Shown here piece after piece: positions 1 to 64,000 of a stretch of 64,000 nt of DNA (positions are counted from its first letter, which is position 1; each line of letters starts with the position of its first letter). Under the pieces are notes generated by a model. The model was not told the origin of the DNA. It worked only from the letters and a program-made list of their open reading frames with translations, and made no database searches. The position numbers and the translations under genes were made by a program. Where the stretch lies: positions 1 through 64,000 of the forward strand of contig NZ_VOBR01000005.1 of assembly GCF_007845675.1 (NCBI RefSeq). Direction: 5' to 3'. Origin of the DNA: Lentzea tibetensis. Lineage in GTDB: Bacteria; Actinomycetota; Actinomycetes; Mycobacteriales; Pseudonocardiaceae.

Positions 1-378
1 GTGCGCACGACGGGGTGGGTGCAGTTCGGGAAGCTCCCGGTGAGCTCCGGGTTCTGGGCGGCGTCAGCGGCGTTCTTCGCCACCGTGCCGCTGCACCCGT
101 GGCTGCCGGTCGTCGCGACCCCGCTGGGCTACCTGGTGTGGAAGTGGTGCACGACCAGGTGGCGGCCCTCGTCGCAGGCGGTGAACACCCGGCGGACTCC
201 GGCCGAGGACCTCGAGCCAGGACAACACATCCGGCTGTACGGCACGGCAGGCCCCGTCGGCGAGGTGAGCGCGACGGGCGCGGACGCGCAGGGGCGGATC
301 CGGCTCCGCGTGGTCGGCGGTCTGGAGGTGCTGAGGCGCCCCGGACAACCCGTGTGGCAGGTCGACCTGCGGAACTGA
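1..378 (+). CDS. Small membrane-anchored protein of unknown function (possibly 5'-truncated)
   Basis: The open frame begins with GTG at the first base of the window, so the true start may lie outside. About 125 residues are visible. Residues 18-48 are hydrophobic and Trp-rich and could form one or two membrane segments. Residues 65-125 look like a compact soluble beta-rich domain, with a Gly-Glu-Val-Ser turn followed by alternating hydrophobic residues. This layout loosely recalls NfeD-like small proteins, but I see no diagnostic motif and do not assign a family. It converges on the PAS-GGDEF-EAL gene, with only 9 bases between the two stop codons. Confidence 0.5.
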   Translation: MRTTGWVQFGKLPVSSGFWAASAAFFATVPLHPWLPVVATPLGYLVWKWCTTRWRPSSQAVNTRRTPAEDLEPGQHIRLYGTAGPVGEVSATGADAQGRIRLRVVGGLEVLRRPGQPVWQVDLRN

Positions 379-387
379 TGGCCGACG

Positions 388-3090
388 TCAGCCGGTGGTC
401 ACCAGGTTCTCGGGCGCCGTGGGCCTGCCGATGTGGAAGCCCTGCACCTGATCGCACTCCAGGTGCCGCAGGACGTCGAGCTGGCGGGCGTTCTCCACCC
501 CCTCGGCGACGACGGTCAGGTTCACGGCGTGCGCCATCATGATGATGCTCCGCACGATCTCCTCGGCGTCCCGGCACTCGCCCAGCGCGGCGACGAACGA
601 CCGGTCGATCTTCAGCTGGTCGATCGGGAGTCTGCGGAGCTGGGCGAGCGACGAGTACCCGGTGCCGAAGTCGTCGATGGCGAGCCGCACGCCGAGCTCA
701 CGCAGTGCGCTCAACGTCTCCGCGGCGATCGACGGATCCCTCATCAGCGCGTTCTCGGTGATCTCGAGACAGAGGGTGCTCGGCGACAAGCCCGTCGTGC
801 GCAGCACGTCCTGCACGGCGGGCACGAGCCGCGGGTCGTCGAGCTGCCGCGGCGACAGGTTGACCGCCAGGTTGCAGTCCGGCCCGACGCGGGCACGCAG
901 ACCGGACACCTGCTCGGTCGTCGTCCGCAGCACGTGGCCGCCGAGCAGGTTGATCAGGTCGCTCTCCTCCGCGAGCGGGATGAACTCGCTGGGCGAGATC
1001 GCCCCGTGGACCGGGTGCGCCCAGCGCAGGAGAGCCTCGACCGACACGACGCGGCTCGTCCGGAGGTCGACGATCGGCTGGTAGACGACCGCGAGCTGCT
1101 CGTTGCGCGCGGCGTCACGCAGGTCCTGCTCGAGCTGCAGCCTGCGCTGCATGCGCTCGCGCAGGTCGACGTCGAAGAACACGTGTCTGCCCCGCCCCTG
1201 CGACTTCGCCTGGTACATCGCGACGTCGGCGTCGCGGACGAGGTCCTCGCCGTCGCGGGGGTCGTCCGGTCCGGCCGTGACGATCCCGATGCTCGCGTCG
1301 AGGTGCAGTTGCCGCCCGTCGACGAGAACGGGCGCGACGACGGCGTCACGGAGGTGCTGGGCGAGCGCGCAGACCTCGCCGTGGGTCATGGCGTGGGCGA
1401 CGACCACGAACTCGTCGCCGCCCAGCCTGCCCACCAGGTCGCCGCCGCGTGCTCGCCTGCGCAACCGTTCGCCCACGATCCGCAGCACCTTGTCACCTGC
1501 GGAGTGGCCCAGCGAGTCGTTGATGACCTTGAACTTGTCCAGGTCGACGAACAGGACCGACATCGTGCTCGTGCGCGAGGTCAGGTGACGGATGACGAGT
1601 GTGCGGTTGGCCAGCCCCGTGAGCGCGTCGTGCGTGGCGTCGTGTTCGAGCCGGGCGGCGATCGACCGCCGCTCGGTGATGTCGGCGAACGAGACGACCA
1701 CGGCAGCCGGGAACGTGCTCACCTGGTTGAGCGGACGGCAGCTCACGGACAGCCAGATGTCCCGCCCGTCCCTGCGACGCACGCGGAAGATCCGCCCGTT
1801 GTGCGGAAGTCCCGTCCTCCGGGTCAGCGCGCACGGGTAGTCCGCCTCGGGCACCCGCGCGCCCCTCTCGTCGTACAGCGGGACGACCGTCGTGGACATC
1901 CCGACGAGTTGCTCCTCGCGGACACCGAGAATGCGTTCCGCGGCGGGGTTGGCCGACTCGATCAGCCCGGTCTGCCCCACGACGAAGACCCCTTCCTCGA
2001 GCGAGGCGACCACCGTCGTGAAGTGTTGCTCGGCCCGGCGCCGCGCTGTTTCGTCCGCGCAGACGAGGACGTACCCGGAGTCCATCTCGGCGGCCGACAC
2101 CCGGATGACGAGCGTGGATCCGTCCGCTCTCCGGTGCACGGCGTGCGTCACGCCGCCCAGCCGCAGGACGTCGACGGGATCGAGCCGGGCACCCACCATC
2201 GTGCCGACATGCCGGCCCACAGCCTCCGCGGCCGAGCGGCCGTACACCGTTTCGGCGGCCGGGTTCCACGTCGTGACGATGCCGTCCGCGGTCGTCGCGA
2301 TGATCGCGTCGCTGACGTGTGCGACGAGCGCCGCCTGGTAGTGCAGGGTGGCCTCGGCGGCCTTCTGCGCGGTCACGTCGCGCAGGATCACCTGGAACGC
2401 CGGCCTTCCTTCCCACGTGGTCCGCACGGAAACCGCTTCGACGTCGACCGTCACGCCGTCGAACCGCACGATGGCCGCCTCAGCGGGTTCCGACGCGGCG
2501 CCCGGCGTGGTGAGTGCGCCGATTCGGCGCATCATCTCCGGGATCGAGGCGGGATGCACGAAGTCGGTGATGGGCCGCCCCACGATCTCCGCCGACGAAC
2601 GCGCACCGAGTACGCGGATCCCCGCCGGGTTGGCGTAGGTGACCACACCCGCCTCGTGCACGGCGATCGCGTCGGGGCTCAGCTCGACGAGCAGGCGGTA
2701 GCGGTCGGCGAGGTCGGCCAGCGCCTGCCGGTCGGTGTGCCGCCTCGTCACGTCGGTGGCGACCCCGGTCAGGCCCTTCGCGGTGGCGTCGCCGGACACG
2801 CAGGCACGAACCTGGACCCACCTCGTGGTCCCGTCCGGCATCAGGTTCGGCTGCTCCAGTGTGAAGTCCTGCCACACGGCGGCCGTGCGTGCGGCGACGA
2901 CCAGTGGTTCGAGCAGCTCACCGAGCCGCGCGCGGATGCCCGCGTCGGGCACGCCGAGCAGCTCACCCATGCCCGGCATCCAGGTGGCGGAACTCGTCGT
3001 GAGATCGAACCACCACATGATCGCGGCGTCGGCGGACACCGCCAAGTCGGCGACGACCCCGGAGTCGAGCTTCGCTTCAGCGTCCATACC
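388..3090 (-). CDS. PAS-GGDEF-EAL cyclic-di-GMP signalling protein
   Basis: About 900 residues. Four PAS-like sensory segments occupy roughly residues 10-480, recognisable by repeated NPAAE-type motifs. A GGDEF domain follows with an intact RLGGDEF signature and the LTGLANR and DLDKFK motifs. The C-terminal EAL domain has EALLRW, DDFGTGYSSL and a KIDRSFV-type motif. Both the diguanylate cyclase and the phosphodiesterase signatures are therefore intact, and either activity is possible. The protein has no obvious membrane segment and is probably cytoplasmic. I chose ATG 3090 because GAGAGCGG precedes it at good spacing. ATG 3135 is in frame upstream but lacks a clear ribosome binding site and would overlap the divergent gene's start codon. 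Confidence 0.9.
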   Translation of the reverse strand, partial: GMDAEAKLDSGVVADLAVSADAAIMWWFDLTTSSATWMPGMGELLGVPDAGIRARLGELLEPLVVAARTAAVWQDFTLEQPNLMPDGTTRWVQVRACVSGDATAKGLTGVATDVTRRHTDRQALADLADRYRLLVELSPDAIAVHEAGVVTYANPAGIRVLGARSSAEIVGRPITDFVHPASIPEMMRRIGALTTPGAASEPAEAAIVRFDGVTVDVEAVSVRTTWEGRPAFQVILRDVTAQKAAEATLHYQAALVAHVSDAIIATTADGIVTTWNPAAETVYGRSAAEAVGRHVGTMVGARLDPVDVLRLGGVTHAVHRRADGSTLVIRVSAAEMDSGYVLVCADETARRRAEQHFTTVVASLEEGVFVVGQTGLIESANPAAERILGVREEQLVGMSTTVVPLYDERGARVPEADYPCALTRRTGLPHNGRIFRVRRRDGRDIWLSVSCRPLNQVSTFPAAVVVSFADITERRSIAARLEHDATHDALTGLANRTLVIRHLTSRTSTMSVLFVDLDKFKVINDSLGHSAGDKVLRIVGERLRRRARGGDLVGRLGGDEFVVVAHAMTHGEVCALAQHLRDAVVAPVLVDGRQLHLDASIGIVTAGPDDPRDGEDLVRDADVAMYQAKSQGRGRHVFFDVDLRERMQRRLQLEQDLRDAARNEQLAVVYQPIVDLRTSRVVSVEALLRWAHPVHGAISPSEFIPLAEESDLINLLGGHVLRTTTEQVSGLRARVGPDCNLAVNLSPRQLDDPRLVPAVQDVLRTTGLSPSTLCLEITENALMRDPSIAAETLSALRELGVRLAIDDFGTGYSSLAQLRRLPIDQLKIDRSFVAALGECRDAEEIVRSIIMMAHAVNLTVVAEGVENARQLDVLRHLECDQVQGFHIGRPTAPENLVTTG

Positions 3091-3133
3091 GCTCTCAACG
3101 GCGATTTCGACGAGAACCTGACGAGAATTGGAC

Positions 3134-3547
3134 ATGCGTGTGGTGACCGGAACGACATCGGCGTTGGAAGAGTCCCTGCGAGCCGGCCTGCTCGCCTGCC
3201 CGGCCTGCCGTGGCGCGCTGCGGCCGTGGGGCATGGCACGCGAACGCGTCGTGCGCCTGCGCGGCATCGCGGACCGGAAGGTGCGCCCTCGCAGGGCCAG
3301 ATGTTCGAGCTGTCGCCGCACACACGTGCTGCTGCCCGACTGGATGCGACTCCGGCGGGCGTACGCGGCGCCGGTCATCCGGGAGGCCGTCGCCGCGCAC
3401 ATCCGCGGCAACGGCTACCGACGGATCGCGCTGAGTCTGGGACTGCCCGAGACGACCGTGCGGGACTGGCTGCGGGACTTCCGGCGGCGTCGCAACACGA
3501 GTCCACCCCATGTCACCACCGTGTCGTCGTCATCTCCGCGTCACTGA
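3134..3547 (+). CDS. DUF6431-like zinc-ribbon/HTH protein
   Basis: 137 residues. The N-terminal half carries two Cys pairs (CPAC near residue 23 and CSSC near residue 59), the spacing expected of a small zinc ribbon. The C-terminal half (about 75-120) has a helix-turn-helix-like segment in which NGYRRIALSLGLPETTVRDW reads like the DNA-binding part of transposase-type HTH domains. This layout matches actinobacterial DUF6431 proteins, whose role is not established. The gene is divergent from the cyclic-di-GMP gene and lies 39 bases upstream of the ketosynthase-like gene, so it could regulate either. An in-frame TTG at 3128 is a less likely start. Confidence 0.7.
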   Translation: MRVVTGTTSALEESLRAGLLACPACRGALRPWGMARERVVRLRGIADRKVRPRRARCSSCRRTHVLLPDWMRLRRAYAAPVIREAVAAHIRGNGYRRIALSLGLPETTVRDWLRDFRRRRNTSPPHVTTVSSSSPRH

Positions 3548-3586
3548 GTCCGCTGTGAGCGGCAGGCACAGCAGAGAGGACGAGAC

Positions 3587-4726
3587 ATGATCGGCATCTG
3601 TGGCATCGGCGTGGTGAGCGGCTACGGCTGGGGACGTGAGCCGTTGTGGGACGGGCTGGTGAGCGGCAAACCCGCCGCCGCGCTCGTCGACGGTTATGGA
3701 CCGGCCGGGGCGTGGGTCGCGCTCGTTCCGGACGGAGGTGACCTCGCGGACGGGCCGAGCCGGTTCGCCAGGGCCATGCGGGCGGCTGCCCGCGAGGCGA
3801 TCACCGACGCCGGCCACCGCGGCTGGCGCCCCGGCAGGCGGGTGGGCCTGCTGCACGCGGTCGTGCTGGGCGAAGTGGATCTCTGGCGGGACTTCCACAC
3901 GTCGCGCGACAGGAACGTCCCGGTGCGGGAGTTCCTCGGCATGATGCCGTCGACACCGATGTCGACGCTCATGCGGGAGTACGGCTTCCACGGTCCCGCG
4001 ATGAACGTCTCGGCGATGTGCGCGTCCGGGAACGCCGCGCTGATCACCGCGAAGGCGTGGCTCGACGCGGGGGTGGTCGACGACGTCGTGCTCGTGGCCA
4101 CCGACCTCTCCGCGACGCCGGAGAACGTGCGGCACTTCGTCCGGCTCGGCGTCGCGGTGACCGACGCCGACCCGCTGGACGCCTGCCGGCCGTTCCAGGA
4201 GGGCAGCCGCGGGTTCACCGTCGGCGAGGCGTCGGTGGCGATGGTTCTGTCGAACCGCGCGTCCAGCCCCTACCTGAACCTGCTCGGGGGTGCGATGTCC
4301 CACGACGCGCATCACGTCACGTCGATCGACCCGCGGCTGACCCAGGTCGTCGGGTGCTTCCAGGACGCGCTCGCCAACGCGGGCGTCGGGACCTCCGCGG
4401 TCCGCTACCTGAACGCCCACGGTCCCGGCACGCAGCAGTGTGATCGGGCGGAGGCCGCGGTGGTGGAGCGGCTGCTCTCCCCGCGAGTCGGGATCTACTC
4501 GGTGAAGCCGCTCGTCGCGCACTGCCAGGGCGCCGCTTCGGCGATCGAGGTCGCCGCGACGGCACTGGGCTGCGAGCGAGGGCTGGTTCCCGCACCGCAC
4601 ACCGTGGCGTCCGGGCACCCGCAACTGCTCGACGGCCCCACTCCCCTGACCGACGGCATCACCGTCAAGTCCTCACTGGGGATGGGCGGCCACAACTCCG
4701 TCGTGGTCCTCGCCCCACCCGGCTGA
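3587..4726 (+). CDS. Stand-alone beta-ketoacyl-synthase-like protein
   Basis: 379 residues with a thiolase fold. The Cys-His-His triad of ketoacyl synthases is visible: Cys145 in a MNVSAMCASGNA context, His278 in LNAHGPGT, and His312 in a KPLVAHCQGAASA context that matches the usual KxxxGH region with an altered approach. The glycine-rich C-terminal loop (SSLGMGGHN) is also present. It is slightly shorter than FabF (about 410). No acyl carrier protein, ketoreductase, chain-length partner or acyltransferase lies nearby, so its substrate cannot be inferred. GAGAGGA precedes ATG 3587. It probably forms an operon with the DUF6431 gene 39 bases upstream. Confidence 0.8.
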   Translation: MIGICGIGVVSGYGWGREPLWDGLVSGKPAAALVDGYGPAGAWVALVPDGGDLADGPSRFARAMRAAAREAITDAGHRGWRPGRRVGLLHAVVLGEVDLWRDFHTSRDRNVPVREFLGMMPSTPMSTLMREYGFHGPAMNVSAMCASGNAALITAKAWLDAGVVDDVVLVATDLSATPENVRHFVRLGVAVTDADPLDACRPFQEGSRGFTVGEASVAMVLSNRASSPYLNLLGGAMSHDAHHVTSIDPRLTQVVGCFQDALANAGVGTSAVRYLNAHGPGTQQCDRAEAAVVERLLSPRVGIYSVKPLVAHCQGAASAIEVAATALGCERGLVPAPHTVASGHPQLLDGPTPLTDGITVKSSLGMGGHNSVVVLAPPG

Positions 4727-4739
4727 GGGACGGGTGCCG

Positions 4740-5534
4740 TCATGCGGCGAGGCGGCTGCGCAGGGTGCCGCGTCCGGCGATCGCGGCGAAGTACGCCTCG
4801 CGCTTGCGGGCAACGTGATCGGACGGCGCCTCGGCCACCAGGTCGCGGTCGAGCTGGGCGTTGAGGCCGTCGCGGAGCAACGCCAGTGCCTCCGCCCGCA
4901 TGTGGGACACACGGGACTCGCCGACGCCCAGCTCGGCCGCGATCTCGACCATCGAGCACCCCTGGACGAAGTACCGCACGACGACCGTGCGCAGTCGTTC
5001 CGGCAGCGCCTCGACGGCGTCGCGCAGGTAGCCGATCTCCTCACGCCGCAGCAGCAGGTCCTCGGGACCGGGCGCTCGCTCGCGCACGAGGAGGTCGGTG
5101 ATCTCCGGCGCGACTCCCTGCAGGCTGAAGGTGTCCGCCCGCAGCACGTCCTGGACGCGGGCGGACACCTCGCGCGCGGTCACCCCGAGCGCCTCGGCGA
5201 GCTCCGCGGCCGTGGGGGTTCGCCCGAGCACCGCGACGAGGTCGTCCTCGGCGACCTGCAACTGGCGAGCCCTGGCGCGCACCGAGCGACTCGCCCAGTC
5301 GAGGTCGCGCAGGTGGTCGAGCAACGCGCCGCGGACGCGCACGCACGCGACCCGTGCGAACAACCCCCTGCCCTGGTAGCCCCGCGCACAGCCGACCAGT
5401 GCGAGCAGCCCCGCGGACACGAGGTCGTCCCGCTCGACGTGGGGCGGCAACCTGCGCCCCAGCCGCCGAACCTCGCGCTCCACCAGCGAAAGGTGGCCGC
5501 GCACCAGTGTCTCGACTTCGCTGACCGTTGCCAT
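4740..5534 (-). CDS. RNA polymerase sigma factor, FliA/WhiG (sigma-28) type
   Basis: 264 residues. Region 2 includes VERDDLVSAG and the family-typical block RVRGALLDHLRDLDW followed by RSVRARAR. Region 3 contains RTPTAAELAEALGV, and region 4 has the GCSMVEIAAELGVGESRVSH helix-turn-helix. These are signatures of the FliA/WhiG group, which in actinomycetes directs motility or sporulation genes. No flagellar gene is in this window, so a role in differentiation or surface structures is more likely here. ATG 5534 gives the expected family N-terminus; an in-frame ATG at 5564 would add ten residues. It converges with the ketosynthase-like gene, leaving 13 bases. Confidence 0.88.
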   Translation of the reverse strand: MATVSEVETLVRGHLSLVEREVRRLGRRLPPHVERDDLVSAGLLALVGCARGYQGRGLFARVACVRVRGALLDHLRDLDWASRSVRARARQLQVAEDDLVAVLGRTPTAAELAEALGVTAREVSARVQDVLRADTFSLQGVAPEITDLLVRERAPGPEDLLLRREEIGYLRDAVEALPERLRTVVVRYFVQGCSMVEIAAELGVGESRVSHMRAEALALLRDGLNAQLDRDLVAEAPSDHVARKREAYFAAIAGRGTLRSRLAA

Positions 5535-5612
5535 GGTTCGAGTCTTCGAGCACACGGTGAGCACACCGGTATCCGCTCGGGTGCAGAACAGTTGTAGACG
5601 GCGCTGGGTTGC

Positions 5613-7652
5613 CTACGGCTGCGGACCGCAGATCGGCAGCACGACGGCGACCATCGTTCCCTCACCGGGACGGGACGTCACGGAGATGGCGCCACCGTGC
5701 TGTTCCACGATGTGCTTGACGATGGCCAGACCAAGACCGGTGCCCTGGATCTCGTTGTCCGCCGCGAGCGACGAACGGAAGAACCGGTCGAACAACCTCG
5801 GCAGCTCGTCGGCGGGTATCCCGATGCCGGTGTCCGCCACGGTGATCCGCGCTTCGTTCCCGATGCGCCGCACCCGGACCGCCACCGACCCCGCAGGCCG
5901 GGTGAACTTGACCGCGTTGCTCAGCAGGTTCAGCAGCGCGCGGTCGAGCTGGTTCGGATCGGCGGGCACCGTGATCTGGTCGGGTCCTACCTGGCTGACC
6001 AGGTTGATCGCCTTGCCGACGGCCTCGGGTTCCACGCTCTTGACCGCGGCGGCGACGAGCGCCCCGAGATCGGTCGGCACCAGGTCCGGGCGGAACTGGC
6101 CGGAGTCCATCTTGCCCACGGTCAGGATGTCCTTCACGAGCCGGAGCAACCGCTGGGTGTTCCGCTGCATGACCGATGTCAGGTCCAGTTGCTCACCCGA
6201 GAGCTCCCCCGCGGCGCCGTCGACCAGCAGCTCGAGGTAACCCGAGATGGACGTCAACGGGGTCCTCAGCTCGTGGGAGACGTTGGCGATGAAGTCGGTC
6301 TTGGTCCGATCCAGCCTGCGCAGCTCCTCGACGACCTCCTGCTCGCGCGCGTACGCGGCGTGCAGTGCCCGCTCAGCCTCCTTGCGATCGCTGATGTCGC
6401 GGACGAACGCGTTGAAGCGGTACACGTCGCTCGACTGCGGTTCCCAGACGAGCAGCTCGATCGGGAACTCCTGCCCGTTCTTCCGCACCGCGCTCAGCTC
6501 GACCTGACGGCCCAGTACCGGTCCTTCGCCGGTGGCCTTCAGGCGGGCGATTCCGGCCACGTGCTCCTCGCGGTACCGGTCGGGCACGACCCTGTCGGCC
6601 AGCGACACGCCCAGCATCTGCTCCCGGCGCCAGCCGAACATCCGCTCCGCGGCCTCGTTCCACTCGGTCACCAGGCCGTCACCGTCCAGCGCGACGAACG
6701 CGTCGTGCGCGGTGCCGATGATCTTTCGGAGCTGGTGCACGGTGTCCCGCAGCCGCGCCCGGTCGGAGATCCGCGTGGCGGCGACGCCCAGTTCTCGCCC
6801 GAGCTCGGTGACCACGTCGAGCAGGTGCGGGCTGGGCGACCGGATGTCGTCGTGGAAGAACTCCAGCACCGCGACCAGCTCGCCGTTCGCGCACACCGGG
6901 AATGCGAACGCACTGCTGACCCCGATCTCCGCCAGGTCGAGCCGATCCATCCACTTCGGACACATCGTGGCGGCGACCTCGCCTGGCAGCCCGGCGCCGG
7001 GAGCCACCCGAGCGGCACCCGTGACGTCCCGCAGCCGCGTGAAGCGGCGCTCGTCCGCGCAGTGCCACACGCCGGACGACATCAGCTCACCCGTGCCGTC
7101 GTCGGCGGGGACGTAGGCGTGACCGACAGGCCATTCGGCGAAGGCGCAGACCTCCTCGAGGCAAGACCGCAGCGCCTCGCCGACGCCGGACGCGCCGTGC
7201 GCCGTCGACACGACCCGGCTCAGCAGGTCCGTCGCCTTGCCCGCCCACTCCGCCTCCAGCTGCCGCTCGACCTGACGCCCCAGCACCCACAACGCGTCGT
7301 GGGCGACGTGGTCGAAGTGCGGAGCGTCGTAGGCGGCGATGAACACCACGCCGACCGGCCGCCGGTCGTCCGCTCGGATCGGTACGCCCGCGTAGTAGTG
7401 CACGACCCGTCCCGTGGACCGCCGCGGCCGCGCGAACACGACCAGGTCGTCGGCGTCCACGGTCTGCTGGCACAACGGCAGCAGCTCGCCGTAGCGGTCG
7501 GGCGGCATTCCCCGCACCTCGCGCAGGCGGAGCTCGTCCCGCTCGAGGAGCGCGACTCCGGCGATCGGGACACGGCCGAGCGCGGTGGCGATCAGCACCG
7601 CGTCGTCGAGGCAGTACGGCCCCGTCGCCACCAGGCCCTCTGCGGTTCTCAT
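5613..7652 (-). CDS. Cytoplasmic GAF-GAF-PAS histidine kinase
   Basis: 679 residues with no membrane segment. Two GAF-like regions (about 15-150 and 160-330) are followed by a PAS domain (about 345-470) with WNEAAERMFGW. HisKA contains FIANVSHELRTPLTS with the phosphorylatable His. The HATPase domain shows NLLSNAVKF (N box), DTGIGIP (G1) and GTGLGLAI (G2). All catalytic motifs look intact. ATG 7652 overlaps the stop of the upstream kinase gene by four bases (ATGA), implying translational coupling. The pair may form a kinase cascade or heterodimer that phosphorylates the two receivers upstream in the same operon. Confidence 0.92.
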   Translation of the reverse strand: MRTAEGLVATGPYCLDDAVLIATALGRVPIAGVALLERDELRLREVRGMPPDRYGELLPLCQQTVDADDLVVFARPRRSTGRVVHYYAGVPIRADDRRPVGVVFIAAYDAPHFDHVAHDALWVLGRQVERQLEAEWAGKATDLLSRVVSTAHGASGVGEALRSCLEEVCAFAEWPVGHAYVPADDGTGELMSSGVWHCADERRFTRLRDVTGAARVAPGAGLPGEVAATMCPKWMDRLDLAEIGVSSAFAFPVCANGELVAVLEFFHDDIRSPSPHLLDVVTELGRELGVAATRISDRARLRDTVHQLRKIIGTAHDAFVALDGDGLVTEWNEAAERMFGWRREQMLGVSLADRVVPDRYREEHVAGIARLKATGEGPVLGRQVELSAVRKNGQEFPIELLVWEPQSSDVYRFNAFVRDISDRKEAERALHAAYAREQEVVEELRRLDRTKTDFIANVSHELRTPLTSISGYLELLVDGAAGELSGEQLDLTSVMQRNTQRLLRLVKDILTVGKMDSGQFRPDLVPTDLGALVAAAVKSVEPEAVGKAINLVSQVGPDQITVPADPNQLDRALLNLLSNAVKFTRPAGSVAVRVRRIGNEARITVADTGIGIPADELPRLFDRFFRSSLAADNEIQGTGLGLAIVKHIVEQHGGAISVTSRPGEGTMVAVVLPICGPQP

Positions 7653-9670
7653 GCCGTTTCTCCTGTCCCGGCGGCGGGAAGCCGCACCGTCGCGGTCGTG
7701 CCCGCGCCTTCCTTCGAGGCGAGCGCGACGTGCCCGCCATGCCGGTGCACGATCTGCCTCACGATCGCCAGGCCCAGCCCGGAGCCGGGAATCGCCTTCT
7801 CCGTGGCGTTGGTCGCCCGGTGGAAGCGCGTGAACATCGCCTGCTGCTCGGTTTCCGGAATGCCGATGCCGGTGTCGGTGACCTCCACCTCGATCCAGCC
7901 GTCGTGGCACCGGCGTGAGGTCACGTGCACCTCACCGCCCGCGGGGGTGAACTTGACCGCGTTGGACACCAGGTTGGTCAGCACGCGGTCGAGGTGTGCC
8001 GGGTCGCCGATCACGATGAGCTCGTCGTCGTTCTCGCGGTCCAGCCGAACGCCGCCCACCTTCGCGGCGGGGCGCAGAGTGTCCACGACACCCTCGACGA
8101 GCGAGCTGACGTCCACTGTCTCCGCCGCCATGTCGACCGCGCCCGACTCGAGCTTGGCGAGCAGGAGGAGCTCCTCGATGAGCTTGCGCAACCGCGTCGC
8201 GTTGCGGTGCACGACCTCCAGCATCGTCCGCTGGCAGTCGTTCATCGTGCCGCCGTCACCGTCGCGCAGCATCTCGACGTATCCCGCGATGCTGGTCATG
8301 GGGGTGCGCAGCTCGTGGGAGACGTTCGAGACGAACTCGGTCTTGCTGCGATCCAGCGCCCGCAGGTCACGCACCAGCACCTGCTGTTCCTGGTACAACC
8401 GGGCCTGGTCGACTCCTCGGGCGAGGTCGGCCGCGACGTGCTCCAGCGCGTCCACCTCGACGAGTGGCCATGCGCCACTGGAGCGGACGACGACGACCGC
8501 TCCGAGCACGATCTCGCCGCGTCCGAACGGCACGACGAGCATCGCGCCGTCGCGTGGATCTTGCGGCAGTCCCAGTGCTTCGGCGTCCGCCGCGAAACGC
8601 ACCACCTGGGAACGCCGCTCCGCGTACAAGGTGCGCAACGGCGCGATCGGAATCCGTTCCCCTCCGGCGTCGAGCGTGGACCTCAGCGGCGCCAGGTCGA
8701 GCTCGTGCCACTCGGGGGTGGCCAGCTCCGCCTCGGTGTCCTCCAGCACACCCTCGGCCAGCCACACGCAGACCCGTTCGGCGTCGAAGTGCCTGCCGAT
8801 CTCGGTGGTGGCGAGCCTGACGACCTCGTCGACGTCGAGGTGTTCACGGATCCGGACGCCGATGCCCGCGGCGATGTCCCGGCAGCGTTCCCGTTCGCGC
8901 TCCACGTCGTGCAACCTGGTCGCCTCGTCGACCATCGTGTTGATGGAACGGGCCACCTCCCGCATGTCCGCGAGCCCGTGCTCGGGAACACGGGCGTCCC
9001 GGTCGCCCGCGGCCCACCGGGTGACCGTGGTCCGCAGTCCGGCGACCGAGTCGGAGAACCTGCGTGCCGTGGCGGTGGCGGCCGCGATCGCGAAGACGAT
9101 GGCCAAGGCTCCGCAGGCGAGCAGGACCAGCTGCGCCTGCCGCCGGGTCGCGGCGCTGCTCTGCTGCAGCGAGGCACTCGTGACGTCGATCTCCGCGGCG
9201 AGCTCGTTGCTGGTGCGGAGGAACTCGTCCAGCACCAGGGAGCCGTTCGCCAGCAGCACACCCGTCCGCTGCCCTCCCGGTCCGGCCGACCTCACCGTCG
9301 ACGTCATGTCGAACCAGTGGTCGGCCAGCTCGGCCAGCTCGTGCGCGGCGTCCTGCTCGCTGCCGACCGCGAGGCGGGTCACCTCGTCCTTCGACCGGGC
9401 GTAGCTCTGGTGCCCGCGGTCGTACGCCTCCCGGTACGTCGCGTCCCCGCTGTAGGTGTAGCCGCGCAAACCCCGTGAGCTGTCCAGCATGGTCGCCCGG
9501 AGCTCGGCGTTCGCCCGCTGCAACGGCTGGACGCGGAACACCAGCTGTTCCACGGAGTCCGCGGCCACCGAGATCGCGCCGAGCCCGAGCCCGAGCAGCG
9601 TCAGCACCACGGCCACGAGCGGCCCGAACGTCAACAACAGCAACCGCCGGAAGGGCTGACCCGAGCTCAC
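7649..9670 (-). CDS. Membrane histidine kinase with CHASE3-like sensor, HAMP and GAF
   Basis: 673 residues. The first membrane segment is at about 10-35. An extracytoplasmic helical domain (about 36-185) with SSRGLRGYTYSGD resembles CHASE3. The second membrane segment (about 183-205) leads into a HAMP linker and then a GAF domain (about 265-420). HisKA contains FVSNVSHELRTPMTS. HATPase shows NLVSNAVKF, DTGIGIPE and GSGLGLAI. GTG 9670 overlaps the stop of the receiver gene by four bases (GTGA). It is the likely input kinase of this four-gene operon, sensing something outside the membrane. Confidence 0.92.
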   Translation of the reverse strand: MSSGQPFRRLLLLTFGPLVAVVLTLLGLGLGAISVAADSVEQLVFRVQPLQRANAELRATMLDSSRGLRGYTYSGDATYREAYDRGHQSYARSKDEVTRLAVGSEQDAAHELAELADHWFDMTSTVRSAGPGGQRTGVLLANGSLVLDEFLRTSNELAAEIDVTSASLQQSSAATRRQAQLVLLACGALAIVFAIAAATATARRFSDSVAGLRTTVTRWAAGDRDARVPEHGLADMREVARSINTMVDEATRLHDVERERERCRDIAAGIGVRIREHLDVDEVVRLATTEIGRHFDAERVCVWLAEGVLEDTEAELATPEWHELDLAPLRSTLDAGGERIPIAPLRTLYAERRSQVVRFAADAEALGLPQDPRDGAMLVVPFGRGEIVLGAVVVVRSSGAWPLVEVDALEHVAADLARGVDQARLYQEQQVLVRDLRALDRSKTEFVSNVSHELRTPMTSIAGYVEMLRDGDGGTMNDCQRTMLEVVHRNATRLRKLIEELLLLAKLESGAVDMAAETVDVSSLVEGVVDTLRPAAKVGGVRLDRENDDELIVIGDPAHLDRVLTNLVSNAVKFTPAGGEVHVTSRRCHDGWIEVEVTDTGIGIPETEQQAMFTRFHRATNATEKAIPGSGLGLAIVRQIVHRHGGHVALASKEGAGTTATVRLPAAGTGETA

Positions 9671-10044
9671 GTCCGCGCACCACCAGCCAGCACGGTGTGC
9701 ACCCGGTCGAGCAGCTCACGCGGGCTGAACGGCTTCGTCACGTAGTCGTCCGCGCCCACGCCGAACCCCGACTCGACGTCGGTCTCCTGCGCACGCGCGG
9801 TCAGCAGGATGATCGGCAGGTCCTTCGTCGCGGGTTCCTCCCGCAGCCTCCTGCACACGTCGAGGCCGGACATCCCCGGCATCATCACGTCGAGGATCAC
9901 CAGGTCGGGCTGTCGGACGACGATCGCGTCGAGAGCGGACCGGCCGTCGCCGACGGCGGCGACGTCGAAGCCTTCCTGCATCAGCTTGAACACCAACAGG
10001 TCGCGGATGTCAGCGTCGTCCTCAGCGACGAGAACGGTGGTCAC
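9667..10044 (-). CDS. Single-domain response regulator (CheY-like)
   Basis: About 125 residues made only of a receiver domain. Conserved residues are in place: the acidic pair in VAEDDADIR, the phospho-acceptor Asp in LVILDVMMPG, the Thr in LLTAR and the Lys in VTKPFSPREL. There is no output domain, so it must act by protein contact or as a phosphate shuttle. The GTG start at 10044 overlaps the stop of the preceding receiver gene by four bases. It is the second gene of the receiver-receiver-kinase-kinase operon. Confidence 0.9.
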   Translation of the reverse strand: MTTVLVAEDDADIRDLLVFKLMQEGFDVAAVGDGRSALDAIVVRQPDLVILDVMMPGMSGLDVCRRLREEPATKDLPIILLTARAQETDVESGFGVGADDYVTKPFSPRELLDRVHTVLAGGART

Positions 10045-10391
10045 GACGCAACCCCCATGGCCGCACGGACAGCGGCGCGGTCGAACGGCTTGAGCAGCAT
10101 CGCGTCCACGTCGCCGACACCGATGTCGTCGGGGTCGAGCATCGTGGTGACGACGATCTGGCACCGCCGCGTGCTCGGGTCGGCCCGCAGCTCGCGAATC
10201 ACCCAGCGGCCGTCCCTGCCCGGCAGCACGATGTCGACGACCACCACGTCGGGCGGATCGGCTCGCGCGAGGTCGAGTCCCAGTTCGGCGGTGTGAGCGA
10301 GGGTGACCTCGAACCCCATGGCGTTGAGGTGACACTCCAGCAGACCGAGGATGTCCTGGTCGTCCTCGATCACCAGCACCTTCGAAACCAC
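10041..10391 (-). CDS. Single-domain response regulator (CheY-like)
   Basis: 116 residues, receiver only. The acidic pair sits in VIEDDQDIL and the phospho-acceptor Asp in VVVDIVLPGRDG; the conserved Lys is in LLKPFDRAAV. The Thr region reads VVTTML. GGAGGT precedes GTG 10391 with about seven bases of spacing. This is the first gene of an operon in which all four genes overlap by four bases, so the two output-less receivers and the two kinases should be made in fixed ratio. Confidence 0.88.
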   Translation of the reverse strand: MVSKVLVIEDDQDILGLLECHLNAMGFEVTLAHTAELGLDLARADPPDVVVVDIVLPGRDGRWVIRELRADPSTRRCQIVVTTMLDPDDIGVGDVDAMLLKPFDRAAVRAAMGVAS

Positions 10392-10471
10392 GTGGCACCT
10401 CCGGCCGTTGAGCTCGATGCTGGCATCCCGTCCACAGTGGAGCGTTGTTCAGTACCGCAAACTGGGGATCA

Positions 10472-11110
10472 TCAGGCCGTGCGCAGGCCGATGAGGCCTC
10501 GGTCCAGCGCGGTCATCAACGCCTGGGCACGGCTGGACGCCCCGAGCTTGTCGTAGAGCCGCGCCACGTAGGTCTTCGCCGTCGACGGACTCATGTGCAA
10601 CGTCCGAGCCACGGCCGGCACGGACAACCCGTCCTGGAGCAGCAGGAGCACCTCGGCCTCCCGCGGGCTCAGCGGAGAACGGGCCCGCGACTCCCGCAGC
10701 CGGGTGAACGCGCCTGCCAGTCCGGTCGCGGTGAACGAGGACGCGGCGACGGCGCCGTGCCGGATCGCGCCCACGATCTCCGCCAACGCCGACGTCTTCG
10801 GCACGAACGCGGAGACACCGGTCTCCATCGCGCGGAACAACACGTCGTCCTCCCCGTTGGAGGTCAGCACGACGATGCCCAGCGAGTCCCAGCGGTCACG
10901 CAGCTCACGGGCCAGCGTCAGCCCGTTTCCGTCCGGAAGCGTCACGTCGACGGTGACCACGTCCGGCCGCGTCCTCGCGATGAGCTCGACCGCCTCGGCC
11001 GCGGTGGCCGCCTCGCCCACGATCTCCACGTCCGCCTCACCCTCGAGCAGCCGTGCGAGCCCGAACCGGGCGAGGGGTTGTCCGTCCACGACCACGAGTC
11101 GAATCGCCAT
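10472..11110 (-). CDS. NarL/LuxR-family response regulator
   Basis: 212 residues: an N-terminal receiver (about 1-120) and a C-terminal LuxR-type HTH (about 145-205) with LSPREAEVLLLLQDGLSVP and MSPSTAKTYVARLYDKLGA. The usual N-terminal acidic pair is reduced, since VVVDGQPLAR has one Asp where most relatives have two acidic residues. The probable acceptor Asp in VDVTLPDGNG is kept. Phosphorylation may therefore be weakened; this is inference. It lies downstream of tadC, separated by 93 bases with a small hairpin, and upstream of the receiver-kinase operon, so it could link pilus expression to these kinases. Confidence 0.88.
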   Translation of the reverse strand: MAIRLVVVDGQPLARFGLARLLEGEADVEIVGEAATAAEAVELIARTRPDVVTVDVTLPDGNGLTLARELRDRWDSLGIVVLTSNGEDDVLFRAMETGVSAFVPKTSALAEIVGAIRHGAVAASSFTATGLAGAFTRLRESRARSPLSPREAEVLLLLQDGLSVPAVARTLHMSPSTAKTYVARLYDKLGASSRAQALMTALDRGLIGLRTA

Positions 11111-11157
11111 GACCGTCCTCTGCTTCCCGGAAACCTGTGTGTCTCCATGAAGCCGTG

Positions 11158-11176
11158 CCTCGGGTGCGGGCCGAGG
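11158..11176 (-). terminator. Small hairpin between tadC and the NarL-type gene
   Basis: A perfect 6-base GC-rich stem (CCTCGG/CCGAGG) with a 7-base loop lies in the 93-base gap after tadC. There is no T-run on either strand. It could be a weak terminator or an mRNA-stability element that lowers read-through from the pilus operon. Confidence 0.3.
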
Positions 11177-11203
11177 TGTCGGATGGTTGCGGGACGGTTG
11201 CGT

Positions 11204-12121
11204 TCAGCGAGCGAACATCGAGTCGTAGATGCCGATGGCGGCTGGTCCGATGACGATGATGAACAGGGCGGGGAAGATGCACATGAGCAGCGGGAACAGG
11301 ATCTTCACCGGTATCTTCTGCGCTTTCTCCTCCGCCGCCTGGCGGCGCTTGACCCGCATCTCGCCCGCCTGCTCGCGCAACACCCGCGCGGTCGGAATGC
11401 CGAGTTCGGACGCCTGGACCAGCGACGACGCGAACGCGCGCACCTCGTTGAGAGTCGTCCGGCCGGACAATGCCCGCAGCGCGTCCACTCTGGACTTGCC
11501 CAGCCGCATGTCCTGCAGCATCCGGGAGAACTCGACCGACAGCGGCCCCGAGGTGTTGTGGGCGACCTGGGACACCGCGGCGTCGAAGCCCAGCCCGGCC
11601 TCGACGCACACGGTCAGCATGTCGAGCACGTCCGCGAGGTCCTTGGCGATGAGCGCCTGCCGCTTGCTCGCCGCGTTGTGGAGCAGCAGGTCCGGCAGGA
11701 AGAACCCCGCCGCGGCACCGGCCAGGGCGTAACCGATCATGGTCAGTGCGGACCCGAGCCCGTACAGGACGCCGACCGAGGCCAGCCCGAACAGCCCGGC
11801 GCCCTTGTACGCGAGCACGCGTTCGGGGGTCCACCGCGACGGGTTGCCCGCCAGGTCCAGCCTGCGTTGCAACGACGCCGTGGTCGCTCCGGGCGAGAGA
11901 CGGGCGGCCACCGCGCGCAACCGGTCCAGCAGGGGCGGCAGCGCCGGCTCACCGCTCACCCCGGCAGCCGGTTCGGCGCGGCCGTAGACCGCTTCGATGT
12001 GGGCCAGCCTGCGCGACAACCTGGCGGAGCCACTCGTTCCCGTGGCCACGTGAAGGCCGAGGAGGACCAGCGAGGCCGCGATGGCGCCGAGGCCGACCAC
12101 CAGCGGAAGTGTTCCGGTCAC
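11204..12121 (-). CDS. tadC: Tad pilus inner-membrane platform protein TadC
   Basis: 305 residues. Hydrophobic segments lie near 5-25, 105-145 and 275-300, flanking the cytoplasmic type II secretion F domain. Family motifs are visible: DLADVLDMLTVCVEAGLGFD, LGKSRVDALRAL and a C-terminal KIPVKILFPLLMCIFPALF-like segment. TadC pairs with TadB to form the platform on which the CpaF ATPase drives Flp pilin assembly. GTG 12121 starts one base after the stop of the tadB-like gene, consistent with coupling. Confidence 0.9.
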   Translation of the reverse strand: MTGTLPLVVGLGAIAASLVLLGLHVATGTSGSARLSRRLAHIEAVYGRAEPAAGVSGEPALPPLLDRLRAVAARLSPGATTASLQRRLDLAGNPSRWTPERVLAYKGAGLFGLASVGVLYGLGSALTMIGYALAGAAAGFFLPDLLLHNAASKRQALIAKDLADVLDMLTVCVEAGLGFDAAVSQVAHNTSGPLSVEFSRMLQDMRLGKSRVDALRALSGRTTLNEVRAFASSLVQASELGIPTARVLREQAGEMRVKRRQAAEEKAQKIPVKILFPLLMCIFPALFIIVIGPAAIGIYDSMFAR

Positions 12122-12122
12122 C

Positions 12123-13985
12123 TCACACCTCCACCTTGATCAACCTGCTCATCCAGAACCAGCCGACGCCGAGGGAGGTCACGCACCCGGCGAGCATCGC
12201 CCAGCCCATCGGCCGGGTGTACAGCGGTTCGAGGTAGTCGCGACGGGTCATGAACATCCACGAGCCGATGCCGATCGGCAGTGAGATCAACACGTAGGCC
12301 GACATCTTGCCTTCGGCGGTCAGCGCTTTGACCTGTCTGCGCACCGTCGCCCGCTCCCGCATGGTGTGCACGGTCGTCAGCAGCAGCTCGGCGAGGTTCC
12401 CGCCGACCTCTCGCTGGATCCGGATCGCCATCACGACCCATGCGAGGTCCTGACACTCCATGCGCTCGGCGGCCTTGGCCAGCGCGTCCTCGACCGAGAC
12501 ACCGAGCCTGGTGCGGGCCAGTGACCGCGCGAACTCCCCGGCGATGGGCTGGCTTCCTTCCCGCACCACGCCGTCGAGCGCCTGCGGGAGCGAGAACCCC
12601 GACCGCAGCGCGCCCGCCACCAGCTGCAACGTGTCCGGCAGCTGCTCGCCGAAGGAAGAACGCCGCTTGGCGACGCGCGCCTTGAGGAACACCCGGCAGG
12701 CGAACCACCCGAGCAGCGCTCCGAACGGTCCGCCGACCAACAGCTCACCCGAGGCTGCCGCGAGGACCACACCCAGCACGACACCCGTGCCGAACCGCAC
12801 CAGCAGCCACTCCGCCGGACGCAACCGAACGCCGGCCAGGTCCAGCTCGAGCTCGAGCCGTTCCCGTTGGCCGCGCGCGCTGACCACCCGCTCGCTCAGC
12901 GCCAGCGACAGGCGCACGAGCAGCGGCCGCGAGTGCACGGCACCGATCGCCGGCGTCGAACGATCCCGCACGCGGTAGCGCCTCACCTCGGCGAGCCGCC
13001 GCGACAGCGCGTGCCTGCAGGCCCGGCGCCCGGACAACAGCCATCCGAGTCCGATGAGGACGGTGCAGACCACGCCGAGCATCGCGTGCAACAACCAGGT
13101 GGGCACGGCGGGCATCACCTCGCCGCGCCGGTCGGGAGCGCGCGTGCCCGTTCCCGCAACGACTTCCGTCCCACCCGCGCGGACGCGAACGGTCAGCCGG
13201 ACATCCCGGCCGGACAGCTCGTCGGGCACGTCGGCGGTCACCTCGAGTCGCAGGGGAGCTGCCGGCGCGAAGACCGCGGCCTTCGCGCCGGCCACTGTCA
13301 GCACCTGCCCGCCGCTGCCGTGCGCGATCCGGTCGCGCCCTGCGGCTGTCGCTCCCGCGGCCACGTCGAGCGCCACCACATCGGCGATGACACCCGCCTC
13401 GGACAGCATCCGCAGGGTGCCGTCGAGCGAGGCGCCGCCGTCGGCGTCCTCGCCGTCGGACAACACGAGCAGCCGTCGCGCTCCGGGCACCCCGGCCAGG
13501 GTGCGGGCCGCCATGGCCACCGCGTCGTTGAGCGGGCTGCTGCCACTGGTGCCCGCCCGCGCGAGTGCGGCCGTCACCTGCTGCCGGTCGGGCGTGAGCG
13601 GCACCGTCAGCTCAGGGTGCGAGGTGAAGGTGATCAGTCCGGTGTGGACGTCCGGCGGAAGCGCCGACAGGTAGTCGGTGACCGCGCCGCGCGCCGCCGC
13701 GATCGCCGTGCCGCTCATCGTGCCGGTCGTGTCGAGCACGACCAGCACGGCCCGCCTCTGCGGTGGCTCGCCGGCCACCGTCGCCGCGGCGTGCACAGGT
13801 GTGCCGTCGATGTCGACGCGCACTCCTGCCGGGTCGAGCACGGGCAGGTCGCGCGTGGTCAGCGTGACGTGCGCCTTCCCGTCCTCGAACCGGACCGGGC
13901 CGAGCTCGGCGCTCGGGTCCGCGCTCGCCACGGGCGGCAGCACCGCACCGAGAACGAACGCGACCGAGACCAGTCGGGTGATCAA
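12123..13985 (-). CDS. Fusion of a secreted vWA-like domain to a TadB-type platform protein
   Basis: 620 residues. Residues 1-22 look like a signal peptide. Residues about 75-240 form a von Willebrand A-like domain with a MIDAS-like DTTGTMSGT, then TFTSHPELTVPL and LVLSDGEDADGG. A membrane segment follows near 295-318. The C-terminal part (about 375-620) is a TadB-like type II secretion F domain with RSSFGEQLPDTLQLVAGALR, IQREVGGNLAELL and two final membrane segments. TadB alone is usually about 300 residues. The topology puts an extracytoplasmic metal-binding adhesion-type domain directly on the pilus platform. It overlaps cpaF by four bases. Confidence 0.88.
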   Translation of the reverse strand: MITRLVSVAFVLGAVLPPVASADPSAELGPVRFEDGKAHVTLTTRDLPVLDPAGVRVDIDGTPVHAAATVAGEPPQRRAVLVVLDTTGTMSGTAIAAARGAVTDYLSALPPDVHTGLITFTSHPELTVPLTPDRQQVTAALARAGTSGSSPLNDAVAMAARTLAGVPGARRLLVLSDGEDADGGASLDGTLRMLSEAGVIADVVALDVAAGATAAGRDRIAHGSGGQVLTVAGAKAAVFAPAAPLRLEVTADVPDELSGRDVRLTVRVRAGGTEVVAGTGTRAPDRRGEVMPAVPTWLLHAMLGVVCTVLIGLGWLLSGRRACRHALSRRLAEVRRYRVRDRSTPAIGAVHSRPLLVRLSLALSERVVSARGQRERLELELDLAGVRLRPAEWLLVRFGTGVVLGVVLAAASGELLVGGPFGALLGWFACRVFLKARVAKRRSSFGEQLPDTLQLVAGALRSGFSLPQALDGVVREGSQPIAGEFARSLARTRLGVSVEDALAKAAERMECQDLAWVVMAIRIQREVGGNLAELLLTTVHTMRERATVRRQVKALTAEGKMSAYVLISLPIGIGSWMFMTRRDYLEPLYTRPMGWAMLAGCVTSLGVGWFWMSRLIKVEV

Positions 13986-15325
13986 GAGAACAGCTCGGCT
14001 GGCAGGGTGATCCCGTGGTCGGCGAGCCGGTCCGCGAAGGTGGGACGCAGCCCCGTCGAACGCAGGCTCCCGCGGAACCTGCCGTGCTCGTCCACGCCTG
14101 CCGCGTAGTCGAACACGAACAGGTCCTGCAGCGTGATCACGTCACCTTCCATCCCGATCACCTCGGTGATGTGGGTGATCCGCCTGCTGCCGTCCTTCAG
14201 CCTCGCCTGCTGGATGATCAGGTCGAGCGCGGAGTTGACCTGCTCGCGGATGGCCCGGCTCGGCAGTTCGACACCACCCATGAGCACCATGGTCTCGAGC
14301 CGTGCCAGCGCGTCGCGCGGTGTGTTGGCGTGCGCGGTCGTCAGCGATCCGTCGTGACCGGTGTTCATGGCCTGCAACATGTCCAGCGCGGCGCCGTCAC
14401 GGACCTCGCCGACGACGATCCGGTCCGGTCGCATCCGCAGCGAGTTGCGGACGAGCTCGCGGATGCTGACCTGTCCCCTGCCCTCGACGTTGGCGGGCCG
14501 TGACTCCATGCGCAGCACGTGGTCCTGTCGCAGCTGCAGCTCCGCCGCGTCCTCGATGGTGACGATGCGCTCGTCGGAGGGGATGAACGACGACAGCACG
14601 TTGAGCGTCGTCGTCTTTCCCGAGCCGGTGCCTCCGCTCACCAGGATGTTCAGCCTGCCGCGCACGCACGCCGACAGCAGCTCGGCCACAGCGGGGCTGA
14701 TCGTGCCGAACCTGATCAGGTCGTCGACCCGGAGCGGGTCGGTGGCGAACTTCCGGATCGTCAGCGACGAGCCGTCCAGCGCGATCGGCGGCACCACAGC
14801 GTTGACCCGGCTGCCATCCGGGAGCCGGGCGTCCACCATGGGGCTGGCCTCGTCGACCCGCCTGCCCACCCGCGACACGATCTTCTCGATGATGCGGCGC
14901 AGGTGGGCCTCGTTGGTGAACGCGGAGTCCACCAGCCGGAGCTTTCCCTTGCGCTCGACGTAGATCTGGTCGCATCCGTTGACCATGATCTCGCTGACCT
15001 CGGTGTCGCGCAGCAGCGGCTCCAGCGGACCGTGCCCGAGGATCTCGTCGGCGACCTCGGTCGCCATGCGGCTGCGGTCGGCGAGCGTCATGGGCGTCTC
15101 GTCCTGTTCCAGCACTGCCTGCAGCGTGGTGCGCACACGCGGTTCGAGCTCGTGCTCCTCCAGGCGCTCGTCGTAGAGCTTGGGCCCGAGTGCGTCCAGC
15201 AACGCACCGTGCACGCGGTTCTTGACCTCGGCGAAGTGGTCGGGTTGACGCTGCTGGGCCACCGCTGGTTCTTCCTCGGCCTTGACGGGCATGGTGAGTT
15301 GCGCCAGCCGGTCGCTCAGCTTCAT
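13982..15325 (-). CDS. cpaF: Tad pilus assembly ATPase CpaF/TadA
   Basis: 447 residues, the usual length. Walker A is GGTGSGKTTTLN and the Asp-box/Walker B region includes RIVTIEDAAELQL and RIVVGEVRDGAALDML. The His-box TTAHANTPRDALARLETM is also present. These are signatures of VirB11/CpaF-type secretion ATPases, which power assembly of the Flp pilus from the cytoplasmic face. The N-terminal 110 residues contain the charged helical region typical of CpaF. ATG 15325 overlaps the cpaE-like stop by four bases. Confidence 0.95.
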   Translation of the reverse strand: MKLSDRLAQLTMPVKAEEEPAVAQQRQPDHFAEVKNRVHGALLDALGPKLYDERLEEHELEPRVRTTLQAVLEQDETPMTLADRSRMATEVADEILGHGPLEPLLRDTEVSEIMVNGCDQIYVERKGKLRLVDSAFTNEAHLRRIIEKIVSRVGRRVDEASPMVDARLPDGSRVNAVVPPIALDGSSLTIRKFATDPLRVDDLIRFGTISPAVAELLSACVRGRLNILVSGGTGSGKTTTLNVLSSFIPSDERIVTIEDAAELQLRQDHVLRMESRPANVEGRGQVSIRELVRNSLRMRPDRIVVGEVRDGAALDMLQAMNTGHDGSLTTAHANTPRDALARLETMVLMGGVELPSRAIREQVNSALDLIIQQARLKDGSRRITHITEVIGMEGDVITLQDLFVFDYAAGVDEHGRFRGSLRSTGLRPTFADRLADHGITLPAELFS

Positions 15326-16497
15326 CCGGACCGCCTCCTCAGCCCGAGGAACCCGCGCCTGGCGGCGGACGGCTCGTGCCTGGCGCCTGCGATCGTCCCG
15401 GCGGCGATGTCCCTGATCGCGATGCTGACCGGATGGTCAGGCGACTCCACCGTGATCGGTACGCCGCGGTTGATCGAGGCCGGTACGGCGAGGCTGGCGG
15501 GTATCCGGGAGGTGACGTTCGTCTTCACCACGCTCTCCACGTCGGCCACGGTGAGCCCCACCCTCGGGTCTTCCCGGTTGAGGACGATGGCACGCCGGTC
15601 GCGCGGATAGGACAGCATGTCCAGCATGTCGATGGTGAGCCGCAGGTTCTTCAGCGTCGGCACGTCCGGCGTGGTGAGCAGGATGTGGTGGTCCGCCTCG
15701 TCCAGCACCGCGAGCACGTGCTCGTTGAACTGCGGCGGTGTGTCCACGACGACGTAGTCGAACATGCGACGCAGCACGTGCAGCAGATCCGTGACGAGCG
15801 ATGCCGGGATCTGCTCGGCGTCACCCGGCTCCACCGGGGCGAGCACGCAGTCGAAGCCGGGCAGGTAGTGGGTCAGCAGTCCGGACACACCGGTCACGTC
15901 CAGCCTTCCGTCCATCGCGACGGCGTCCACCAGCGTCCTGACGGGGGTCAGCTGCAGGGAGATCGCCACGTCACCGAACGCGAGGTCCAGATCCACGAGG
16001 CAGACGCGTTTGGTGCCGCCCGCATGCAGCGCGACCGCCAGGTTGGTGGCCGTGGTCGTCTTGCCGCAGCCGCCCTTGGTCGCGAAGACGACCGCGACCT
16101 TCCCCTCGGTCCCCTGCTGCGAGGGAAGGGAAACGGCGACCGGAGTCATCCGTGACAGGTTCTCGGAACGGAGGCAGGCTTCGGCGATCAGGTCGAGGTC
16201 GGACGCCGGCACGACCTCGCGCACGCCGGCGCGGATCGCCAGCGCCAGCACCGCTACCTCGAGCCCCTCGCGCAACAGCACGACCCCCAGCGAAGGGCGC
16301 GTCAGTCGTTGGCACGCGGTGAAGTTCAACGCGTCGTCGAGGTCCACATCGGACCCGATGACGACCAGCGTCTCCGCCGGGTCGGACACGAGTCGGCGGT
16401 CGGCCGCCGACAGGTCGTCCACGACGAACACGTCGCCCCCCAGCGCACCGGACACCGGGGGGATCACCGCCTTCGACGTCGTGCACAGGATCGCCAT
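15322..16497 (-). CDS. cpaE: CpaE/TadZ-like pilus localisation ATPase
   Basis: 391 residues. Residues about 1-125 resemble an atypical receiver-like domain. Residues 130-370 form a MinD/ParA-type ATPase with a deviant Walker A (ATKGGCGKTTTATNLA), the A' motif VCLVDLDLAFGDV and the Walker B-like DYVVVDTPPQF. TadZ/CpaE proteins place the Tad machine in the cell. The C-terminal tail is Arg-rich (RRGFLGLRRRSG), possibly for membrane contact. It sits between cpaB (13-base gap) and cpaF (4-base overlap). Confidence 0.9.
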   Translation of the reverse strand: MAILCTTSKAVIPPVSGALGGDVFVVDDLSAADRRLVSDPAETLVVIGSDVDLDDALNFTACQRLTRPSLGVVLLREGLEVAVLALAIRAGVREVVPASDLDLIAEACLRSENLSRMTPVAVSLPSQQGTEGKVAVVFATKGGCGKTTTATNLAVALHAGGTKRVCLVDLDLAFGDVAISLQLTPVRTLVDAVAMDGRLDVTGVSGLLTHYLPGFDCVLAPVEPGDAEQIPASLVTDLLHVLRRMFDYVVVDTPPQFNEHVLAVLDEADHHILLTTPDVPTLKNLRLTIDMLDMLSYPRDRRAIVLNREDPRVGLTVADVESVVKTNVTSRIPASLAVPASINRGVPITVESPDHPVSIAIRDIAAGTIAGARHEPSAARRGFLGLRRRSG

Positions 16498-16510
16498 GGT
16501 TCACCCTCAT

Positions 16511-17269
16511 CTACTTCGCAGGTTGGAAGACGGACTTGCTGTCGGTGCCGGCACCTTCGGTGACCTGAGAGCTGTCGCCGAGCAGCGCGAGGTGCAGCGT
16601 GCCGAACTGGGCGCGCTGGATGAGCCGTTCGGCTTCGGACTGCGTGGCCGCCACCGTGACCAGGACGCCCTCGCCCGAGGAGGCCTTCGCGTTGCCCGGC
16701 CCGCCGATGGCAAGCACCTCGACCTTCGGCAGCAGCAGTCGGGTGACCTGGTTGCGTTCGGGCTGTTTCTCCAGCCCCGCACCGGAAGGCGTCCGGGTCT
16801 GCTCGTCCAGTGCGGAGTACGTGTCGAACACCGCGATCCGTGAACCGGCCTTGACGTAACCGGCCACCCGCTGCGGAGCACTGAGCTCGACGCTGACGGC
16901 GATCTTGCCGTCGGGAATCGGCAAGCCCACCGAGACGGGCTTGGCCGCGGCGAACATGGACTTCAGCACGAGCTGACCGGGTTGGATGTCGGCGGTCGCG
17001 ACGAGCCCGGCCAGATCCGCGTCGATCTTCCCGAGCGCGTTCGCGGGCACGGACTCGGCGGGCATCTTCTCCAGCCGCAGCAATCCGCTCTGGTTGGCGC
17101 TGCCCGCGGTCGTGCCGGTGGACACCCGCTTGTCCGCGACCACGACGGACACGGCGCGTTTGCCCGCCAACGCCCGAGCGTCGGCGGCGCGGACGTACAG
17201 CAGCACCGCAGTGGTGCCGACCGCAGCGAGCAGCAACGTGAGTCCGATGGTGAGCAAGCGTCGTCGCAT
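16511..17269 (-). CDS. cpaB: CpaB/RcpC-like pilus assembly protein
   Basis: 252 residues. An N-terminal membrane anchor (about 4-27) precedes an SAF-like domain in which VPANALGKIDADLAGLVAT and IQPGQLVLKSMF are the recognisable CpaB motifs, and PDGKIAVSVELSAPQRVAGY and VKAGSRIAVFDT follow. In Gram-negatives CpaB works with the secretin; no secretin is encoded here, as expected for a single-membrane cell. It lies 90 bases after flp, with a large hairpin between the two genes. Confidence 0.9.
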   Translation of the reverse strand: MRRRLLTIGLTLLLAAVGTTAVLLYVRAADARALAGKRAVSVVVADKRVSTGTTAGSANQSGLLRLEKMPAESVPANALGKIDADLAGLVATADIQPGQLVLKSMFAAAKPVSVGLPIPDGKIAVSVELSAPQRVAGYVKAGSRIAVFDTYSALDEQTRTPSGAGLEKQPERNQVTRLLLPKVEVLAIGGPGNAKASSGEGVLVTVAATQSEAERLIQRAQFGTLHLALLGDSSQVTEGAGTDSKSVFQPAK

Positions 17270-17280
17270 GATCCTTCTCT

Positions 17281-17338
17281 CTGCTCAGCCCTGCTCGTGT
17301 CCGCCGGGGCCGATCCGTGCTGACCGGCCCCTGAGCAG
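17281..17338 (-). terminator. Large hairpin between flp and cpaB (probable attenuator)
   Basis: Two nested stems can be drawn in the flp-cpaB gap: outer CTGCTCA/TGAGCAG and inner GGGGCCG/CGGCCCC, each 7 bases and perfect, with an asymmetric internal loop. There is no long T-run. Its place directly after the pilin gene suggests partial termination or transcript protection, so that pilin is made in excess over the assembly proteins. Confidence 0.5.
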
Positions 17339-17359
17339 CTGGCTCATCCGACTCCGGCC

Positions 17360-17563
17360 TCAGGGGGCGGGCGTGGTGCCGGGCAGCTGGTCGGTCACGC
17401 CGGTGAACAGCCCGGCGAGCTCCTCGCCGAAAGTCGCCACGACGCCGATGACCGCGATGGCGATCAGCCCGACCATCAGGCCGTACTCGACGGCCGTTGC
17501 GCCGCGGTCGCGGTCGAGACGGTCGCCGACCCAGGTCTGCAGGTGTGCGATCAGAACCAGCAT
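17360..17563 (-). CDS. flp: Flp/Fap-type pilin
   Basis: 67 residues. A short charged leader ends in DRDRG, followed by ATAVEYGLMVGLIAIAVIGV: the class IVb prepilin cleavage site after Gly, with the conserved Glu-Tyr pair at mature positions 5-6 and a hydrophobic helix. The C-terminus is Pro/Thr-rich. It is the structural subunit of the pilus and the first gene of the minus-strand tad operon. GAGGAGATC precedes ATG 17563. The prepilin peptidase is divergent on the other side of about 190 bases. Confidence 0.95.
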   Translation of the reverse strand: MLVLIAHLQTWVGDRLDRDRGATAVEYGLMVGLIAIAVIGVVATFGEELAGLFTGVTDQLPGTTPAP

Positions 17564-17756
17564 TGCGATCTCCTCTTGTGGTTGGGCGATCCCTTGCCGC
17601 CGCCCGATGTGGACAACTGTGCGGGATGCGCAACCCCCGCGGACAGCGGGCGAACGGCCAATAGTTCTCGCGGATCAGCCGATGCCGACGACGTCCTGTC
17701 GTACGAATGACCGACATGGACGGTGTTCTGAGTGGACTGTGGCTACCGTGTCAGGC

Positions 17757-18473
17757 GTGGATCTCACGACGACAGCGGTCGCGGCCGCCGCCGGTGTGCT
17801 GACCGGGCCATGGGTGCGGGCCGTGGTGTTCCGGCTCTCCGTACCCGCCGACGAGGCCGAGCGGACGACCTGCTCACGGTGCGGACGCACCCTCAGGCCC
17901 ACCTTCGCGTGCCGCTGTCCGTCCTGCGGCGAGCGCGTGGCGTTGTCTTGTGGAGCAACGGAAATCGTGTCCGCCGCCGCGCTCGGCACGATGGCCGTCG
18001 CGGTGGGTCCGCGTCCCGAACTGGTCGCGTTCTGCTGGCTCACCGTGCTGTGCGTGGCGCTGGCGACGATCGACCTGCTGGTGTACCGCCTGCCCGACCG
18101 GCTCACCCTGTCGGCATATCCGTTGCTGGCAGGCTTGTTCGCCGCGGCGGCGTTGGCGAACGGAGAACCTGCCCAGTTCCTCCGCGCTCTGCTCGCCGGT
18201 GCGGCGCTCGCGACCGGATATCTGGTGCTGGCGCTGATCCGACCGGGCCAGCTGGGTTTGGGCGATGTCAAACTGGCCGGACTGCTCGGCCTGGCGCTGG
18301 GGTGGATCAGTTGGGGCGCCGTCCTGCTCGCGACCGCGCTGTCGTTCGTTCTCTGCGGCGCAGTCGGTCTGGTCCTGCTGACCACCGGGCACGCCCGGCG
18401 CGGCTCCGTGCTACCGCTGGGACCGTTCATGGTCTATTCCACGTTCGTGATCGCGCTTGTGACACAGGGTTGA
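17757..18473 (+). CDS. Prepilin peptidase (A24 type, TadV/PilD-like)
   Basis: About 238 residues. The N-terminal part has two zinc-finger-like Cys pairs (CSRCGR and CPSCGE) as in PilD. The polytopic membrane part carries the two catalytic Asp motifs of A24 aspartic peptidases: one in TIDLLVYRLPDRLT and one in GLGDVKLAG. It would cleave the Flp leader. GTG codons at 17739, 17748 and 17757 are all possible starts; I chose 17757 because hydrophobic sequence begins directly after it. It is divergent from flp, so the shared intergenic region can co-regulate substrate and enzyme. Confidence 0.9.
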   Translation: MDLTTTAVAAAAGVLTGPWVRAVVFRLSVPADEAERTTCSRCGRTLRPTFACRCPSCGERVALSCGATEIVSAAALGTMAVAVGPRPELVAFCWLTVLCVALATIDLLVYRLPDRLTLSAYPLLAGLFAAAALANGEPAQFLRALLAGAALATGYLVLALIRPGQLGLGDVKLAGLLGLALGWISWGAVLLATALSFVLCGAVGLVLLTTGHARRGSVLPLGPFMVYSTFVIALVTQG

Positions 18474-18654
18474 CCAACACGGACGAACCGCCCCGTCACT
18501 CATCACTCATCTGCGTGTACGACACGTCGACTTGCCGCATCGACACGCAGATCCATCACGGTGTGAGCACCTCCGAAACACGGCCGAGTGATGAGAACGT
18601 GATCTTGCTACGGCCCACTTACGTTGGGACGTGAGTTGATCGTCGGGAGGAACC

Positions 18655-19386
<732 letters not shown>

Positions 19387-19404
19387 TGTGTTCAGGAGGT
19401 TGGC

Positions 19405-19614
19405 ATGGCCAGTATCGATGATCGAAGCCGCACGAACGGGATGGACGACCAGCGCACCCGGTTGGTCCTGTCAGGAGTCTTCGGGCTGCTGAGCATCGCC
19501 AACCTCGGCATGGTGGTCACGGAACCCACTGCGTGGCAAGGAACTTTCGCGGCGGCTCTGCTCATCGTCGCGTTGTGGCTGTGGTTCAACACCCCTGGGA
19601 AGGTGACGCGATGA
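19405..19614 (+). CDS. Small two-helix membrane protein
   Basis: 69 residues. Two hydrophobic segments (about 20-37 and 47-62) are joined by a short loop. A charged N-terminus precedes them and a short basic tail (GKVTR) follows. AGGAGGT lies just upstream of ATG 19405, and it starts 18 bases after the OmpR-type regulator, so the two are probably co-transcribed. I do not recognise a family. A strong terminator-like hairpin follows. Confidence 0.65.
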   Translation: MASIDDRSRTNGMDDQRTRLVLSGVFGLLSIANLGMVVTEPTAWQGTFAAALLIVALWLWFNTPGKVTR

Positions 19615-19653
19615 GCGACCGCGAATGGCTGTGAACTTCCGCCACCACGTTCA

Positions 19654-19690
19654 GTGCCGCCGAACCCCCCGCGCTCGGGTTCGGCGGCAC
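19654..19690. terminator. Strong bidirectional terminator hairpin
   Basis: A perfect 14-base stem (GTGCCGCCGAACCC with its complement) closes a 9-base loop. It sits between the plus-strand small membrane protein (ends 19614) and the minus-strand signal peptidase gene (ends 19693). TTTC follows on the plus strand. The convergent arrangement fits a terminator serving both transcripts. Confidence 0.85.
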
Positions 19691-19692
19691 TT

Positions 19693-20370
19693 TCACTTCG
19701 CGCGCGATCGGTCCTGTGACTTCGGCGTCCGGGCTTCCGGAATCTCCTGAGGGAGCTCGAGGAGTTCGTCGAGGCCGGCCGCGGTTTCGTCGTCCGCCGG
19801 TGGGGCGGCCTGCGCACGCTTCTTCATCCGCCGCCGCACCTGCACGATCGTCACCACTTCCCGGCCGATCATCAGCATCAGCAGACCGATGAGCACGATC
19901 CGGCCCGCGTCGGCGGACAGCAGGTGGGCGATGCGGCCGGCCTGGGGAATCCGTGAGGAACCCTTGCCCTGTATGGCGTCCGGGTGCAGCAGTTGTGCGT
20001 CGGGCTCGGTGTTGGCGTCGCCCTTGGTCCGGTAGTGGAGCCCGCGGCCGAACACCTCGTAGCCGCCGACGATCCGGTGAATGGTCATCTGCGTGTGGTC
20101 GCCCGTGCTGAACACGACGATGTCGCCGATCCGGACGTCGTCGGGCTTCCCCGGCCGGACCAGCACCGCGTCGCCGACCTCGTAGGTGGGACGCATGCTG
20201 CCGCTGGTCACCGCCACCATCCGGTAGCCACGCGCCATCATGACGACACTCGCGATCACGAGGCCCACGACGACCGCGGTGAAGATCCAGCCGATGATCT
20301 CCACGCACACGCCGACGGCTGCCCGGACCGAGGTGGTCCGGACAGCCGTCTGATCAGCGGTCTCCGTCAC
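19693..20370 (-). CDS. SipW-like signal peptidase I (Ser/His, archaeal/ER type)
   Basis: 225 residues. A membrane segment lies at about 22-45. The catalytic Ser is in TSGSMRPTY and the general base is His in TIHRIVGG, in place of the Lys of ordinary bacterial signal peptidase I. This is the SipW/ER dyad. The conserved GDIVVF and TKGDAN motifs are present, and a second membrane segment (about 157-178) precedes a charged tail. SipW of Bacillus processes TasA-type matrix proteins; here a TasA-like gene lies 7 bases upstream. The GTG start follows AAGGA. Confidence 0.92.
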   Translation of the reverse strand: MTETADQTAVRTTSVRAAVGVCVEIIGWIFTAVVVGLVIASVVMMARGYRMVAVTSGSMRPTYEVGDAVLVRPGKPDDVRIGDIVVFSTGDHTQMTIHRIVGGYEVFGRGLHYRTKGDANTEPDAQLLHPDAIQGKGSSRIPQAGRIAHLLSADAGRIVLIGLLMLMIGREVVTIVQVRRRMKKRAQAAPPADDETAAGLDELLELPQEIPEARTPKSQDRSRAK

Positions 20371-20377
20371 GACGTCC

Positions 20378-21049
20378 TTACGGGTTGTTCGCCGTCTGCT
20401 CGGAGACGAACGCGAACGTCACGGTCGTGCTGAGACCCGCGTTCGTGTCACCACCTGGCAGGCCGACCGTGAAGCACAGGTGCTCGTTGGTGCCGTTCGC
20501 CAGCACGCGGTCAGCGCCCGGCAGCGCCGCGGCGTTGGGGTCCTGCTGGCCCGCTGTGATGTCACCGACGAGCTGCCGTGCGGTGGTGATGTCACTCGTC
20601 GGGCCGGGACCGTACTCCACAGTGGCGCCCGTGTAGTTGCCCGACTCGCAGTTGGCCTCCGTGAGACCCGACCTGATCGTGAGCTGCAACGCGGCCGCCA
20701 GCGTGTTGACCGCAGGGGTGTCCGCGACGCCACCGTTGCTCGACGCCGTCGTCAGGCCGGTGATCGCGTACCGCAGCGGCATGGTGCCGTCGTTGAGCAC
20801 CTGCATGTCCTGGTTGACCGTGTCACCGGGGTTCAACGTGGAGTTGAACATGGCGGTCGCGGGGTTCAACGTCAGGTGGATGGTGCCCGTCGAGAAGACG
20901 TTGCCGGTGTTCGTCGCCGTGTAGGTGTAGAGCGCTGATACGAGCGCCACGCCAACCGACACGAGTGAGATGCTGAGGATGAGCACCGACCGGCGGATTC
21001 GTAGCCGGTCGAAGCGCGTTTCCTTGTCGACTGATGAAGAACTGGTCAC
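20378..21049 (-). CDS. TasA/camelysin-like exported protein
   Basis: 223 residues. The basic N-terminus (FDRLRIRRSVLIL) leads into a hydrophobic segment ending near SALYTYTATNTGNVFSTGT, a SipW-type signal region. The mature part resembles TasA/camelysin, with IHLTLNP, LNPGDTVNQ and LNDGTMPLRYAI motifs in a jelly-roll-like arrangement. In Bacillus such proteins form extracellular biofilm fibres. It is followed after 7 bases by its probable processing peptidase. GTG 21049 is preceded by GGAG. Fibre formation in this organism is inference. Confidence 0.82.
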   Translation of the reverse strand: MTSSSSVDKETRFDRLRIRRSVLILSISLVSVGVALVSALYTYTATNTGNVFSTGTIHLTLNPATAMFNSTLNPGDTVNQDMQVLNDGTMPLRYAITGLTTASSNGGVADTPAVNTLAAALQLTIRSGLTEANCESGNYTGATVEYGPGPTSDITTARQLVGDITAGQQDPNAAALPGADRVLANGTNEHLCFTVGLPGGDTNAGLSTTVTFAFVSEQTANNP

Positions 21050-21170
21050 AGCGGGCTCCGATCACCCTGATTGGACATGGAGAAACCTGTGCCGTACACC
21101 AGTTGGACCCGTGTTTCCCGCAGTTGTTACGCGCGGCCGAAGTTCTTTCACCACAACGTGTGGACCTTGT

Positions 21171-24100
21171 TCAGGCACGGTCCGCGGTGCCGACGGACGC
21201 CGTCGGTTCGGGGTTGATCAGCTTGCGCGCCGTGACGTCGTCGAGCCACAGGTTCTGCCCACCTGGCACGGCGGACGTGCGGAAGCCGACGGTTCCCGTC
21301 GTCAGTTCCGATCCGGTGTTCGACCACCCGACGGCCAGGGACACCCCGGTGTTGCGGCAGTTGACCCTCACCTGCGTACCGACGACCATCACGCTCACCT
21401 TCGCCCACTGGCCGGAACCTGGACAGGCGTTGCTGCTCGCCGTGTCGAACGTGCTGTACGTGCCGTTGATGTCCTTACCGGTTCTCAGATAGCCGGTCGA
21501 GGAGATCGAGCCGAGATAGCCGTTCGACGGCGCCGACGTGCCCGCGCGCACGCTCTGCGCCACGTCGAAGGAGCTGGTCGACGACATCCGCCACCACGCG
21601 TCGAACTGCACGTCGGCCTGCGTGACGTTCTTGGCTGTCAACAGGTTTCCCGCGACCCCGGTGGGCAGCACCTTCAGCGCGTTGCCGCCGCCGTGGACCT
21701 GGTCGCTCGCGACGGTGTAGACGCTGCCCGCCCCGCTCGTCTGCTCGGAGGCGAACGTGAGGAAGCTGCCGGGGTTGCTCTGGTTGTTGTACTCGGTCAG
21801 GAACCACCCGGTCGAACGCGCCGTCGTGGCGACGCGCGCCTCGTCGAGCTTTCCGTCCAGGTAGCGGTTGGTCGTGCCGTCGTAGTTGGCCAGCGTGACT
21901 TTCGGCGTGATGTCGGTGATCGTGCCGGTCTGCGCGAGGGTGCCGAGCAGGACACCGTTCTTGTAGGCCCGGATGTTGCTGCCGTCGTAGCTCATGGTCA
22001 TGTACATCCACGTCGCCGTCGGCAGGGTTGTCGCCGCCGCGAGCTCACGGGGCACGCCGCCGTCGCTGGTGGGCGTGCCGATCGAGGCCTTGAGGACTCC
22101 GGTGTCCATCCCCAGCGCCCAGCTCCAGTCGTTGGCCCCGGTGTTCGACGCCGTCGTGGACTTGGCGATCAGCCGTAGGTTCTTCACGGTGTCCAAGTTG
22201 ACCCACGCCGACAAGCTGATCTGACCGACACTCGCGCCGTCGGCGTAGTCGGCGGTGGGGATCTTGTCGTCGGTGCCGTCGAAGTCGACCGAGCCGTCGA
22301 TGTTGCCCGCCACCTGGTTGGACGAGCTCATGGTGCCGCTGGAGCTGCCGTGGTGTACGCCGCTCGTGCTGTCCTTGATCTCGTTGCTGCCGGGGTTCGT
22401 CGGGTTTTCCTTGAGGTGGTAGACACCGGCGAAGCCGCTCGTCCACACGTTGGCCGCATCGGACTGCGCGGAGGCCGAAGCGTTGCCGTAGTACATGTAC
22501 AGCACGTTCGAGGAGCTCGACAGCGTCGGCATCTTCACCCAGGCGATGATCTGCCCGCTGCCGCTGGTGTACTTCTCCACCTCGTGCTTGAGCTTCGTCA
22601 CGCCGTCGCTCGAGGTGAACAGGATGTCGTCGGCGTCGGCCTGGGCCTTGGTGATCAGCGCCGAGTCCGTTGTGCTGATCAGCACCGGGAAGTCCGTGTT
22701 CGTTCCGGAGATCTGGCCCGACGTCAGCGTGATCTGCTTGCGGTACAGCCAGTTGCTGTCGTACCACGAGTTCCAGCTGTCCAGCCCGCTCTCGAAGCCG
22801 TCCATGAAGACGTACAAGTTGGACTTGTTCGCCGGTGGGCTCGCCGCTGCCGGGTTGGCGTAGTAGAGGAAGAAATTGGCGTCGCTGCTGCTCGTCCCGA
22901 TCGCCGATGGCATCTTGAACCACAGCTGCGTCGTCGCACTGTTCCACGACGAGAAGTCGTCGAGGACGCGGTCCAGCTCCGTCCAGGCCGAACCGTTCCA
23001 GTAAACGACGCGCACGTCGTCGCCGTCCGCCTGCGAGACGCCTGTCGACACCAGCGCCGCGTGGTCGAACGTGACGGACTGCGTGTAGTCGGCGGGCGAC
23101 GCCGCGGTCGTGGTGGTGACGGAGATCGGACTGCGCAGTGCGTAGTTCGCGTTCCACCAGCCGGGGCCGCCCCACTCGACGACGAACCACGCGATGTCGG
23201 TCGCACCCGAGGTGTTCGCCCGCGTGAGCGTCAGCTGCGTCGCCGACGTCACCGTGACGGTCGCGGAGGCGACGCCGAGCACGTCGTCGGTGACGTAGTC
23301 CGAGCGGCCGGAGGACGCACCGGAGGACACCCGGACGGACGCGAACGCGGTCGCTCTGGACGTGTCCACCGGTGTCAGTGCCGGTGTGACCGTGGCCGTA
23401 CCGCCCGCGAACGCGGCGGAGCCGGACTGCACGCGCGAGCCGTCTTTCAGCTCCACGACCTGCCAGCTGATCAGCTCGAGCGCGTCCGGCGTGCCGGACA
23501 CGGATCTGTCGATCGTCAGCGTCGTGCTGTTGGTGAGCCGCGCCCGGATCATGCGGGCGCCGATGTCCGCGCCGCTGCCGCTGCTGGTGAACTCCGCGAT
23601 GACGAATGCCCTGCTCAAGTCCACAGCGGACAGAGACGCGGTGGTGGACAGCGACGCGCCGGACAGCGACGTGGTGCCGCGCTGGACCGAGATGTCCGCG
23701 GCGTTGGTGAACTCCACCACCTGCCACCAGACCGTGTGCGGCGTGACGATCTTCGTCTGCTCCGCGCCGAGCATGGTGAACGTCCCAGGACTGTTCTGCG
23801 CGTTCTTGTTGGTCAGGTTCCAGCCTGCCGACCGCACCACCGAGGAGACCCGGACCTCGTCGACGAGGCCGTCGAAGTAGCCGTTGGCGCCCGCGGCGCC
23901 GGTCGACTCGTGGTAGGAGCCGATGCGCCACCAGCCGGGGTCGGACTCGGCCGTGGTGGCGGTGTCCTGCGTGGTTTGCAGTACACCGTCGACGTACAAC
24001 AGCACCTGCTGCGTGGAGCTGCTGTAGGTGCCGACGTAGTGGTGCCAGTTGGCATCGTTCGTCGCCGCGTTGCCGACCGCGACCTGCACCGCCCCGTCGT

Positions 24101-26492
24101 AGATCATGAAGCGGGCCTTGCCGTCCGTGCCCATGTACAGGCTGCGGTCCCACAGGGTGGCGGCCGTGCCCGTCTGAGCGCCGTCCAGTCCGACGATCGA
24201 CTTACCGGACGCGACCGTGGTCTGGGCCCACGCCTCAACGGTGAGCACCTGAGGTCCGCTGCCCGTCTGCTGGACGGCGGTGGAGAGGTAGTCGTTCGAG
24301 CCGTCGAGGTCGACGCCGAAGTCAGCCGTGTTGGTCATGCCAGGAGAGCCCTGGTACGTGGCGTGGTTGACCGCGGACGACGAGTCCTTGAAGCCGCCCG
24401 CGTTCGTGTTGACGGTCTCGTTCAGGTGCCAGACGCCGTAGTGGTTCGACGCCCACACCCCGGTCGCGTTCTGCTGGCTGCTCGCGCCCGCGTTGCCGTA
24501 GTACATGTACAGCGTCGTGTTGGACGCGTTGGTCAGGCTGGACACCCGGACCCAGATGTACATCTGACCGGTCGACGAGTTGAAGTACTCGACCTGGTGG
24601 TCCAGCTTGGTGACCCCGTCCGCCGCGGTGAACAGGATGTCGTCGGCGTCCGACTGCACCTTGCCGATCAGCCCGGCGTCGGTCCTCGCCACCAGCACGG
24701 GAAAGTCGGTGTGCGTGCCGGTGCCGACCTTCGTCGCGTCGACCGTGACCGCCTTGCGGTACTGCCAGCTCGTGCTGTACCAGCCGCTCTGCGTCTGCGC
24801 GCCGCCCAGCGTCATGAACGTCGCCGGCGAGTTCTGGTTGTTGTACTGGGTCGTGATCCACGACGAGCTGGGCACGGTGTCGGTGTACCGGACCTCGTCG
24901 ACGCTGCCGGGGAAGTAGCCGTGGCCGCCCGCCGAAGGCCAGTTCGGCCCGAGCGAACGATAGGCGCCGACGCGCACGTAACCGTTGTAGGGCTGCGCCT
25001 GCGTGCTGGCCGTGGAGGTCTGGAAAGTCCCGTCCAGGTACAGGCCGATCGTGTCGGTGGCGTCGTCGCGATATCCCACCACGTGGTGCCACGCCCCGTC
25101 GGTGACCGTGCCCGTGGAGGCCACGGTGATGTTGTTGCCGGCGCCGTCGTTCACGCCGAAGTAGACCTTGCCGTCGGTGCCGACGTAGATGTGCCGGTCG
25201 TAGCTGCCGATGCCGGTGCCGACCTGCACCTGCTCGACGCCGACCACCTTCCTGCCGGATGCCGTCGATGTCTTGAACCACACCTCCTCCGCGAAGTTCT
25301 GCGGGTTCGTCAGCAGGTTCGTCGTGGACATGTAGTCGTCGGTGCCGTCGAGCGTCAGCGAGCCATTGATCTTGCCGGCCACCTGGGCGCCCGCCGCCAT
25401 GCCCTGCGCGGTCCCGTTGTTGGCGAGCGACGACGAGTCCTCGAACTGCGGGGCGGTGGCTGCGGGGTTCTCCGAGAGGTGCCACACGGACTTGTACTGG
25501 CTCGGCCACGCCGCGGTGCCGCCCTGCTGGCTGGACGCGGAAGCGTTGCCGTAGTACAGGTACAGCATCGTGTCGGTCGTGCTCGACAGCGCGGGCACGT
25601 TGATCCACGCGACCAGCACGCCGGTGCTCGACGTCCACGACTCGATCTCGTGACTGAGCTTCGTCGTGCCGTTCGAACTGGTGAACAGCATGTCGTCGCC
25701 GTCGGACTGGCTGAACACCCGCAGGTCGGCGTCGGTGATGTTCACCAGCACCGGGAAGTTCGTCTGGTTCGCGCTGACCTTGGTGTGGTCGATGGTGATC
25801 GTCTTGCGGTACTGCCAGGACGCGTTGTACCAGGCGGCGGCCCCAGCGCCCGCCGGCGCGGACTGCGAGTCGAACCGGATGTTGTCGGTCGCGGTGAGCC
25901 TGCCCGCTGTCTGGTCGGTCGGCCCCCAGTCCGTTTCGGACGGTTCCACGGTCTTGGACCAGGTGAGGAACGACCGGTCGGTCGAAGCCACGGGGGTGAT
26001 GGGCACGTTCGTCGTCGCGGCGGTCTGCGCCACCGCCCCGCGCTGGACCGACACGCCGCAGGAGTACTGCACCACCGACCACCGCACGGTGATCGTCGGC
26101 GGCGAGCCCTCGTCGGTCGCGCGGACGAACTCGAGCGTGGTGTTGCTCGCGATCCGCCCTCGGATGGTGGAGCCGACCGGCCTGGCACTGTTCGACGACG
26201 TGCTGAAGGTCAGGAACGACTTGGCCGGGTCGACGCTGGTGATGTTGACCGTCACCGTGCTCGCCGACGTGGTGACCTCCGTGCCCGACTGGGTCGACGC
26301 CACCTTGGCCTGGGGGCACGCGGCCGAACTGAACACGTTGCCCGCACTCGTCCCCAGGTACGTGTAGAAGGCCGCGACACCCAGTGGAGACCAAGCGAGG
26401 AGGAGTGAGGACAGAATGACCACGTTGAGCCGCGCAAACGAACCGAACGTGCGCGACCGACGGCGCCGCTGATTGTGGCCCCCATTGCCCAT
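21171..26492 (-). CDS. Giant secreted DUF2341/LamG repeat protein with SipW-type signal
   Basis: 1773 residues. A strongly basic N-terminus (QRRRRSR) precedes a hydrophobic segment ending in GVAAFYTYLGTSAGNVFSSA, closely matching the signal region of the TasA-like neighbour. Three DUF2341-type modules begin near residues 221, 571 and 1243 with a W-Y-x-x-S/N-W-x-Y-R-K motif, each followed by a LamG/concanavalin-like segment. Between the second and third lie repeated segments with WQVVE and SVQRG-type motifs. The C-terminal part is another lectin-like region. There is no sorting signal. A carbohydrate-binding matrix or adhesin role is inference from these domains. Confidence 0.88.
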   Translation of the reverse strand: MGNGGHNQRRRRSRTFGSFARLNVVILSSLLLAWSPLGVAAFYTYLGTSAGNVFSSAACPQAKVASTQSGTEVTTSASTVTVNITSVDPAKSFLTFSTSSNSARPVGSTIRGRIASNTTLEFVRATDEGSPPTITVRWSVVQYSCGVSVQRGAVAQTAATTNVPITPVASTDRSFLTWSKTVEPSETDWGPTDQTAGRLTATDNIRFDSQSAPAGAGAAAWYNASWQYRKTITIDHTKVSANQTNFPVLVNITDADLRVFSQSDGDDMLFTSSNGTTKLSHEIESWTSSTGVLVAWINVPALSSTTDTMLYLYYGNASASSQQGGTAAWPSQYKSVWHLSENPAATAPQFEDSSSLANNGTAQGMAAGAQVAGKINGSLTLDGTDDYMSTTNLLTNPQNFAEEVWFKTSTASGRKVVGVEQVQVGTGIGSYDRHIYVGTDGKVYFGVNDGAGNNITVASTGTVTDGAWHHVVGYRDDATDTIGLYLDGTFQTSTASTQAQPYNGYVRVGAYRSLGPNWPSAGGHGYFPGSVDEVRYTDTVPSSSWITTQYNNQNSPATFMTLGGAQTQSGWYSTSWQYRKAVTVDATKVGTGTHTDFPVLVARTDAGLIGKVQSDADDILFTAADGVTKLDHQVEYFNSSTGQMYIWVRVSSLTNASNTTLYMYYGNAGASSQQNATGVWASNHYGVWHLNETVNTNAGGFKDSSSAVNHATYQGSPGMTNTADFGVDLDGSNDYLSTAVQQTGSGPQVLTVEAWAQTTVASGKSIVGLDGAQTGTAATLWDRSLYMGTDGKARFMIYDGAVQVAVGNAATNDANWHHYVGTYSSSTQQVLLYVDGVLQTTQDTATTAESDPGWWRIGSYHESTGAAGANGYFDGLVDEVRVSSVVRSAGWNLTNKNAQNSPGTFTMLGAEQTKIVTPHTVWWQVVEFTNAADISVQRGTTSLSGASLSTTASLSAVDLSRAFVIAEFTSSGSGADIGARMIRARLTNSTTLTIDRSVSGTPDALELISWQVVELKDGSRVQSGSAAFAGGTATVTPALTPVDTSRATAFASVRVSSGASSGRSDYVTDDVLGVASATVTVTSATQLTLTRANTSGATDIAWFVVEWGGPGWWNANYALRSPISVTTTTAASPADYTQSVTFDHAALVSTGVSQADGDDVRVVYWNGSAWTELDRVLDDFSSWNSATTQLWFKMPSAIGTSSSDANFFLYYANPAAASPPANKSNLYVFMDGFESGLDSWNSWYDSNWLYRKQITLTSGQISGTNTDFPVLISTTDSALITKAQADADDILFTSSDGVTKLKHEVEKYTSGSGQIIAWVKMPTLSSSSNVLYMYYGNASASAQSDAANVWTSGFAGVYHLKENPTNPGSNEIKDSTSGVHHGSSSGTMSSSNQVAGNIDGSVDFDGTDDKIPTADYADGASVGQISLSAWVNLDTVKNLRLIAKSTTASNTGANDWSWALGMDTGVLKASIGTPTSDGGVPRELAAATTLPTATWMYMTMSYDGSNIRAYKNGVLLGTLAQTGTITDITPKVTLANYDGTTNRYLDGKLDEARVATTARSTGWFLTEYNNQSNPGSFLTFASEQTSGAGSVYTVASDQVHGGGNALKVLPTGVAGNLLTAKNVTQADVQFDAWWRMSSTSSFDVAQSVRAGTSAPSNGYLGSISSTGYLRTGKDINGTYSTFDTASSNACPGSGQWAKVSVMVVGTQVRVNCRNTGVSLAVGWSNTGSELTTGTVGFRTSAVPGGQNLWLDDVTARKLINPEPTASVGTADRA

Positions 26493-26705
26493 GTCGAACT
26501 CTCTCAAGTCATCCGGCGACTTGCCTTACGCGCAATGCTAGCGAGCAACGCCACCACACCAACTCAATGTCACACGATTTGAGGAAATGGATCTACCGTG
26601 CGTAATAGCAGGTAGAAAACTTGGCATTAGCGTTCCCCAGTTGTCGCATCCCCAATTTTGACTACTTCTACCGCGCCATCGCACAGGGCCGCGAACACTG
26701 CCATC

Positions 26706-27563
26706 GTGGCCGAAATCAAAACGAGTCAACCCGCAGCCGCACCACCGATCTGGGCGCCCGGCGACAACGGCCAGGAAATGCCCAACACCGCGAGGGTCCG
26801 CGACTACTGGCTGGGCGGCTCGCACCACACACATGTGGACCGGCGAATGGCCGAGCAGTTCACGTTGTGCGCGCCACACCTGCCGTACCTGGTGCGCACG
26901 CACCGGACGTTCCTGCGGAGGGTGGTCACGCATCTCGTCCACAACGGCGTGCGCCAGTTCCTCGACCTCGGCTCGGGCGTGCCCACCGTCGGCCAGGTGC
27001 ACGAGGTCGCCCAGCGGGCGGACCCCGAGTCCCGCGTGGTCTACGTCGACCTCGATCCCGTGGTCGTGTCCGAGTCCCGCGAACTGCTGGCGGGCCGTGC
27101 GGGCACGGCCTACGTGCAGGCCGACCTGTGCCGTCCGGAGGAGGTGCTGAAGGCGCCGGAACTGCGCGCCGTGCTGGACCTCTCCCAGCCGGTCGCCGTG
27201 CTGGTGATCGACGTGCTGCACTTCGTGCCCGACTCCGCCGATCCGGCCGGCCTGCTCACCGCCTACGCGAACGCGTTCGGGCCGGGGACGCACGTCGCCG
27301 TGTCGCACACCTGCCAGGACGATCGGATGGTCGACGCCGTCCGGTTGTTCAGCGACATCTACGGGTTCCCCACACCCTCGTTCGCCTTTCGCCACCCGGC
27401 TGAGGTCGTCGACCTGCTGGCCGGCTTCGAGATCGGAGAACCCGGCATCGTTCCGCTGCCCCTGTGGCGCCCGGATCAGCAGCAGCACGAGCCTGACCGG
27501 AATCCAGAGCAGTTCCACGCCTGCGCCGCCCTCGCTCGCTCCCGGCCCGCGGAGTGCCGGTGA
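26706..27563 (+). CDS. DUF574-family SAM-dependent methyltransferase
   Basis: About 285 residues from GTG 26706; an upstream in-frame TTG at 26658 would add 16. The N-terminal signature NTARVRDYWLGGSHH is that of actinobacterial DUF574 (Methyltransf_19) proteins. The SAM site is QFLDLGSGVPTVGQVHEVA, followed by VVYVDLDPVVV. The substrate of this abundant actinomycete family is not known. It is divergent from the giant DUF2341 gene across about 210 bases, and no biosynthetic partner is adjacent. Confidence 0.88.
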   Translation: MAEIKTSQPAAAPPIWAPGDNGQEMPNTARVRDYWLGGSHHTHVDRRMAEQFTLCAPHLPYLVRTHRTFLRRVVTHLVHNGVRQFLDLGSGVPTVGQVHEVAQRADPESRVVYVDLDPVVVSESRELLAGRAGTAYVQADLCRPEEVLKAPELRAVLDLSQPVAVLVIDVLHFVPDSADPAGLLTAYANAFGPGTHVAVSHTCQDDRMVDAVRLFSDIYGFPTPSFAFRHPAEVVDLLAGFEIGEPGIVPLPLWRPDQQQHEPDRNPEQFHACAALARSRPAECR

Positions 27564-27790
27564 CGAGCGCGCTGGAAGTGCTGTCCCCGATCAGCACGCC
27601 GTTGGACCACCTCGCGGTCACCGGTGTGCTGCTGGTCGTCTGCGGCGTGGCGCTGAAGGTCGCGGCACGCCGCCCATCGCGATCGCGGCGTGCCGCCCGA
27701 AAGCGCAGTCAGGCAACGATTCCCGGACAGCGGCGGCGGCGAGTCGTCACGGGCCGTGCACGTCGAGAAGATCGTCGCACATCCGCGTGA
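27560..27790 (+). CDS. Possible small membrane protein
   Basis: About 76 residues. A hydrophobic stretch (LAVTGVLLVVCGVALKV) is followed by an Arg-rich tail. The GTG at 27560 overlaps the methyltransferase stop (GTGA), the coupling pattern common in this genome. However, its last 44 bases run into the 3' end of the opposite lsr2-like gene and the tail is low complexity. It is a plausible but unproven gene. Confidence 0.35.
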   Translation: MTSALEVLSPISTPLDHLAVTGVLLVVCGVALKVAARRPSRSRRAARKRSQATIPGQRRRRVVTGRARREDRRTSA

Positions 27791-28130
27791 TGCCCTCGTG
27801 CGCGTCCTCGTGCGCGAACTTGAACGCCACGATCGCGGCGTCCGGGATGCGCCCCCGCCCGCACAGGCTGAACCCGTTCTCCAGCGCCCACGTCCTGATC
27901 AGGGCAGGAAGGTCCCTGCGGTCGACGAACGCCAGACCGCCCGCGGCGTCTCCCGCACGCCGGGCGGCCTGGATGAACTCAGCCAAGACGTCGCGCAGTG
28001 CGGCGGCGTTGGCCGGCGTCAGATCGATCTCGTAGCGGAGCCCGTCCAGTCCGAAGTGGACCGTCGATACGTCCTCGCCGCAGGTCCCATCGAGATCGTC
28101 GATCTTCCGGACGACGATTTGCACGGCCAT
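27747..28130 (-). CDS. lsr2: Lsr2-family nucleoid-associated protein
   Basis: 127 residues. The N-terminal dimerisation domain shows VRKIDDLDGT, VHFGLDGLRYEIDLTPANAA and LRDVLAEFI, as in Lsr2. The C-terminal DNA-binding domain has IRTWALENGF and the AT-hook-like RGRIP. Lsr2 is the xenogeneic silencer of actinobacteria, binding AT-rich DNA. Actinomycetes often carry several copies, and this one deviates from the canonical N-terminus (MAVQIVVR rather than MARKV) and has extra Cys residues, so it may be an accessory paralogue. Confidence 0.9.
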   Translation of the reverse strand: MAVQIVVRKIDDLDGTCGEDVSTVHFGLDGLRYEIDLTPANAAALRDVLAEFIQAARRAGDAAGGLAFVDRRDLPALIRTWALENGFSLCGRGRIPDAAIVAFKFAHEDAHEGITRMCDDLLDVHGP

Positions 28131-28269
28131 TCTGTTCACCTCAAGCGCGACGGATGAGCGGATCTGAGACGGGTGCGGCGAGAACCGAGCTCGCCGCACC
28201 CGCTCCACCGGCGCGATGACCGGTCCGGAGCCTGCCAGTGCGACCCGGAGGCTGGTCAGGCTCCGTTGC

Positions 28270-29508
28270 TCACACGCCCACGCCGGCACCGGCATCCACA
28301 CCGGCGCCAGCGCTCACACCTGCGCCGACCGCGGCGTCGACGTCGGCGGCGACAGCCGCCGTCAGACCGAGGGCAGCGGCCAGCGCGACGTCGAGGTCCA
28401 CGTCTGCGGCCACGCCGAGCGCGACGGCGAGACCGAGGCCCGCGTCAACGTCGACGTCGGCAACCGCACCAGCGCCCACACCGGCATCCACGTCAGCGTC
28501 AGCGTCAGCGTCAACGTCGGCGTCAACGTCGGCGTCGGCGTCAACGTCCACATCCGCACCGGCAGCCACACCGACACCGACACCAACGCCCACACCCACA
28601 CCAACGCCCACGCCGACACCGGCGCCCACACCGACACCGGCGCCCACACCGACACCGGCGTCGGCATCCACGTCGGCATCCGCACCGGCAGCCACACCCA
28701 CGCCGCCGTTCACCACCACGTGCACGCCCGCGCCCGCGGTCACGTCGACCACGACACCGGTCGCCGCGTCCACGTCGGCAGCGACATCCGCGTCCGCGCC
28801 GGCATCGACGTCGGCATCCGCGTCAGCGTCGGCATCCACGTCCGCGCCGGCATCCACGTCCACGTCGGCATCCGCATCGACGTCGGCATCCACGTCAGCG
28901 TCGGCGTCCACGTCAGCGTCGGCGTCCACGTCAGCGCCCACGGCGACGTCCGCGGCGACACCAGCGACCACGCCGAGAGCAGCGGCGAGAGAAGCGTCAA
29001 CGCCCACGGCGGCCGCGACACCGAGTCCCACGCCGACACCCGCGTCAGCCGTGGCGCCAACACCCGCGACAGCGTTCACGCCGGCCTGCGCGGTGGCGTT
29101 GCCCGCCGCGTCGGCCGTGGCCGTGGTCACGACCAGGTCCGGGTCGTCGATGCCGGCCATCGTGACGACACCGGGGTCGTGGTCGGCGGACGTCTCGATC
29201 ACCGGGTCGTCGTGCCCGGTCGCGGCCAGGAGCACCGGGTCGTGGTTGCCGGAGAGCACCGGCTGCGGGCCACCCGCCGGGTACATCGTGTCGTCATCGG
29301 TACCCACGCCCATGATCCCCGCGTCCGGGGCGGACGCACCGGAGGCCGGCTCGGACTGCGCGGGCGCACTCGCGACCGGGGCGTCCTGCGAGGCCGGACC
29401 CATGTGGTCCTCCTGCACGTGCGCACTCGCAGTCGAGAACCCGTTCGCGAGAACCGCGACGCTCGCCGCCGCCACCGTCAGCAGTCCCTTGTACAGCTTC
29501 TTCTGCAT
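28270..29508 (-). CDS. Secreted low-complexity protein with Asp/Ala/Val and Gly/Val repeats
   Basis: 412 residues. A signal peptide (about 1-29, ending STASA) is preceded by an excellent AAAGGAAACGG site. Residues 30-130 are of mixed composition with several HDP/DDP motifs. After about residue 145 only Ala, Val, Gly and Asp dominate. Residues 191-248 and 316-343 alternate Asp with Ala or Val. Residues 283-314 are almost pure Gly-Val repeats, elastin-like. No Cys is visible and there is no anchor motif. I recognise no family. A regularly spaced acidic side could bind divalent metal, but that is speculation. It lies between lsr2 and an ECF sigma gene. Confidence 0.75.
28480..28938. repeat. Hexamer-type low-complexity DNA within the Asp/Val/Gly protein gene
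   Basis: Plus-strand GTCGGC/GTCAGC/GTCCAC-like units recur with 6- and 12-base periodicity, encoding the Asp-Val-Asp-Ala and Gly-Val runs on the minus strand. The lack of stops makes long spurious frames on the plus strand here. Such tracts are prone to length change by slippage or recombination. Confidence 0.8.
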
Positions 29509-29706
29509 TCCGTTTCCTTTGTTTCAAACTCGATGGATCGAGGTACGAGAGCCTCGTGACTCAATGGGAGACACGCCGCGGCCAGGATTCGTTTCGAACG
29601 ATGCGGCACGGCGCAGCCCGAACGCTAGCGAGAAAGAAAAATGAAAGCCAAACCGAGTCATCAATTATGGGGATGATCAAGACGAATTTTGGGGATGCCG
29701 ACGCCG

Positions 29707-30513
29707 TCAGAACGCGGCAGCGAGAGCCGCACGCCTGTTCGCGGGTGCGGGCAGCGAGATCGACACCGGCGAGCAACGGCGAAGCTGCGTCAGCAGGTCC
29801 GACAGCTCACCGACCGCTGCCGCGCAACTGGCACACGACTCGATGTGGTGCTGGACGCGCACCCGCAGACCGCGGCCCAGCCGACCGCACAGCCACGCGG
29901 CGAGGTTGCTCGCGGGCAGCCTGCACTCCTCGTTCACCGCGGCCTTGACGTGCATCTGCACGTAGGCGACCCGAAGCCCCTCTCGCGCGCGGAACGCGAG
30001 CGCCGCCAACGCGTTCGGCTGCAGGCCGAGCAGGTCGGCGACAGCGGACGTCGAGCGGTTCTCGATCTCGAGGTGGACCAGCACGGTCCGCCACCGCTCC
30101 GGCAGGCTCTCCAGCGCCTGGACGGCGAGGTCGGCGTCGAGCTTCTCGATCAGCAGGTCGCGGTCGATCGTGGGCAAGACCTGCTCCGGCAGTTCGGCAT
30201 GTCGGTCGACCAGGCGCTCACCGGCCAGCTGCTTGTAGAACGTCGTGCGGACGGTGGTGAGCAGGTAGGCGCGGAACTGCGCCGTCGGGCCTCCGCCGGA
30301 CACGATCCGCCGCAGCACCTTGGTGAAGGCTTCGGCGACGAGGTCATCCGCACCCTGCGAGGTGCCCAGCAGCCGGCACGCGAAGCTGTGCGCGGCCGAC
30401 TCGTACCTGCCGTACAGCTCACCGAACGCCTCCCGGTCACCCCGGCGCACGGCGTTGAGCAGGTAGGCATCCGGATCACAGCCAACCCTGTTGTCGTCGA
30501 GGTCCTGAGCCAT
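29707..30513 (-). CDS. ECF-type sigma factor with C-terminal His/Cys segment (module A)
   Basis: 268 residues. Region 2 is visible at AFGELYGRYESAAHSF and GADDLVAEAFTKVLRR. Region 4 includes LPERWRTVLVHLEIENRS and VADLLGLQPNALAALAFRAR. After the usual sigma ends (about 190) comes a segment with HHIESCASCAAAVGEL, the H-x3-C-x2-C arrangement of zinc-binding anti-sigma domains. This suggests a built-in regulatory part. It is a paralogue of the sigma factor at 55.1 kb; both share the leader GTAGGTGA before ATG. It is the last gene of module A. Confidence 0.9.
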   Translation of the reverse strand: MAQDLDDNRVGCDPDAYLLNAVRRGDREAFGELYGRYESAAHSFACRLLGTSQGADDLVAEAFTKVLRRIVSGGGPTAQFRAYLLTTVRTTFYKQLAGERLVDRHAELPEQVLPTIDRDLLIEKLDADLAVQALESLPERWRTVLVHLEIENRSTSAVADLLGLQPNALAALAFRAREGLRVAYVQMHVKAAVNEECRLPASNLAAWLCGRLGRGLRVRVQHHIESCASCAAAVGELSDLLTQLRRCSPVSISLPAPANRRAALAAAF

Positions 30514-30737
30514 CTCACCTACGCCCTTTGTCCGGTGGTCGGTAGGCCAAAGCTACAACCAGGCTCAACGAAAAGCAGCGCACGAGCCTCCATTCCGACA
30601 TCTTTTCCGCCCGTCCGGCTCGACTGCGGTAACTCAGCCACTCGATGCCATCCCAATAATTGCCGAGACAGTCATCCGATGTGATGATGACCGCGCACGA
30701 AGAAGTGCAATGTGATTGCTCAGCGACAGAATTCAAG

Positions 30738-31142
30738 TCACCTGCCACCGCGAGCGAACATCGACGACGCGGGCCGGAGCAGCTTCGGTGCCGCCGAGTG
30801 CTCGGGATGGGGCAGCGCGCGCAACTCCCCGATCGCGTCGATCATCGTGCCCGTGTACTCCCAGAGGACCTGTGGCACCGCGACGCGCCGTGCGGCGAGG
30901 TAGTCGTCAGTGCGCAGCCGGGCGACGGTCACGTCGTCGACGGCACGCACGGTGATCGTCTCGCTCACGACGAGCCCCACCCGCACGCCGTAGAGGCACT
31001 CGACCCCGTGGATGCTGGCCTGGAAGAACGTCCACCCACCACCTCCCGACCGCGCCAGCGACGCGAGCTCGGCCAGGTGCGGATGGCGGCGAAGAGCTTC
31101 CCGGAACTGCGGACTGGACACCAGAACCCACCTCTCGGTCAT
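30738..31142 (-). CDS. Hypothetical protein downstream of the PTPS-like gene
   Basis: 134 residues, soluble, no signal peptide. It is rich in Arg, Val and Leu and predicted mixed alpha/beta from its alternation pattern. I recognise no family. ATG 31142 overlaps the stop of the PTPS-like gene by four bases, so the two are translationally coupled and probably act together. It has no counterpart in module B. Confidence 0.7.
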   Translation of the reverse strand: MTERWVLVSSPQFREALRRHPHLAELASLARSGGGGWTFFQASIHGVECLYGVRVGLVVSETITVRAVDDVTVARLRTDDYLAARRVAVPQVLWEYTGTMIDAIGELRALPHPEHSAAPKLLRPASSMFARGGR

Positions 31143-31531
31143 CGAACGCCGTCTCGGCCCCGTATCGCGAGGCACCGCGCGCGCGACGCGCGGCCTGCCG
31201 AGACCGCCACGCTGTGCAGCGTCTCGGTGACGTAGCCGCCCAGGTGGGAGCGGCACCACCTGACCAGGTGCCCGGCAAGTCGCGCCGGGGTCGGATCTCC
31301 CACCAGCACGTCGTTGAGGTGCCGGGCCTCCAGCTCCGTCGTCACGTACCGGCGCAGGGGTTCCAGCGCCGCGGTCTCGGCCGGGCCGTCCGTCGGCAGC
31401 AGTGAGGCCGCGAACAACACGACCTCCACGGACCACTGGTGCATGTGCACGCCGTGGCACGGATGTGTCGACTGGAGCCCGAGGATCTCGTGCGTGGCGA
31501 CGAAGGTGTAGTGCTCGCTGATCTCATACAT
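31139..31531 (-). CDS. 6-pyruvoyltetrahydropterin synthase/QueD-like protein
   Basis: 130 residues, normal for the family. The zinc ligands match QueD: His in FVATHE, and the pair in HGVHMHQW. The catalytic Cys sits four residues before the first of these two His (CHGVH), as in QueD (CGRLH). RHLNDV matches the HYLND motif and DPTPARLAGHLV matches the NPTSE helix. The C-terminal Glu that holds the pterin is not evident (VSAG in place of KET), so substrate or activity may differ. No other queuosine or biopterin gene is near. It is coupled to the 134-residue protein. Confidence 0.72.
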   Translation of the reverse strand: MYEISEHYTFVATHEILGLQSTHPCHGVHMHQWSVEVVLFAASLLPTDGPAETAALEPLRRYVTTELEARHLNDVLVGDPTPARLAGHLVRWCRSHLGGYVTETLHSVAVSAGRASRARCLAIRGRDGVR

Positions 31532-31544
31532 GATGGCGCCGGCG

Positions 31545-31808
31545 TCACGACCGGCGCGCCGGCTCCGAGATGCCGGGCTCGGCGGAGGCGGCTCGCACGG
31601 CCGCGGCCTTGAGCGCCGCACGCAGGCGGCCCACCTGCAGCGGCGCCAGGTAGACGGGACCGAACGCGGTTCCCTCCAGTGCGACACATCCGCGACCTAG
31701 GCTGACGATCACCGTCGAGTCACCCCTCCGCTCATCCCCTCCGACGCCGCGGGGCGAGGCGGCCCTCCGGCCGCGTCCCAGCCGGTCCAGGATCGACAAC
31801 AGCGGCAT
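31545..31808 (-). CDS. Small conserved protein, paralogue of the one in module B
   Basis: 87 residues. The central part, GRGCVALEGTAFGPVYLAPL followed by Q-x3-RLRAAL, aligns with the protein at 56.0 kb: G-x-V-x-LEG-x2-F-x2-V-x-L-x3-Q-x2-RLR-x-AL-x-AA. The N-terminus is basic and the C-terminus differs. No known family comes to mind. In both modules this gene lies between the ECF sigma gene and the LuxR-type gene, so it may be a partner or modulator of one of them. Confidence 0.7.
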   Translation of the reverse strand: MPLLSILDRLGRGRRAASPRGVGGDERRGDSTVIVSLGRGCVALEGTAFGPVYLAPLQVGRLRAALKAAAVRAASAEPGISEPARRS

Positions 31809-31876
31809 TCTCCGATCACGGCGACTCACCAAACCAGCTCCTCGTCGATCTGACTGCCGGACACACGAGATCGAGA

Positions 31877-31912
31877 CCGCGGTGGCGGGGAAGGAGATAC
31901 CCGCCACCACGG
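31877..31912 (-). terminator. Hairpin between LuxR-type gene A and the small conserved gene
   Basis: A perfect 9-base stem GGTGGCGGG/CCCGCCACC with a 10-base loop extends through one mismatch to 12 of 13 pairs. It lies in the 227-base gap downstream of the LuxR-type gene on the minus strand. No T-run follows, so it is a GC-rich terminator or attenuator candidate. Confidence 0.5.
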
Positions 31913-32035
31913 CCCCTGGAGGCGACGGAGTCACGACCGGGTCACCCGAAGTTTCACCGGCCGCGACGGGGCTATGTCCGTCGCCGTGAATGTGGACCCC
32001 ACCGCACGGGGTTCATTACGACCCGCCTCGCCGTA

Positions 32036-32734
32036 TCACCCGGAGGGGGTCGATTCGTTGGAGAGCAAGGACATCGTGAACGCCTTCGCGACTGCGTGCG
32101 CCCGGTCTCTCGCCTCCAGCTTGCGCAGGACGTGGTTCACGTGCGTCCGGACGGTCTCGGCGGTGACGCCCAGCATGCTCGCGATCTGCACAGCTGTGCG
32201 CCCTTCGGCGACCAGCTGCAGCACCTCCAGTTCGCGCCGGGTCAGCGGCCTGCTCTTGGTGATCGCGACCGGCCTGAGCGGGCCGACGGAGGCGTGCAGG
32301 TGGGGGTCGACGAAGTGGCCGAGGTCGACGCCGAGTCTGATCGCCGCGATCAGGCGATCGGCGTCGGCCTCGATGGGCACCAGCGAGTGCACCCCGTGAC
32401 ATCGCGCCCGTGCCATCGCCTCCTGGTTCCGTGCCTCGTCCCCGAGCAGTGCGACCACGGTCAGCTCCTTGAACAGGCGGGTCAGCAGCTCGCACAGCTT
32501 CCAGCCGGGATCGCTGCGCGAGCTGATCAGCACGACGTCCGGGCCGGTCCGTTCGCACAGCTCGATGGCGGCGCGCGCTCCGCCGACCGCGTCGACCCAC
32601 ACCAGTGCCGGGTCCGCGGTGACGACGGTCTGCACGCCACGCCGCAGCAACGGCACCAGGTCGACGAGCGCGACCGCGATCCTGCGCTCAGGGACGTGTG
32701 CGCGAGCCTCGGCGATCGGCGACGCGGCGGTCAC
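32036..32734 (-). CDS. LuxR-type regulator with degenerate receiver (module A)
   Basis: 232 residues. The N-terminal receiver-like domain (about 18-140) keeps the fold pattern, but the phospho-acceptor position reads PDVVLISSRSDPGW, with Ser instead of Asp, and the acidic pair is reduced to one Asp (ALVDLVPLL). The C-terminal LuxR HTH is intact: LTRRELEVLQLVAEGRTAVQ and VTAETVRTHVNHVLRKLEA. Regulation is therefore probably not by standard phosphorylation. GTG 32734 overlaps the upstream gene's stop (GTGA). It is paralogous to 56401-57060 and to the lone receiver at 33420. Confidence 0.88.
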   Translation of the reverse strand: MTAASPIAEARAHVPERRIAVALVDLVPLLRRGVQTVVTADPALVWVDAVGGARAAIELCERTGPDVVLISSRSDPGWKLCELLTRLFKELTVVALLGDEARNQEAMARARCHGVHSLVPIEADADRLIAAIRLGVDLGHFVDPHLHASVGPLRPVAITKSRPLTRRELEVLQLVAEGRTAVQIASMLGVTAETVRTHVNHVLRKLEARDRAHAVAKAFTMSLLSNESTPSG

Positions 32735-33234
32735 CCGCACGTCATCGGCCGATCGGAGCGGCGATGCCCGCTTCCGCCTGGATGCTTGTCGGGCAGTACG
32801 CCCACCGACATGCTCGCCGCAGGCGGTGTCGTGCGCGGCGGCTTCGTCTGCGGCTGTCCGGCGCACGACATGGGCGGGGCCACCGGGTCCGCGTCCCGTG
32901 CGACCGGCGGAATCACGGGGCCGGTGGACTTCACCGGCCCCACCGGCCCCGGCGGCGGTGTGGCGGCCCCCGGTGCGGGCGGCTCGGCCGTCGGCCCGTC
33001 GTTCACCACGGTCACCGTGACCACGCGTTCGGGCACGTCCGCACTGGCGTTCCCGGCCACCGTCGCCCCGGCGCCGGGGGTTCGGTAGACGGAGTCGAAC
33101 GACGCGCCGACGAGAACCGCGAGCGGCACGAGCAGCGCGGCAACGAGACTCCTCTTCGCACAGTCGTCGCATTTGGACTGATTCTCCTTCGGCGACACCA
33201 GCCGATGTCTGCCCGCTGCTCTGCGGCGCCACAT
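32731..33234 (-). CDS. Membrane-anchored Pro-rich protein
   Basis: 167 residues. A short basic N-terminus with a Cys pair (CDDC) precedes one membrane segment (about 33-48, LVAALLVPLAVLVGASF). The rest, about 120 residues, is rich in Pro, Thr, Val and Gly and is probably extracytoplasmic and extended. Its stop overlaps the LuxR-type gene's start, so it may be its membrane partner or sensor. GGGAG precedes ATG 33234. I recognise no family. Confidence 0.65.
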   Translation of the reverse strand: MWRRRAAGRHRLVSPKENQSKCDDCAKRSLVAALLVPLAVLVGASFDSVYRTPGAGATVAGNASADVPERVVTVTVVNDGPTAEPPAPGAATPPPGPVGPVKSTGPVIPPVARDADPVAPPMSCAGQPQTKPPRTTPPAASMSVGVLPDKHPGGSGHRRSDRPMTCG

Positions 33235-33419
33235 GCCGACTCCCGTTCCGGTCTTGTCGTTTCGACACATCACGGTGGATGACCTCGGCGGGCGGACCGC
33301 TTACGCGTGGAGAGGCGAGTTCACCGGAGCGAGCGAACCTCGGCGTCCACGCGTAATCCGGGTGCGGCCGGGGTGTCTATCAACGTCGTTGCCCGATCTG
33401 TCTCAGGAGGACACGAGTC

Positions 33420-33839
33420 GTGATCAGCCGTGTGCCGACGCGCGTTCTGCGCGTCGCCCTCATCAGCTCCCAGCCGTCGCTGGAGCGAGGAGTAGCCCCG
33501 ATCGTCCGGGAAAGTCCCCAGCTGACGTGGACGGGCTCGGCGCCGGACTCGGACGGCGCGATCCACCTCTGCCGGGCCGACGGCCCGGACGTGCTGCTGG
33601 TCGACTCGGCGACCGACCCGCGGTGGGACATGTCGCTGTTGCTGACCTCCATGTTCCCGAACCTGGTGATCGTCGCGCTGCTGCGCAGGCAGTCCCGCAA
33701 CTCGGTGACCGCCGCCTGGGCGCGGCTGCACGGCGTGCAGGGCCTCGTCGGCCTCAACGCCGACGCCTCCTGCCTGCTCGCCGCGATCCAGTCGGCTGTC
33801 GAGATCGGCCACTACGTGCAGCCGGGGATCACCACCTAG
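33420..33839 (+). CDS. Stand-alone atypical receiver, paralogue of the LuxR-type regulators' N-terminal half
   Basis: 139 residues. It aligns along its length with residues about 18-150 of the LuxR-type regulators A and B (RVALISSQPSLERGV, DPRWDMSLLLTSMFPNLVIVALL, GHYVQPGI) but ends before any HTH. Unlike those two, it has Asp at the acceptor position (VLLVDSATDP). AGGAGGACACGA precedes GTG 33420, a strong site. It is divergent from the module A regulator operon. A role as competitor or partner of the LuxR-type proteins is inference. Confidence 0.75.
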   Translation: MISRVPTRVLRVALISSQPSLERGVAPIVRESPQLTWTGSAPDSDGAIHLCRADGPDVLLVDSATDPRWDMSLLLTSMFPNLVIVALLRRQSRNSVTAAWARLHGVQGLVGLNADASCLLAAIQSAVEIGHYVQPGITT

Positions 33840-33937
33840 GACCTCGTCAGGTTGGCCGTTCAGGGTCGTGGGTGCACAGGAGGCCGGTAGCATGCCGAAT
33901 CACTCACTCCCCTGAACAGCTGCGACGGATCGCGGCA

Positions 33938-36900
33938 TCACCGCGATCGGCGGCGGGTGGCCAGCACGAGCGCGACCCCGGCGATGAGCAGCACGGCGCC
34001 CATACCGGCCAGCCACTCGATGTCCAACCCGGTCGCCGCGAGGCTGTCGTCGGGCACCGGGGCGCAGGCGTCGGTGGTGAGGCTGGTTCCGTTGACGATC
34101 ACCGTGGCGGTGTTGCGCAGTCCGCCGCCCTGTTCCCCCGCGGCCGGTGCGCAGCCCGCCCGCGCACTCGCGCCAGGCTCGGCGTGCACCGTGACGACGT
34201 AGGTGTGCCCGGCGCCCGCGGCCAGACGCACGCCGTTCGCGACCCGCAGGTCCGTCCTGCCGTTCCAGCCGGGGTTCGTCGGAGCCACGTCGGGGCTCAT
34301 CATCACGGTCGCGCCGGTCACTTCGGTCCCCGCACCGAGCCGCAGTTGGTCGTCGAGGTCGTACGTCGTGTCGGCAGCGCCCTTGTTCACCACCGTGATC
34401 CGGTAGTCGACGACGACGTCGCCGCCGGGCTCGACCCGAGGCGAACCCGGCAGCACGACCTTGGTGAGCGTGACGCCGGGGAAGGGAGCGCACGCGTTGG
34501 CCGAGGTCGAGACGCCGTTCACGACCATCGCCGCGGTGTTCAGCGCACCGGTGCCCTCCTCGTCCTGCCCGAGCGCGCAGTCGAACGCCTCGGCACGGGC
34601 GCTCGCGGGTGGGGTGGCGACGACCTCGACGGTGTAGGTGTGCTCCTCGCCCGCCGCCAACGGGATGTCCTCGCCCACAACGGGAACGAGCCGACCGTCC
34701 CAACCGGACACTCCTTCGGCGGTGGCCGACTCGATGGTCGTGCCCGTGCCGAACCGCAGGCTGTCGTGCAGGCTGTACGAGGTCCCCGCCGCGCCGTCGT
34801 TGGTGACGGTGATCCGATAGGTGATCGCGTACCGGCCGTCTCCGCGCGGCGTGGCACGCACGACGTCCTTGGTCAGGGCGACCGCGGGAAGCCCGTCGCA
34901 CGCGGCGGCTTCCTCGGTGACACCGTTGCTGTTCATCGTGACGAGGTTGCGCAGACCGGTGCCGCTCTCGCCGGGGTCGACGACGCAGTCCGTCGCCTTC
35001 CCGGTGGCCAGCGACCGCACGGTCGTGGTGACTCGGTAGACGTGCGAACCGCCACCGGCGATCGTCACGTCGGTGACGAACCGTCCGTCGTCCGTGCCGC
35101 GCCACCCGCTGTCGGGTGCCGGGCCGTCGCCGACGGCGCTCGCCGCCACCTCGTCGGTCCGGATCCCCGAGCCGAACCGCAGGTGGTCGGTCAAGCTGTA
35201 GACGGCCGCACCGGCGCCGGTGTTCGTCACCGTGATCTCGTACATCGCGGTGTGCGTGCCGTCGCCGTTGGGTGTGACCGGAGCCGCCATCTCTTGCGTG
35301 ACCGACAGGAGTGCCGCCTCGGCGCAGGCCTCCGCGGTGCGGGCTGAGCCGTTGCTGGTCGCGACGGCGCGGCCGAGGAACCCCGTGCCGGTCTCGCCCT
35401 TGTCGAGCATGCAGTCGGTCGCCGCGGTCGCGGCAGTGGTGGGATCGACCACGTAGACGACGGTCAGCTGATAGGTGTGAGTGACGTCCGCCGCGATGCC
35501 GACCCCGCTCACGATCTCCTGCCCGGCCGTGCCGTTCCAAGCCTGGTTCGTGGCGACCGGTCCGGCCGCCACCGCCGACACGACACTGATCCCCTTGCCC
35601 GGCAACAGTTCGTCGGTCAGGTCGTACGCGGTCGCCTGGGCACCTGAGTTCCGCACGTCGATCTCGTAGACAACGGTGTGCGTGCCGTCGCCGTTCGGCT
35701 TCGGCGAGCCCGGCAGCACCACCTTCGAGATCGAGAGATGCGGGAACGCGACGCACGCGGTCGCGGCACGGGACACCCCGTTGCTCAGCACGATGGCCCT
35801 GTTGCGGGCTCCCGTTCCGCTCTCACCCGAGTCCAACGCGCAGTCCAGAGCTCCCGCGGCGGGATCGTCCGGTGGGCTCGCGGTCACGGTGACCACGTAG
35901 ACGTGGCTGCTGTTGGCCTCGATGGAGACGTCCGACGCGACGAAGGGATCGGTCGAGCCGTCCCACCCGGCGCCGGTTCCCGCCGCGGGTGGGAGCGTCG
36001 CGCTCGCTGCGACGATCTGCACGTCCGCGCCGTACTCGAGCGAGTCGGCGAGGTCGTAGCGGCCTTCGCCCGCGCCATCGTTCGTCACGGTGACCTCGTA
36101 GGTGGTCGTGTACGTGGAGTCGCCGTTCGGAACGAAGCCGGTCACCTTCTTGCCAACGGAGATCACCGGCAGAGCGGTGCACGCCTCGACGGCGAGGGAG
36201 CGTCCGTTCTGCGTCGCGGTCGCGATGTTGCGCAGACCAGTGCCCGTCTCGCCGGGATCCGCGATGCAGTCAGCCCTGGTGCCGGTGACGCTCGGATCCG
36301 GTTCGACCACCACGGTGACGCGGTAGACGTGCGAGGTGCTGCCGGAGACCGGGATCGCCTTCACCACCACGACGTCCGACGCACCGTCCCAGGACGAGCT
36401 GGTGGGCAGCGTCCCCGGTGACGTGTTCACGACGCCGGTGGTCCGGACGTCGATGCCTGCGCCGAACCTCAGCTGGTCGGTCAGGTCGTACGTGGTCGCG
36501 CCCGCGCCGCGGTTGGCCACGGTCACGTCGTAGATCTGGGTGAAGGTGCCCTCGCCACCGGGTGCCGGGCCGCCGACCGCCTGCTTGGTGACCGCGAGGT
36601 TCGGCGCCTCGACGCACGCATCGGCGTGCTGGCTGTGGCCGTCGCCGGTCACCGTGGCGGTGCCGAGGAAACCCGTTCCGCTCTCGCCGTCCGCCACCAC
36701 GCAGTCCGTCGCCCCGCCGGCGGCCGCGGGATCCACCGAGGTGACCGCGGTCGCGACATAGGTGTGCGTGTCCCCCGGTTCGATGTCCACACCGGACGCC
36801 ACGGAGGTGGAGCCCCGTCCGTCCCAGCCGGGACTCACCGGCACCGTCCCCGGCGCGATGTTCGCCACCGACACCACGCCCGCCGACAGGCCGGAACCGA

Positions 36901-39637
36901 AGCTCAGTGCGTCGGCCAGGTCGTAGGTGACGCTCGTGGCACCGGAGTTCACGACGTCGATCCGGTATTCAACCGTGTAGGTGCCGTCGCCGTTGTGCTT
37001 CGGCGAGCCGGGCAGCACGGTCTTCGTCAGCGACAGCCGCGGGATCGGGCTGCACGCCTGCGCGGTCTCGGTCCCCCCGCTGCCGGTGACCGCGGCCGTG
37101 TTGCGGAATCCGGTGCCCGTCTCGCCGTCGTCGGTCGCGCAGTCGGTCGCGGCTCCCGTGGTGGCTGGGCCGGGACTCGCGTTCACGGTGAGCCGGTACG
37201 TGTCCGTCTCACCGGGAGCGATGCTGACCCCGGTCACCACCGAGGTGTGGTCGCGACCGTCCCAGCCGACGTTGACCGTCTCCCCGCTCAAGTCCACCGC
37301 GCTCGTCGCGTGCACCGTCACGCCGGCACCGAACCGCAGCTCGTCGGCCAGGTCGTAGGTGGACGGTTCCGAGCCACCACCGGTGACCGCGAGGTCGTAG
37401 ACGAGCGTGAACGAACCGTCCGCGTTCGGCGTCCTGGACACCACGTTCTTGCTGAGCGAGACCACACGGGACTCCAGGCCGACCTCGCACACGACGCAGT
37501 TGATCGCGGCTCCCGGCGATCCCGTGACGACGTTGCGCAGGGCACCGTCACCGGTGTCCGGGTCGGTCGCGGTGACCACGTAGGTCACCGTGGCGGACTG
37601 TCCGGCCGCGAGCTCGCCGGACCAGGACAGAACCGGCGACGTGAAGTCCGCCACGCCGGAAGAGACGACCACGTCGTCCACTGTGAACACCGCGTCGTCG
37701 AGCACGCCGGTGAGGTCGTCGGTGAAGCTCGCCGGATCGCTTGCGGTGAAAGGAACCTCGCCGCTGTTGGTGACCGTGACCGTGAACCGCACGACGTCCC
37801 CCGGCTTGTACTCCGTCCGGTCCGCCTCCTTCACGATCTTCAGTGCCGGCACGTGGACGACCGTCGCGCACGCCGGATCCGTGGCCCCGGTGACGCAGCT
37901 GGCGCCGGGTGTGGTGGACACGACCGAGTTGACGAGCTTCTTGTCCCCGGTGTCCGGCTGGTTCACCCGCGCCGAGTAGGTGATCGTCGCCTTCTCTCCC
38001 GGCGCCAGCGGCCCGGCCCAGTGCAGCGTCGACGCCGTGACCGACGCGATGCCCGCGGTCGCGGTGGGCGGGCCGGTCATCGTGGCGTCGTCGAGCACGT
38101 CGCTCAGGTCGTCGGTCACCTCGGCCGGGTCTGCGGCGGTGTGGGCGAAGTCGCCGGTGTTCTCGACGGTGACGGTGTAGGTCACCACGTCGCCGGGATG
38201 GGCGGTCGGCCTGCTCGCCGTCTTCGCGATGCGCAGGTCGTGTCCCAGCACCGGCACGGACTGCGCGACCATGACCGGGACGTACGCCCAGTCATCGATG
38301 TACCGGACGTCGCCCCACGCGCCGTTGACGCCGTTGTTGGAGTTGGCACCGCCGACACTGCCGCAGCTGCCGAGGTCCCAGCCGTGCACGCCACCCGTGC
38401 TCGGCACGCCCGCCCGGCCGTCGGTGACCGGCGTTTCGCTGCACCTGTTCGGGTCCGGGTGGGGGAACGTCGTGTCGTTCCAGTGCAGCGTCCGCTTCCC
38501 GATGGGTGTGCCGTTGAGCCGGGTCACGTCGATGCCACCACCGCGCAGCTCGACGTCGGAGTTGATGAAGTGGATCTCCGCGACGCGGTCGACGACGATC
38601 CGGAACGAGATCGACCGGTTGGCGGCGATCGGCGTGCCCGTGCCGTCGATCCCGTCGAAGGACACCGACACGGGCCCCTCCGCCGCGGTGACCGGCAGCG
38701 TCCGGTCGACCGGATCGCCTGTGTCACCGTCGTTGTCGACGTCCACGCGCACCACGAAGGCACCGCTGTAGTCGGCGAGCCCGAAGGTCAGCGTGCCCGC
38801 ACGGGATCCGGGAGCGGCGGGGGTGAACGTCGCGTCGCTGATCGTCGGGTCCGGCGCGATCGGCGGCTTGACCCAGTCGGTGCTGGAGTCCCACCGGGTC
38901 GCGGCCGCGGGGAGGTCGTCCGACGGCGGCTCGAAGAACACCTTGAAGACGCCTCCGCACGCGCCTTCGGCGGGCTGCAGCGTGGCACTGCTCTCGTACG
39001 CGGGCGTGCAGGTGCCTGCTCGCACGACACCGAAGTTGTCGGCCGCGATCGTGGAGTCGATGCCGTTGTACTGACGGTAGATTCCCTGGTAGGTGTAGCC
39101 GAACTCGCTCTGGTACCAGAACGAGAGGTCGACCGGCTGCGCGGTCGCGTTCTGGTTCATCAGGTACTTCTCCGTCCACACGCGACCCGGCAGCCCCGTT
39201 GCGCCACTGCGCACCGCGATGCTCCAGCTGAACCGGTCGCCGCTGCACTGCCCGGTGCTCGGGCAGTCGGACATGGCGAACTCGACCGACCAGATCCCGG
39301 CGGCCGGGCTGGTGAGGCCGGGCAGGGTGCACGCGGCGCCGACAGGGGCGTCGTCGAGCACCTGGCAACTGGCCGGGAACCCTCCTGGTCTGCGGACCGT
39401 CACGGTGACGTCGCGCAAGGCGGCGCCGGTCGAGTCGGTGGCCTTGATGAACGACGCGTCGAGCTGCTCACCCGGCGAGAGGTGCGCGAAGAACGTCTGC
39501 GGCGATCGGATGTGCGTGTTCGCTGGGCTGGCCGACCCGCTCGGGGGCGGCGTCGCGACGCAGGGAGATGGGGTGACCGCGGTGGCGAGCAGCAGAGCCA
39601 CGGCGCAGACCCCCGTCAGCCGCGTCCAGCACATCAT
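33938..39637 (-). CDS. Giant wall-anchored surface protein with DUF11-like repeats and LAATG sorting signal
   Basis: 1899 residues. The signal peptide spans about 1-29. Residues about 40-455 form a domain shared with the module B lipoprotein (VWTEKY, FWYQSEFGYTYQG, CGGVFKVFFEPP, RTLHWNDT, GGVHGWDLG). Ten tandem DUF11-like repeats follow (about 464-1860), each opening with a x-K-x-V segment and a YxxxVTVxNxG core. The C-terminus is LAATG at 1866, a hydrophobic helix and RRRSR: a class E-type sortase signal. No sortase gene is in the window. GGAGGAG precedes ATG 39637 (or 39634). It is probably a long stalk displaying the N-terminal domain. Confidence 0.9.
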   Translation of the reverse strand: MMCWTRLTGVCAVALLLATAVTPSPCVATPPPSGSASPANTHIRSPQTFFAHLSPGEQLDASFIKATDSTGAALRDVTVTVRRPGGFPASCQVLDDAPVGAACTLPGLTSPAAGIWSVEFAMSDCPSTGQCSGDRFSWSIAVRSGATGLPGRVWTEKYLMNQNATAQPVDLSFWYQSEFGYTYQGIYRQYNGIDSTIAADNFGVVRAGTCTPAYESSATLQPAEGACGGVFKVFFEPPSDDLPAAATRWDSSTDWVKPPIAPDPTISDATFTPAAPGSRAGTLTFGLADYSGAFVVRVDVDNDGDTGDPVDRTLPVTAAEGPVSVSFDGIDGTGTPIAANRSISFRIVVDRVAEIHFINSDVELRGGGIDVTRLNGTPIGKRTLHWNDTTFPHPDPNRCSETPVTDGRAGVPSTGGVHGWDLGSCGSVGGANSNNGVNGAWGDVRYIDDWAYVPVMVAQSVPVLGHDLRIAKTASRPTAHPGDVVTYTVTVENTGDFAHTAADPAEVTDDLSDVLDDATMTGPPTATAGIASVTASTLHWAGPLAPGEKATITYSARVNQPDTGDKKLVNSVVSTTPGASCVTGATDPACATVVHVPALKIVKEADRTEYKPGDVVRFTVTVTNSGEVPFTASDPASFTDDLTGVLDDAVFTVDDVVVSSGVADFTSPVLSWSGELAAGQSATVTYVVTATDPDTGDGALRNVVTGSPGAAINCVVCEVGLESRVVSLSKNVVSRTPNADGSFTLVYDLAVTGGGSEPSTYDLADELRFGAGVTVHATSAVDLSGETVNVGWDGRDHTSVVTGVSIAPGETDTYRLTVNASPGPATTGAATDCATDDGETGTGFRNTAAVTGSGGTETAQACSPIPRLSLTKTVLPGSPKHNGDGTYTVEYRIDVVNSGATSVTYDLADALSFGSGLSAGVVSVANIAPGTVPVSPGWDGRGSTSVASGVDIEPGDTHTYVATAVTSVDPAAAGGATDCVVADGESGTGFLGTATVTGDGHSQHADACVEAPNLAVTKQAVGGPAPGGEGTFTQIYDVTVANRGAGATTYDLTDQLRFGAGIDVRTTGVVNTSPGTLPTSSSWDGASDVVVVKAIPVSGSTSHVYRVTVVVEPDPSVTGTRADCIADPGETGTGLRNIATATQNGRSLAVEACTALPVISVGKKVTGFVPNGDSTYTTTYEVTVTNDGAGEGRYDLADSLEYGADVQIVAASATLPPAAGTGAGWDGSTDPFVASDVSIEANSSHVYVVTVTASPPDDPAAGALDCALDSGESGTGARNRAIVLSNGVSRAATACVAFPHLSISKVVLPGSPKPNGDGTHTVVYEIDVRNSGAQATAYDLTDELLPGKGISVVSAVAAGPVATNQAWNGTAGQEIVSGVGIAADVTHTYQLTVVYVVDPTTAATAATDCMLDKGETGTGFLGRAVATSNGSARTAEACAEAALLSVTQEMAAPVTPNGDGTHTAMYEITVTNTGAGAAVYSLTDHLRFGSGIRTDEVAASAVGDGPAPDSGWRGTDDGRFVTDVTIAGGGSHVYRVTTTVRSLATGKATDCVVDPGESGTGLRNLVTMNSNGVTEEAAACDGLPAVALTKDVVRATPRGDGRYAITYRITVTNDGAAGTSYSLHDSLRFGTGTTIESATAEGVSGWDGRLVPVVGEDIPLAAGEEHTYTVEVVATPPASARAEAFDCALGQDEEGTGALNTAAMVVNGVSTSANACAPFPGVTLTKVVLPGSPRVEPGGDVVVDYRITVVNKGAADTTYDLDDQLRLGAGTEVTGATVMMSPDVAPTNPGWNGRTDLRVANGVRLAAGAGHTYVVTVHAEPGASARAGCAPAAGEQGGGLRNTATVIVNGTSLTTDACAPVPDDSLAATGLDIEWLAGMGAVLLIAGVALVLATRRRSR
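34050..38250. repeat. Ten tandem DUF11-like modules within the giant surface protein gene
   Basis: Modules of roughly 120-145 residues repeat in tandem. The first two are ordinary DUF11-like, with HPGDVVTYTVTVENTG and KPGDVVRFTVTVTNSG. The next eight are a divergent subtype with YDLxDxLRFGxG and GETGTGxRN motifs. The protein repeats are clear; the DNA copies have diverged, so they are old duplications rather than recent ones. Confidence 0.85.
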
Positions 39638-39772
39638 CTATTGCTCCTCCACTCGCGCGTGCCACTCGTTCTTCCCGATGAAGACCGCGAAACAAGAGCC
39701 GATTACGGGCGAGAAGCAGATCTCACGAGTTCGTGTGAAAGAAGGCTGATCACCAGGCACGACGAGGTGAGA

Positions 39773-40267
39773 ATGGCGCGCGTGATGACGAATCCACAGG
39801 AGCTGGCGGGTACGTTCGTGGTGGCTGTCGGCGAACGGCAACGCACTCCCTTCCTGGTCTTCTACAGCGACGAGCGCGACTACGAGCTGCAGCTCGACCT
39901 GAACACGCACTGGCGCTTGCGGTTCGGTGACACGGAGATGTGTGCGTTTCTCGACGAGGACCATCGCTGGCGGCTGGGGCAGTCCGGCGCAGGCAGGAGG
40001 ATTTCCGCGCACCATCTCGAAGTCCTGTCCCGGCTGAGCGGAATGACAGTCCACCAAGCGCGAAGAGACAGCGACCGCGCGTTGCGAATCATTTTCGCCG
40101 ACCGCATCACGGAAACGACACACCTCACCGTCTCCGGTGAACAGACCCGGTTCACCGTCGACGCGCCGTGGCATCTGCGGCGTTGCCTCGACACCTCGCT
40201 CGAGATCGCGTGGCGGCTCGCCGCGTTCGACACCGGTGCCCCGACCGGACGGCACGCGGCCAGATGA
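39773..40267 (+). CDS. Hypothetical protein coupled to the flippase gene
   Basis: 164 residues, soluble, no signal peptide. It is rich in Arg, His, Asp and Glu and has beta-strand-like N-terminal sequence (TFVVAVGERQRTPFLVFYS). ATG 39785 is an alternative start. It overlaps the flippase start by four bases (ATGA), suggesting a role in the same polysaccharide pathway, perhaps regulatory. No recognised domain. Confidence 0.65.
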   Translation: MARVMTNPQELAGTFVVAVGERQRTPFLVFYSDERDYELQLDLNTHWRLRFGDTEMCAFLDEDHRWRLGQSGAGRRISAHHLEVLSRLSGMTVHQARRDSDRALRIIFADRITETTHLTVSGEQTRFTVDAPWHLRRCLDTSLEIAWRLAAFDTGAPTGRHAAR

Positions 40268-41493
40268 GCAGGCTCGGGCACCTGGCGACGATGTCGTGTG
40301 CCGGTGTCGCGCAACTGATGTGCAGCGCGGGTGCGGCGGTCGTCGCCGCCCGCGCGCTGGGCCCCGGCGAGCGCGGGGTCATGGTGCTCGGCGTGACGCT
40401 GGGCGGCCTGTGCGCCCTCGTCGGCGCGTGCGGGACCGGTTCGGCCCTGCGCAGGCGGCTCTGCCTGGAACGCGGAGACACCACCGCGGTGCTGTCCGCG
40501 TTCACGCGGTGTTCCGCCGCCGGCGCGGTTGCCGCGGCGCTGCTGGGTGTCGCCGTCACCGCCGGTTCGGCCACGTTCATCGACAGCCGGATGGCGGCCC
40601 CGTGGTTCCTGGTGGCCGTCGGCTGCTTCACCGCCGTCCAGCTCGTCATCGGGCAGGTCGTCGACGCCTGGTACGCCGCCGGCCGCTTCCGCCGAGGCGC
40701 GGCGACGGCCGCGGTCACCGGCGCGGGAGGGCTCGGCGGGGTGCTGCTGGCTTCCTTCTCGCCCAGCGCGACGACGTTGTTGCTCGCCCAGGTCGCGGGG
40801 ACCGCCGCCGCCGCGGTGGCCGAGGTCGTCGCGCTGCGCCGGGGCGGGCTGCTGCAGTGGGGGCCGGGTGACCAGGTGGCCGCGTTGCTGCGGCTCGGAG
40901 CGCCGACGCTGGGGCTTTCCATCGGCCTCGTGGTGGTGCTGCGGGCCGACCGGTACGTCCTCGGGGTCACGGCGGGCACGGCGGCGGTCGGGATCTACTC
41001 GGTCGCGGCGACGCTGAGCGAGGTGCCGCGGATCCTCCCTGCCGCGATCGGGCAGCTGTGCCTGCGCGACGTCGCACTCGGACATGGGCGGAACATGGCG
41101 GATTCAGTCCTCTTCGGACTCGGGACGACCGCCGTGGCGGGGCCGCTCGTCGCGCTCGTGGCGTGGCCGCTGGTCGTCCCGGTGTTCGGCACGGAGTTCG
41201 TCGCCGCACGCGAGCTGCTCGTGGTGCTCGTCGCCGCGGAGCTGTGCTTCGCGCCGTGGGCCGTGGCGAGCCGCGGGCTGGTGGGCGGCGGCTGGACCGC
41301 AGCGGCGGGCTGGCTCGGGGCGGCGAGCGCGGTCGCGGCGGTCGCCTGCTACACCGTCACCGGCACGCTCGCCGGCGCCACGGGTGTGGCGGCCGGATCG
41401 GTCTTCCTGTACGCGGCGATGTCCGCCGCCTCGTGGACCATGCTGCGCCACCGCCTCTCAGCGCGCACCCCGGCACAGCTGGGCGGCCGGTGA
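40264..41493 (+). CDS. MOP-family polysaccharide flippase (Wzx-like)
   Basis: About 409 residues with 12 or so hydrophobic segments. The pattern is that of polysaccharide_synt-type exporters: an Ala-rich first pair of helices with RALGPGERGV, and a central LRADRYVLGVTAGTAAVGIYSVA motif. It would flip the lipid-linked repeat unit across the membrane. Its 3' end overlaps the convergent acetyltransferase gene by 36 bases. It lies opposite the main minus-strand operon but belongs functionally with it. Confidence 0.85.
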   Translation: MSRLGHLATMSCAGVAQLMCSAGAAVVAARALGPGERGVMVLGVTLGGLCALVGACGTGSALRRRLCLERGDTTAVLSAFTRCSAAGAVAAALLGVAVTAGSATFIDSRMAAPWFLVAVGCFTAVQLVIGQVVDAWYAAGRFRRGAATAAVTGAGGLGGVLLASFSPSATTLLLAQVAGTAAAAVAEVVALRRGGLLQWGPGDQVAALLRLGAPTLGLSIGLVVVLRADRYVLGVTAGTAAVGIYSVAATLSEVPRILPAAIGQLCLRDVALGHGRNMADSVLFGLGTTAVAGPLVALVAWPLVVPVFGTEFVAARELLVVLVAAELCFAPWAVASRGLVGGGWTAAAGWLGAASAVAAVACYTVTGTLAGATGVAAGSVFLYAAMSAASWTMLRHRLSARTPAQLGGR

Positions 41494-42063
41494 GCCGACC
41501 ACCACGGCGCCGGCCAGCACGTCGCGGGTGACCACCGCGCCCGCCCCCACGGCGGCGCCCGCGCCGACGGTGCGGCCCTGCAGCACGACAGCGCCCGACC
41601 CCACCAGCACGCCTTCCCCCAAGCGCACCCCGCCCGCGACGTTCGCACCCGGCAGCACCGTCACCCGGTCGGCCAGCACCGCGTCGTGCCCGATCGTGGC
41701 GTTGTAGTGCACCTGGCAGTGCGCGCCGAGCCGAACTCCGCTCGAGATCATGACGTTGGCCTGCGCGATCAGGCCCGGTCCCGCAGAACTGCAGATCACC
41801 GCACGCGGGTGGACCAGCTCGCCCGCGTGCAGGCCGAGCGCGTCGAGCAGCCGCGACATGCGCAACCGCGCCTGTGACGACGCGATGGCGACGACGTACT
41901 CCGCGCCCTCAGCCGCCTCGTCCGGCACGCACACCGCGTGCCGCCTGACGATCTGCGCCGCTGCGGCGTCGTCCAGGAACGCGGCGACCTCGCGGCCCAG
42001 CGCGAGGCAGATGTCCAGCGCCTCCCGTCCCGCGCCACCGGCTCCCGCGATGTAGAACCCCAT
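41458..42063 (-). CDS. NeuD/PglD-like sugar O/N-acetyltransferase
   Basis: 201 residues. The N-terminal part has a GAGGAGREALD nucleotide-sugar binding loop, as in PglD/NeuD. The C-terminal part is a left-handed beta-helix of hexapeptide repeats (IGHDAVLADRVTVLPGANVAGGVRLGEGVLVGS is one run, positions 110-143), and the catalytic His is likely in YNATIGHDAV. It would acetylate the 4-amino sugar made by the upstream dehydratase and aminotransferase. Its ATG shares one base with the stop of the sugar transferase gene (TGATG). Confidence 0.87.
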   Translation of the reverse strand: MGFYIAGAGGAGREALDICLALGREVAAFLDDAAAAQIVRRHAVCVPDEAAEGAEYVVAIASSQARLRMSRLLDALGLHAGELVHPRAVICSSAGPGLIAQANVMISSGVRLGAHCQVHYNATIGHDAVLADRVTVLPGANVAGGVRLGEGVLVGSGAVVLQGRTVGAGAAVGAGAVVTRDVLAGAVVVGSPAAQLCRGAR

Positions 42064-42635
42064 CACCGCGGAAACCCCGGATTGACACCACCGGCGCCCA
42101 CGACGCCGCGTGGCCGGACGACCTGGCCGATGGTCCGCAGGACGATCCGCAGGTCGACCCGCCAGGACCGGTTCTCGACGTACCAGAGGTCGAGCTCGAT
42201 GCGTTCGGGCCAGCTCAACGCGTTGCGCCCGCGCACCTGTGCCCATCCGGTGATACCGGGCCGGACGGAGAGCCGCCCGCGCTGCCGCGGGCTGTACCGG
42301 CGCACCTGCTCGGGCAGGGTCGGCCGGGGACCGATCAGGCTCATCTCGCCGCGAAGGACGTTCACCAGCTGAGGCAGCTCGTCCAGGCTCGTGCGGCGCA
42401 GCGCGGAACCCAGCCGCGTCATGCGTGGACGGTCGGGCTCCCCCGGCCAGGCGGCCGGGCGCATGGTGCGGAACTTGAGGATCGAGAACTCCACGCCGTG
42501 CAGCCCGCTGCGCGGCTGGCGGAACAGCACGGGTGGTCCGAGTCGCCATCGCACGAGCACGGCGACCACCGCCAGCACCGGCGCGAGCACCACCAGCGCC
42601 GCCGTCGCGGCCACCACGTCGACCACCCGCGTCAT
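42063..42635 (-). CDS. Initiating phosphoglycosyl transferase, short PglC-like type
   Basis: 190 residues. A single N-terminal membrane segment (about 5-27) is followed by the bacterial sugar transferase domain: FRQPRSGLHGVEFSILKFRTM, RRTSLDELPQLVNVL, GEMSLIGPRPTLPEQV, RPGITGWAQVRGRN and LDLWYVENRSW. The conserved Asp-Glu catalytic dyad is in SLDELPQ. It would transfer the first sugar phosphate to polyprenyl phosphate. The monotopic short form matches PglC rather than WbaP. ATG 42635 overlaps the aminotransferase stop. Confidence 0.93.
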   Translation of the reverse strand: MTRVVDVVAATAALVVLAPVLAVVAVLVRWRLGPPVLFRQPRSGLHGVEFSILKFRTMRPAAWPGEPDRPRMTRLGSALRRTSLDELPQLVNVLRGEMSLIGPRPTLPEQVRRYSPRQRGRLSVRPGITGWAQVRGRNALSWPERIELDLWYVENRSWRVDLRIVLRTIGQVVRPRGVVGAGGVNPGFPR

Positions 42636-43837
42636 GCCGTCACCACCTCCAGCACCTTGGTGAGCGCGGCAGCCGTGTCCGCCATGTCCGCGTCGCTGAG
42701 CGTCGGGTGGACGAGGAGCATCAACGAGGTCCGCCCGAGTCGCGCGGCCACGGGCAGTTCCGCCGGCGTTCCCGGAACCGCGGCGAACGCGCGTTCGCGA
42801 TAGATCTCGGCGCAGCCGCCGTGCAGGCACGGGACCCCTTCGGCGCGCACGGCCTCGACGACGCGGTCCCTGGTCCACCCGGCGGCCAGCTGTTCGGGAC
42901 GCAGCTGGGCGGTGAACTTGTAGTACGAGTGCTCGACACCCTCCGGCGGCTCGGCGACCCGGACCGCGGGCTGACCGGCCAGTGCCCTCAGCAGGACGCC
43001 CGCGTTGGCCCGCCGCCGCGCCACCCAGGTGTCGAGCATGCCGAGCTGGCTGCGCCCCACCGCGGCCTGCACCTCGGTCATGCGCGCGTTCGTGCCGAAA
43101 CTCTCGTGCAGCCAGCGGTATCCGGGAGGGTGCTCGCGCTCGTGCACCGCGGACCAGCCCTTGCCGTGCTCCTTCATCTCCCAGCAGCGGCGCCACAGCG
43201 TCTCGTCCGACGTCGTGACGGCGCCGCCCTCACCGGCCGTGGTGAGAATCTTGTCGTGGCAGAACGACCACGCGGCGATGTCACCGAGACTCCCGACCTT
43301 CCGTCCGAAGTGGACTGCTCCGTGCGCCTGGGCGCAGTCCTCGACCACCCTCAGCCCGTGCGCGCGGGCCAGTTCCAGCACGGGAACGATGTCTGCGGGA
43401 TGACCGGCGAGGTGGACCACGACAACCGCCTTCGTGCGTGCCGTGATCGCCTCGCCGACGGTGTCCGCGGTGAGGCACGCGCTGGCCGGGTCGACGTCGA
43501 CGACGACGGGCCGCCCTCCGCACGCGACCACGGCACTCGCCGTGGCGATGAAGGTGGCGGCGGGCACGATCACCTCGTCACCGCGCTGCACCCCGACCGC
43601 TCGCAGCGCGAGCTCGAGCGCGACGGTGCCGTTGCAGACGGCGACCGCGTGGCTGGTGCCGGTGGCCGCGGCGAACTCGGCTTCGAACGCCCTGCCGTGC
43701 GCACCCGTCCAGTAGTTGACCCGACCCGATGCCAGCACCTTCAGCGCGGCTTCGAGGTCGGCGTCCGCGAAGTACGGCCACGAGGGCATGGGGGTCGTCC
43801 GCACCGGCGTGCCGCCGTCGACGGCGAGACCGCTCAT
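42632..43837 (-). CDS. DegT/DnrJ-family sugar aminotransferase (PglE-like)
   Basis: 401 residues. PLP-dependent family motifs: CNGTVALELAL, DEVIVPAATFIATASAV, VEDCAQAHGA and the Schiff-base Lys in WSFCHDKILTTAGEGG. The usual SFxxxK context (SFCHDKILTTAGEGG) is kept. Paired with the upstream 4,6-dehydratase and downstream PglD-like acetyltransferase, the likely substrate is UDP-4-keto-6-deoxy-GlcNAc. It overlaps its neighbours on both sides by four bases. Confidence 0.92.
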   Translation of the reverse strand: MSGLAVDGGTPVRTTPMPSWPYFADADLEAALKVLASGRVNYWTGAHGRAFEAEFAAATGTSHAVAVCNGTVALELALRAVGVQRGDEVIVPAATFIATASAVVACGGRPVVVDVDPASACLTADTVGEAITARTKAVVVVHLAGHPADIVPVLELARAHGLRVVEDCAQAHGAVHFGRKVGSLGDIAAWSFCHDKILTTAGEGGAVTTSDETLWRRCWEMKEHGKGWSAVHEREHPPGYRWLHESFGTNARMTEVQAAVGRSQLGMLDTWVARRRANAGVLLRALAGQPAVRVAEPPEGVEHSYYKFTAQLRPEQLAAGWTRDRVVEAVRAEGVPCLHGGCAEIYRERAFAAVPGTPAELPVAARLGRTSLMLLVHPTLSDADMADTAAALTKVLEVVTA

Positions 43838-45132
43838 CGCGCACCCGCTCGAGCGATGCCCACCAGCAGCAGCCCGAACGCGATCTGCGCGGGAACGGGT
43901 GCGAAGCTGTTGCGGACCTGGATGAGCACGGGCAGCAGCACGACGCCCAGCACGACGCCCGAACAACGCTCCAGCCGCCCCAGCACGGCACCCGCGACGC
44001 CGAGGAACAGCGCGACACCGACGATCCCGAAGTTGTGGTACGCCTCGGCGACGGGCGATCCACCGATCTGCCCCACCCGGTCCGCGATCTCGACGTTGAA
44101 CAGCCGGGTGTCGTGTGCGGGAGGCCCGCCGTGCCACCCGGTGAGCGACTCGACGACCCGCAACGGAACGGCGACCAGTGTCGCTCCGCCGCGGCCGGGC
44201 TCGTCCCAGCCGAGCACGACGACGGTGGGCCGCAACGAGAAACCCAGCTCCGCCACGGCGTCGAGCGGCAGTGCGAGTGCGTCGAGCACGGCTTCCCCCT
44301 CGGTCCTCGTCTTCCGCACCAGTCCCGACAGCACGAGCGTCAGCGCCGCGCCACCCACCGTCCACATCGGACGAACGCGGACCCTGCTCGCCTCGACCAC
44401 CGTCATGGCGAGCAGGGGGAACAGCACCTCACCACGCGTACCGAGCGGAAGGGCCATGAGCGCGTACACCGCGAAGCAGCACCATCCGGCCACCCGCGAC
44501 GGCCCACCTGCCGCCACCGCCAGCACCGCCCCGACGCCGGCGCACAAGGTGCCGACCGCCAGCCAGGGATCTGTCGCGCCTGCTTCGACGAAGGCCACGT
44601 AGCCACCGGACAGCAGGTCCTCGCCGCCCGCTCGCAGCACCGCGGTGGCGAAGAGACCGAGTCCGGCCACCTGCACCGCGACACCGAGTGGCCCCAGCAG
44701 GACGCCGCCCGGCCCCTCGTCAGGCGGCGCCACCCCTGGTCCGGGAGAGGCCAGCACGGCGGCGAGGGTGAACGCCGCCATGCCGAGCACCGCGAGCGAC
44801 ACCGCCCGCGGCATGAGCGGGTCACCGAGCCACACCGTGTCCTCGAAGCCGAGGTCGTGCTCACCGCGGACGACGACCGCCAGCAGCAACCCGCCGTGGA
44901 AGAGGCCGAAGACCACCAGATAGGCCGCGGCGGGACGGAACAGCCCCCGTGGATGCCCGCGCACCAGTACGAAGAGGCACGCCGCCCACGACACCCAGAA
45001 CGTCGCCGCCACCGCGGTGCCGGTCGGCGGCTCGCACCACCCGGCCACCCCGGCCGCGGCCACCACGAGCGCTGTCGTGGTGGCGCCGAACCGACGGCTC
45101 GCGGCCACATCGGCGCCGGCCCGACCGGTCAC
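43834..45132 (-). CDS. O-antigen/exopolysaccharide polymerase-like membrane protein (Wzy)
   Basis: 432 residues with about ten hydrophobic segments and a long periplasm-type loop before the last helices, the typical Wzy topology. Sequence motifs are weak in this family; GTRGEVLFPL and the loop DTRLFNVEIADRVGQIGGSP are the most polar parts. I chose GTG 45132 because it overlaps the glycosyltransferase stop by four bases like every other junction here; ATG 45159 is an in-frame alternative. Assignment rests on topology and context. Confidence 0.75.
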   Translation of the reverse strand: MTGRAGADVAASRRFGATTTALVVAAAGVAGWCEPPTGTAVAATFWVSWAACLFVLVRGHPRGLFRPAAAYLVVFGLFHGGLLLAVVVRGEHDLGFEDTVWLGDPLMPRAVSLAVLGMAAFTLAAVLASPGPGVAPPDEGPGGVLLGPLGVAVQVAGLGLFATAVLRAGGEDLLSGGYVAFVEAGATDPWLAVGTLCAGVGAVLAVAAGGPSRVAGWCCFAVYALMALPLGTRGEVLFPLLAMTVVEASRVRVRPMWTVGGAALTLVLSGLVRKTRTEGEAVLDALALPLDAVAELGFSLRPTVVVLGWDEPGRGGATLVAVPLRVVESLTGWHGGPPAHDTRLFNVEIADRVGQIGGSPVAEAYHNFGIVGVALFLGVAGAVLGRLERCSGVVLGVVLLPVLIQVRNSFAPVPAQIAFGLLLVGIARAGAR

Positions 45133-46232
45133 CGGTGCGCGGTCCACACCGTCCTCCACCAGCGGTCGTCCGCCGACAGGGCGAATGGCGAGCGGCGGAT
45201 TCCCTCACTGATCCGATCACGTTCGGACTCCGGAGTGCCCGCCAGGGTCAGCGCCGTGTTGGCCCACGCGGCCGCTCCTGCCCTGAGCGACAACAGGTAC
45301 AGGCCGTGCACCTGTTCAGACAGCTCCCGCAGGCCAGGCAGGTCCGCGGCCAGCACGGGCACCCCGGCGGCGAGTGCTTCGAGCACGACGTTGGGCAGCC
45401 CCTCGCGGTGCGAGGGCAGCAGCAGCACGTCGGTGGCGGCGAGCACCTCCTCCACGCGGTCAGTGGGCCCGAGGAGCCGCACCGACGGGTCGGAGGCGAC
45501 GCGGGGTGCCACCGCCGCGAGGTCCTCGATGCCACCAGGACCGACGACGGTCAGTCGCACATCCGGGCGCAGCCGTCGCGCCTCGGTGTGCACGCCGAGC
45601 AGGAACCCGCGGTTCTTCTCCGGTGAGGCGCGCCCGATGTGCGTCATCACCGGTCCGGCACAGCGGTCCCGCACGGCCCGCCGGGCTGACGCGAACCTCT
45701 CGACGTCGACCTGGTTGGGCACCACCTGGTACCGGTAGTCGTGTGGTGGCGGCCCGGCGAAGGTCAGCGCGGCGCGCGTCACCCCGAGAACACTGGTGGC
45801 CGAGTTGCACATCAGCTCACGCAGCAACCTCCGCTGCAGCCTGCGCAGGGGGGCGTCGCCGCGACCGTCACCCTCACTGCGCAGGCGGGCGATCCGCACC
45901 TTGACACGGGCGGCGGACGCGACCGCGAGCACGAGCCCGCTCGTGAGGCTCACGTGGGACTCGACCACGTCCGGCCGAATGCGGCGCAGCAGGTGCCACA
46001 ACCGCATCGGGAACGTCCACTTCGGACGAACGGGGCAACGGACGACCTCGGCGCCCGCGGCGCGAAACTCAGGGGCGAGCATGCCTTCGTGCGTTCCCAG
46101 CGTCACGAACACCTGACGCACGTGCTCTGGCGGGATGTCCCGGCACTGCCGCAACGCGATCGTCTCGACCCCGCCGCGGTCGAGCGTCCCGAGCACCTGC
46201 ACCACCTTGACCGGCACGATCTGAGCCGTCAT
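45129..46232 (-). CDS. GT4-family glycosyltransferase
   Basis: 367 residues, GT-B fold. The N-terminal domain opens with VVQVLGTLDRGGVETIAL, a typical GT4 start. The C-terminal nucleotide-binding domain has MTHIGRASPEKNRGFLL, TVVGPGG and the EX7E-like LPSHREGLPNVVLEALAAGVP motif. A retaining transferase adding a sugar to the lipid-linked repeat unit is likely. AAGGAGGAG precedes ATG 46232, the strongest ribosome site in the operon, in addition to a four-base overlap. Confidence 0.93.
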   Translation of the reverse strand: MTAQIVPVKVVQVLGTLDRGGVETIALRQCRDIPPEHVRQVFVTLGTHEGMLAPEFRAAGAEVVRCPVRPKWTFPMRLWHLLRRIRPDVVESHVSLTSGLVLAVASAARVKVRIARLRSEGDGRGDAPLRRLQRRLLRELMCNSATSVLGVTRAALTFAGPPPHDYRYQVVPNQVDVERFASARRAVRDRCAGPVMTHIGRASPEKNRGFLLGVHTEARRLRPDVRLTVVGPGGIEDLAAVAPRVASDPSVRLLGPTDRVEEVLAATDVLLLPSHREGLPNVVLEALAAGVPVLAADLPGLRELSEQVHGLYLLSLRAGAAAWANTALTLAGTPESERDRISEGIRRSPFALSADDRWWRTVWTAHR

Positions 46233-48523
46233 GCACTCCTCCTTCTTGGCCGCGCGGCAGGCACTTGTGCCAGCCAGGTCGAGAACCTCTCGTCCAGCAG
46301 TGAGCTGTCGTAGGTGCGAGCGACGTCGAGGTTGCGGAGCGACTGGCGCTCCCACTCCACCGGGTCGGTGAGCAGCCGCCTCATGACGCCTGCGAGCGCC
46401 TCGTCGTCATCGGGAGCCACCAGGCTGCCGGGACCGAGCAGTTCAGGGATGCCGCCCACGCACGTGCCCACCGCGGGCAACGCGCGGGCCATCGCCTCGA
46501 TCAACGCGCGCGGCATCCCCTCCGCTCGCGACGGCAGGGCGAACAGGTGCGCCGAGTCGAGCAGCGCGGTCACGCGCGCCCGGTCGAAGACCGGCCCGGT
46601 GAAGTGCGCCCGGTCGGCGAGCCCCAGCTTCCCCGCCAAGGCCACGAGTTCGTCGTGCCGCCTGCCGCCGCCGACCAGCACCACGTTCACGTCGAGCCCT
46701 TCGGCCACCAGCCGTCGCACCGCGCGGAGCAGGACGTCATGTCCCTTGTACCGCTGCTCGTGACTGCCGACGGCGATGACGCCGAACGGTGCGGGCGACC
46801 ACTCACGCGGGCCGGCGCGCAGCGCCCCCGCGTCGATGCGCACGTCCGACACTCCAGCCGTGCGCCGTCCCCACGCGGCCGGATAGCGCTGCTGGAGCGC
46901 GGAGCCGGTGACGTAGGACACCGCGGTCGCGCCACGCACGACCCAGCGCATCTGCGCACGCGCCAGGCGCGCACAGCTTCTCCCCGCTCGTCCGAGGGTT
47001 CCCGAGACGAGCACGTCGAACGGGTCGCCGACGACCTCGACGGAATACCTGCGGCGCAACAGCTTGCACGCCACTGCCGCGATCCACCCGATGGGACCCG
47101 GCTGTCGCAGCACCACGACCTCCGCGCGAAGCACCTCACGGACGATCGCGAGCGCGAGCCGCGGCAACGTGCGCACCAGCGCCACCGGGCCGTGGTAGTC
47201 CGGTAGCGGGCGCGCGGCCTCGCTGACCAGCTCCTCCGCCCTCGTGACCAGACACAGCCGATCGCCGTTCACCAGGTACCGCGCGTACGCGCGGTGGTCT
47301 CCGCCGGACCGCGTCTCGGTGAACACGCTGATGAGCCGCCGGCCGCGGCCGGCGGCTCGCTCGACGACCTCGGCCACCGCTGCCGCCGCGGGCGCGCTGT
47401 CGAACTGCCGCACCACCCGGTCGCGGGCCACCTCCGCGCGGTCGGCCAGCCTGCCGGCACGATGCTCCGCCCACGCCTCGTGCAGCGCCGTGACGAGGGC
47501 GTCGGGGTCGTCCGCCCGCACGACCCAGCACGCCGCGGTGTCGACGGCCTCCTGCAGCGCGCCGGCATCGCTCACGACGCTGGGCACGCCCATCGCGCCC
47601 GCCTCCAGGGCTGCTCCGTGGTTGTCCGACAGGGAAGGCGACACGCTGAGGTCGGCGGCGCCGTAGTAGGGCCGGACGTCGTCGACGGTGTCCACCCACG
47701 TCACGGACCTGTCCTCATCGAGACGGAATTCCGCGACCAGCTCCCGGCGATGCGACGCGCCCGCCTCGTCGAACCCGCCGCCGACGAGCACGAGACGACT
47801 GTCCGGGTGCTCGGCGTGGAACCTCCGCCACGCCGCCAGCAGCACTTCGTGTCCCTTGAGACCGCGGCCTCTGTGCACCAGCGCCTTCGGCGCGTAGACC
47901 AGTGCGACCATGATGACGACGAAGTCGCGGCCCTCCACGCCGAGCCGGGCCCTGGCGACCGCGCGCTCGGCGGGGCCCACCGGCCGGAAGTGGCAGGTGT
48001 CCACACCGTACGGGATCACCGGCGTCTTGGCCGCCGGCCGGCCGAGCGCGCGGTAACGCCTTGCCGTGAAACGACTTCCGCAGATCGTGACAGTGTCCAT
48101 GCGCGCGAGGAACCGCTCCACCACCCTGATCAGCCGCGACTCCAGGTGGAGCGGTCCGGGGACCATGTGCACCCGCGCCGCGCCCAGTGCCGCACCGGCG
48201 AGCCGGACCGCGAGCGCCGACGCGAAGAGGTGGTAGTGCAGCACGTCCGGCTCGAGCCCGGCGAGCGTGCGGCGCAGCTCGAACAGGCCGGCCAGCGTGC
48301 GGAAGCCGGGGCGGAAACCGAAGTCGAACGGGCTGTCCACAACGGACACGGCACGGCGGGCCAGCTCACGGCGCAGCCTGCCCTCACCCGGTGGCAGCAC
48401 CGCGACGACTTCGTGCCCGCGAGCGAGCAGCGCGTCCACGTGCGGCGCTACCCACATGCATCCGTGGTTGGTCTTGAGCACGAGCACAACGCGCAGAGGG
48501 CGCGCGGAAAGCGTTGTGGTCAC
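46229..48523 (-). CDS. Tandem fusion of two GT4-type glycosyltransferases
   Basis: 764 residues, about twice the family length. Residues about 8-390 are one complete GT-B unit (VLVLKTNHGCMWVAPHVDAL; SPSLSDNHGAALEAGAMGVP). Residues about 398-755 are a second (VVVLRQPGPIGWIA; ALPSRAEGMPRALIEAMARALP). Both keep the acidic EX7E region in recognisable form, the first as DNHGAALEAG. The two halves differ, so this is a fusion rather than a tandem duplication. GTG 48523 overlaps the dehydrogenase stop. Two successive sugar additions by one chain is inference. Confidence 0.88.
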   Translation of the reverse strand: MTTTLSARPLRVVLVLKTNHGCMWVAPHVDALLARGHEVVAVLPPGEGRLRRELARRAVSVVDSPFDFGFRPGFRTLAGLFELRRTLAGLEPDVLHYHLFASALAVRLAGAALGAARVHMVPGPLHLESRLIRVVERFLARMDTVTICGSRFTARRYRALGRPAAKTPVIPYGVDTCHFRPVGPAERAVARARLGVEGRDFVVIMVALVYAPKALVHRGRGLKGHEVLLAAWRRFHAEHPDSRLVLVGGGFDEAGASHRRELVAEFRLDEDRSVTWVDTVDDVRPYYGAADLSVSPSLSDNHGAALEAGAMGVPSVVSDAGALQEAVDTAACWVVRADDPDALVTALHEAWAEHRAGRLADRAEVARDRVVRQFDSAPAAAAVAEVVERAAGRGRRLISVFTETRSGGDHRAYARYLVNGDRLCLVTRAEELVSEAARPLPDYHGPVALVRTLPRLALAIVREVLRAEVVVLRQPGPIGWIAAVACKLLRRRYSVEVVGDPFDVLVSGTLGRAGRSCARLARAQMRWVVRGATAVSYVTGSALQQRYPAAWGRRTAGVSDVRIDAGALRAGPREWSPAPFGVIAVGSHEQRYKGHDVLLRAVRRLVAEGLDVNVVLVGGGRRHDELVALAGKLGLADRAHFTGPVFDRARVTALLDSAHLFALPSRAEGMPRALIEAMARALPAVGTCVGGIPELLGPGSLVAPDDDEALAGVMRRLLTDPVEWERQSLRNLDVARTYDSSLLDERFSTWLAQVPAARPRRRSA

Positions 48524-49782
48524 AGGTACTCCACGTGCGCGGCGGTGAGCCGACACCGGGTGTCCAGCACGCAGTCGGCCACCCGCTCGACAAGTGCGTA
48601 GTCCACGTCGTCGTGATCAGCGAGCAGGACCACCGCGTCGGCGAGCCGCAGGCAGTCCTCCGACAGCTCCACCGGCTTCAGGTGGTCCGGACAGCGGTGC
48701 GGCTCGACGTGGGAGTCCACGGCCTCCACCCGCGCGCCGAACTTCGCGAGCAGCTCCGCGACCCGCAACGCGGGCGAGCCGCGCAGGTCTCCGGTGTTCG
48801 CCTTGTAGGCAACACCCAGCAGCAGCACTTTGCTGTCCACCAAAGACTTTCCACGCCGGGCGAGCAACCCGGCGACGCGCTTCACCACGTAGTCCGGCAT
48901 GGTGTCGTTGATCTCGTTGGCGAGTTCCACGAACCGGAAGGACCTCTGCAGCTCGTGGCGGACCCGCCAGGACAAGTAGGTCGGGTCGACCGGCAGGCAG
49001 TGACCTCCCACGCCGGGGCCCGGCGTGAAACGCATGTACCCGAACGGTTTCGTCGACGCCGCGTCGATCGCTTCCCAGACGTCGACGCCGAGCTGCCGCG
49101 CGAACATCGCTATCTCGTTGACGAGCGCGATGTTGACGTGCCGGAACGTGTTCTCCAGCAGCTTGGTGAACTCGGCGCACCGCGCAGACGTCACTCGGAC
49201 CGTGGTGCCGACCAGGTTCGAGTAGAGCGCGTCGACGGCGAGCAGCGACGCCCGGTTGACGCCGGAGACCACCTTGGGGGTGTTGGCGAACGTCCACCGG
49301 TCGTTGCCGGGGTCGATGCGTTCGGGGCTGTACCCGACCGCGAAGCCCTCACCCGCGACCAGGCCGCTGCCCTGCTCCAGCAGCGGAACCACCAGCTCCT
49401 CGGTGGTTCCCGGATACGTGGTCGACTCCAGCACCACCAGCGAGCCGGTGCGCACGAACGGTGCGATCCCCGCGACCGCCGACTCCACGAAGCTCAGGTC
49501 GGGTGCCCCGCACGCCAACGGCGTGGGCACCGCGATGATCGCCGCGTCGAACCCGACGGCGTCCTGATAGGACGCGGACGGCAGAAACCGGCCGCTCGCC
49601 AGTGCCTCGGCCACCTGTTCGCCGGGCACGTCCCCGACGTACGAGCGTGCCGCGCGCAACGACGAGATCCGGTCGGCATCGATGTCGAGCCCCACGACGG
49701 AGAACCCCGCTTCGACGGCGCGCATCGCGATCGGCAGGCCCACGTGCCCCTGCCCGACGACCACCAGTTTTCCCAGGCTCAT
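48520..49782 (-). CDS. UDP-N-acetylhexosamine 6-dehydrogenase (WbpA/WecC type)
   Basis: 420 residues. The Rossmann motif is VVVGQGHVGLPIA. AVPTPL and ESTTYPGTTEE follow. YSPERIDPGN and the active-site block with Cys262 in GPGVGGHCLPVDP are those of UDP-GlcNAc/ManNAc dehydrogenases rather than UDP-glucose dehydrogenase. It would make a uronic acid (GlcNAcA- or ManNAcA-type) for the polymer, making it acidic. ATG 49782 overlaps the epimerase stop. Confidence 0.92.
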   Translation of the reverse strand: MSLGKLVVVGQGHVGLPIAMRAVEAGFSVVGLDIDADRISSLRAARSYVGDVPGEQVAEALASGRFLPSASYQDAVGFDAAIIAVPTPLACGAPDLSFVESAVAGIAPFVRTGSLVVLESTTYPGTTEELVVPLLEQGSGLVAGEGFAVGYSPERIDPGNDRWTFANTPKVVSGVNRASLLAVDALYSNLVGTTVRVTSARCAEFTKLLENTFRHVNIALVNEIAMFARQLGVDVWEAIDAASTKPFGYMRFTPGPGVGGHCLPVDPTYLSWRVRHELQRSFRFVELANEINDTMPDYVVKRVAGLLARRGKSLVDSKVLLLGVAYKANTGDLRGSPALRVAELLAKFGARVEAVDSHVEPHRCPDHLKPVELSEDCLRLADAVVLLADHDDVDYALVERVADCVLDTRCRLTAAHVEYL

Positions 49783-50735
49783 ACCGAGGACCTCGCAGCC
49801 TCGTTCTCGGTGCGCACAAGCCGTTCCACCCACTCGATCGTCCTGCTCAGCGCCATTTCCAGCGAGACGGGCCGGGCCTGCGGGAACAGCCTGCGCAACG
49901 AGGTCCCGGATGCCTGTGAGTGCCGCACATCACCCGCGCGCTGCGGGCGGCGCGCGACCTCGAGCTTGCGGCCGAGCAGTGCGGACAACAGTGCGACGAC
50001 GTCGTTGAGGCTGGTGCGCGTGCCGAAGGCCAGGTTGACCGGACGGGTGCAGCTGACGGAGCGCAGCACGCTGTCGGCCAGCACGCCCACGACCGAGTCG
50101 ACGAACGTGAAGTCCCTGGTCTGCTCACCGTCTCCGAACACGGTGAGAGGCTGTCCACGCAGTGCCGACCAGATGAACGTGGGGATGACGGCGGCATAAG
50201 GGTGGTCGGGCAGCTGCAGCGGCCCGAACACGTTGAAGAAGCGGAACACCGTGCACGGCAGGTCGAAGCAGTGCTGGAAGGACAAGGCATAGGACTCCGC
50301 CGCGAGCTTGCCCGACGCGTACGGGCTCACCGGCACGCACGCCATCTCCTCCGACTTCGGCAGTGCGGGGTTGCGCCCGTACACGGAACTGGACGAGGCG
50401 AGCACGACGTGCGCCCCCGCGGCGCAGGCGGCCTCGAGCACCTCCAGCGACCCGGTCACGTTGACGTCGTGGCTGTGCCGCGGGTTCATCAGCGACCGCG
50501 TCACGGACGGGACGGCCGCGAGGTGCACCACGGTGTCGGCGCCCGCGCAGGCGTACACCACCGCGTCCCGGTCGAGCACGGACTGCACGCGCAGCTCCAC
50601 GTCGAGGCCGTCGAGATTCGCGCGCCGTCCGGTGCTGAGGTCGTCGAGCACGAGCACCTCGGCGCCGCGGCGCGCCAGCTCACGGCACAGGTTGGCGCCG
50701 ATGAAACCGGCTCCGCCGGTGACGACCACCTTCAC
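49779..50735 (-). CDS. NAD-dependent nucleotide-sugar 4-epimerase (GalE/WbpP-like)
   Basis: 318 residues, extended SDR. The NAD loop is VTGGAGFIGANL. The SDR triad includes Ser in ASSSSVYG and YxxxK as YASGK. FRFFNVFGPLQ and FGDGEQTRDFTFVDS are typical of epimerases acting on UDP-hexoses. Its position between the dehydratase and dehydrogenase suggests a UDP-GlcNAc/GalNAc interconversion, but specificity cannot be read. GTG 50735 overlaps the preceding stop. Confidence 0.92.
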   Translation of the reverse strand: MKVVVTGGAGFIGANLCRELARRGAEVLVLDDLSTGRRANLDGLDVELRVQSVLDRDAVVYACAGADTVVHLAAVPSVTRSLMNPRHSHDVNVTGSLEVLEAACAAGAHVVLASSSSVYGRNPALPKSEEMACVPVSPYASGKLAAESYALSFQHCFDLPCTVFRFFNVFGPLQLPDHPYAAVIPTFIWSALRGQPLTVFGDGEQTRDFTFVDSVVGVLADSVLRSVSCTRPVNLAFGTRTSLNDVVALLSALLGRKLEVARRPQRAGDVRHSQASGTSLRRLFPQARPVSLEMALSRTIEWVERLVRTENEAARSSV

Positions 50736-52573
50736 GACGTCACGCTCGCATCGTCCTGGCACGCACGGGCGAACGGAACCGTCAGCCTCGCTGCACACTC
50801 GGCCATTGCGGCGACCTCGTTGTCTCCCAGGGCGAGCGACAACAGATGAGCCGGGTCGAGCGGAGGCACCGGGACCTGCGAGATGGCCGGGTGCAGCGGA
50901 CGGTGGTCGAACTCACCCTGGCCGAAGAGCTCCTCGTGCAACTTCTCCCCGTCCTGAAGTCCGGTGTAGACGATCGGAACGGACCTGCCGGACACCTTCA
51001 TCAGCTGGCGGGCGACGTCGGCGATGCGCAGCTGCTCGCCCGTGTCCAGCAGCAGGACCTCACCGGAGCGGCCGATCGCCGCGGCCTTGATCACGAGCTG
51101 CACGGCCTCGTCGGTCATCATGAAGTACCGGCTGACGTCGGGATGCGTCACGGTGATCGGACGCCCCTGTGCCAACTGTTCGGTGAAGGTGCTGAGCACC
51201 GAGCCACGGCTGCCGAGCACGTTGCCGAACCGCACGGACAGGTACTTGCCGTCGGAGCGCGTCGCCGCGTTGGCGGTGAGCCGCTCGCCGACGCGCTTGG
51301 AACGGCCGAGGACGCTCGTCGGGTTCGCCGCCTTGTCCGTGGAGATGTTGACGAAGGTGCGCACGCCCGCGGACAACGCCGCCTCCAGGACGTAGTACGT
51401 GCCGAGCACGTTCGTCTTCCACGCCTCCAGCGGATGCTTCTCCAGCACGGACAGGTGCTTCAGGGCCGCCGCGTGGAACACCACGTCCGGCAGGCACCGG
51501 GCGAACGCGGCCCGCACGGCCTCCGAGTCGCGGATGTCGGCCAGCACGATCTCCGGGGAATCGAGCATCGCCTCACCGTGGATCGACAGCCGCAACGCGT
51601 GCAGCGCCGACTCGTCGTGGTCGAGCAGGAACAGTTCGGCCGGTCCGAGGCGGTGGATCTGCCTGCACAGCTCCGACCCGATCGACCCACCCGCGCCGGT
51701 GACCAGCACCCGCTTGCCCGTGAGGTGTTCGCCGGTGACACCGACGCACGTGTCGATCCGCCGCCTGCCGATCAGCTCCGCGACGTCGAGCTCGCGCAGG
51801 TCGGCCACGCTGACGCGGAGCCCGAGCAGTTCGTCCAGACCCGGAAGCACCTGCACACCGAGACCTGCTTCGTGCGCGGTCCGAGACAGTTCGCCCAGCG
51901 CCTCGGCATCCGGTGCGCGCAGCGCGACGACCAGCAACGTCGCCCCCGTCCGCGCGGCCACCTCCGCTATGTCCCCGCCGGTGCCGCCGACCGGCACGCC
52001 GCGGATCCGCAACCATCGCTTCGCCGGGTCGTCGTCCAGGAGCGCGACCGGCAAGTAGCCGCGCGAGGGATCGCTGAGCATGGAGCGGACGAGCTGCTCA
52101 CCGGTGTCGCCGGCACCGACGACGATCACGCGCGTCGCTCGCTCACGTTCCGGGTACGGCCAGCGCTCCCGGCTCCACCGGATCACGCCGCGCACCGCCA
52201 GGGAGAGGAACAGCGAGGCGAACGCCGCCGTCAGCGGGACGGAGCGGGGGACGAGCGGATCCGGCACGGCCAGGTTGACGGCCGCGGCCAGCACTCCGGT
52301 GACCAGTGCCACCCACGCCAGCCGCACGGCTTCCTCGAGGCTGCCCACCGGGTAGCGCCCCTGGTAGAGATGCGCTGCCACACCGATCACCGGCGCGACG
52401 GCCAGCACGATCAGCGTGAACCAGAGCAGTCGCGGACCGTCGACGTGCGTCTTCTCCAGCACGTACCGGAACGAGGTCACCATCCCCAATGCGACGGTCC
52501 ACGCCGACGCGTCGATTCCCACTAGTAGAAGCCGATGTCCCCAACCTCTGGAGGGCACGGATTCCCACCTCAT
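50732..52573 (-). CDS. Membrane UDP-GlcNAc 4,6-dehydratase, PglF/WbpM/CapD long type
   Basis: 613 residues. Four N-terminal membrane segments (about 15-145) lead to a CoA-binding-like Rossmann domain (VIVVGAGDTGEQLV) and then the catalytic SDR domain: VLVTGAGGSIGSELCRQI, NISTDKAANPTSVLG and KxxGERL. In this family the SDR Tyr is normally Met; here the position before the GxSK reads Leu (VLGRSK). It catalyses the first step to 4-keto-6-deoxy sugars. First gene of the nine-gene operon. ATG 52573. Confidence 0.92.
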   Translation of the reverse strand: MRWESVPSRGWGHRLLLVGIDASAWTVALGMVTSFRYVLEKTHVDGPRLLWFTLIVLAVAPVIGVAAHLYQGRYPVGSLEEAVRLAWVALVTGVLAAAVNLAVPDPLVPRSVPLTAAFASLFLSLAVRGVIRWSRERWPYPERERATRVIVVGAGDTGEQLVRSMLSDPSRGYLPVALLDDDPAKRWLRIRGVPVGGTGGDIAEVAARTGATLLVVALRAPDAEALGELSRTAHEAGLGVQVLPGLDELLGLRVSVADLRELDVAELIGRRRIDTCVGVTGEHLTGKRVLVTGAGGSIGSELCRQIHRLGPAELFLLDHDESALHALRLSIHGEAMLDSPEIVLADIRDSEAVRAAFARCLPDVVFHAAALKHLSVLEKHPLEAWKTNVLGTYYVLEAALSAGVRTFVNISTDKAANPTSVLGRSKRVGERLTANAATRSDGKYLSVRFGNVLGSRGSVLSTFTEQLAQGRPITVTHPDVSRYFMMTDEAVQLVIKAAAIGRSGEVLLLDTGEQLRIADVARQLMKVSGRSVPIVYTGLQDGEKLHEELFGQGEFDHRPLHPAISQVPVPPLDPAHLLSLALGDNEVAAMAECAARLTVPFARACQDDASVTS

Positions 52574-52731
52574 TCCACAGTCCGCCTATGCGCGCAGTCA
52601 CCCCGCCCAGATCTCTCTTTCCGCGGTCGCTTACTGGCGAGCACTCGAAAGAGTTGCCGAGTTGCACATTCACGAACACCCACGAGAATTCACCGGCGAT
52701 CCGCACTCGAATTGATTGAAGGCGAACCCCT

Positions 52732-54108
52732 GTGTCTCTGCGCGGACATCTCCAGGTCCTCCGGGAACGCTGGCGGCTGGTGGTGGCCGGGCTCCTGCTC
52801 GGTGTCGCCGCCGCAGCGGCGGCCAGCTGGGCCGTCAGCCCCGTCTACGCGGCCGAGGTGACGCTGTTCGTCTCGGCGGGTGACGGGAACGGCGACGCGA
52901 CCCAGGCCTACCAGGGCAGCCTGCTCTCGCAGCAGAAGGTCAAGTCCTACACGCGGCTCGTCACGAGCGGCCGCATCCGCCAGGACCTCGAACACCGCGG
53001 GCTGGCTCCCGGCCGGGACGCGGTCAGCGCCGAGGTCCAGCCCGGCACGGTGCTGCTCACGCTGACCGCCACCGACGCCTCACCGCAACAGGCTCAACGG
53101 CTCGCCGACGCGGTGGCCGAGTCGTTCAGCAGGCTCGTCGCCGAGTTGGAGCGGCCCGTCGACGGAGGCAGGCCCACCGTCGTGGTGAAGGTCGTCGAGC
53201 CGGCCGGGCTGCCCACCACGCCGGTGTCGCCCCGCCCGGTGGGCACCTTCGCGCTGGGACTCGCGCTGGGACTCGTCACCGGGGCCGGAGCCGCGTTGGT
53301 GCGCAACGCTCTCGACACGTCCGTGCGGTCGGACGACGCGCTCCGGACGCTGGTCGCCGCCCCGTTCCTGGGCTCCGTCCCGGTCGACCCCGGTGTGCGG
53401 CGGCACCCGGTCGAGTTCCCGGTGTCAGCGAGAGCGGAGGCGCTCCGGCGAATCCGCACCAACCTGCGGTTCGTCGATGTGGATCGTCCGGCGCGCACGG
53501 TCGTGGTCACCAGCTCCGTTCCCGGCGAGGGCAAGTCGACGGTCGTGTGCGACCTGGCGATCACGCTGGCGGAAGCCGGGCGGACCGTCGTCGTCGTGGA
53601 CGCCGACTTCCACCGGCCCAGCATCGGCGAGTACACCGGCCTGCCGTCCTCGGTTGGCCTGACCAGCGTGCTGATCGGGCGAGTCGGGCTGGATCAGGTC
53701 CTGCGGCCGTGGGGCCGGGCGGGCGTCGCGGTGCTCACCAGCGGGCCGATTCCGCCGAACCCGAGCGAGCTGGTCGCCTCGCGGCACATCGCCGACGTGC
53801 TCGACCTGCTGGCGGCCCGCTTCGACGTCGTGCTCGTCGACACCCCGCCGCTGCTGCCGATCACCGACGGGGCCGTCCTCGCGAGCCGCTGTGACGGCGC
53901 GGTGCTCCTGGTGCGCCACGGCTCGACGACCGGGAAGCAGGCGAGCAGCTCGGCCGGTGCGCTGGAGGCGGTGTCGGCGCGGCTGCTCGGCACCGTGCTG
54001 ACGATGACGCCGAGATCCCGGATCGACGACGCGTACCGCTACCTCCGCCCGCCCCACCTGAACGCGGCTTCCCTCCCGCAGCACGGCAGCTCAGGGACTC
54101 ACGTGTGA
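52732..54108 (+). CDS. Wzz-type chain-length determinant fused to a BY-kinase-like ATPase
   Basis: 458 residues. Two membrane segments (about 17-35 and 168-190) flank an extracytoplasmic Wzz domain. The C-terminal ATPase has Walker A SSVPGEGKSTVVCDLA, A' VVVVDADFHRPS and Walker B FDVVLVDTPPLLPITDG, all needed for BY-kinase activity. The C-terminus lacks the usual Tyr cluster but has one Tyr pair region (DDAYRYL). It controls polymer length and is divergent from the main operon across 158 bases, which must hold both promoters. GTG 52732 follows a weak site. Confidence 0.92.
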   Translation: MSLRGHLQVLRERWRLVVAGLLLGVAAAAAASWAVSPVYAAEVTLFVSAGDGNGDATQAYQGSLLSQQKVKSYTRLVTSGRIRQDLEHRGLAPGRDAVSAEVQPGTVLLTLTATDASPQQAQRLADAVAESFSRLVAELERPVDGGRPTVVVKVVEPAGLPTTPVSPRPVGTFALGLALGLVTGAGAALVRNALDTSVRSDDALRTLVAAPFLGSVPVDPGVRRHPVEFPVSARAEALRRIRTNLRFVDVDRPARTVVVTSSVPGEGKSTVVCDLAITLAEAGRTVVVVDADFHRPSIGEYTGLPSSVGLTSVLIGRVGLDQVLRPWGRAGVAVLTSGPIPPNPSELVASRHIADVLDLLAARFDVVLVDTPPLLPITDGAVLASRCDGAVLLVRHGSTTGKQASSSAGALEAVSARLLGTVLTMTPRSRIDDAYRYLRPPHLNAASLPQHGSSGTHV

Positions 54109-54860
54109 AGAACGCTGCAGCTGCCCCGCACGACAGCCGGATGACCGTCAGCGGCGTACCCGACCCGGCCGACCACCCGCACCCGGTGCCCACCGAGTCG
54201 CGAGCTCAGCTTCACCTCGACGTCCATCGGCTCGCCCCGCCTGAGCAGGGCCTGCCAGGCGCCGTCGTCGGCGACCGCGGCCTCGAGACCGGACTGCGCG
54301 TCCGACCCTGGCCCGAAGATGCGTCGCAAGCCTCGCGACCCGATCAGCCTGCCGGTCATCAGGTCCAGCGAGAACACCCCGACCCCGGCGTCCGCGAGTG
54401 CGTCGACCGCGTTGGCGAGCTCGAGGTGATCCGCCGTCGACTCCCCGTCGGACGTGATCGGCGGCCGCTCGCCGGCCCCGGCAGGAGTCAGCCAACCCGG
54501 CAGCCACGTGCACAGGACCAGGTCGCCGACCAGTGCGACCCGGAGGGACACCGAGGGTGCGCGGGCGAGGTCGGTGAGCGGATCGGGCGCAGCGGCGACA
54601 TGACCGACACCTGCACCGGACTGCCTCGTCTCGTCGCACAGCTTGCGCAGCAGCGCAGCGGTGTCCTCAGGAAGGAACTGCGCGAGCCTCTGGCCGACCA
54701 CCTGGTCGCTCCCGAGAACATCAGCGGCGGACTTGTTCACCATTTCCGCGCGATAGTCGACGACAACCGAGGGTTGCAACTCATTCACGACCGGCGCCAA
54801 CACCAGCGCGGCTTCCTGCATGAGATCGACGACGTGCTGCAATCGCAACCCCTTTGTCAC
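54099..54860 (-). CDS. PAS-like protein of unknown output
   Basis: About 253 residues from GTG 54860. Two PAS-like segments: about 25-110 (VDYRAEMVNKSAADVLGSDQ-type) and about 160-250 (GVFSLDLMTGRLIGSRGLRR-type). No kinase, cyclase, HTH or other output domain is visible. The middle has Pro/Gly linkers. It may sense a small molecule or redox state and act through protein contact. The start is uncertain because no good ATG exists. Its 3' end overlaps the Wzz-kinase gene by ten bases. Confidence 0.6.
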   Translation of the reverse strand: MTKGLRLQHVVDLMQEAALVLAPVVNELQPSVVVDYRAEMVNKSAADVLGSDQVVGQRLAQFLPEDTAALLRKLCDETRQSGAGVGHVAAAPDPLTDLARAPSVSLRVALVGDLVLCTWLPGWLTPAGAGERPPITSDGESTADHLELANAVDALADAGVGVFSLDLMTGRLIGSRGLRRIFGPGSDAQSGLEAAVADDGAWQALLRRGEPMDVEVKLSSRLGGHRVRVVGRVGYAADGHPAVVRGSCSVLHT

Positions 54861-54964
54861 TGCCGATCCCGCCCCCTCGTTCTCGACCAACGGCCGCGCG
54901 AACCACGCAGAGACTACGGGGGCCGCGAAGGTTGAGACAGGTATGTGAAGGATTTGCACCAAAA

Positions 54965-54986
54965 CGTGACAAATTTTTCTGTCACG
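54965..54986. promoter_or_regulatory. Palindrome upstream of the PAS-like gene
   Basis: CGTGACA and its complement TGTCACG flank an 8-base AT-rich centre (54965-54971 and 54980-54986). It sits about 105 bases upstream of the PAS-like gene's start on the minus strand. The arms resemble half-sites of dimeric regulators; the spacing is not that of a CRP/GlxR site. Operator is the likeliest reading; a weak terminator for the sigma gene downstream side is the alternative. Confidence 0.45.
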
Positions 54987-54999
54987 GCCGCACCATCGC

Positions 55000-55043
55000 G
55001 ACACTGTGCGACGACCGCTTACGGACACTGCGTGACGACCACT
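55000..55043. repeat. Imperfect 20-base direct repeat upstream of the PAS-like gene
   Basis: Two copies (55000-55019 and 55024-55043) match at 17 of 20 positions, spaced 24 bases apart start to start, which is slightly more than two helical turns. This suits two dimers binding the same DNA face. It lies just beyond the palindrome, between the ECF sigma gene and the PAS-like gene. Confidence 0.5.
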
Positions 55044-55124
55044 GATATGCGTTAACTCGTTCGAGTGAACGACACGCAGCGAGCCGCGACATTCCCTGCA
55101 GGGAAAGCGTGACGAATTCGCCAC

Positions 55125-55874
55125 TCACGCCGCCAGCGGCATGTTCAGCGGCACCGACCTCGCGAGTTGCCCCAGCAGTTCGGTGACCTCGGTCGCCGCC
55201 GCGGCGCACGGCTCGCACACGCGCAGGTGATCGCGGACGCGTTGCCTCCTGGCCTGTGCCAGCCTCCCGCACAGCAGCGCCGCGAGGTTGTCGACCGACT
55301 CCCGGCACGCCTCCTCGGCCGCGGCCTTCACGTGCATCTGCACGTAGGCGACGCGGAGCGCGTCACGGGCGCGGAACGCGAGTGCGGCGACCGCGTTGGG
55401 GCGCAGGCCGAGCAGGTCCGCGACCGCCGACGTGGTGAGCCGCTCCAGTTCCAGCAGAACCAGCACGGTGCGCCAGCGCTCGGGAAGACTCGCGAGCGCC
55501 TTCATCGCCAACTGGGCCTCGAGCTGGTCCACCGGGTCGCGGTCGTCCGCGGGCAGCATGGCCTCGGTGATGTCGGCGTGCCGGTCGATCATGCGGTCGC
55601 GGTCGAGCTGCTTGTAGAAGGTCGTGCGCACGGTGGTCAGCAAGTAGGCGCGGAACATCGAGGTTGGCCCGCCGCCCGCGATGATCCGGGTGAACACCTT
55701 GACGAATGCCTCGGCGACGAGGTCGTCGGCACCTTGTGCCGTTCCCAACAATTTGCATGCGAGCCCGCGCGCGGCCGCGAAGTTTCTGCGGTAGAGCTCG
55801 CTGAACGCCTCTTGGTTCCCTGATCGCATCGCCTCCACCAGGCGGGCCTCGAGATCGTGGACCTGGCCAGTCAT
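55125..55874 (-). CDS. ECF-type sigma factor with C-terminal His/Cys segment (module B)
   Basis: 249 residues. Region 2 (AFSELYRRNFAAARGLACKL, GADDLVAEAFVKVFTR) and region 4 (LPERWRTVLVLLELERLT, VADLLGLRPNAVAALAFRAR) align closely with the module A sigma. The C-terminal extension again carries H-x4-C-x2-C (HLRVCEPC), a probable built-in zinc-binding control segment. The leader GAGGTAGGTGA before ATG 55874 matches that of sigma A. No separate anti-sigma gene is adjacent. It probably drives the same class of surface genes as sigma A; whether the two cross-talk cannot be read. Confidence 0.9.
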   Translation of the reverse strand: MTGQVHDLEARLVEAMRSGNQEAFSELYRRNFAAARGLACKLLGTAQGADDLVAEAFVKVFTRIIAGGGPTSMFRAYLLTTVRTTFYKQLDRDRMIDRHADITEAMLPADDRDPVDQLEAQLAMKALASLPERWRTVLVLLELERLTTSAVADLLGLRPNAVAALAFRARDALRVAYVQMHVKAAAEEACRESVDNLAALLCGRLAQARRQRVRDHLRVCEPCAAAATEVTELLGQLARSVPLNMPLAA

Positions 55875-56018
55875 TTCACCTACCTCAGGGTTGTTATGGA
55901 TCCCTTTCATCCCTTCGCCCCGACTTCAGCGAACAACCTACCGCGAGCTGATCTTGCTTGGAAGGCGACATACGCACGGTGTCGAGAAATACTCGATCGG
56001 GAATCCAAATATGTCGCC

Positions 56019-56363
56019 TCATCCCAGGTAATACGTGTCGGCGTCACCCTCCCGAGTGATCGACTTCGACCGTTGTTCTGGTATCTCGACCGCCCGGACA
56101 GGCGCCAGGTCGTTCTCGTCGAGCCGGTCGAGATCGAACACGGCCGCCCTGAGCGCCTCGCGCAGCCTGTCCGCCTGGGTGACCGAAAGGTGCACCGCCG
56201 TGAAGTCGGAACCCTCGAGCCGGACGCCACCCTCGACCGGCCGGACCACGGCGGTGGCCCGCCTCCCGCTTTCGTCCTGGTACCGCACCGGCAAACACCG
56301 GTCACGACACGGGCGTATACGGGCGACAACCGACAGGAACGCTTTTCTCCACTGGGTGCTCAT
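56019..56363 (-). CDS. Small conserved protein, paralogue of the one in module A
   Basis: 114 residues. Residues about 44-75 (GGVRLEGSDFTAVHLSV, then Q-x2-RLREAL) match the module A small protein. The N-terminus is longer and basic, and the C-terminus is acidic then Arg/Lys-rich. No recognised domain. It lies between the ECF sigma and LuxR-type genes, as in A. Confidence 0.7.
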   Translation of the reverse strand: MSTQWRKAFLSVVARIRPCRDRCLPVRYQDESGRRATAVVRPVEGGVRLEGSDFTAVHLSVTQADRLREALRAAVFDLDRLDENDLAPVRAVEIPEQRSKSITREGDADTYYLG

Positions 56364-56400
56364 TCGCCAACTTCCTCCGGTAGGAACACCTCGGGCGTGT

Positions 56401-57060
56401 TCAGCAGGGCAACAACGACAGCTCGAACCCCCTGGCCACCGCATGCGCGCGGTCCCTGGCGCCGAGCTTGCGCAGGATGTGACTGACGTGCGTGCGCGCC
56501 GTCTCGGCGGTGATCTGCAGCCTGAGCGCGATCTGCACCGCGGTCCGGCCCTCGGAGACCAGATGCAGCACCTCGAGCTCGCGGCGCGACAACGACTTCT
56601 TGCCCGCGGACCGGCCGCCATCCGGTGCGGTGGCGTGGATCGCCAGGTCGGGGTCGATGTAGTACCCGAGGACGACGCCCGCGGTGATGGCCGTGACCAG
56701 GCGGTCCGGATGGGCCTCCAGCGGCACCAGCGCTCGGACGCCGCGCAGGCGGGCCATGGCGATGCTGTCCGAGTTCCGCGCCTCCCTGCCCAGCAGTGCC
56801 ACCACGGTGAGCCGGGTGAAGAGACGGGTCAGCAACTGACAACGGTTCCAGCCAGGATCACCACCCGACGTGACGAGCAGTACGTCGGGATGCACCGACT
56901 CGCACAGTTCGACCGCCGCGCGGGTGCTGCTCACCGCGTCGACCCACTCCATGCCGGACTGGCCGGAGATGACCGTCTGCACCCCACGCTTCATCAGCGG
57001 CAATGATTCGACGAGCGCGATCCGCAGCGGTTTCTCGGTCTCATTCGGGCCTGCACTCAT
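56401..57060 (-). CDS. LuxR-type regulator with degenerate receiver (module B)
   Basis: 219 residues. The receiver-like half aligns with that of module A; the acceptor position reads PDVLLVTSGGDPGW, Thr instead of Asp, and the N-terminal acidic residues are replaced by VESLPL. The HTH is intact: LSRRELEVLHLVSEGRTAVQ and ITAETARTHVSHILRKLGA. ATG 57060. A palindrome and a conserved 17-base motif lie 130-160 bases upstream. Control by ligand or protein contact rather than phosphorylation is likely. Confidence 0.9.
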   Translation of the reverse strand: MSAGPNETEKPLRIALVESLPLMKRGVQTVISGQSGMEWVDAVSSTRAAVELCESVHPDVLLVTSGGDPGWNRCQLLTRLFTRLTVVALLGREARNSDSIAMARLRGVRALVPLEAHPDRLVTAITAGVVLGYYIDPDLAIHATAPDGGRSAGKKSLSRRELEVLHLVSEGRTAVQIALRLQITAETARTHVSHILRKLGARDRAHAVARGFELSLLPC

Positions 57061-57191
57061 CGCTTTACCCCTTCGGACATCACTTGAATCCGTCGGCGAA
57101 ACCAGCCAGTTCCTTATCGCGCACGGTTAATCAACCGAACGCATTGCACAACCCTGGCGGTTGCTCGGCTTGCGCGCCACTATCACGCGAT

Positions 57192-57205
57192 CACTCAATT
57201 GAGTG
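57192..57205. promoter_or_regulatory. Perfect 14-base palindrome upstream of LuxR-type gene B
   Basis: CACTCAATTGAGTG is a perfect palindrome, 132 bases upstream of the LuxR-type gene's start. Its AT-rich centre stands out in this GC-rich DNA. It overlaps the start of the shared 17-base motif. A regulator dimer, perhaps the LuxR-type protein itself, could bind here. Confidence 0.5.
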
Positions 57206-57220
57206 GTTCACCCGGAGAAC
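57202..57220. promoter_or_regulatory. Shared motif AGTGGTTCAxCCGGAGA, copy 1
   Basis: Sixteen of 17 bases match copy 2 at 59310-59330. It lies about 142 bases upstream of the LuxR-type gene B. A weaker, gapped version (GTTCACCGGAG) is at 33318-33338 in the module A intergenic region. Candidate operator or promoter element linking the regulator to the surface genes. Confidence 0.45.
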
Positions 57221-57252
57221 AGCCACCGACTGTGGCGAGCGTCGCCGACGGG

Positions 57253-58596
57253 TCATGGCAGGACGACCGCGTGAGTGACCCTGACCGGGAGATAGGCCCA
57301 GTCATCGACTACTCGGGCGTCACCCCACCCGCCGCTGACATGGTCATCGGCGTCCGCGCCCGCAACACTTCCGCACCCGCCGATCCCCCAGCCGTGCACT
57401 CCTCCGGCGCTGTCGTGACCTGCCCGGCCGTCGAGCACCGGAGTGCCGCTGCACCTTCTCGGTCCGCGACGGTCGAACGGCGTGTCGTCCCAGTGCAGCG
57501 TCCGCTCGCCGCCCTCGGCGCCGTTGAGCCGGGTCACCTCGATGCCGCCTGCCCGCACCTCGACGTCGGCGCTGACGAAGTGGATCTCGGCGATCCGTTC
57601 GACCAGCACTTCGAACACCACGGGCGCGCTCTGGGGCAGCGGTGCACCGTCCCCACCGAGGCCGTCGAAGAAGACCTCGACGGTCCCCTCCCGCGTGGTG
57701 ATCGGAATCGACCTGTCGACACCGTCACCGCCGGCTTCGACCCGCACGACGAGATGCCCGCTGTAGTCGGCGAGCTCGAACGCGAGCGTGCCGCTGCGGC
57801 CACCCGCCGGCGTGAACCTGCCGCCGCTGATCACGGGGTGCGGGCGCAAGCCGGGTCGCACCCAGTCGAGCACCCCGTCCCAGCGAACAGCCTCGGCGGG
57901 CAGATCGGCGGCGGGCGGCTCGAAGAACACCTTGTACGCACCTCCGCACCAGCCGTCGGCGGCAGGTAGCCGATCGCTGCTCGCGTGGACCGGCGTGCAG
58001 GTGAAGTCCCGCACCACGCCGAGGTTGTCGGCCGCGACAGCCCAGTCGACACCGTGGTGCTCCCGGAAGGTCGCCCGGTAGGTGTAGCCGTACTCGCCCT
58101 GGTACCAGAACGTCAGGTCTACGGGCGGCTCGCCGGTGTCTCGACTGATCTCGTATCGCTCGGTCCACACCCTGCCGGGCAGCAGCTCCGTCCCCCGGCG
58201 CACGGCCACGGCCCAGCGGAACCCATCCCGCCCAGCACACGTGCCGACCACCGGACACCCGGCGCCGGGAATGTCCACGTCAACCACCCAGATCCCCGAC
58301 GCGGAACTGGTCAGCCCTGCCCACCCGCACCCGCTTCGCACCGGCGCGACGTCGTCGACCCGGCACCGCGCCGCCACCCCGCCCGGTCCGCGCACTCCGA
58401 CGACGAGGTCGTGCCGCGGCGTCCCCGCGGCGTCAGCAACCTTGGTGAACGAGGCGTCGAGCCGCTCCCCCTTCCCCACGTACGCGTACCAGGCTTGCCG
58501 TGCCCGGACGTGCGTCCCAGCCGGGTTCGCGGAGGCGGTGCCCTCACCCCCCAGACAGCCCGCCAAGAGGCAGAGCACAGCGCAGACCCGCCGCAT
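57253..58596 (-). CDS. Lipoprotein sharing the N-terminal domain of the giant surface protein
   Basis: 447 residues. The signal ends in LLAGC, a lipobox, so it should be lipid-anchored. The rest aligns along nearly its whole length with residues about 40-455 of the 1899-residue protein: VWTERYEIS, FWYQGEYGYTYRA, CGGAYKVFFEPP, ADYSGHLVVRV, ERTLHWDDT and GGVHGWGIGGCGS. Several Cys positions are conserved, suggesting disulfides. The family is not one I recognise. It is coupled to a small membrane protein 2 bases upstream. Confidence 0.82.
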   Translation of the reverse strand: MRRVCAVLCLLAGCLGGEGTASANPAGTHVRARQAWYAYVGKGERLDASFTKVADAAGTPRHDLVVGVRGPGGVAARCRVDDVAPVRSGCGWAGLTSSASGIWVVDVDIPGAGCPVVGTCAGRDGFRWAVAVRRGTELLPGRVWTERYEISRDTGEPPVDLTFWYQGEYGYTYRATFREHHGVDWAVAADNLGVVRDFTCTPVHASSDRLPAADGWCGGAYKVFFEPPAADLPAEAVRWDGVLDWVRPGLRPHPVISGGRFTPAGGRSGTLAFELADYSGHLVVRVEAGGDGVDRSIPITTREGTVEVFFDGLGGDGAPLPQSAPVVFEVLVERIAEIHFVSADVEVRAGGIEVTRLNGAEGGERTLHWDDTPFDRRGPRRCSGTPVLDGRAGHDSAGGVHGWGIGGCGSVAGADADDHVSGGWGDARVVDDWAYLPVRVTHAVVLP

Positions 58597-58598
58597 GC

Positions 58599-59186
58599 TC
58601 ACGGTGTCCCGCCACGCTTCCGGCGCAGCCAGGCGACAGCCACCACCAGCACCACGAGCGGCAGCGTGACGAGCAACTGGCCCAGCATCAGCACGATCAT
58701 CAGCCAGCTGACACCCGTGTCCGCGTTCTCGACACCGTTGACGTCCGACGAGCAGACCGTCGCCAGCCCCGCACCCGCCGCGCACGCCGTGACCACCATC
58801 TCGGTCTGGCCGGCCGGCACGTCCCGCACCACTCCGCCGACCTCGAAACCAGCCTTCCCACCCGCACTGATGCCGCCGCTCCAGCGCGTCTGCGCCGGTG
58901 CCCCGTCACCCAGCACCAGTACGTCGGGCGTCATCACCGTGAGCTCGAGCCCATCGAGGTCCCGCCCGGTCAGGTTGCTGACCGCGACCTGGTAGGCGAC
59001 CACGCTGTTCTCGTCGACCGTGCGCGTCCCGTCAGCCACGCTGACCGCCAGATCGTCACGCACGGGACCGTCGTGCGCCTGGCCGCGCACCGCGGCCAGC
59101 GTGATCGTCAAGGCGGCGGCGAACGCCACCGCCGGCGCCACCCACCGATAGCGAGCCCACGTGCCCGGCAGGGGCGGATCGGTCAT
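58599..59186 (-). CDS. Membrane protein with one DUF11-like extracytoplasmic domain
   Basis: 195 residues. A membrane segment near 15-33 and another near 160-187 enclose about 120 residues resembling one DUF11-type repeat (VVAYQVAVSNLTGRDLDGL; VVRDVPAGQTEMVVT). It ends in WLRRKRG. The arrangement mirrors the module A surface protein split into two genes: N-domain lipoprotein plus DUF11-like piece. An in-frame ATG at 59201 is an alternative start. The conserved motif at 59310 lies upstream. Confidence 0.75.
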   Translation of the reverse strand: MTDPPLPGTWARYRWVAPAVAFAAALTITLAAVRGQAHDGPVRDDLAVSVADGTRTVDENSVVAYQVAVSNLTGRDLDGLELTVMTPDVLVLGDGAPAQTRWSGGISAGGKAGFEVGGVVRDVPAGQTEMVVTACAAGAGLATVCSSDVNGVENADTGVSWLMIVLMLGQLLVTLPLVVLVVAVAWLRRKRGGTP

Positions 59187-59309
59187 CGGTCGGGCCTCCA
59201 CACATCAACAGCGGTCTGCGCTTGCCCCACCCCAGACCCCGCCGCCGCCCCGCGATTGCGCACCCTCACCGAATCGTGTGACAACAGCGCTGTCGCACCT
59301 GAACTGGTC

Positions 59310-59330
59310 AGTGGTTCAACCGGAGAGAAC
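59310..59330. promoter_or_regulatory. Shared motif AGTGGTTCAxCCGGAGA, copy 2
   Basis: Matches copy 1 at 16 of 17 bases and lies about 124 bases upstream of the DUF11-like membrane gene, a distance similar to that of copy 1. It may co-regulate the lipoprotein operon with LuxR-type gene B. Confidence 0.45.
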
Positions 59331-59431
59331 CCGACGGCCGGACGAACGGCGTATCAGTGGTGCCGGGCAAGATCGCGTTGACCCGGACACCCCTGGCTCC
59401 GTGCGCAACCACCCGCCGTGAGGTTGCATCG

Positions 59432-62101
59432 TCACCTCAGCTGCGGCTCGGTGACCGTGCCGACGAAGATCACCTCACCGCCACCGGACTGCGGCGCGAA
59501 GCGCAGCCGGACCTGCTCCGCCGGTTCGGCTTCCGCTTCGACCACCGTCGGAACGGTGACCTCGCCGGTCAACTGTCCCGCGGGGATGTACACCCGCAGC
59601 TGCAGTCCCGTGCTGGACAACGGCCGGGACGGCAACGGTTCCTCCTGGAAGGCGAACCGCCGGAACCAGGTGGGGTCGACGTCCGTGGTGGACAGTTCGG
59701 GTCCGTCAGGGGCGCGCGGGACGCCCTGCAGGAGGATGCCTTCGTCGGCCGTCGTGGACAGCGTCACGCGCCACTTCAGTACGCCGCCCTCGGCGACCTC
59801 GCCCGCGATCGGGGTGACGGTGAGCGTCGGCTCCGGGTCGTCGTTGAGCACCGTGAGGGCGCCTGCGTAGCGGCCGGCCACGGTGCCCTGGACGGCCTTC
59901 ACCAGAACGGAGCGCCGTGCTCCCGAGCTCCACCTCGTGTTGCCGGTGACCTGCATCGGGACGTCGATCGTGTGCTGGCCTGGTGAGAGCGTCACGGCGC
60001 GCTGGGTGATCGACCCGTTCTCCTCGCTGACGAACAGGCGCACCGAGCCGGGGCCGTCGCCGGTGACGGTCACCGGGAGCTGGACGGTCCTGGTGCCGCT
60101 GTCACCCTCCTCCACCGACAGTGCGCCGACGTCGACGCGCGGCAGTGCGGACGGGCGCGGGTCCGGGGTGCCCTTGTTCCAGCCGTGTGCGTCGATGAGC
60201 CACGCCTGTCCGGTGCCGGTGCGCGGGGTCAGTTCGAGCGAGGCGACCTCGTGCACGTCCGGTGGCAGTGGGACGCGGACCTCCTGGGCCCACAGGGTGG
60301 CCATGCGTTCGGTGCCGGGCAGGCCGTCCACCGACACGGAGCCGAGCTGCACCTGGCGTCCCTGAGGGTCGGTGATGGCCACGTCGAAGCGGGTGGCCGC
60401 GGTGTTCGGCGGGACGATCAGGCGCAGGGCCAGGTCCTTCGCGCCGGCGAGCGAGACCGGCCGGCCCGGACGCACGACGGCCGGCTGGCCGTCGGCGGAC
60501 CAGCGCAGTGCCGCGGCGAACCTGCCGGGTTCCGGCGCGATGCCGCGGAACCTGGTGAAGTGCGGCGATCCGCGCCACTCCGTCGAGTCGACGCACGCGG
60601 TGGCCGGGTCGGCCGCGACCTGGGCGCACTTCCGCGCGCTGCCGGTTGCCGTGGTCGCTTCGTCGGGCACGACGAACGCGGTTCGCGCGGCGCCGACGGC
60701 GTGGCTGAGCACGCGGGCCGGGTCAGCCGACGGCGCGCGGACGCCCGAGCCGTCGAGCAGGGGCAGCACCCGCTGGTCGCCGGCGAGGAACAGGCGGGCG
60801 GACGCCGCTACGTAGGTCGCGCCCGCGGTCTGCTGCTGCGCCGCGGTCAGGCGGGTGGCCGTCCCCGGCGAGCACACCGCGTCGCCGGGTGGGGTGCGGA
60901 AGTCGTCGGACGCCGGGGCCTCGGCCTGGCCTGGCGTCCACTCGGTGTTGAAGAAGTTGTGGTTCGCGCCGACGAAGTACAGCGCGCTGTGCAATGCGGC
61001 TCCCCGGCTGACGCCGCGGGTCGCGTCCAGGTACATCTGGCCCTGCAGGTCGCTCACGTCACCGTCGCAGCCGGGCAGGATCGTCACCGACGGCACGTCC
61101 GGCGCCGGGTTGTGGCCGAAGATGGTCGGGCCGATCAGCAGGGTGCCCCGGATCGTCCAGCGCGCCGGGCCGTCGTAGCCGCTGCCCGCGGGCGGCGGGG
61201 TGAGGGTGTCGGTGGCCGCCCGGTTGACGCCTTCGCCGCCGCGGGAGTGCCCGACGAGGAACACCTTCGACAGGTCGGCGGCCGGTGACGCCTTGACGAC
61301 GTCCGGCGCCGAGCCGCGACCGGAACCGGCCCAGTCCGCCCACTTCGCGAGGTGCTGGCGCACCAGTGCCGACCGAGCCCCCGCGCCCGCCTCGAGATCA
61401 AGGGCGTCCTGCGCGTTGATCCCGTTCGCCGAGATCGACACGGTCACGTAGCCCTGCGAGGCGAGCAACTGCTGCGCCTGCAGGTAACCGCGGTGGCTCG
61501 GCACCGGATTGGTCTTCTCCGGGCACGGCCACGTCAGCAGGATCTTGTTCGGCACGGCGGGGTCGTAGCACGTGAAATGCCTGCCGTGCAGGAACAACGC
61601 CAGCGGGCGCTTTCCGGCAAGGCCCTTGGGCGCCACGACCACGGCCTGCATTTCGATGGGAGCCGAATAACCCGGCACCTTGATCGGGTCGAGCGCGTAC
61701 TCACCCGTCCGCGTCGGGAACGGGCCGGGCTTGCCGGGGTCGACCTCCCCGGCGGGCCGCGGCGCGGGTGCGGGCAGCGGCGCCGAACCCGTTGCCTGAA
61801 CCGGCTCCTCCGCGTCCAGCCGCCTGCCCGACGCCCGGACCTGGAGCCGGTCCGCGCTGCTGATCCCCGGCACGTCCAGGGTGAACGAGCGCAGGTCAGC
61901 GGAGGGACGGGGCACGCCGAGCAGGCGGTCGCCTTCCCAGAACTCCATCGCGGCGTCGCCCGGCGGAATCGGGTCGGGTGCCGTCCACACCAGCTGCGAG
62001 CCGGTGAGCGTCCACCCCGAGTTCGCGGGTTGGGCCGCCCACGCGGGTGTGGCCAGGCAGGCGACGAGCAGCGCGGGAACCAGCGCCTTCACGAAACGCA
62101 T
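59432..62101 (-). CDS. Secreted alpha/beta hydrolase with C-terminal beta-domains
   Basis: 889 residues. A signal peptide spans about 1-22 (TPAWA). Residues about 125-370 carry an alpha/beta-hydrolase core: LALFLHGRHFTCYD and the nucleophile elbow GHSRGGEGVN, with a possible catalytic His in GANHNFFN. A CDG-x-D loop (GCDGDVSD) may hold the acid. The C-terminal 300 residues are beta-rich, with ALSVEEGDSGTRTVQL and EVAEGGVLKWRVTLS resembling Calx-beta-like or Ig-like modules. The substrate is unknown. GAGGGGGAT precedes ATG 62101. Confidence 0.8.
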   Translation of the reverse strand: MRFVKALVPALLVACLATPAWAAQPANSGWTLTGSQLVWTAPDPIPPGDAAMEFWEGDRLLGVPRPSADLRSFTLDVPGISSADRLQVRASGRRLDAEEPVQATGSAPLPAPAPRPAGEVDPGKPGPFPTRTGEYALDPIKVPGYSAPIEMQAVVVAPKGLAGKRPLALFLHGRHFTCYDPAVPNKILLTWPCPEKTNPVPSHRGYLQAQQLLASQGYVTVSISANGINAQDALDLEAGAGARSALVRQHLAKWADWAGSGRGSAPDVVKASPAADLSKVFLVGHSRGGEGVNRAATDTLTPPPAGSGYDGPARWTIRGTLLIGPTIFGHNPAPDVPSVTILPGCDGDVSDLQGQMYLDATRGVSRGAALHSALYFVGANHNFFNTEWTPGQAEAPASDDFRTPPGDAVCSPGTATRLTAAQQQTAGATYVAASARLFLAGDQRVLPLLDGSGVRAPSADPARVLSHAVGAARTAFVVPDEATTATGSARKCAQVAADPATACVDSTEWRGSPHFTRFRGIAPEPGRFAAALRWSADGQPAVVRPGRPVSLAGAKDLALRLIVPPNTAATRFDVAITDPQGRQVQLGSVSVDGLPGTERMATLWAQEVRVPLPPDVHEVASLELTPRTGTGQAWLIDAHGWNKGTPDPRPSALPRVDVGALSVEEGDSGTRTVQLPVTVTGDGPGSVRLFVSEENGSITQRAVTLSPGQHTIDVPMQVTGNTRWSSGARRSVLVKAVQGTVAGRYAGALTVLNDDPEPTLTVTPIAGEVAEGGVLKWRVTLSTTADEGILLQGVPRAPDGPELSTTDVDPTWFRRFAFQEEPLPSRPLSSTGLQLRVYIPAGQLTGEVTVPTVVEAEAEPAEQVRLRFAPQSGGGEVIFVGTVTEPQLR

Positions 62102-62299
62102 CCAGAATCCCCCTCGAACCGACAAAAGTCCGACGGCAGTTCTATTACCGCGGCGCATTGCGCCACAAGAGACCAAAGAAGGGTTTTGCCGCTGATATCA
62201 TGCACCGAGCAAAAATCGGATTTCCGAGAATTCTCCCGGTTTTCCGGTGAACGGGCCCGCGTCTTCCGCGAGTTCCGCTGACGATCTAGCGTGAGCCCC

Positions 62300-62716
62300 A
62301 TGTTGCGCAAAGCAGTGGCTGTCGCCCTGACGCTCGCCCTCCTGCCCGCGACGGCGTCCGCGACGCCTTCGCGTGGCGTCACGGCGCGGATCATCACGCA
62401 GAAGACGGTGGGCGACAAGGACTACGTCCTCCGCGAGGTCACCATCGCACCGGGCGGCAGCACCGGGTGGCACTACCACGACGGCACCCTCTACGCCGTC
62501 GTCAAGAAGGGCACGATCACCCGGACGTTCTCCGACTGCACGACCACCGAGGTGCACCACCGGGGCCAGGCGCTGACCGAGCCGAGCGGCGCGGACCACG
62601 TCCACATCGGACGCAACCTGGGCAGCACGGACATGGTGCTCGAGGTGCTGTACGTCCTGCCCAAGGGCAGCCCGCTGGCCAGGGACGCGGCGAATCCCGG
62701 CTGCGACTTCGACTGA
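62300..62716 (+). CDS. Secreted cupin-domain protein
   Basis: 138 residues. Signal peptide about 1-21 (ATASA). The cupin core shows GGSTGWHYHDGTLYAVVKKG and a second-motif part EPSGADHVHIGRN, so metal-binding His residues are kept. The activity cannot be predicted from this. GTG 62291 is an in-frame alternative start. It is divergent from the secreted hydrolase across about 190 bases of comparatively AT-rich DNA. Confidence 0.82.
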   Translation: MLRKAVAVALTLALLPATASATPSRGVTARIITQKTVGDKDYVLREVTIAPGGSTGWHYHDGTLYAVVKKGTITRTFSDCTTTEVHHRGQALTEPSGADHVHIGRNLGSTDMVLEVLYVLPKGSPLARDAANPGCDFD

Positions 62717-62736
62717 CTCGGGTTCATAGTGGAGGC

Positions 62737-63006
62737 ATGTGCCGAAACATCCGCGTGCTCCACAACTTCGAACCGCCCGCGACGAGCGACGAGGTCCACG
62801 CGGCCGCGTTGCAGTACGTGCGCAAGGTGAGCGGCGCGACCAAGCCGTCTGTCGTGAACGCCGAGGCGTTCGACCAGGCCGTCGAGGAGGTCGCGGCCGC
62901 CACCAGGAAGCTGCTGGACAGCCTGGTCACCGCCGCGCCGCCGAAGGACCGCGAGATCGAGGCCGCCAAGGCCAAGGCGCGGGCGGCGGAGCGCTACGGC
63001 ACCTGA
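62737..63006 (+). CDS. DUF2277-family protein
   Basis: 89 residues. The N-terminus MCRNIRVLHNFEPPATSDEV is typical of DUF2277, followed by helices rich in Ala and charged residues. Function is unknown. GGAGG lies very close to the ATG. Its end overlaps the convergent TPR gene by 13 bases. Confidence 0.85.
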   Translation: MCRNIRVLHNFEPPATSDEVHAAALQYVRKVSGATKPSVVNAEAFDQAVEEVAAATRKLLDSLVTAAPPKDREIEAAKAKARAAERYGT

Positions 63007-64000
63007 AGCACGCCCATGTCGCGGTAGTGCCCCGCGGCCTCGTCGACCCGGCCGAGGCCGCGCAGCGCGTGCGCGAGCTCGATGCGGTACTCGATGCGCC
63101 GCGCCACCTCCAATGCCTGCTCGAACGACCCGGCCGCCTCAGGTGACCCGAGGTCGCGCTGCACGGAGCCGAGCACGTTCAGCGCGCCGGCCAGGTGGTC
63201 GACCAGCACACCCCGGCGCAGGTCGTCGACCACCTCGGACGCGACGGCCAGCGCGCGGTCCAGGTGACCGGCCCTGCGGTGGCCGTCGGCGAGCTTGATC
63301 CGGCCGCGCACGGTGTAGTCGGTGTTGCCGACCTCGCGCGCCAGCTCGAGGCCCTCGTAGAGCAGCCGCAACGCCTGGTCGTGCTCGCCCTGCCTGCTCA
63401 GCGTCGCGCCGAGCCCGGAGAGCACGGACGCCTCCTCGCTGCGTTCCCCGATCTCCTGGCTCTGGGCGAGCGCCTTGCTCAGCAGTCGCGACGCCGTGTC
63501 GAGGTCACCGGTCACCAGCGCGATGCGGCCCAGGTTGCCGACGCAGATCGCGACCAGGCGGTAGTCGCCGCTGTTCGCGAACAGCTCCAGCGAGCCCTGG
63601 TTGCACTCGCGGGCGCGGGCGTGCCTGCCGAGCCGCTGGTTCAGCAGGCCCAGCACGACGAGCGCGTACGCCTGCCCGGTCACGTCGTCCAGCGAACGGG
63701 TCAGCTCGAGGTTGCGCTCGGCGTGCACCAGGCCCTCCCGGTAGCGGCACGCCATGTAGTACGTCATCGCGACCTGCGACTGGTTCACCGCCTGCGCCCG
63801 CGTGTCCCCCAGCCTGCGCACCGCCTCCAGCCCCGCCTCCTGCAGTGCGACGAGTTCGTCGATGCGGTGCGAGATGATCAGGTAGTGGCCGACGTGGCGC
63901 GGCAGGTCGCGCACGTGCCGGTCGCAGCCCTTGCGCGCGGCGTACGCGCCCGCCGCGAGCAGGTTCGGGTGCTCGACCGCGAACCACCTCATCGCGTCCG
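62994..64000 (-). CDS. TPR-repeat C-terminal part of a large regulator (partial)
   Basis: About 335 residues are visible; the start lies beyond the window. The first visible residues (WFAVEHPNLLAAGAYAAR) match the linker that follows NB-ARC domains in AfsR/SARP-type or similar STAND regulators. About seven TPR-like units follow, for example CNQGSLELFANSGD and LLYEGLELAREVGNTDY. It probably belongs to an AfsR-like or NB-ARC-TPR regulator, but the diagnostic N-terminal part is not in view. Confidence 0.75.
   Translation of the reverse strand, partial: DAMRWFAVEHPNLLAAGAYAARKGCDRHVRDLPRHVGHYLIISHRIDELVALQEAGLEAVRRLGDTRAQAVNQSQVAMTYYMACRYREGLVHAERNLELTRSLDDVTGQAYALVVLGLLNQRLGRHARARECNQGSLELFANSGDYRLVAICVGNLGRIALVTGDLDTASRLLSKALAQSQEIGERSEEASVLSGLGATLSRQGEHDQALRLLYEGLELAREVGNTDYTVRGRIKLADGHRRAGHLDRALAVASEVVDDLRRGVLVDHLAGALNVLGSVQRDLGSPEAAGSFEQALEVARRIEYRIELAHALRGLGRVDEAAGHYRDMGVLQVP

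Follow-up and report, generated by a model that had tools for sequence, protein, structure and literature searches.

Paralogous sigma/LuxR modules around a candidate envelope-matrix island in Lentzea

In seven of 25 Lentzea genomes, including that of the window (the whole stretch of 64,000 nt analysed here), two modules with sigma factor, LuxR-type and small-protein genes are arranged around a set of polysaccharide genes. The claimed paralogy of the modules was confirmed, all four gene pairs between module A and module B being homologous. We give about even credence to the reading of this region as a conserved Lentzea envelope-matrix island, in which two copies of one sigma/LuxR/small-protein unit enclose a polysaccharide locus together with a giant wall-anchored protein resembling fibrillar adhesins. 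By analogy with the BldN/BldM and WhiG/WhiI branches of Streptomyces, the anciently duplicated sigma/LuxR regulator probably controls the matrix locus. The genome set searched comprised 120 genomes, the window's own counted, of which 25 are Lentzea; Lentzea genomes with both modules, the window genome again counted in, are referred to as carriers. No account of the island was found in the literature searched, although one may have been published.

Gene content of the island

The gene positions, the minus strand and the order shared by both modules (surface protein, LuxR-type protein, small protein, sigma factor) are as originally predicted. The four genes assigned to each module are present, but the modules are larger than proposed: a third degenerate receiver, a PAS-like protein and two membrane proteins had been overlooked. 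Module A additionally encodes a receiver-only protein, a Pro-rich membrane protein, a PTPS-like protein and another small protein, and module B, with its PAS-like and membrane proteins included, extends over 54099-59201. The features are as follows.

29707-30513, minus: sigA, ECF-type sigma factor with a C-terminal zinc-finger (ZAS-like) segment (Pfam Sigma70_r2 4.5e-9, r4_2 3.7e-6; zf-HC2 0.004, below cut-off)
30738-31142, minus: small protein, module A only, no Pfam family above cut-off (54-67% in 6/6 other carriers)
31139-31531, minus: PTPS/QueD-like protein, module A only (Pfam PTPS 9.8e-9; 74-82% in 6/6 other carriers)
31545-31811, minus, start approximate: smallA (pairwise and profile match to smallB)
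32036-32734, minus, start approximate: luxA, NarL/LuxR type with degenerate receiver (GerE 2.9e-16; NarL 1a04 alignment)
32731-33234, minus, start approximate: Pro-rich protein of module A with one hydrophobic segment (37-49% in 6/6 other carriers; KD peak 2.06)
33420-33839, plus: halfrec, receiver-only protein, divergent from the Pro-rich/luxA genes (44% to luxA, E 1e-36; 71-79% in 6/6 other carriers)
33938-39637, minus: surfA, with N-domain, DUF11/DUF7927 and further stalk repeats, and LAATG-TM-RRRSR end (Pfam DUF7927, DUF11)
39773-40267, plus, start approximate: conserved protein of ~165 aa, no Pfam family (70-76% in 6/6 other carriers)
40264-54108, flippase and wzz plus, others minus: Wzx/Wzy-type polysaccharide locus (Pfam for some genes, others by eye)
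54099-54893, minus, start approximate, ORF to 55124: PAS-like protein of module B (PAS_9 0.011, below cut-off)
55125-55910, minus: sigB, sigA paralogue (Pfam, BLASTP, zinc-finger motif)
56019-56363, minus: smallB (pairwise and profile match to smallA)
56401-57060, minus: luxB, degenerate NarL/LuxR type (GerE 6.7e-15; BLASTP to luxA; NarL alignment)
57253-58596, minus: surfB, N-domain lipoprotein-like protein lacking stalk and wall anchor (52% to surfA, E 2e-142; lipobox-like LLAGC by eye)
58599-59201, minus: membB, membrane protein with a presumed outer domain, no Pfam match (39-49% in 6/6 other carriers; KD 2.74)

Gene order is identical across the seven carriers, the island of G013 being divided between two contigs with surfB apart. 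The expected polysaccharide genes between the modules were recognised by Pfam as flippase, Wzz, CapD-type, DegT aminotransferase and double glycosyltransferase genes; the initiating transferase and Wzy were named by eye only.

Paralogy and age of the regulatory units

BLASTP alignment gave 63% identity for sigA and sigB (153/244, E 7e-102), 59% for luxA and luxB (125/211, E 3e-83) and 52% for the N-domains of surfA and surfB (238/458, E 2e-142). The pairwise match of smallA and smallB is weak (46% across 39 aa, E 3e-7), although at 33.9 bits it exceeds the best of 200 shuffles (24.3), and the profile-to-profile comparison reached E 1.4e-14. The LEG-x2-F core attributed to both small proteins holds for the A copies (LEG- or VEG-x2-F, 7/7), whereas it is lost in five of the seven B copies and reads LDG-x2-F in a sixth; in the wider family of which the small protein is a member, the core is a different one.

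Two close copies occur in exactly seven of the 120 genomes for the LuxR-type gene (E <= 3.1e-97, next 1.4e-55), the sigma gene (E <= 6.2e-117, next 3.7e-79) and the small gene (E <= 4e-15, next 8.5e-8), and no close copy of any of them was found among the 120 beyond the seven Lentzea carriers; the genomes behind these counts are related, and the genes share one locus. Co-occurrence is strict for these close subfamilies, but the wider families (N-domain, sigma relatives and small family) occur independently, the outcome named beforehand as refuting the proposal; matches were obtained in 78 of the 120 genomes for sigma relatives (E <= 1e-50) and in 58 for the small family (E <= 0.01).

The sigma tree contains an A clade and a B clade, each with all seven carriers (90/97 and 97/93), which join at 97/92 with G019, a non-carrier Lentzea, next; the duplication predates the split of the seven carriers. 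In one genome pair, dN/dS was 0.08-0.22 for the sigma and LuxR-type proteins, 0.19 for the PAS protein and 0.28-0.30 for the small and receiver-only proteins, the outer proteins evolving faster (0.47-0.55). Midpoint-rooted rpoB and gyrB trees (G012, for which there was no rpoB match, was left out of the rpoB and joined trees) conflict with each other, and both pair carriers with non-carriers (G016 with G004, G020 with G023), so that loss and transfer of the island are inseparable on these trees.

Both sigma factors contain regions 2 and 4 (Pfam), and the predicted C-terminal His/Cys segment was recovered as C-x25-H-x3-C-x2-C in 14 of 14 sigmas from the seven genomes, the spacing being counted on the two window copies. 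In all seven long relatives examined, that of G019 included, the finger is followed by a hydrophobic segment and a tail. sigA and sigB terminate just short of this segment and have no strongly hydrophobic stretch (KD maxima 1.24 and 1.35 vs 1.77-2.58 in the long relatives); they resemble membrane-tethered ECF52-like sigmas, to which they are related. The G019 sigma (49.6% to sigA, tethered by its post-finger segment) stands in a row of four genes with a degenerate LuxR (34%, E 5e-23), a histidine kinase and a PAS protein (35%, E 3e-30); the small protein has no match in this unit. The PAS family was found in eight of the 120 genomes, namely the seven carriers and G019.

The early termination of sigA and sigB, together with the presence of the Pro-rich protein and membB in all seven carriers, are consistent with a split ECF52 protein, whose sensor half would now be separate (Pro-rich protein in A, membB in B), docking on the sigma-zinc-finger protein and relaying an outside signal. 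We regard this as unlikely, as neither protein has a significant BLAST link to the long sigmas (Pro-rich protein E 0.008, low-complexity; membB E 0.11).

Alignment with NarL bears out the degenerate receivers of the LuxR-type proteins: in place of the DD acid pocket, LuxB has E-S and LuxA D-L or D-S; T or S replaces the phospho-Asp, and L or I the Lys. In the receiver-only protein the acid pocket is lost, although the phosphorylation site still has its Asp.

Surface proteins and polysaccharide genes

A duplicated surface-display system is not supported as proposed: it is the regulatory half of the modules that is kept twice, and an intact second surface protein was found only in the window; among the six other carriers, a second N-domain persists as fragments in one and gave no match in five. 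The A protein of G018 has lost its N-domain in frame. All seven N-domain loci outside Lentzea, three of them cut by contig ends near the gene, lack close LuxR, sigma, small and PAS relatives; in that of G338, an ECF sigma of 33-35% identity lies ~1.4 kb away. Neither Pfam nor NCBIfam has a family for the N-domain, and only the C-terminal part of the domain matched a known fold, a common sandwich that indicates no function. The surfB N-domain had no match in the plasmid collection.

The diverged anchoring proposed for the two surface proteins agrees with their termini. surfA ends in LAATG, a membrane helix and the basic tail RRRSR, fitting the class E sortase substrate pattern (LAXTG, membrane helix, basic tail) with NCBIfam LAXTG/LAVTG-type models below their cut-offs, and surfB carries a lipobox-like LLAGC, read by eye. 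The LAxTG form is present in the A proteins of six of the seven carriers and is LAAGG in G016. A stalk repeat signature was found eight times, at a spacing of 136-146 aa.

The full polysaccharide set is present in the window, G020, G007, G016 and G018, and G013 keeps what its two contigs show. Between the modules of G024, no flippase, acetyltransferase, initiating transferase, aminotransferase, Wzy-like, dehydrogenase or Wzz gene was found; both modules, surfA, two glycosyltransferase genes, an epimerase and a CapD-type enzyme are retained. Modules that outlast most of the polysaccharide genes would fit regulators that merely travel with the island and have their targets elsewhere, as would the OmpR-type regulator gene flanking the island in the same seven of 25 Lentzea genomes and the lack of a motif common with the matrix genes. 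In each of the seven carriers the modules nevertheless flank the locus on both sides, across ~0.3-0.5 changes per column between the two sigma-tree sub-groups, and we consider such hitch-hiking rather improbable. That the sugar genes chiefly glycosylate the surface protein instead of making free polysaccharide, with the modules controlling that display, matches the genes left in G024 but is very unlikely given the full set in the window, G020, G007, G016 and G018.

Proposed control and comparison with known systems

TGTAG[CT]TT occurs upstream of sigA in all seven carriers and of sigB in five. With up to one mismatch, the candidate TGTAGYTTTG has one site in the window, against 0.6 expected by chance, and draws its weight from being conserved between genomes; the G019 locus gave no match to it. 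No motif common to the sigma upstream regions and those of surfA or the polysaccharide genes was found, so that it is their neighbourhood from which we infer matrix-gene control by the modules. A sigma-70 and terminator scan of 29500-40500 returned nothing above shuffles. TGATCA was rejected as a divergent-promoter motif, many conserved sites being at start codons and the others differing in place between genomes and genes. The window has a single exact GTGATCAC, fewer than chance would give.

In the envelope-matrix reading, the zinc-finger segment of each module would restrain its own sigma until an intracellular or membrane-relayed signal released it, and the freed sigma would activate both its LuxR partner and the promoter of its own gene. 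The receiver-only protein, LuxA and LuxB may then pair together, timing matrix-gene expression like BldM and WhiI in Streptomyces. Counted against this reading are the missing common motif, the gene gaps of G024, the N-domain loss in G018, N-domains elsewhere without close regulators, the small protein unmatched in the G019 unit and the faster evolution of the outer proteins. A more elaborate and new two-branch matrix switch, which we judge distinctly unlikely, would have a tethered ECF52-type sigma divided between a soluble sigma-zinc-finger protein and a membrane sensor, the unit duplicated at both locus ends, and adhesin and polysaccharide expression timed by homo- and heterodimers of three degenerate receivers, of which two bind DNA and one is receiver-only.

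If the modules control the locus, they offer a small natural system in which to follow how sigma/LuxR paralogues diverge, with two regulator copies, one target region, seven genomes and the single-copy tethered unit of G019 as contrast, and the action of an ECF52-type sigma lacking its membrane part becomes testable. If they do not, an ancient and well-preserved duplication flanking a surface locus remains.

Matrix genes of Vibrio cholerae are regulated by VpsT, a LuxR-type protein whose receiver is unusual and which binds c-di-GMP. LuxA and LuxB are similar in being LuxR-type proteins with unusual receivers beside matrix genes; the VpsT structure 3kln was among the PDB matches.

Wzx/Wzy-type clusters are also known from another actinomycete, Actinoplanes, where two of the four studied were required for sporangium formation (PMC13390465); the text of that paper contains neither "LuxR" nor "surface protein", and "sigma factor" once, in the references. 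Fibrillar adhesins, as described in PMC8286594, combine an N-terminal domain, a repeat stalk and a sortase-type end, to which the N-domain, repeat stalk and wall-anchor-like end of surfA correspond; surfA differs in that its N-domain is outside Pfam and NCBIfam, and DUF11 is absent from the text of that paper.

In actinobacterial ECF52 sigmas (SCO4117), a zinc finger comes after sigma regions 2 and 4 (PMC5826349); sigA and sigB have the same layout, and the hydrophobic segment and Pro-rich tail of the long Lentzea relatives match the description in that paper. sigA and sigB differ in lacking the membrane helix, Pro-rich tail and carbohydrate-binding module, and in belonging to a duplicated unit with a LuxR-type gene.

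The closest regulatory parallels are the sigma-BldN/BldM and sigma-WhiG/WhiI branches of Streptomyces, each pairing a sigma factor with an atypical orphan LuxR-type regulator (PMC4125116; further precedents in PMC8999054 and PMC5148588). Lentzea likewise has two branches, each with a sigma factor and an atypical LuxR-type regulator, and LuxA and LuxB have the degenerate phosphorylation pocket typical of regulators of the BldM/WhiI kind. In contrast to Streptomyces, the Lentzea branches are paralogues at one locus, accompanied by a third, receiver-only protein, and their dimers are predicted by analogy.

Paralogous modules and the genes around them

The original prediction held that two paralogous regulatory and surface-protein cassettes bracket an exopolysaccharide locus, an observation that is right and that extends beyond what was claimed. 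The sigma, LuxR, small and surface genes of modules A and B in the window are homologous and lie in identical order. The weakest A/B pair is that of the small proteins, yet its score of 33.9 bits exceeds every one of 200 shuffles (highest, 24.3), and the two align profile against profile with an E-value of 1.4e-14. The LEG-x2-F core that the original prediction gave for these proteins is missing from smallB in five of the seven Lentzea genomes that contain both modules (hereafter carriers); the small proteins fit a wider family with the core W-x-V-x-C-R-D ... LRAALRDAV.

Features of the window
19693-26507: consecutive genes for a signal peptidase, a camelysin/TasA-like protein (Peptidase_M73) and a 1778-aa DUF2341/Laminin_G protein
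28270-29508: repetitive Ala/Gly-rich protein
29707-39637: module A (sigA, smallA, luxA, surfA)
31139-31531: PTPS/QueD-like protein
54099-59201: module B (PAS-like, sigB, smallB, luxB, surfB, membB)

The six other carriers share the order sigA, a small gene, PTPS-like gene, smallA, luxA, a gene for a Pro-rich protein, the receiver-only gene (on the opposite strand) and surfA, followed by a gene for a 165-aa protein, the sugar genes, PAS, sigB, smallB, luxB and membB; in one of them, G013, the two island ends are on separate contigs, and the stretches read stop short of the central sugar genes. The PTPS/QueD-like protein has no apparent role and is encoded inside module A in all seven carriers. 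Up to three extra plus-strand genes, not seen in the window, lie between wzz and PAS in five locus stretches from other carriers (L073, L074, L077, L079 and L081), and one of these genes resembles, by eye, a low-molecular-weight tyrosine phosphatase.

Module A is adjoined in the window by a second surface-fibre-like cluster (19693-26507), and a relative of its 1778-aa giant adjoins the locus of carrier G024. The Ala/Gly-rich protein adjoining sigA matches no Pfam family; some of the other carriers have similar open reading frames at this place next to sigA. Further large repeat proteins with sortase-like ends (1877 and 718 aa) are encoded just beyond membB in G013 (L081) and G018 (L079).

Distribution and history of the island within Lentzea

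The search set comprised 120 genomes including that of the window, 25 of them Lentzea. Two close copies each of the LuxR, sigma and small genes were found in seven of the 120 genomes, all Lentzea, with a wide gap before the next match. Among the other 18 Lentzea genomes, no LuxR match reached E <= 1e-40 and no match to the small gene was better than about 5e-4. Wzz is present at 68% identity or more in six of the seven carriers and in none of these 18, with the non-carrier G022 at 44%. An OmpR-type regulator gene flanks the island; in the window it is separated from the outer edge of module A by ~10 kb. It occurs in 7/25 Lentzea genomes, a distribution identical to that of the island itself.

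In the sigma tree the A copies form one clade and the B copies a second, and the non-carrier G019, whose row the program flagged as long-branched, falls outside both. The module duplication thus predates the split of the carriers. The LuxR tree is less resolved, recovering an A clade (85/98) and a receiver-only clade (99/98) and failing to recover the B copies as a single clade. The sigB, luxA and luxB trees pair carrier G020 with carrier G007, and rpoB and gyrB pair it with the non-carrier G023, a conflict that points to a possible exchange of the island.

The carriers also differ in what they retain. G024 has both modules, with only double and single glycosyltransferase, epimerase and CapD-type genes as the sugar set between them; in-frame queries for the flippase, acetyltransferase, initiating transferase, aminotransferase, Wzy-like protein, dehydrogenase and Wzz found no match there by tblastn at 1e-5. 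The proposed reading of the locus as a duplicated surface-display system is only half right, as surfB was found intact only in the window: G013 has fragments, and the other five carriers gave no second match. A broken surfB remnant adjoins luxB at ~11456-11911 of L081 (G013:C110), which suggests that G013 formerly had a second surface gene. The surfA of G018 has lost its N-domain in frame, retaining the signal peptide, stalk and LAATG end.

Sigma factor relatives and a proposed regulatory circuit

The kin of sigA and sigB are long sigma factors with a zinc finger, a hydrophobic segment and, mostly, a Pro-rich tail, whereas sigA and sigB end after the finger. G019 encodes one such long sigma (49.6% to sigA). 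After it come a degenerate LuxR (34%, E 5e-23), then a histidine kinase that matches HATPase_c (6e-9) and HisKA_3 (4.9e-4), and finally a PAS-like protein (35%, E 3e-30). Of the 120 genomes, eight match the PAS profile: all seven carriers plus G019. The rows that went into the profile came from G019 and four carriers, and those five matches therefore arise by construction; the lack of a match in the 112 others does not.

By analogy with ECF52, for which zinc-finger restraint of the sigma is proposed (PMC5826349, PMC8999054), the zinc-finger segment would be expected to restrain its own sigma. The motif TGTAG[CT]TT lies upstream of sigA in all seven carriers and of sigB in five of seven, the window's own sigB being without it, and it is absent within 320 bases upstream of the 12 other genes examined. 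Its presence at sigA and sigB would fit autoregulation, or it may instead simply have been inherited along with the duplication. No DNA-level tie was found between either module and the matrix genes (surfA and the polysaccharide genes between the modules).

The arrangement is new, and its parts are of known kinds. These parts suggest a double sigma/LuxR circuit, for which the BldM/WhiI pair offers a precedent (PMC4125116): the two are atypical regulators that belong to separate sigma branches and act as a homodimer and a heterodimer.
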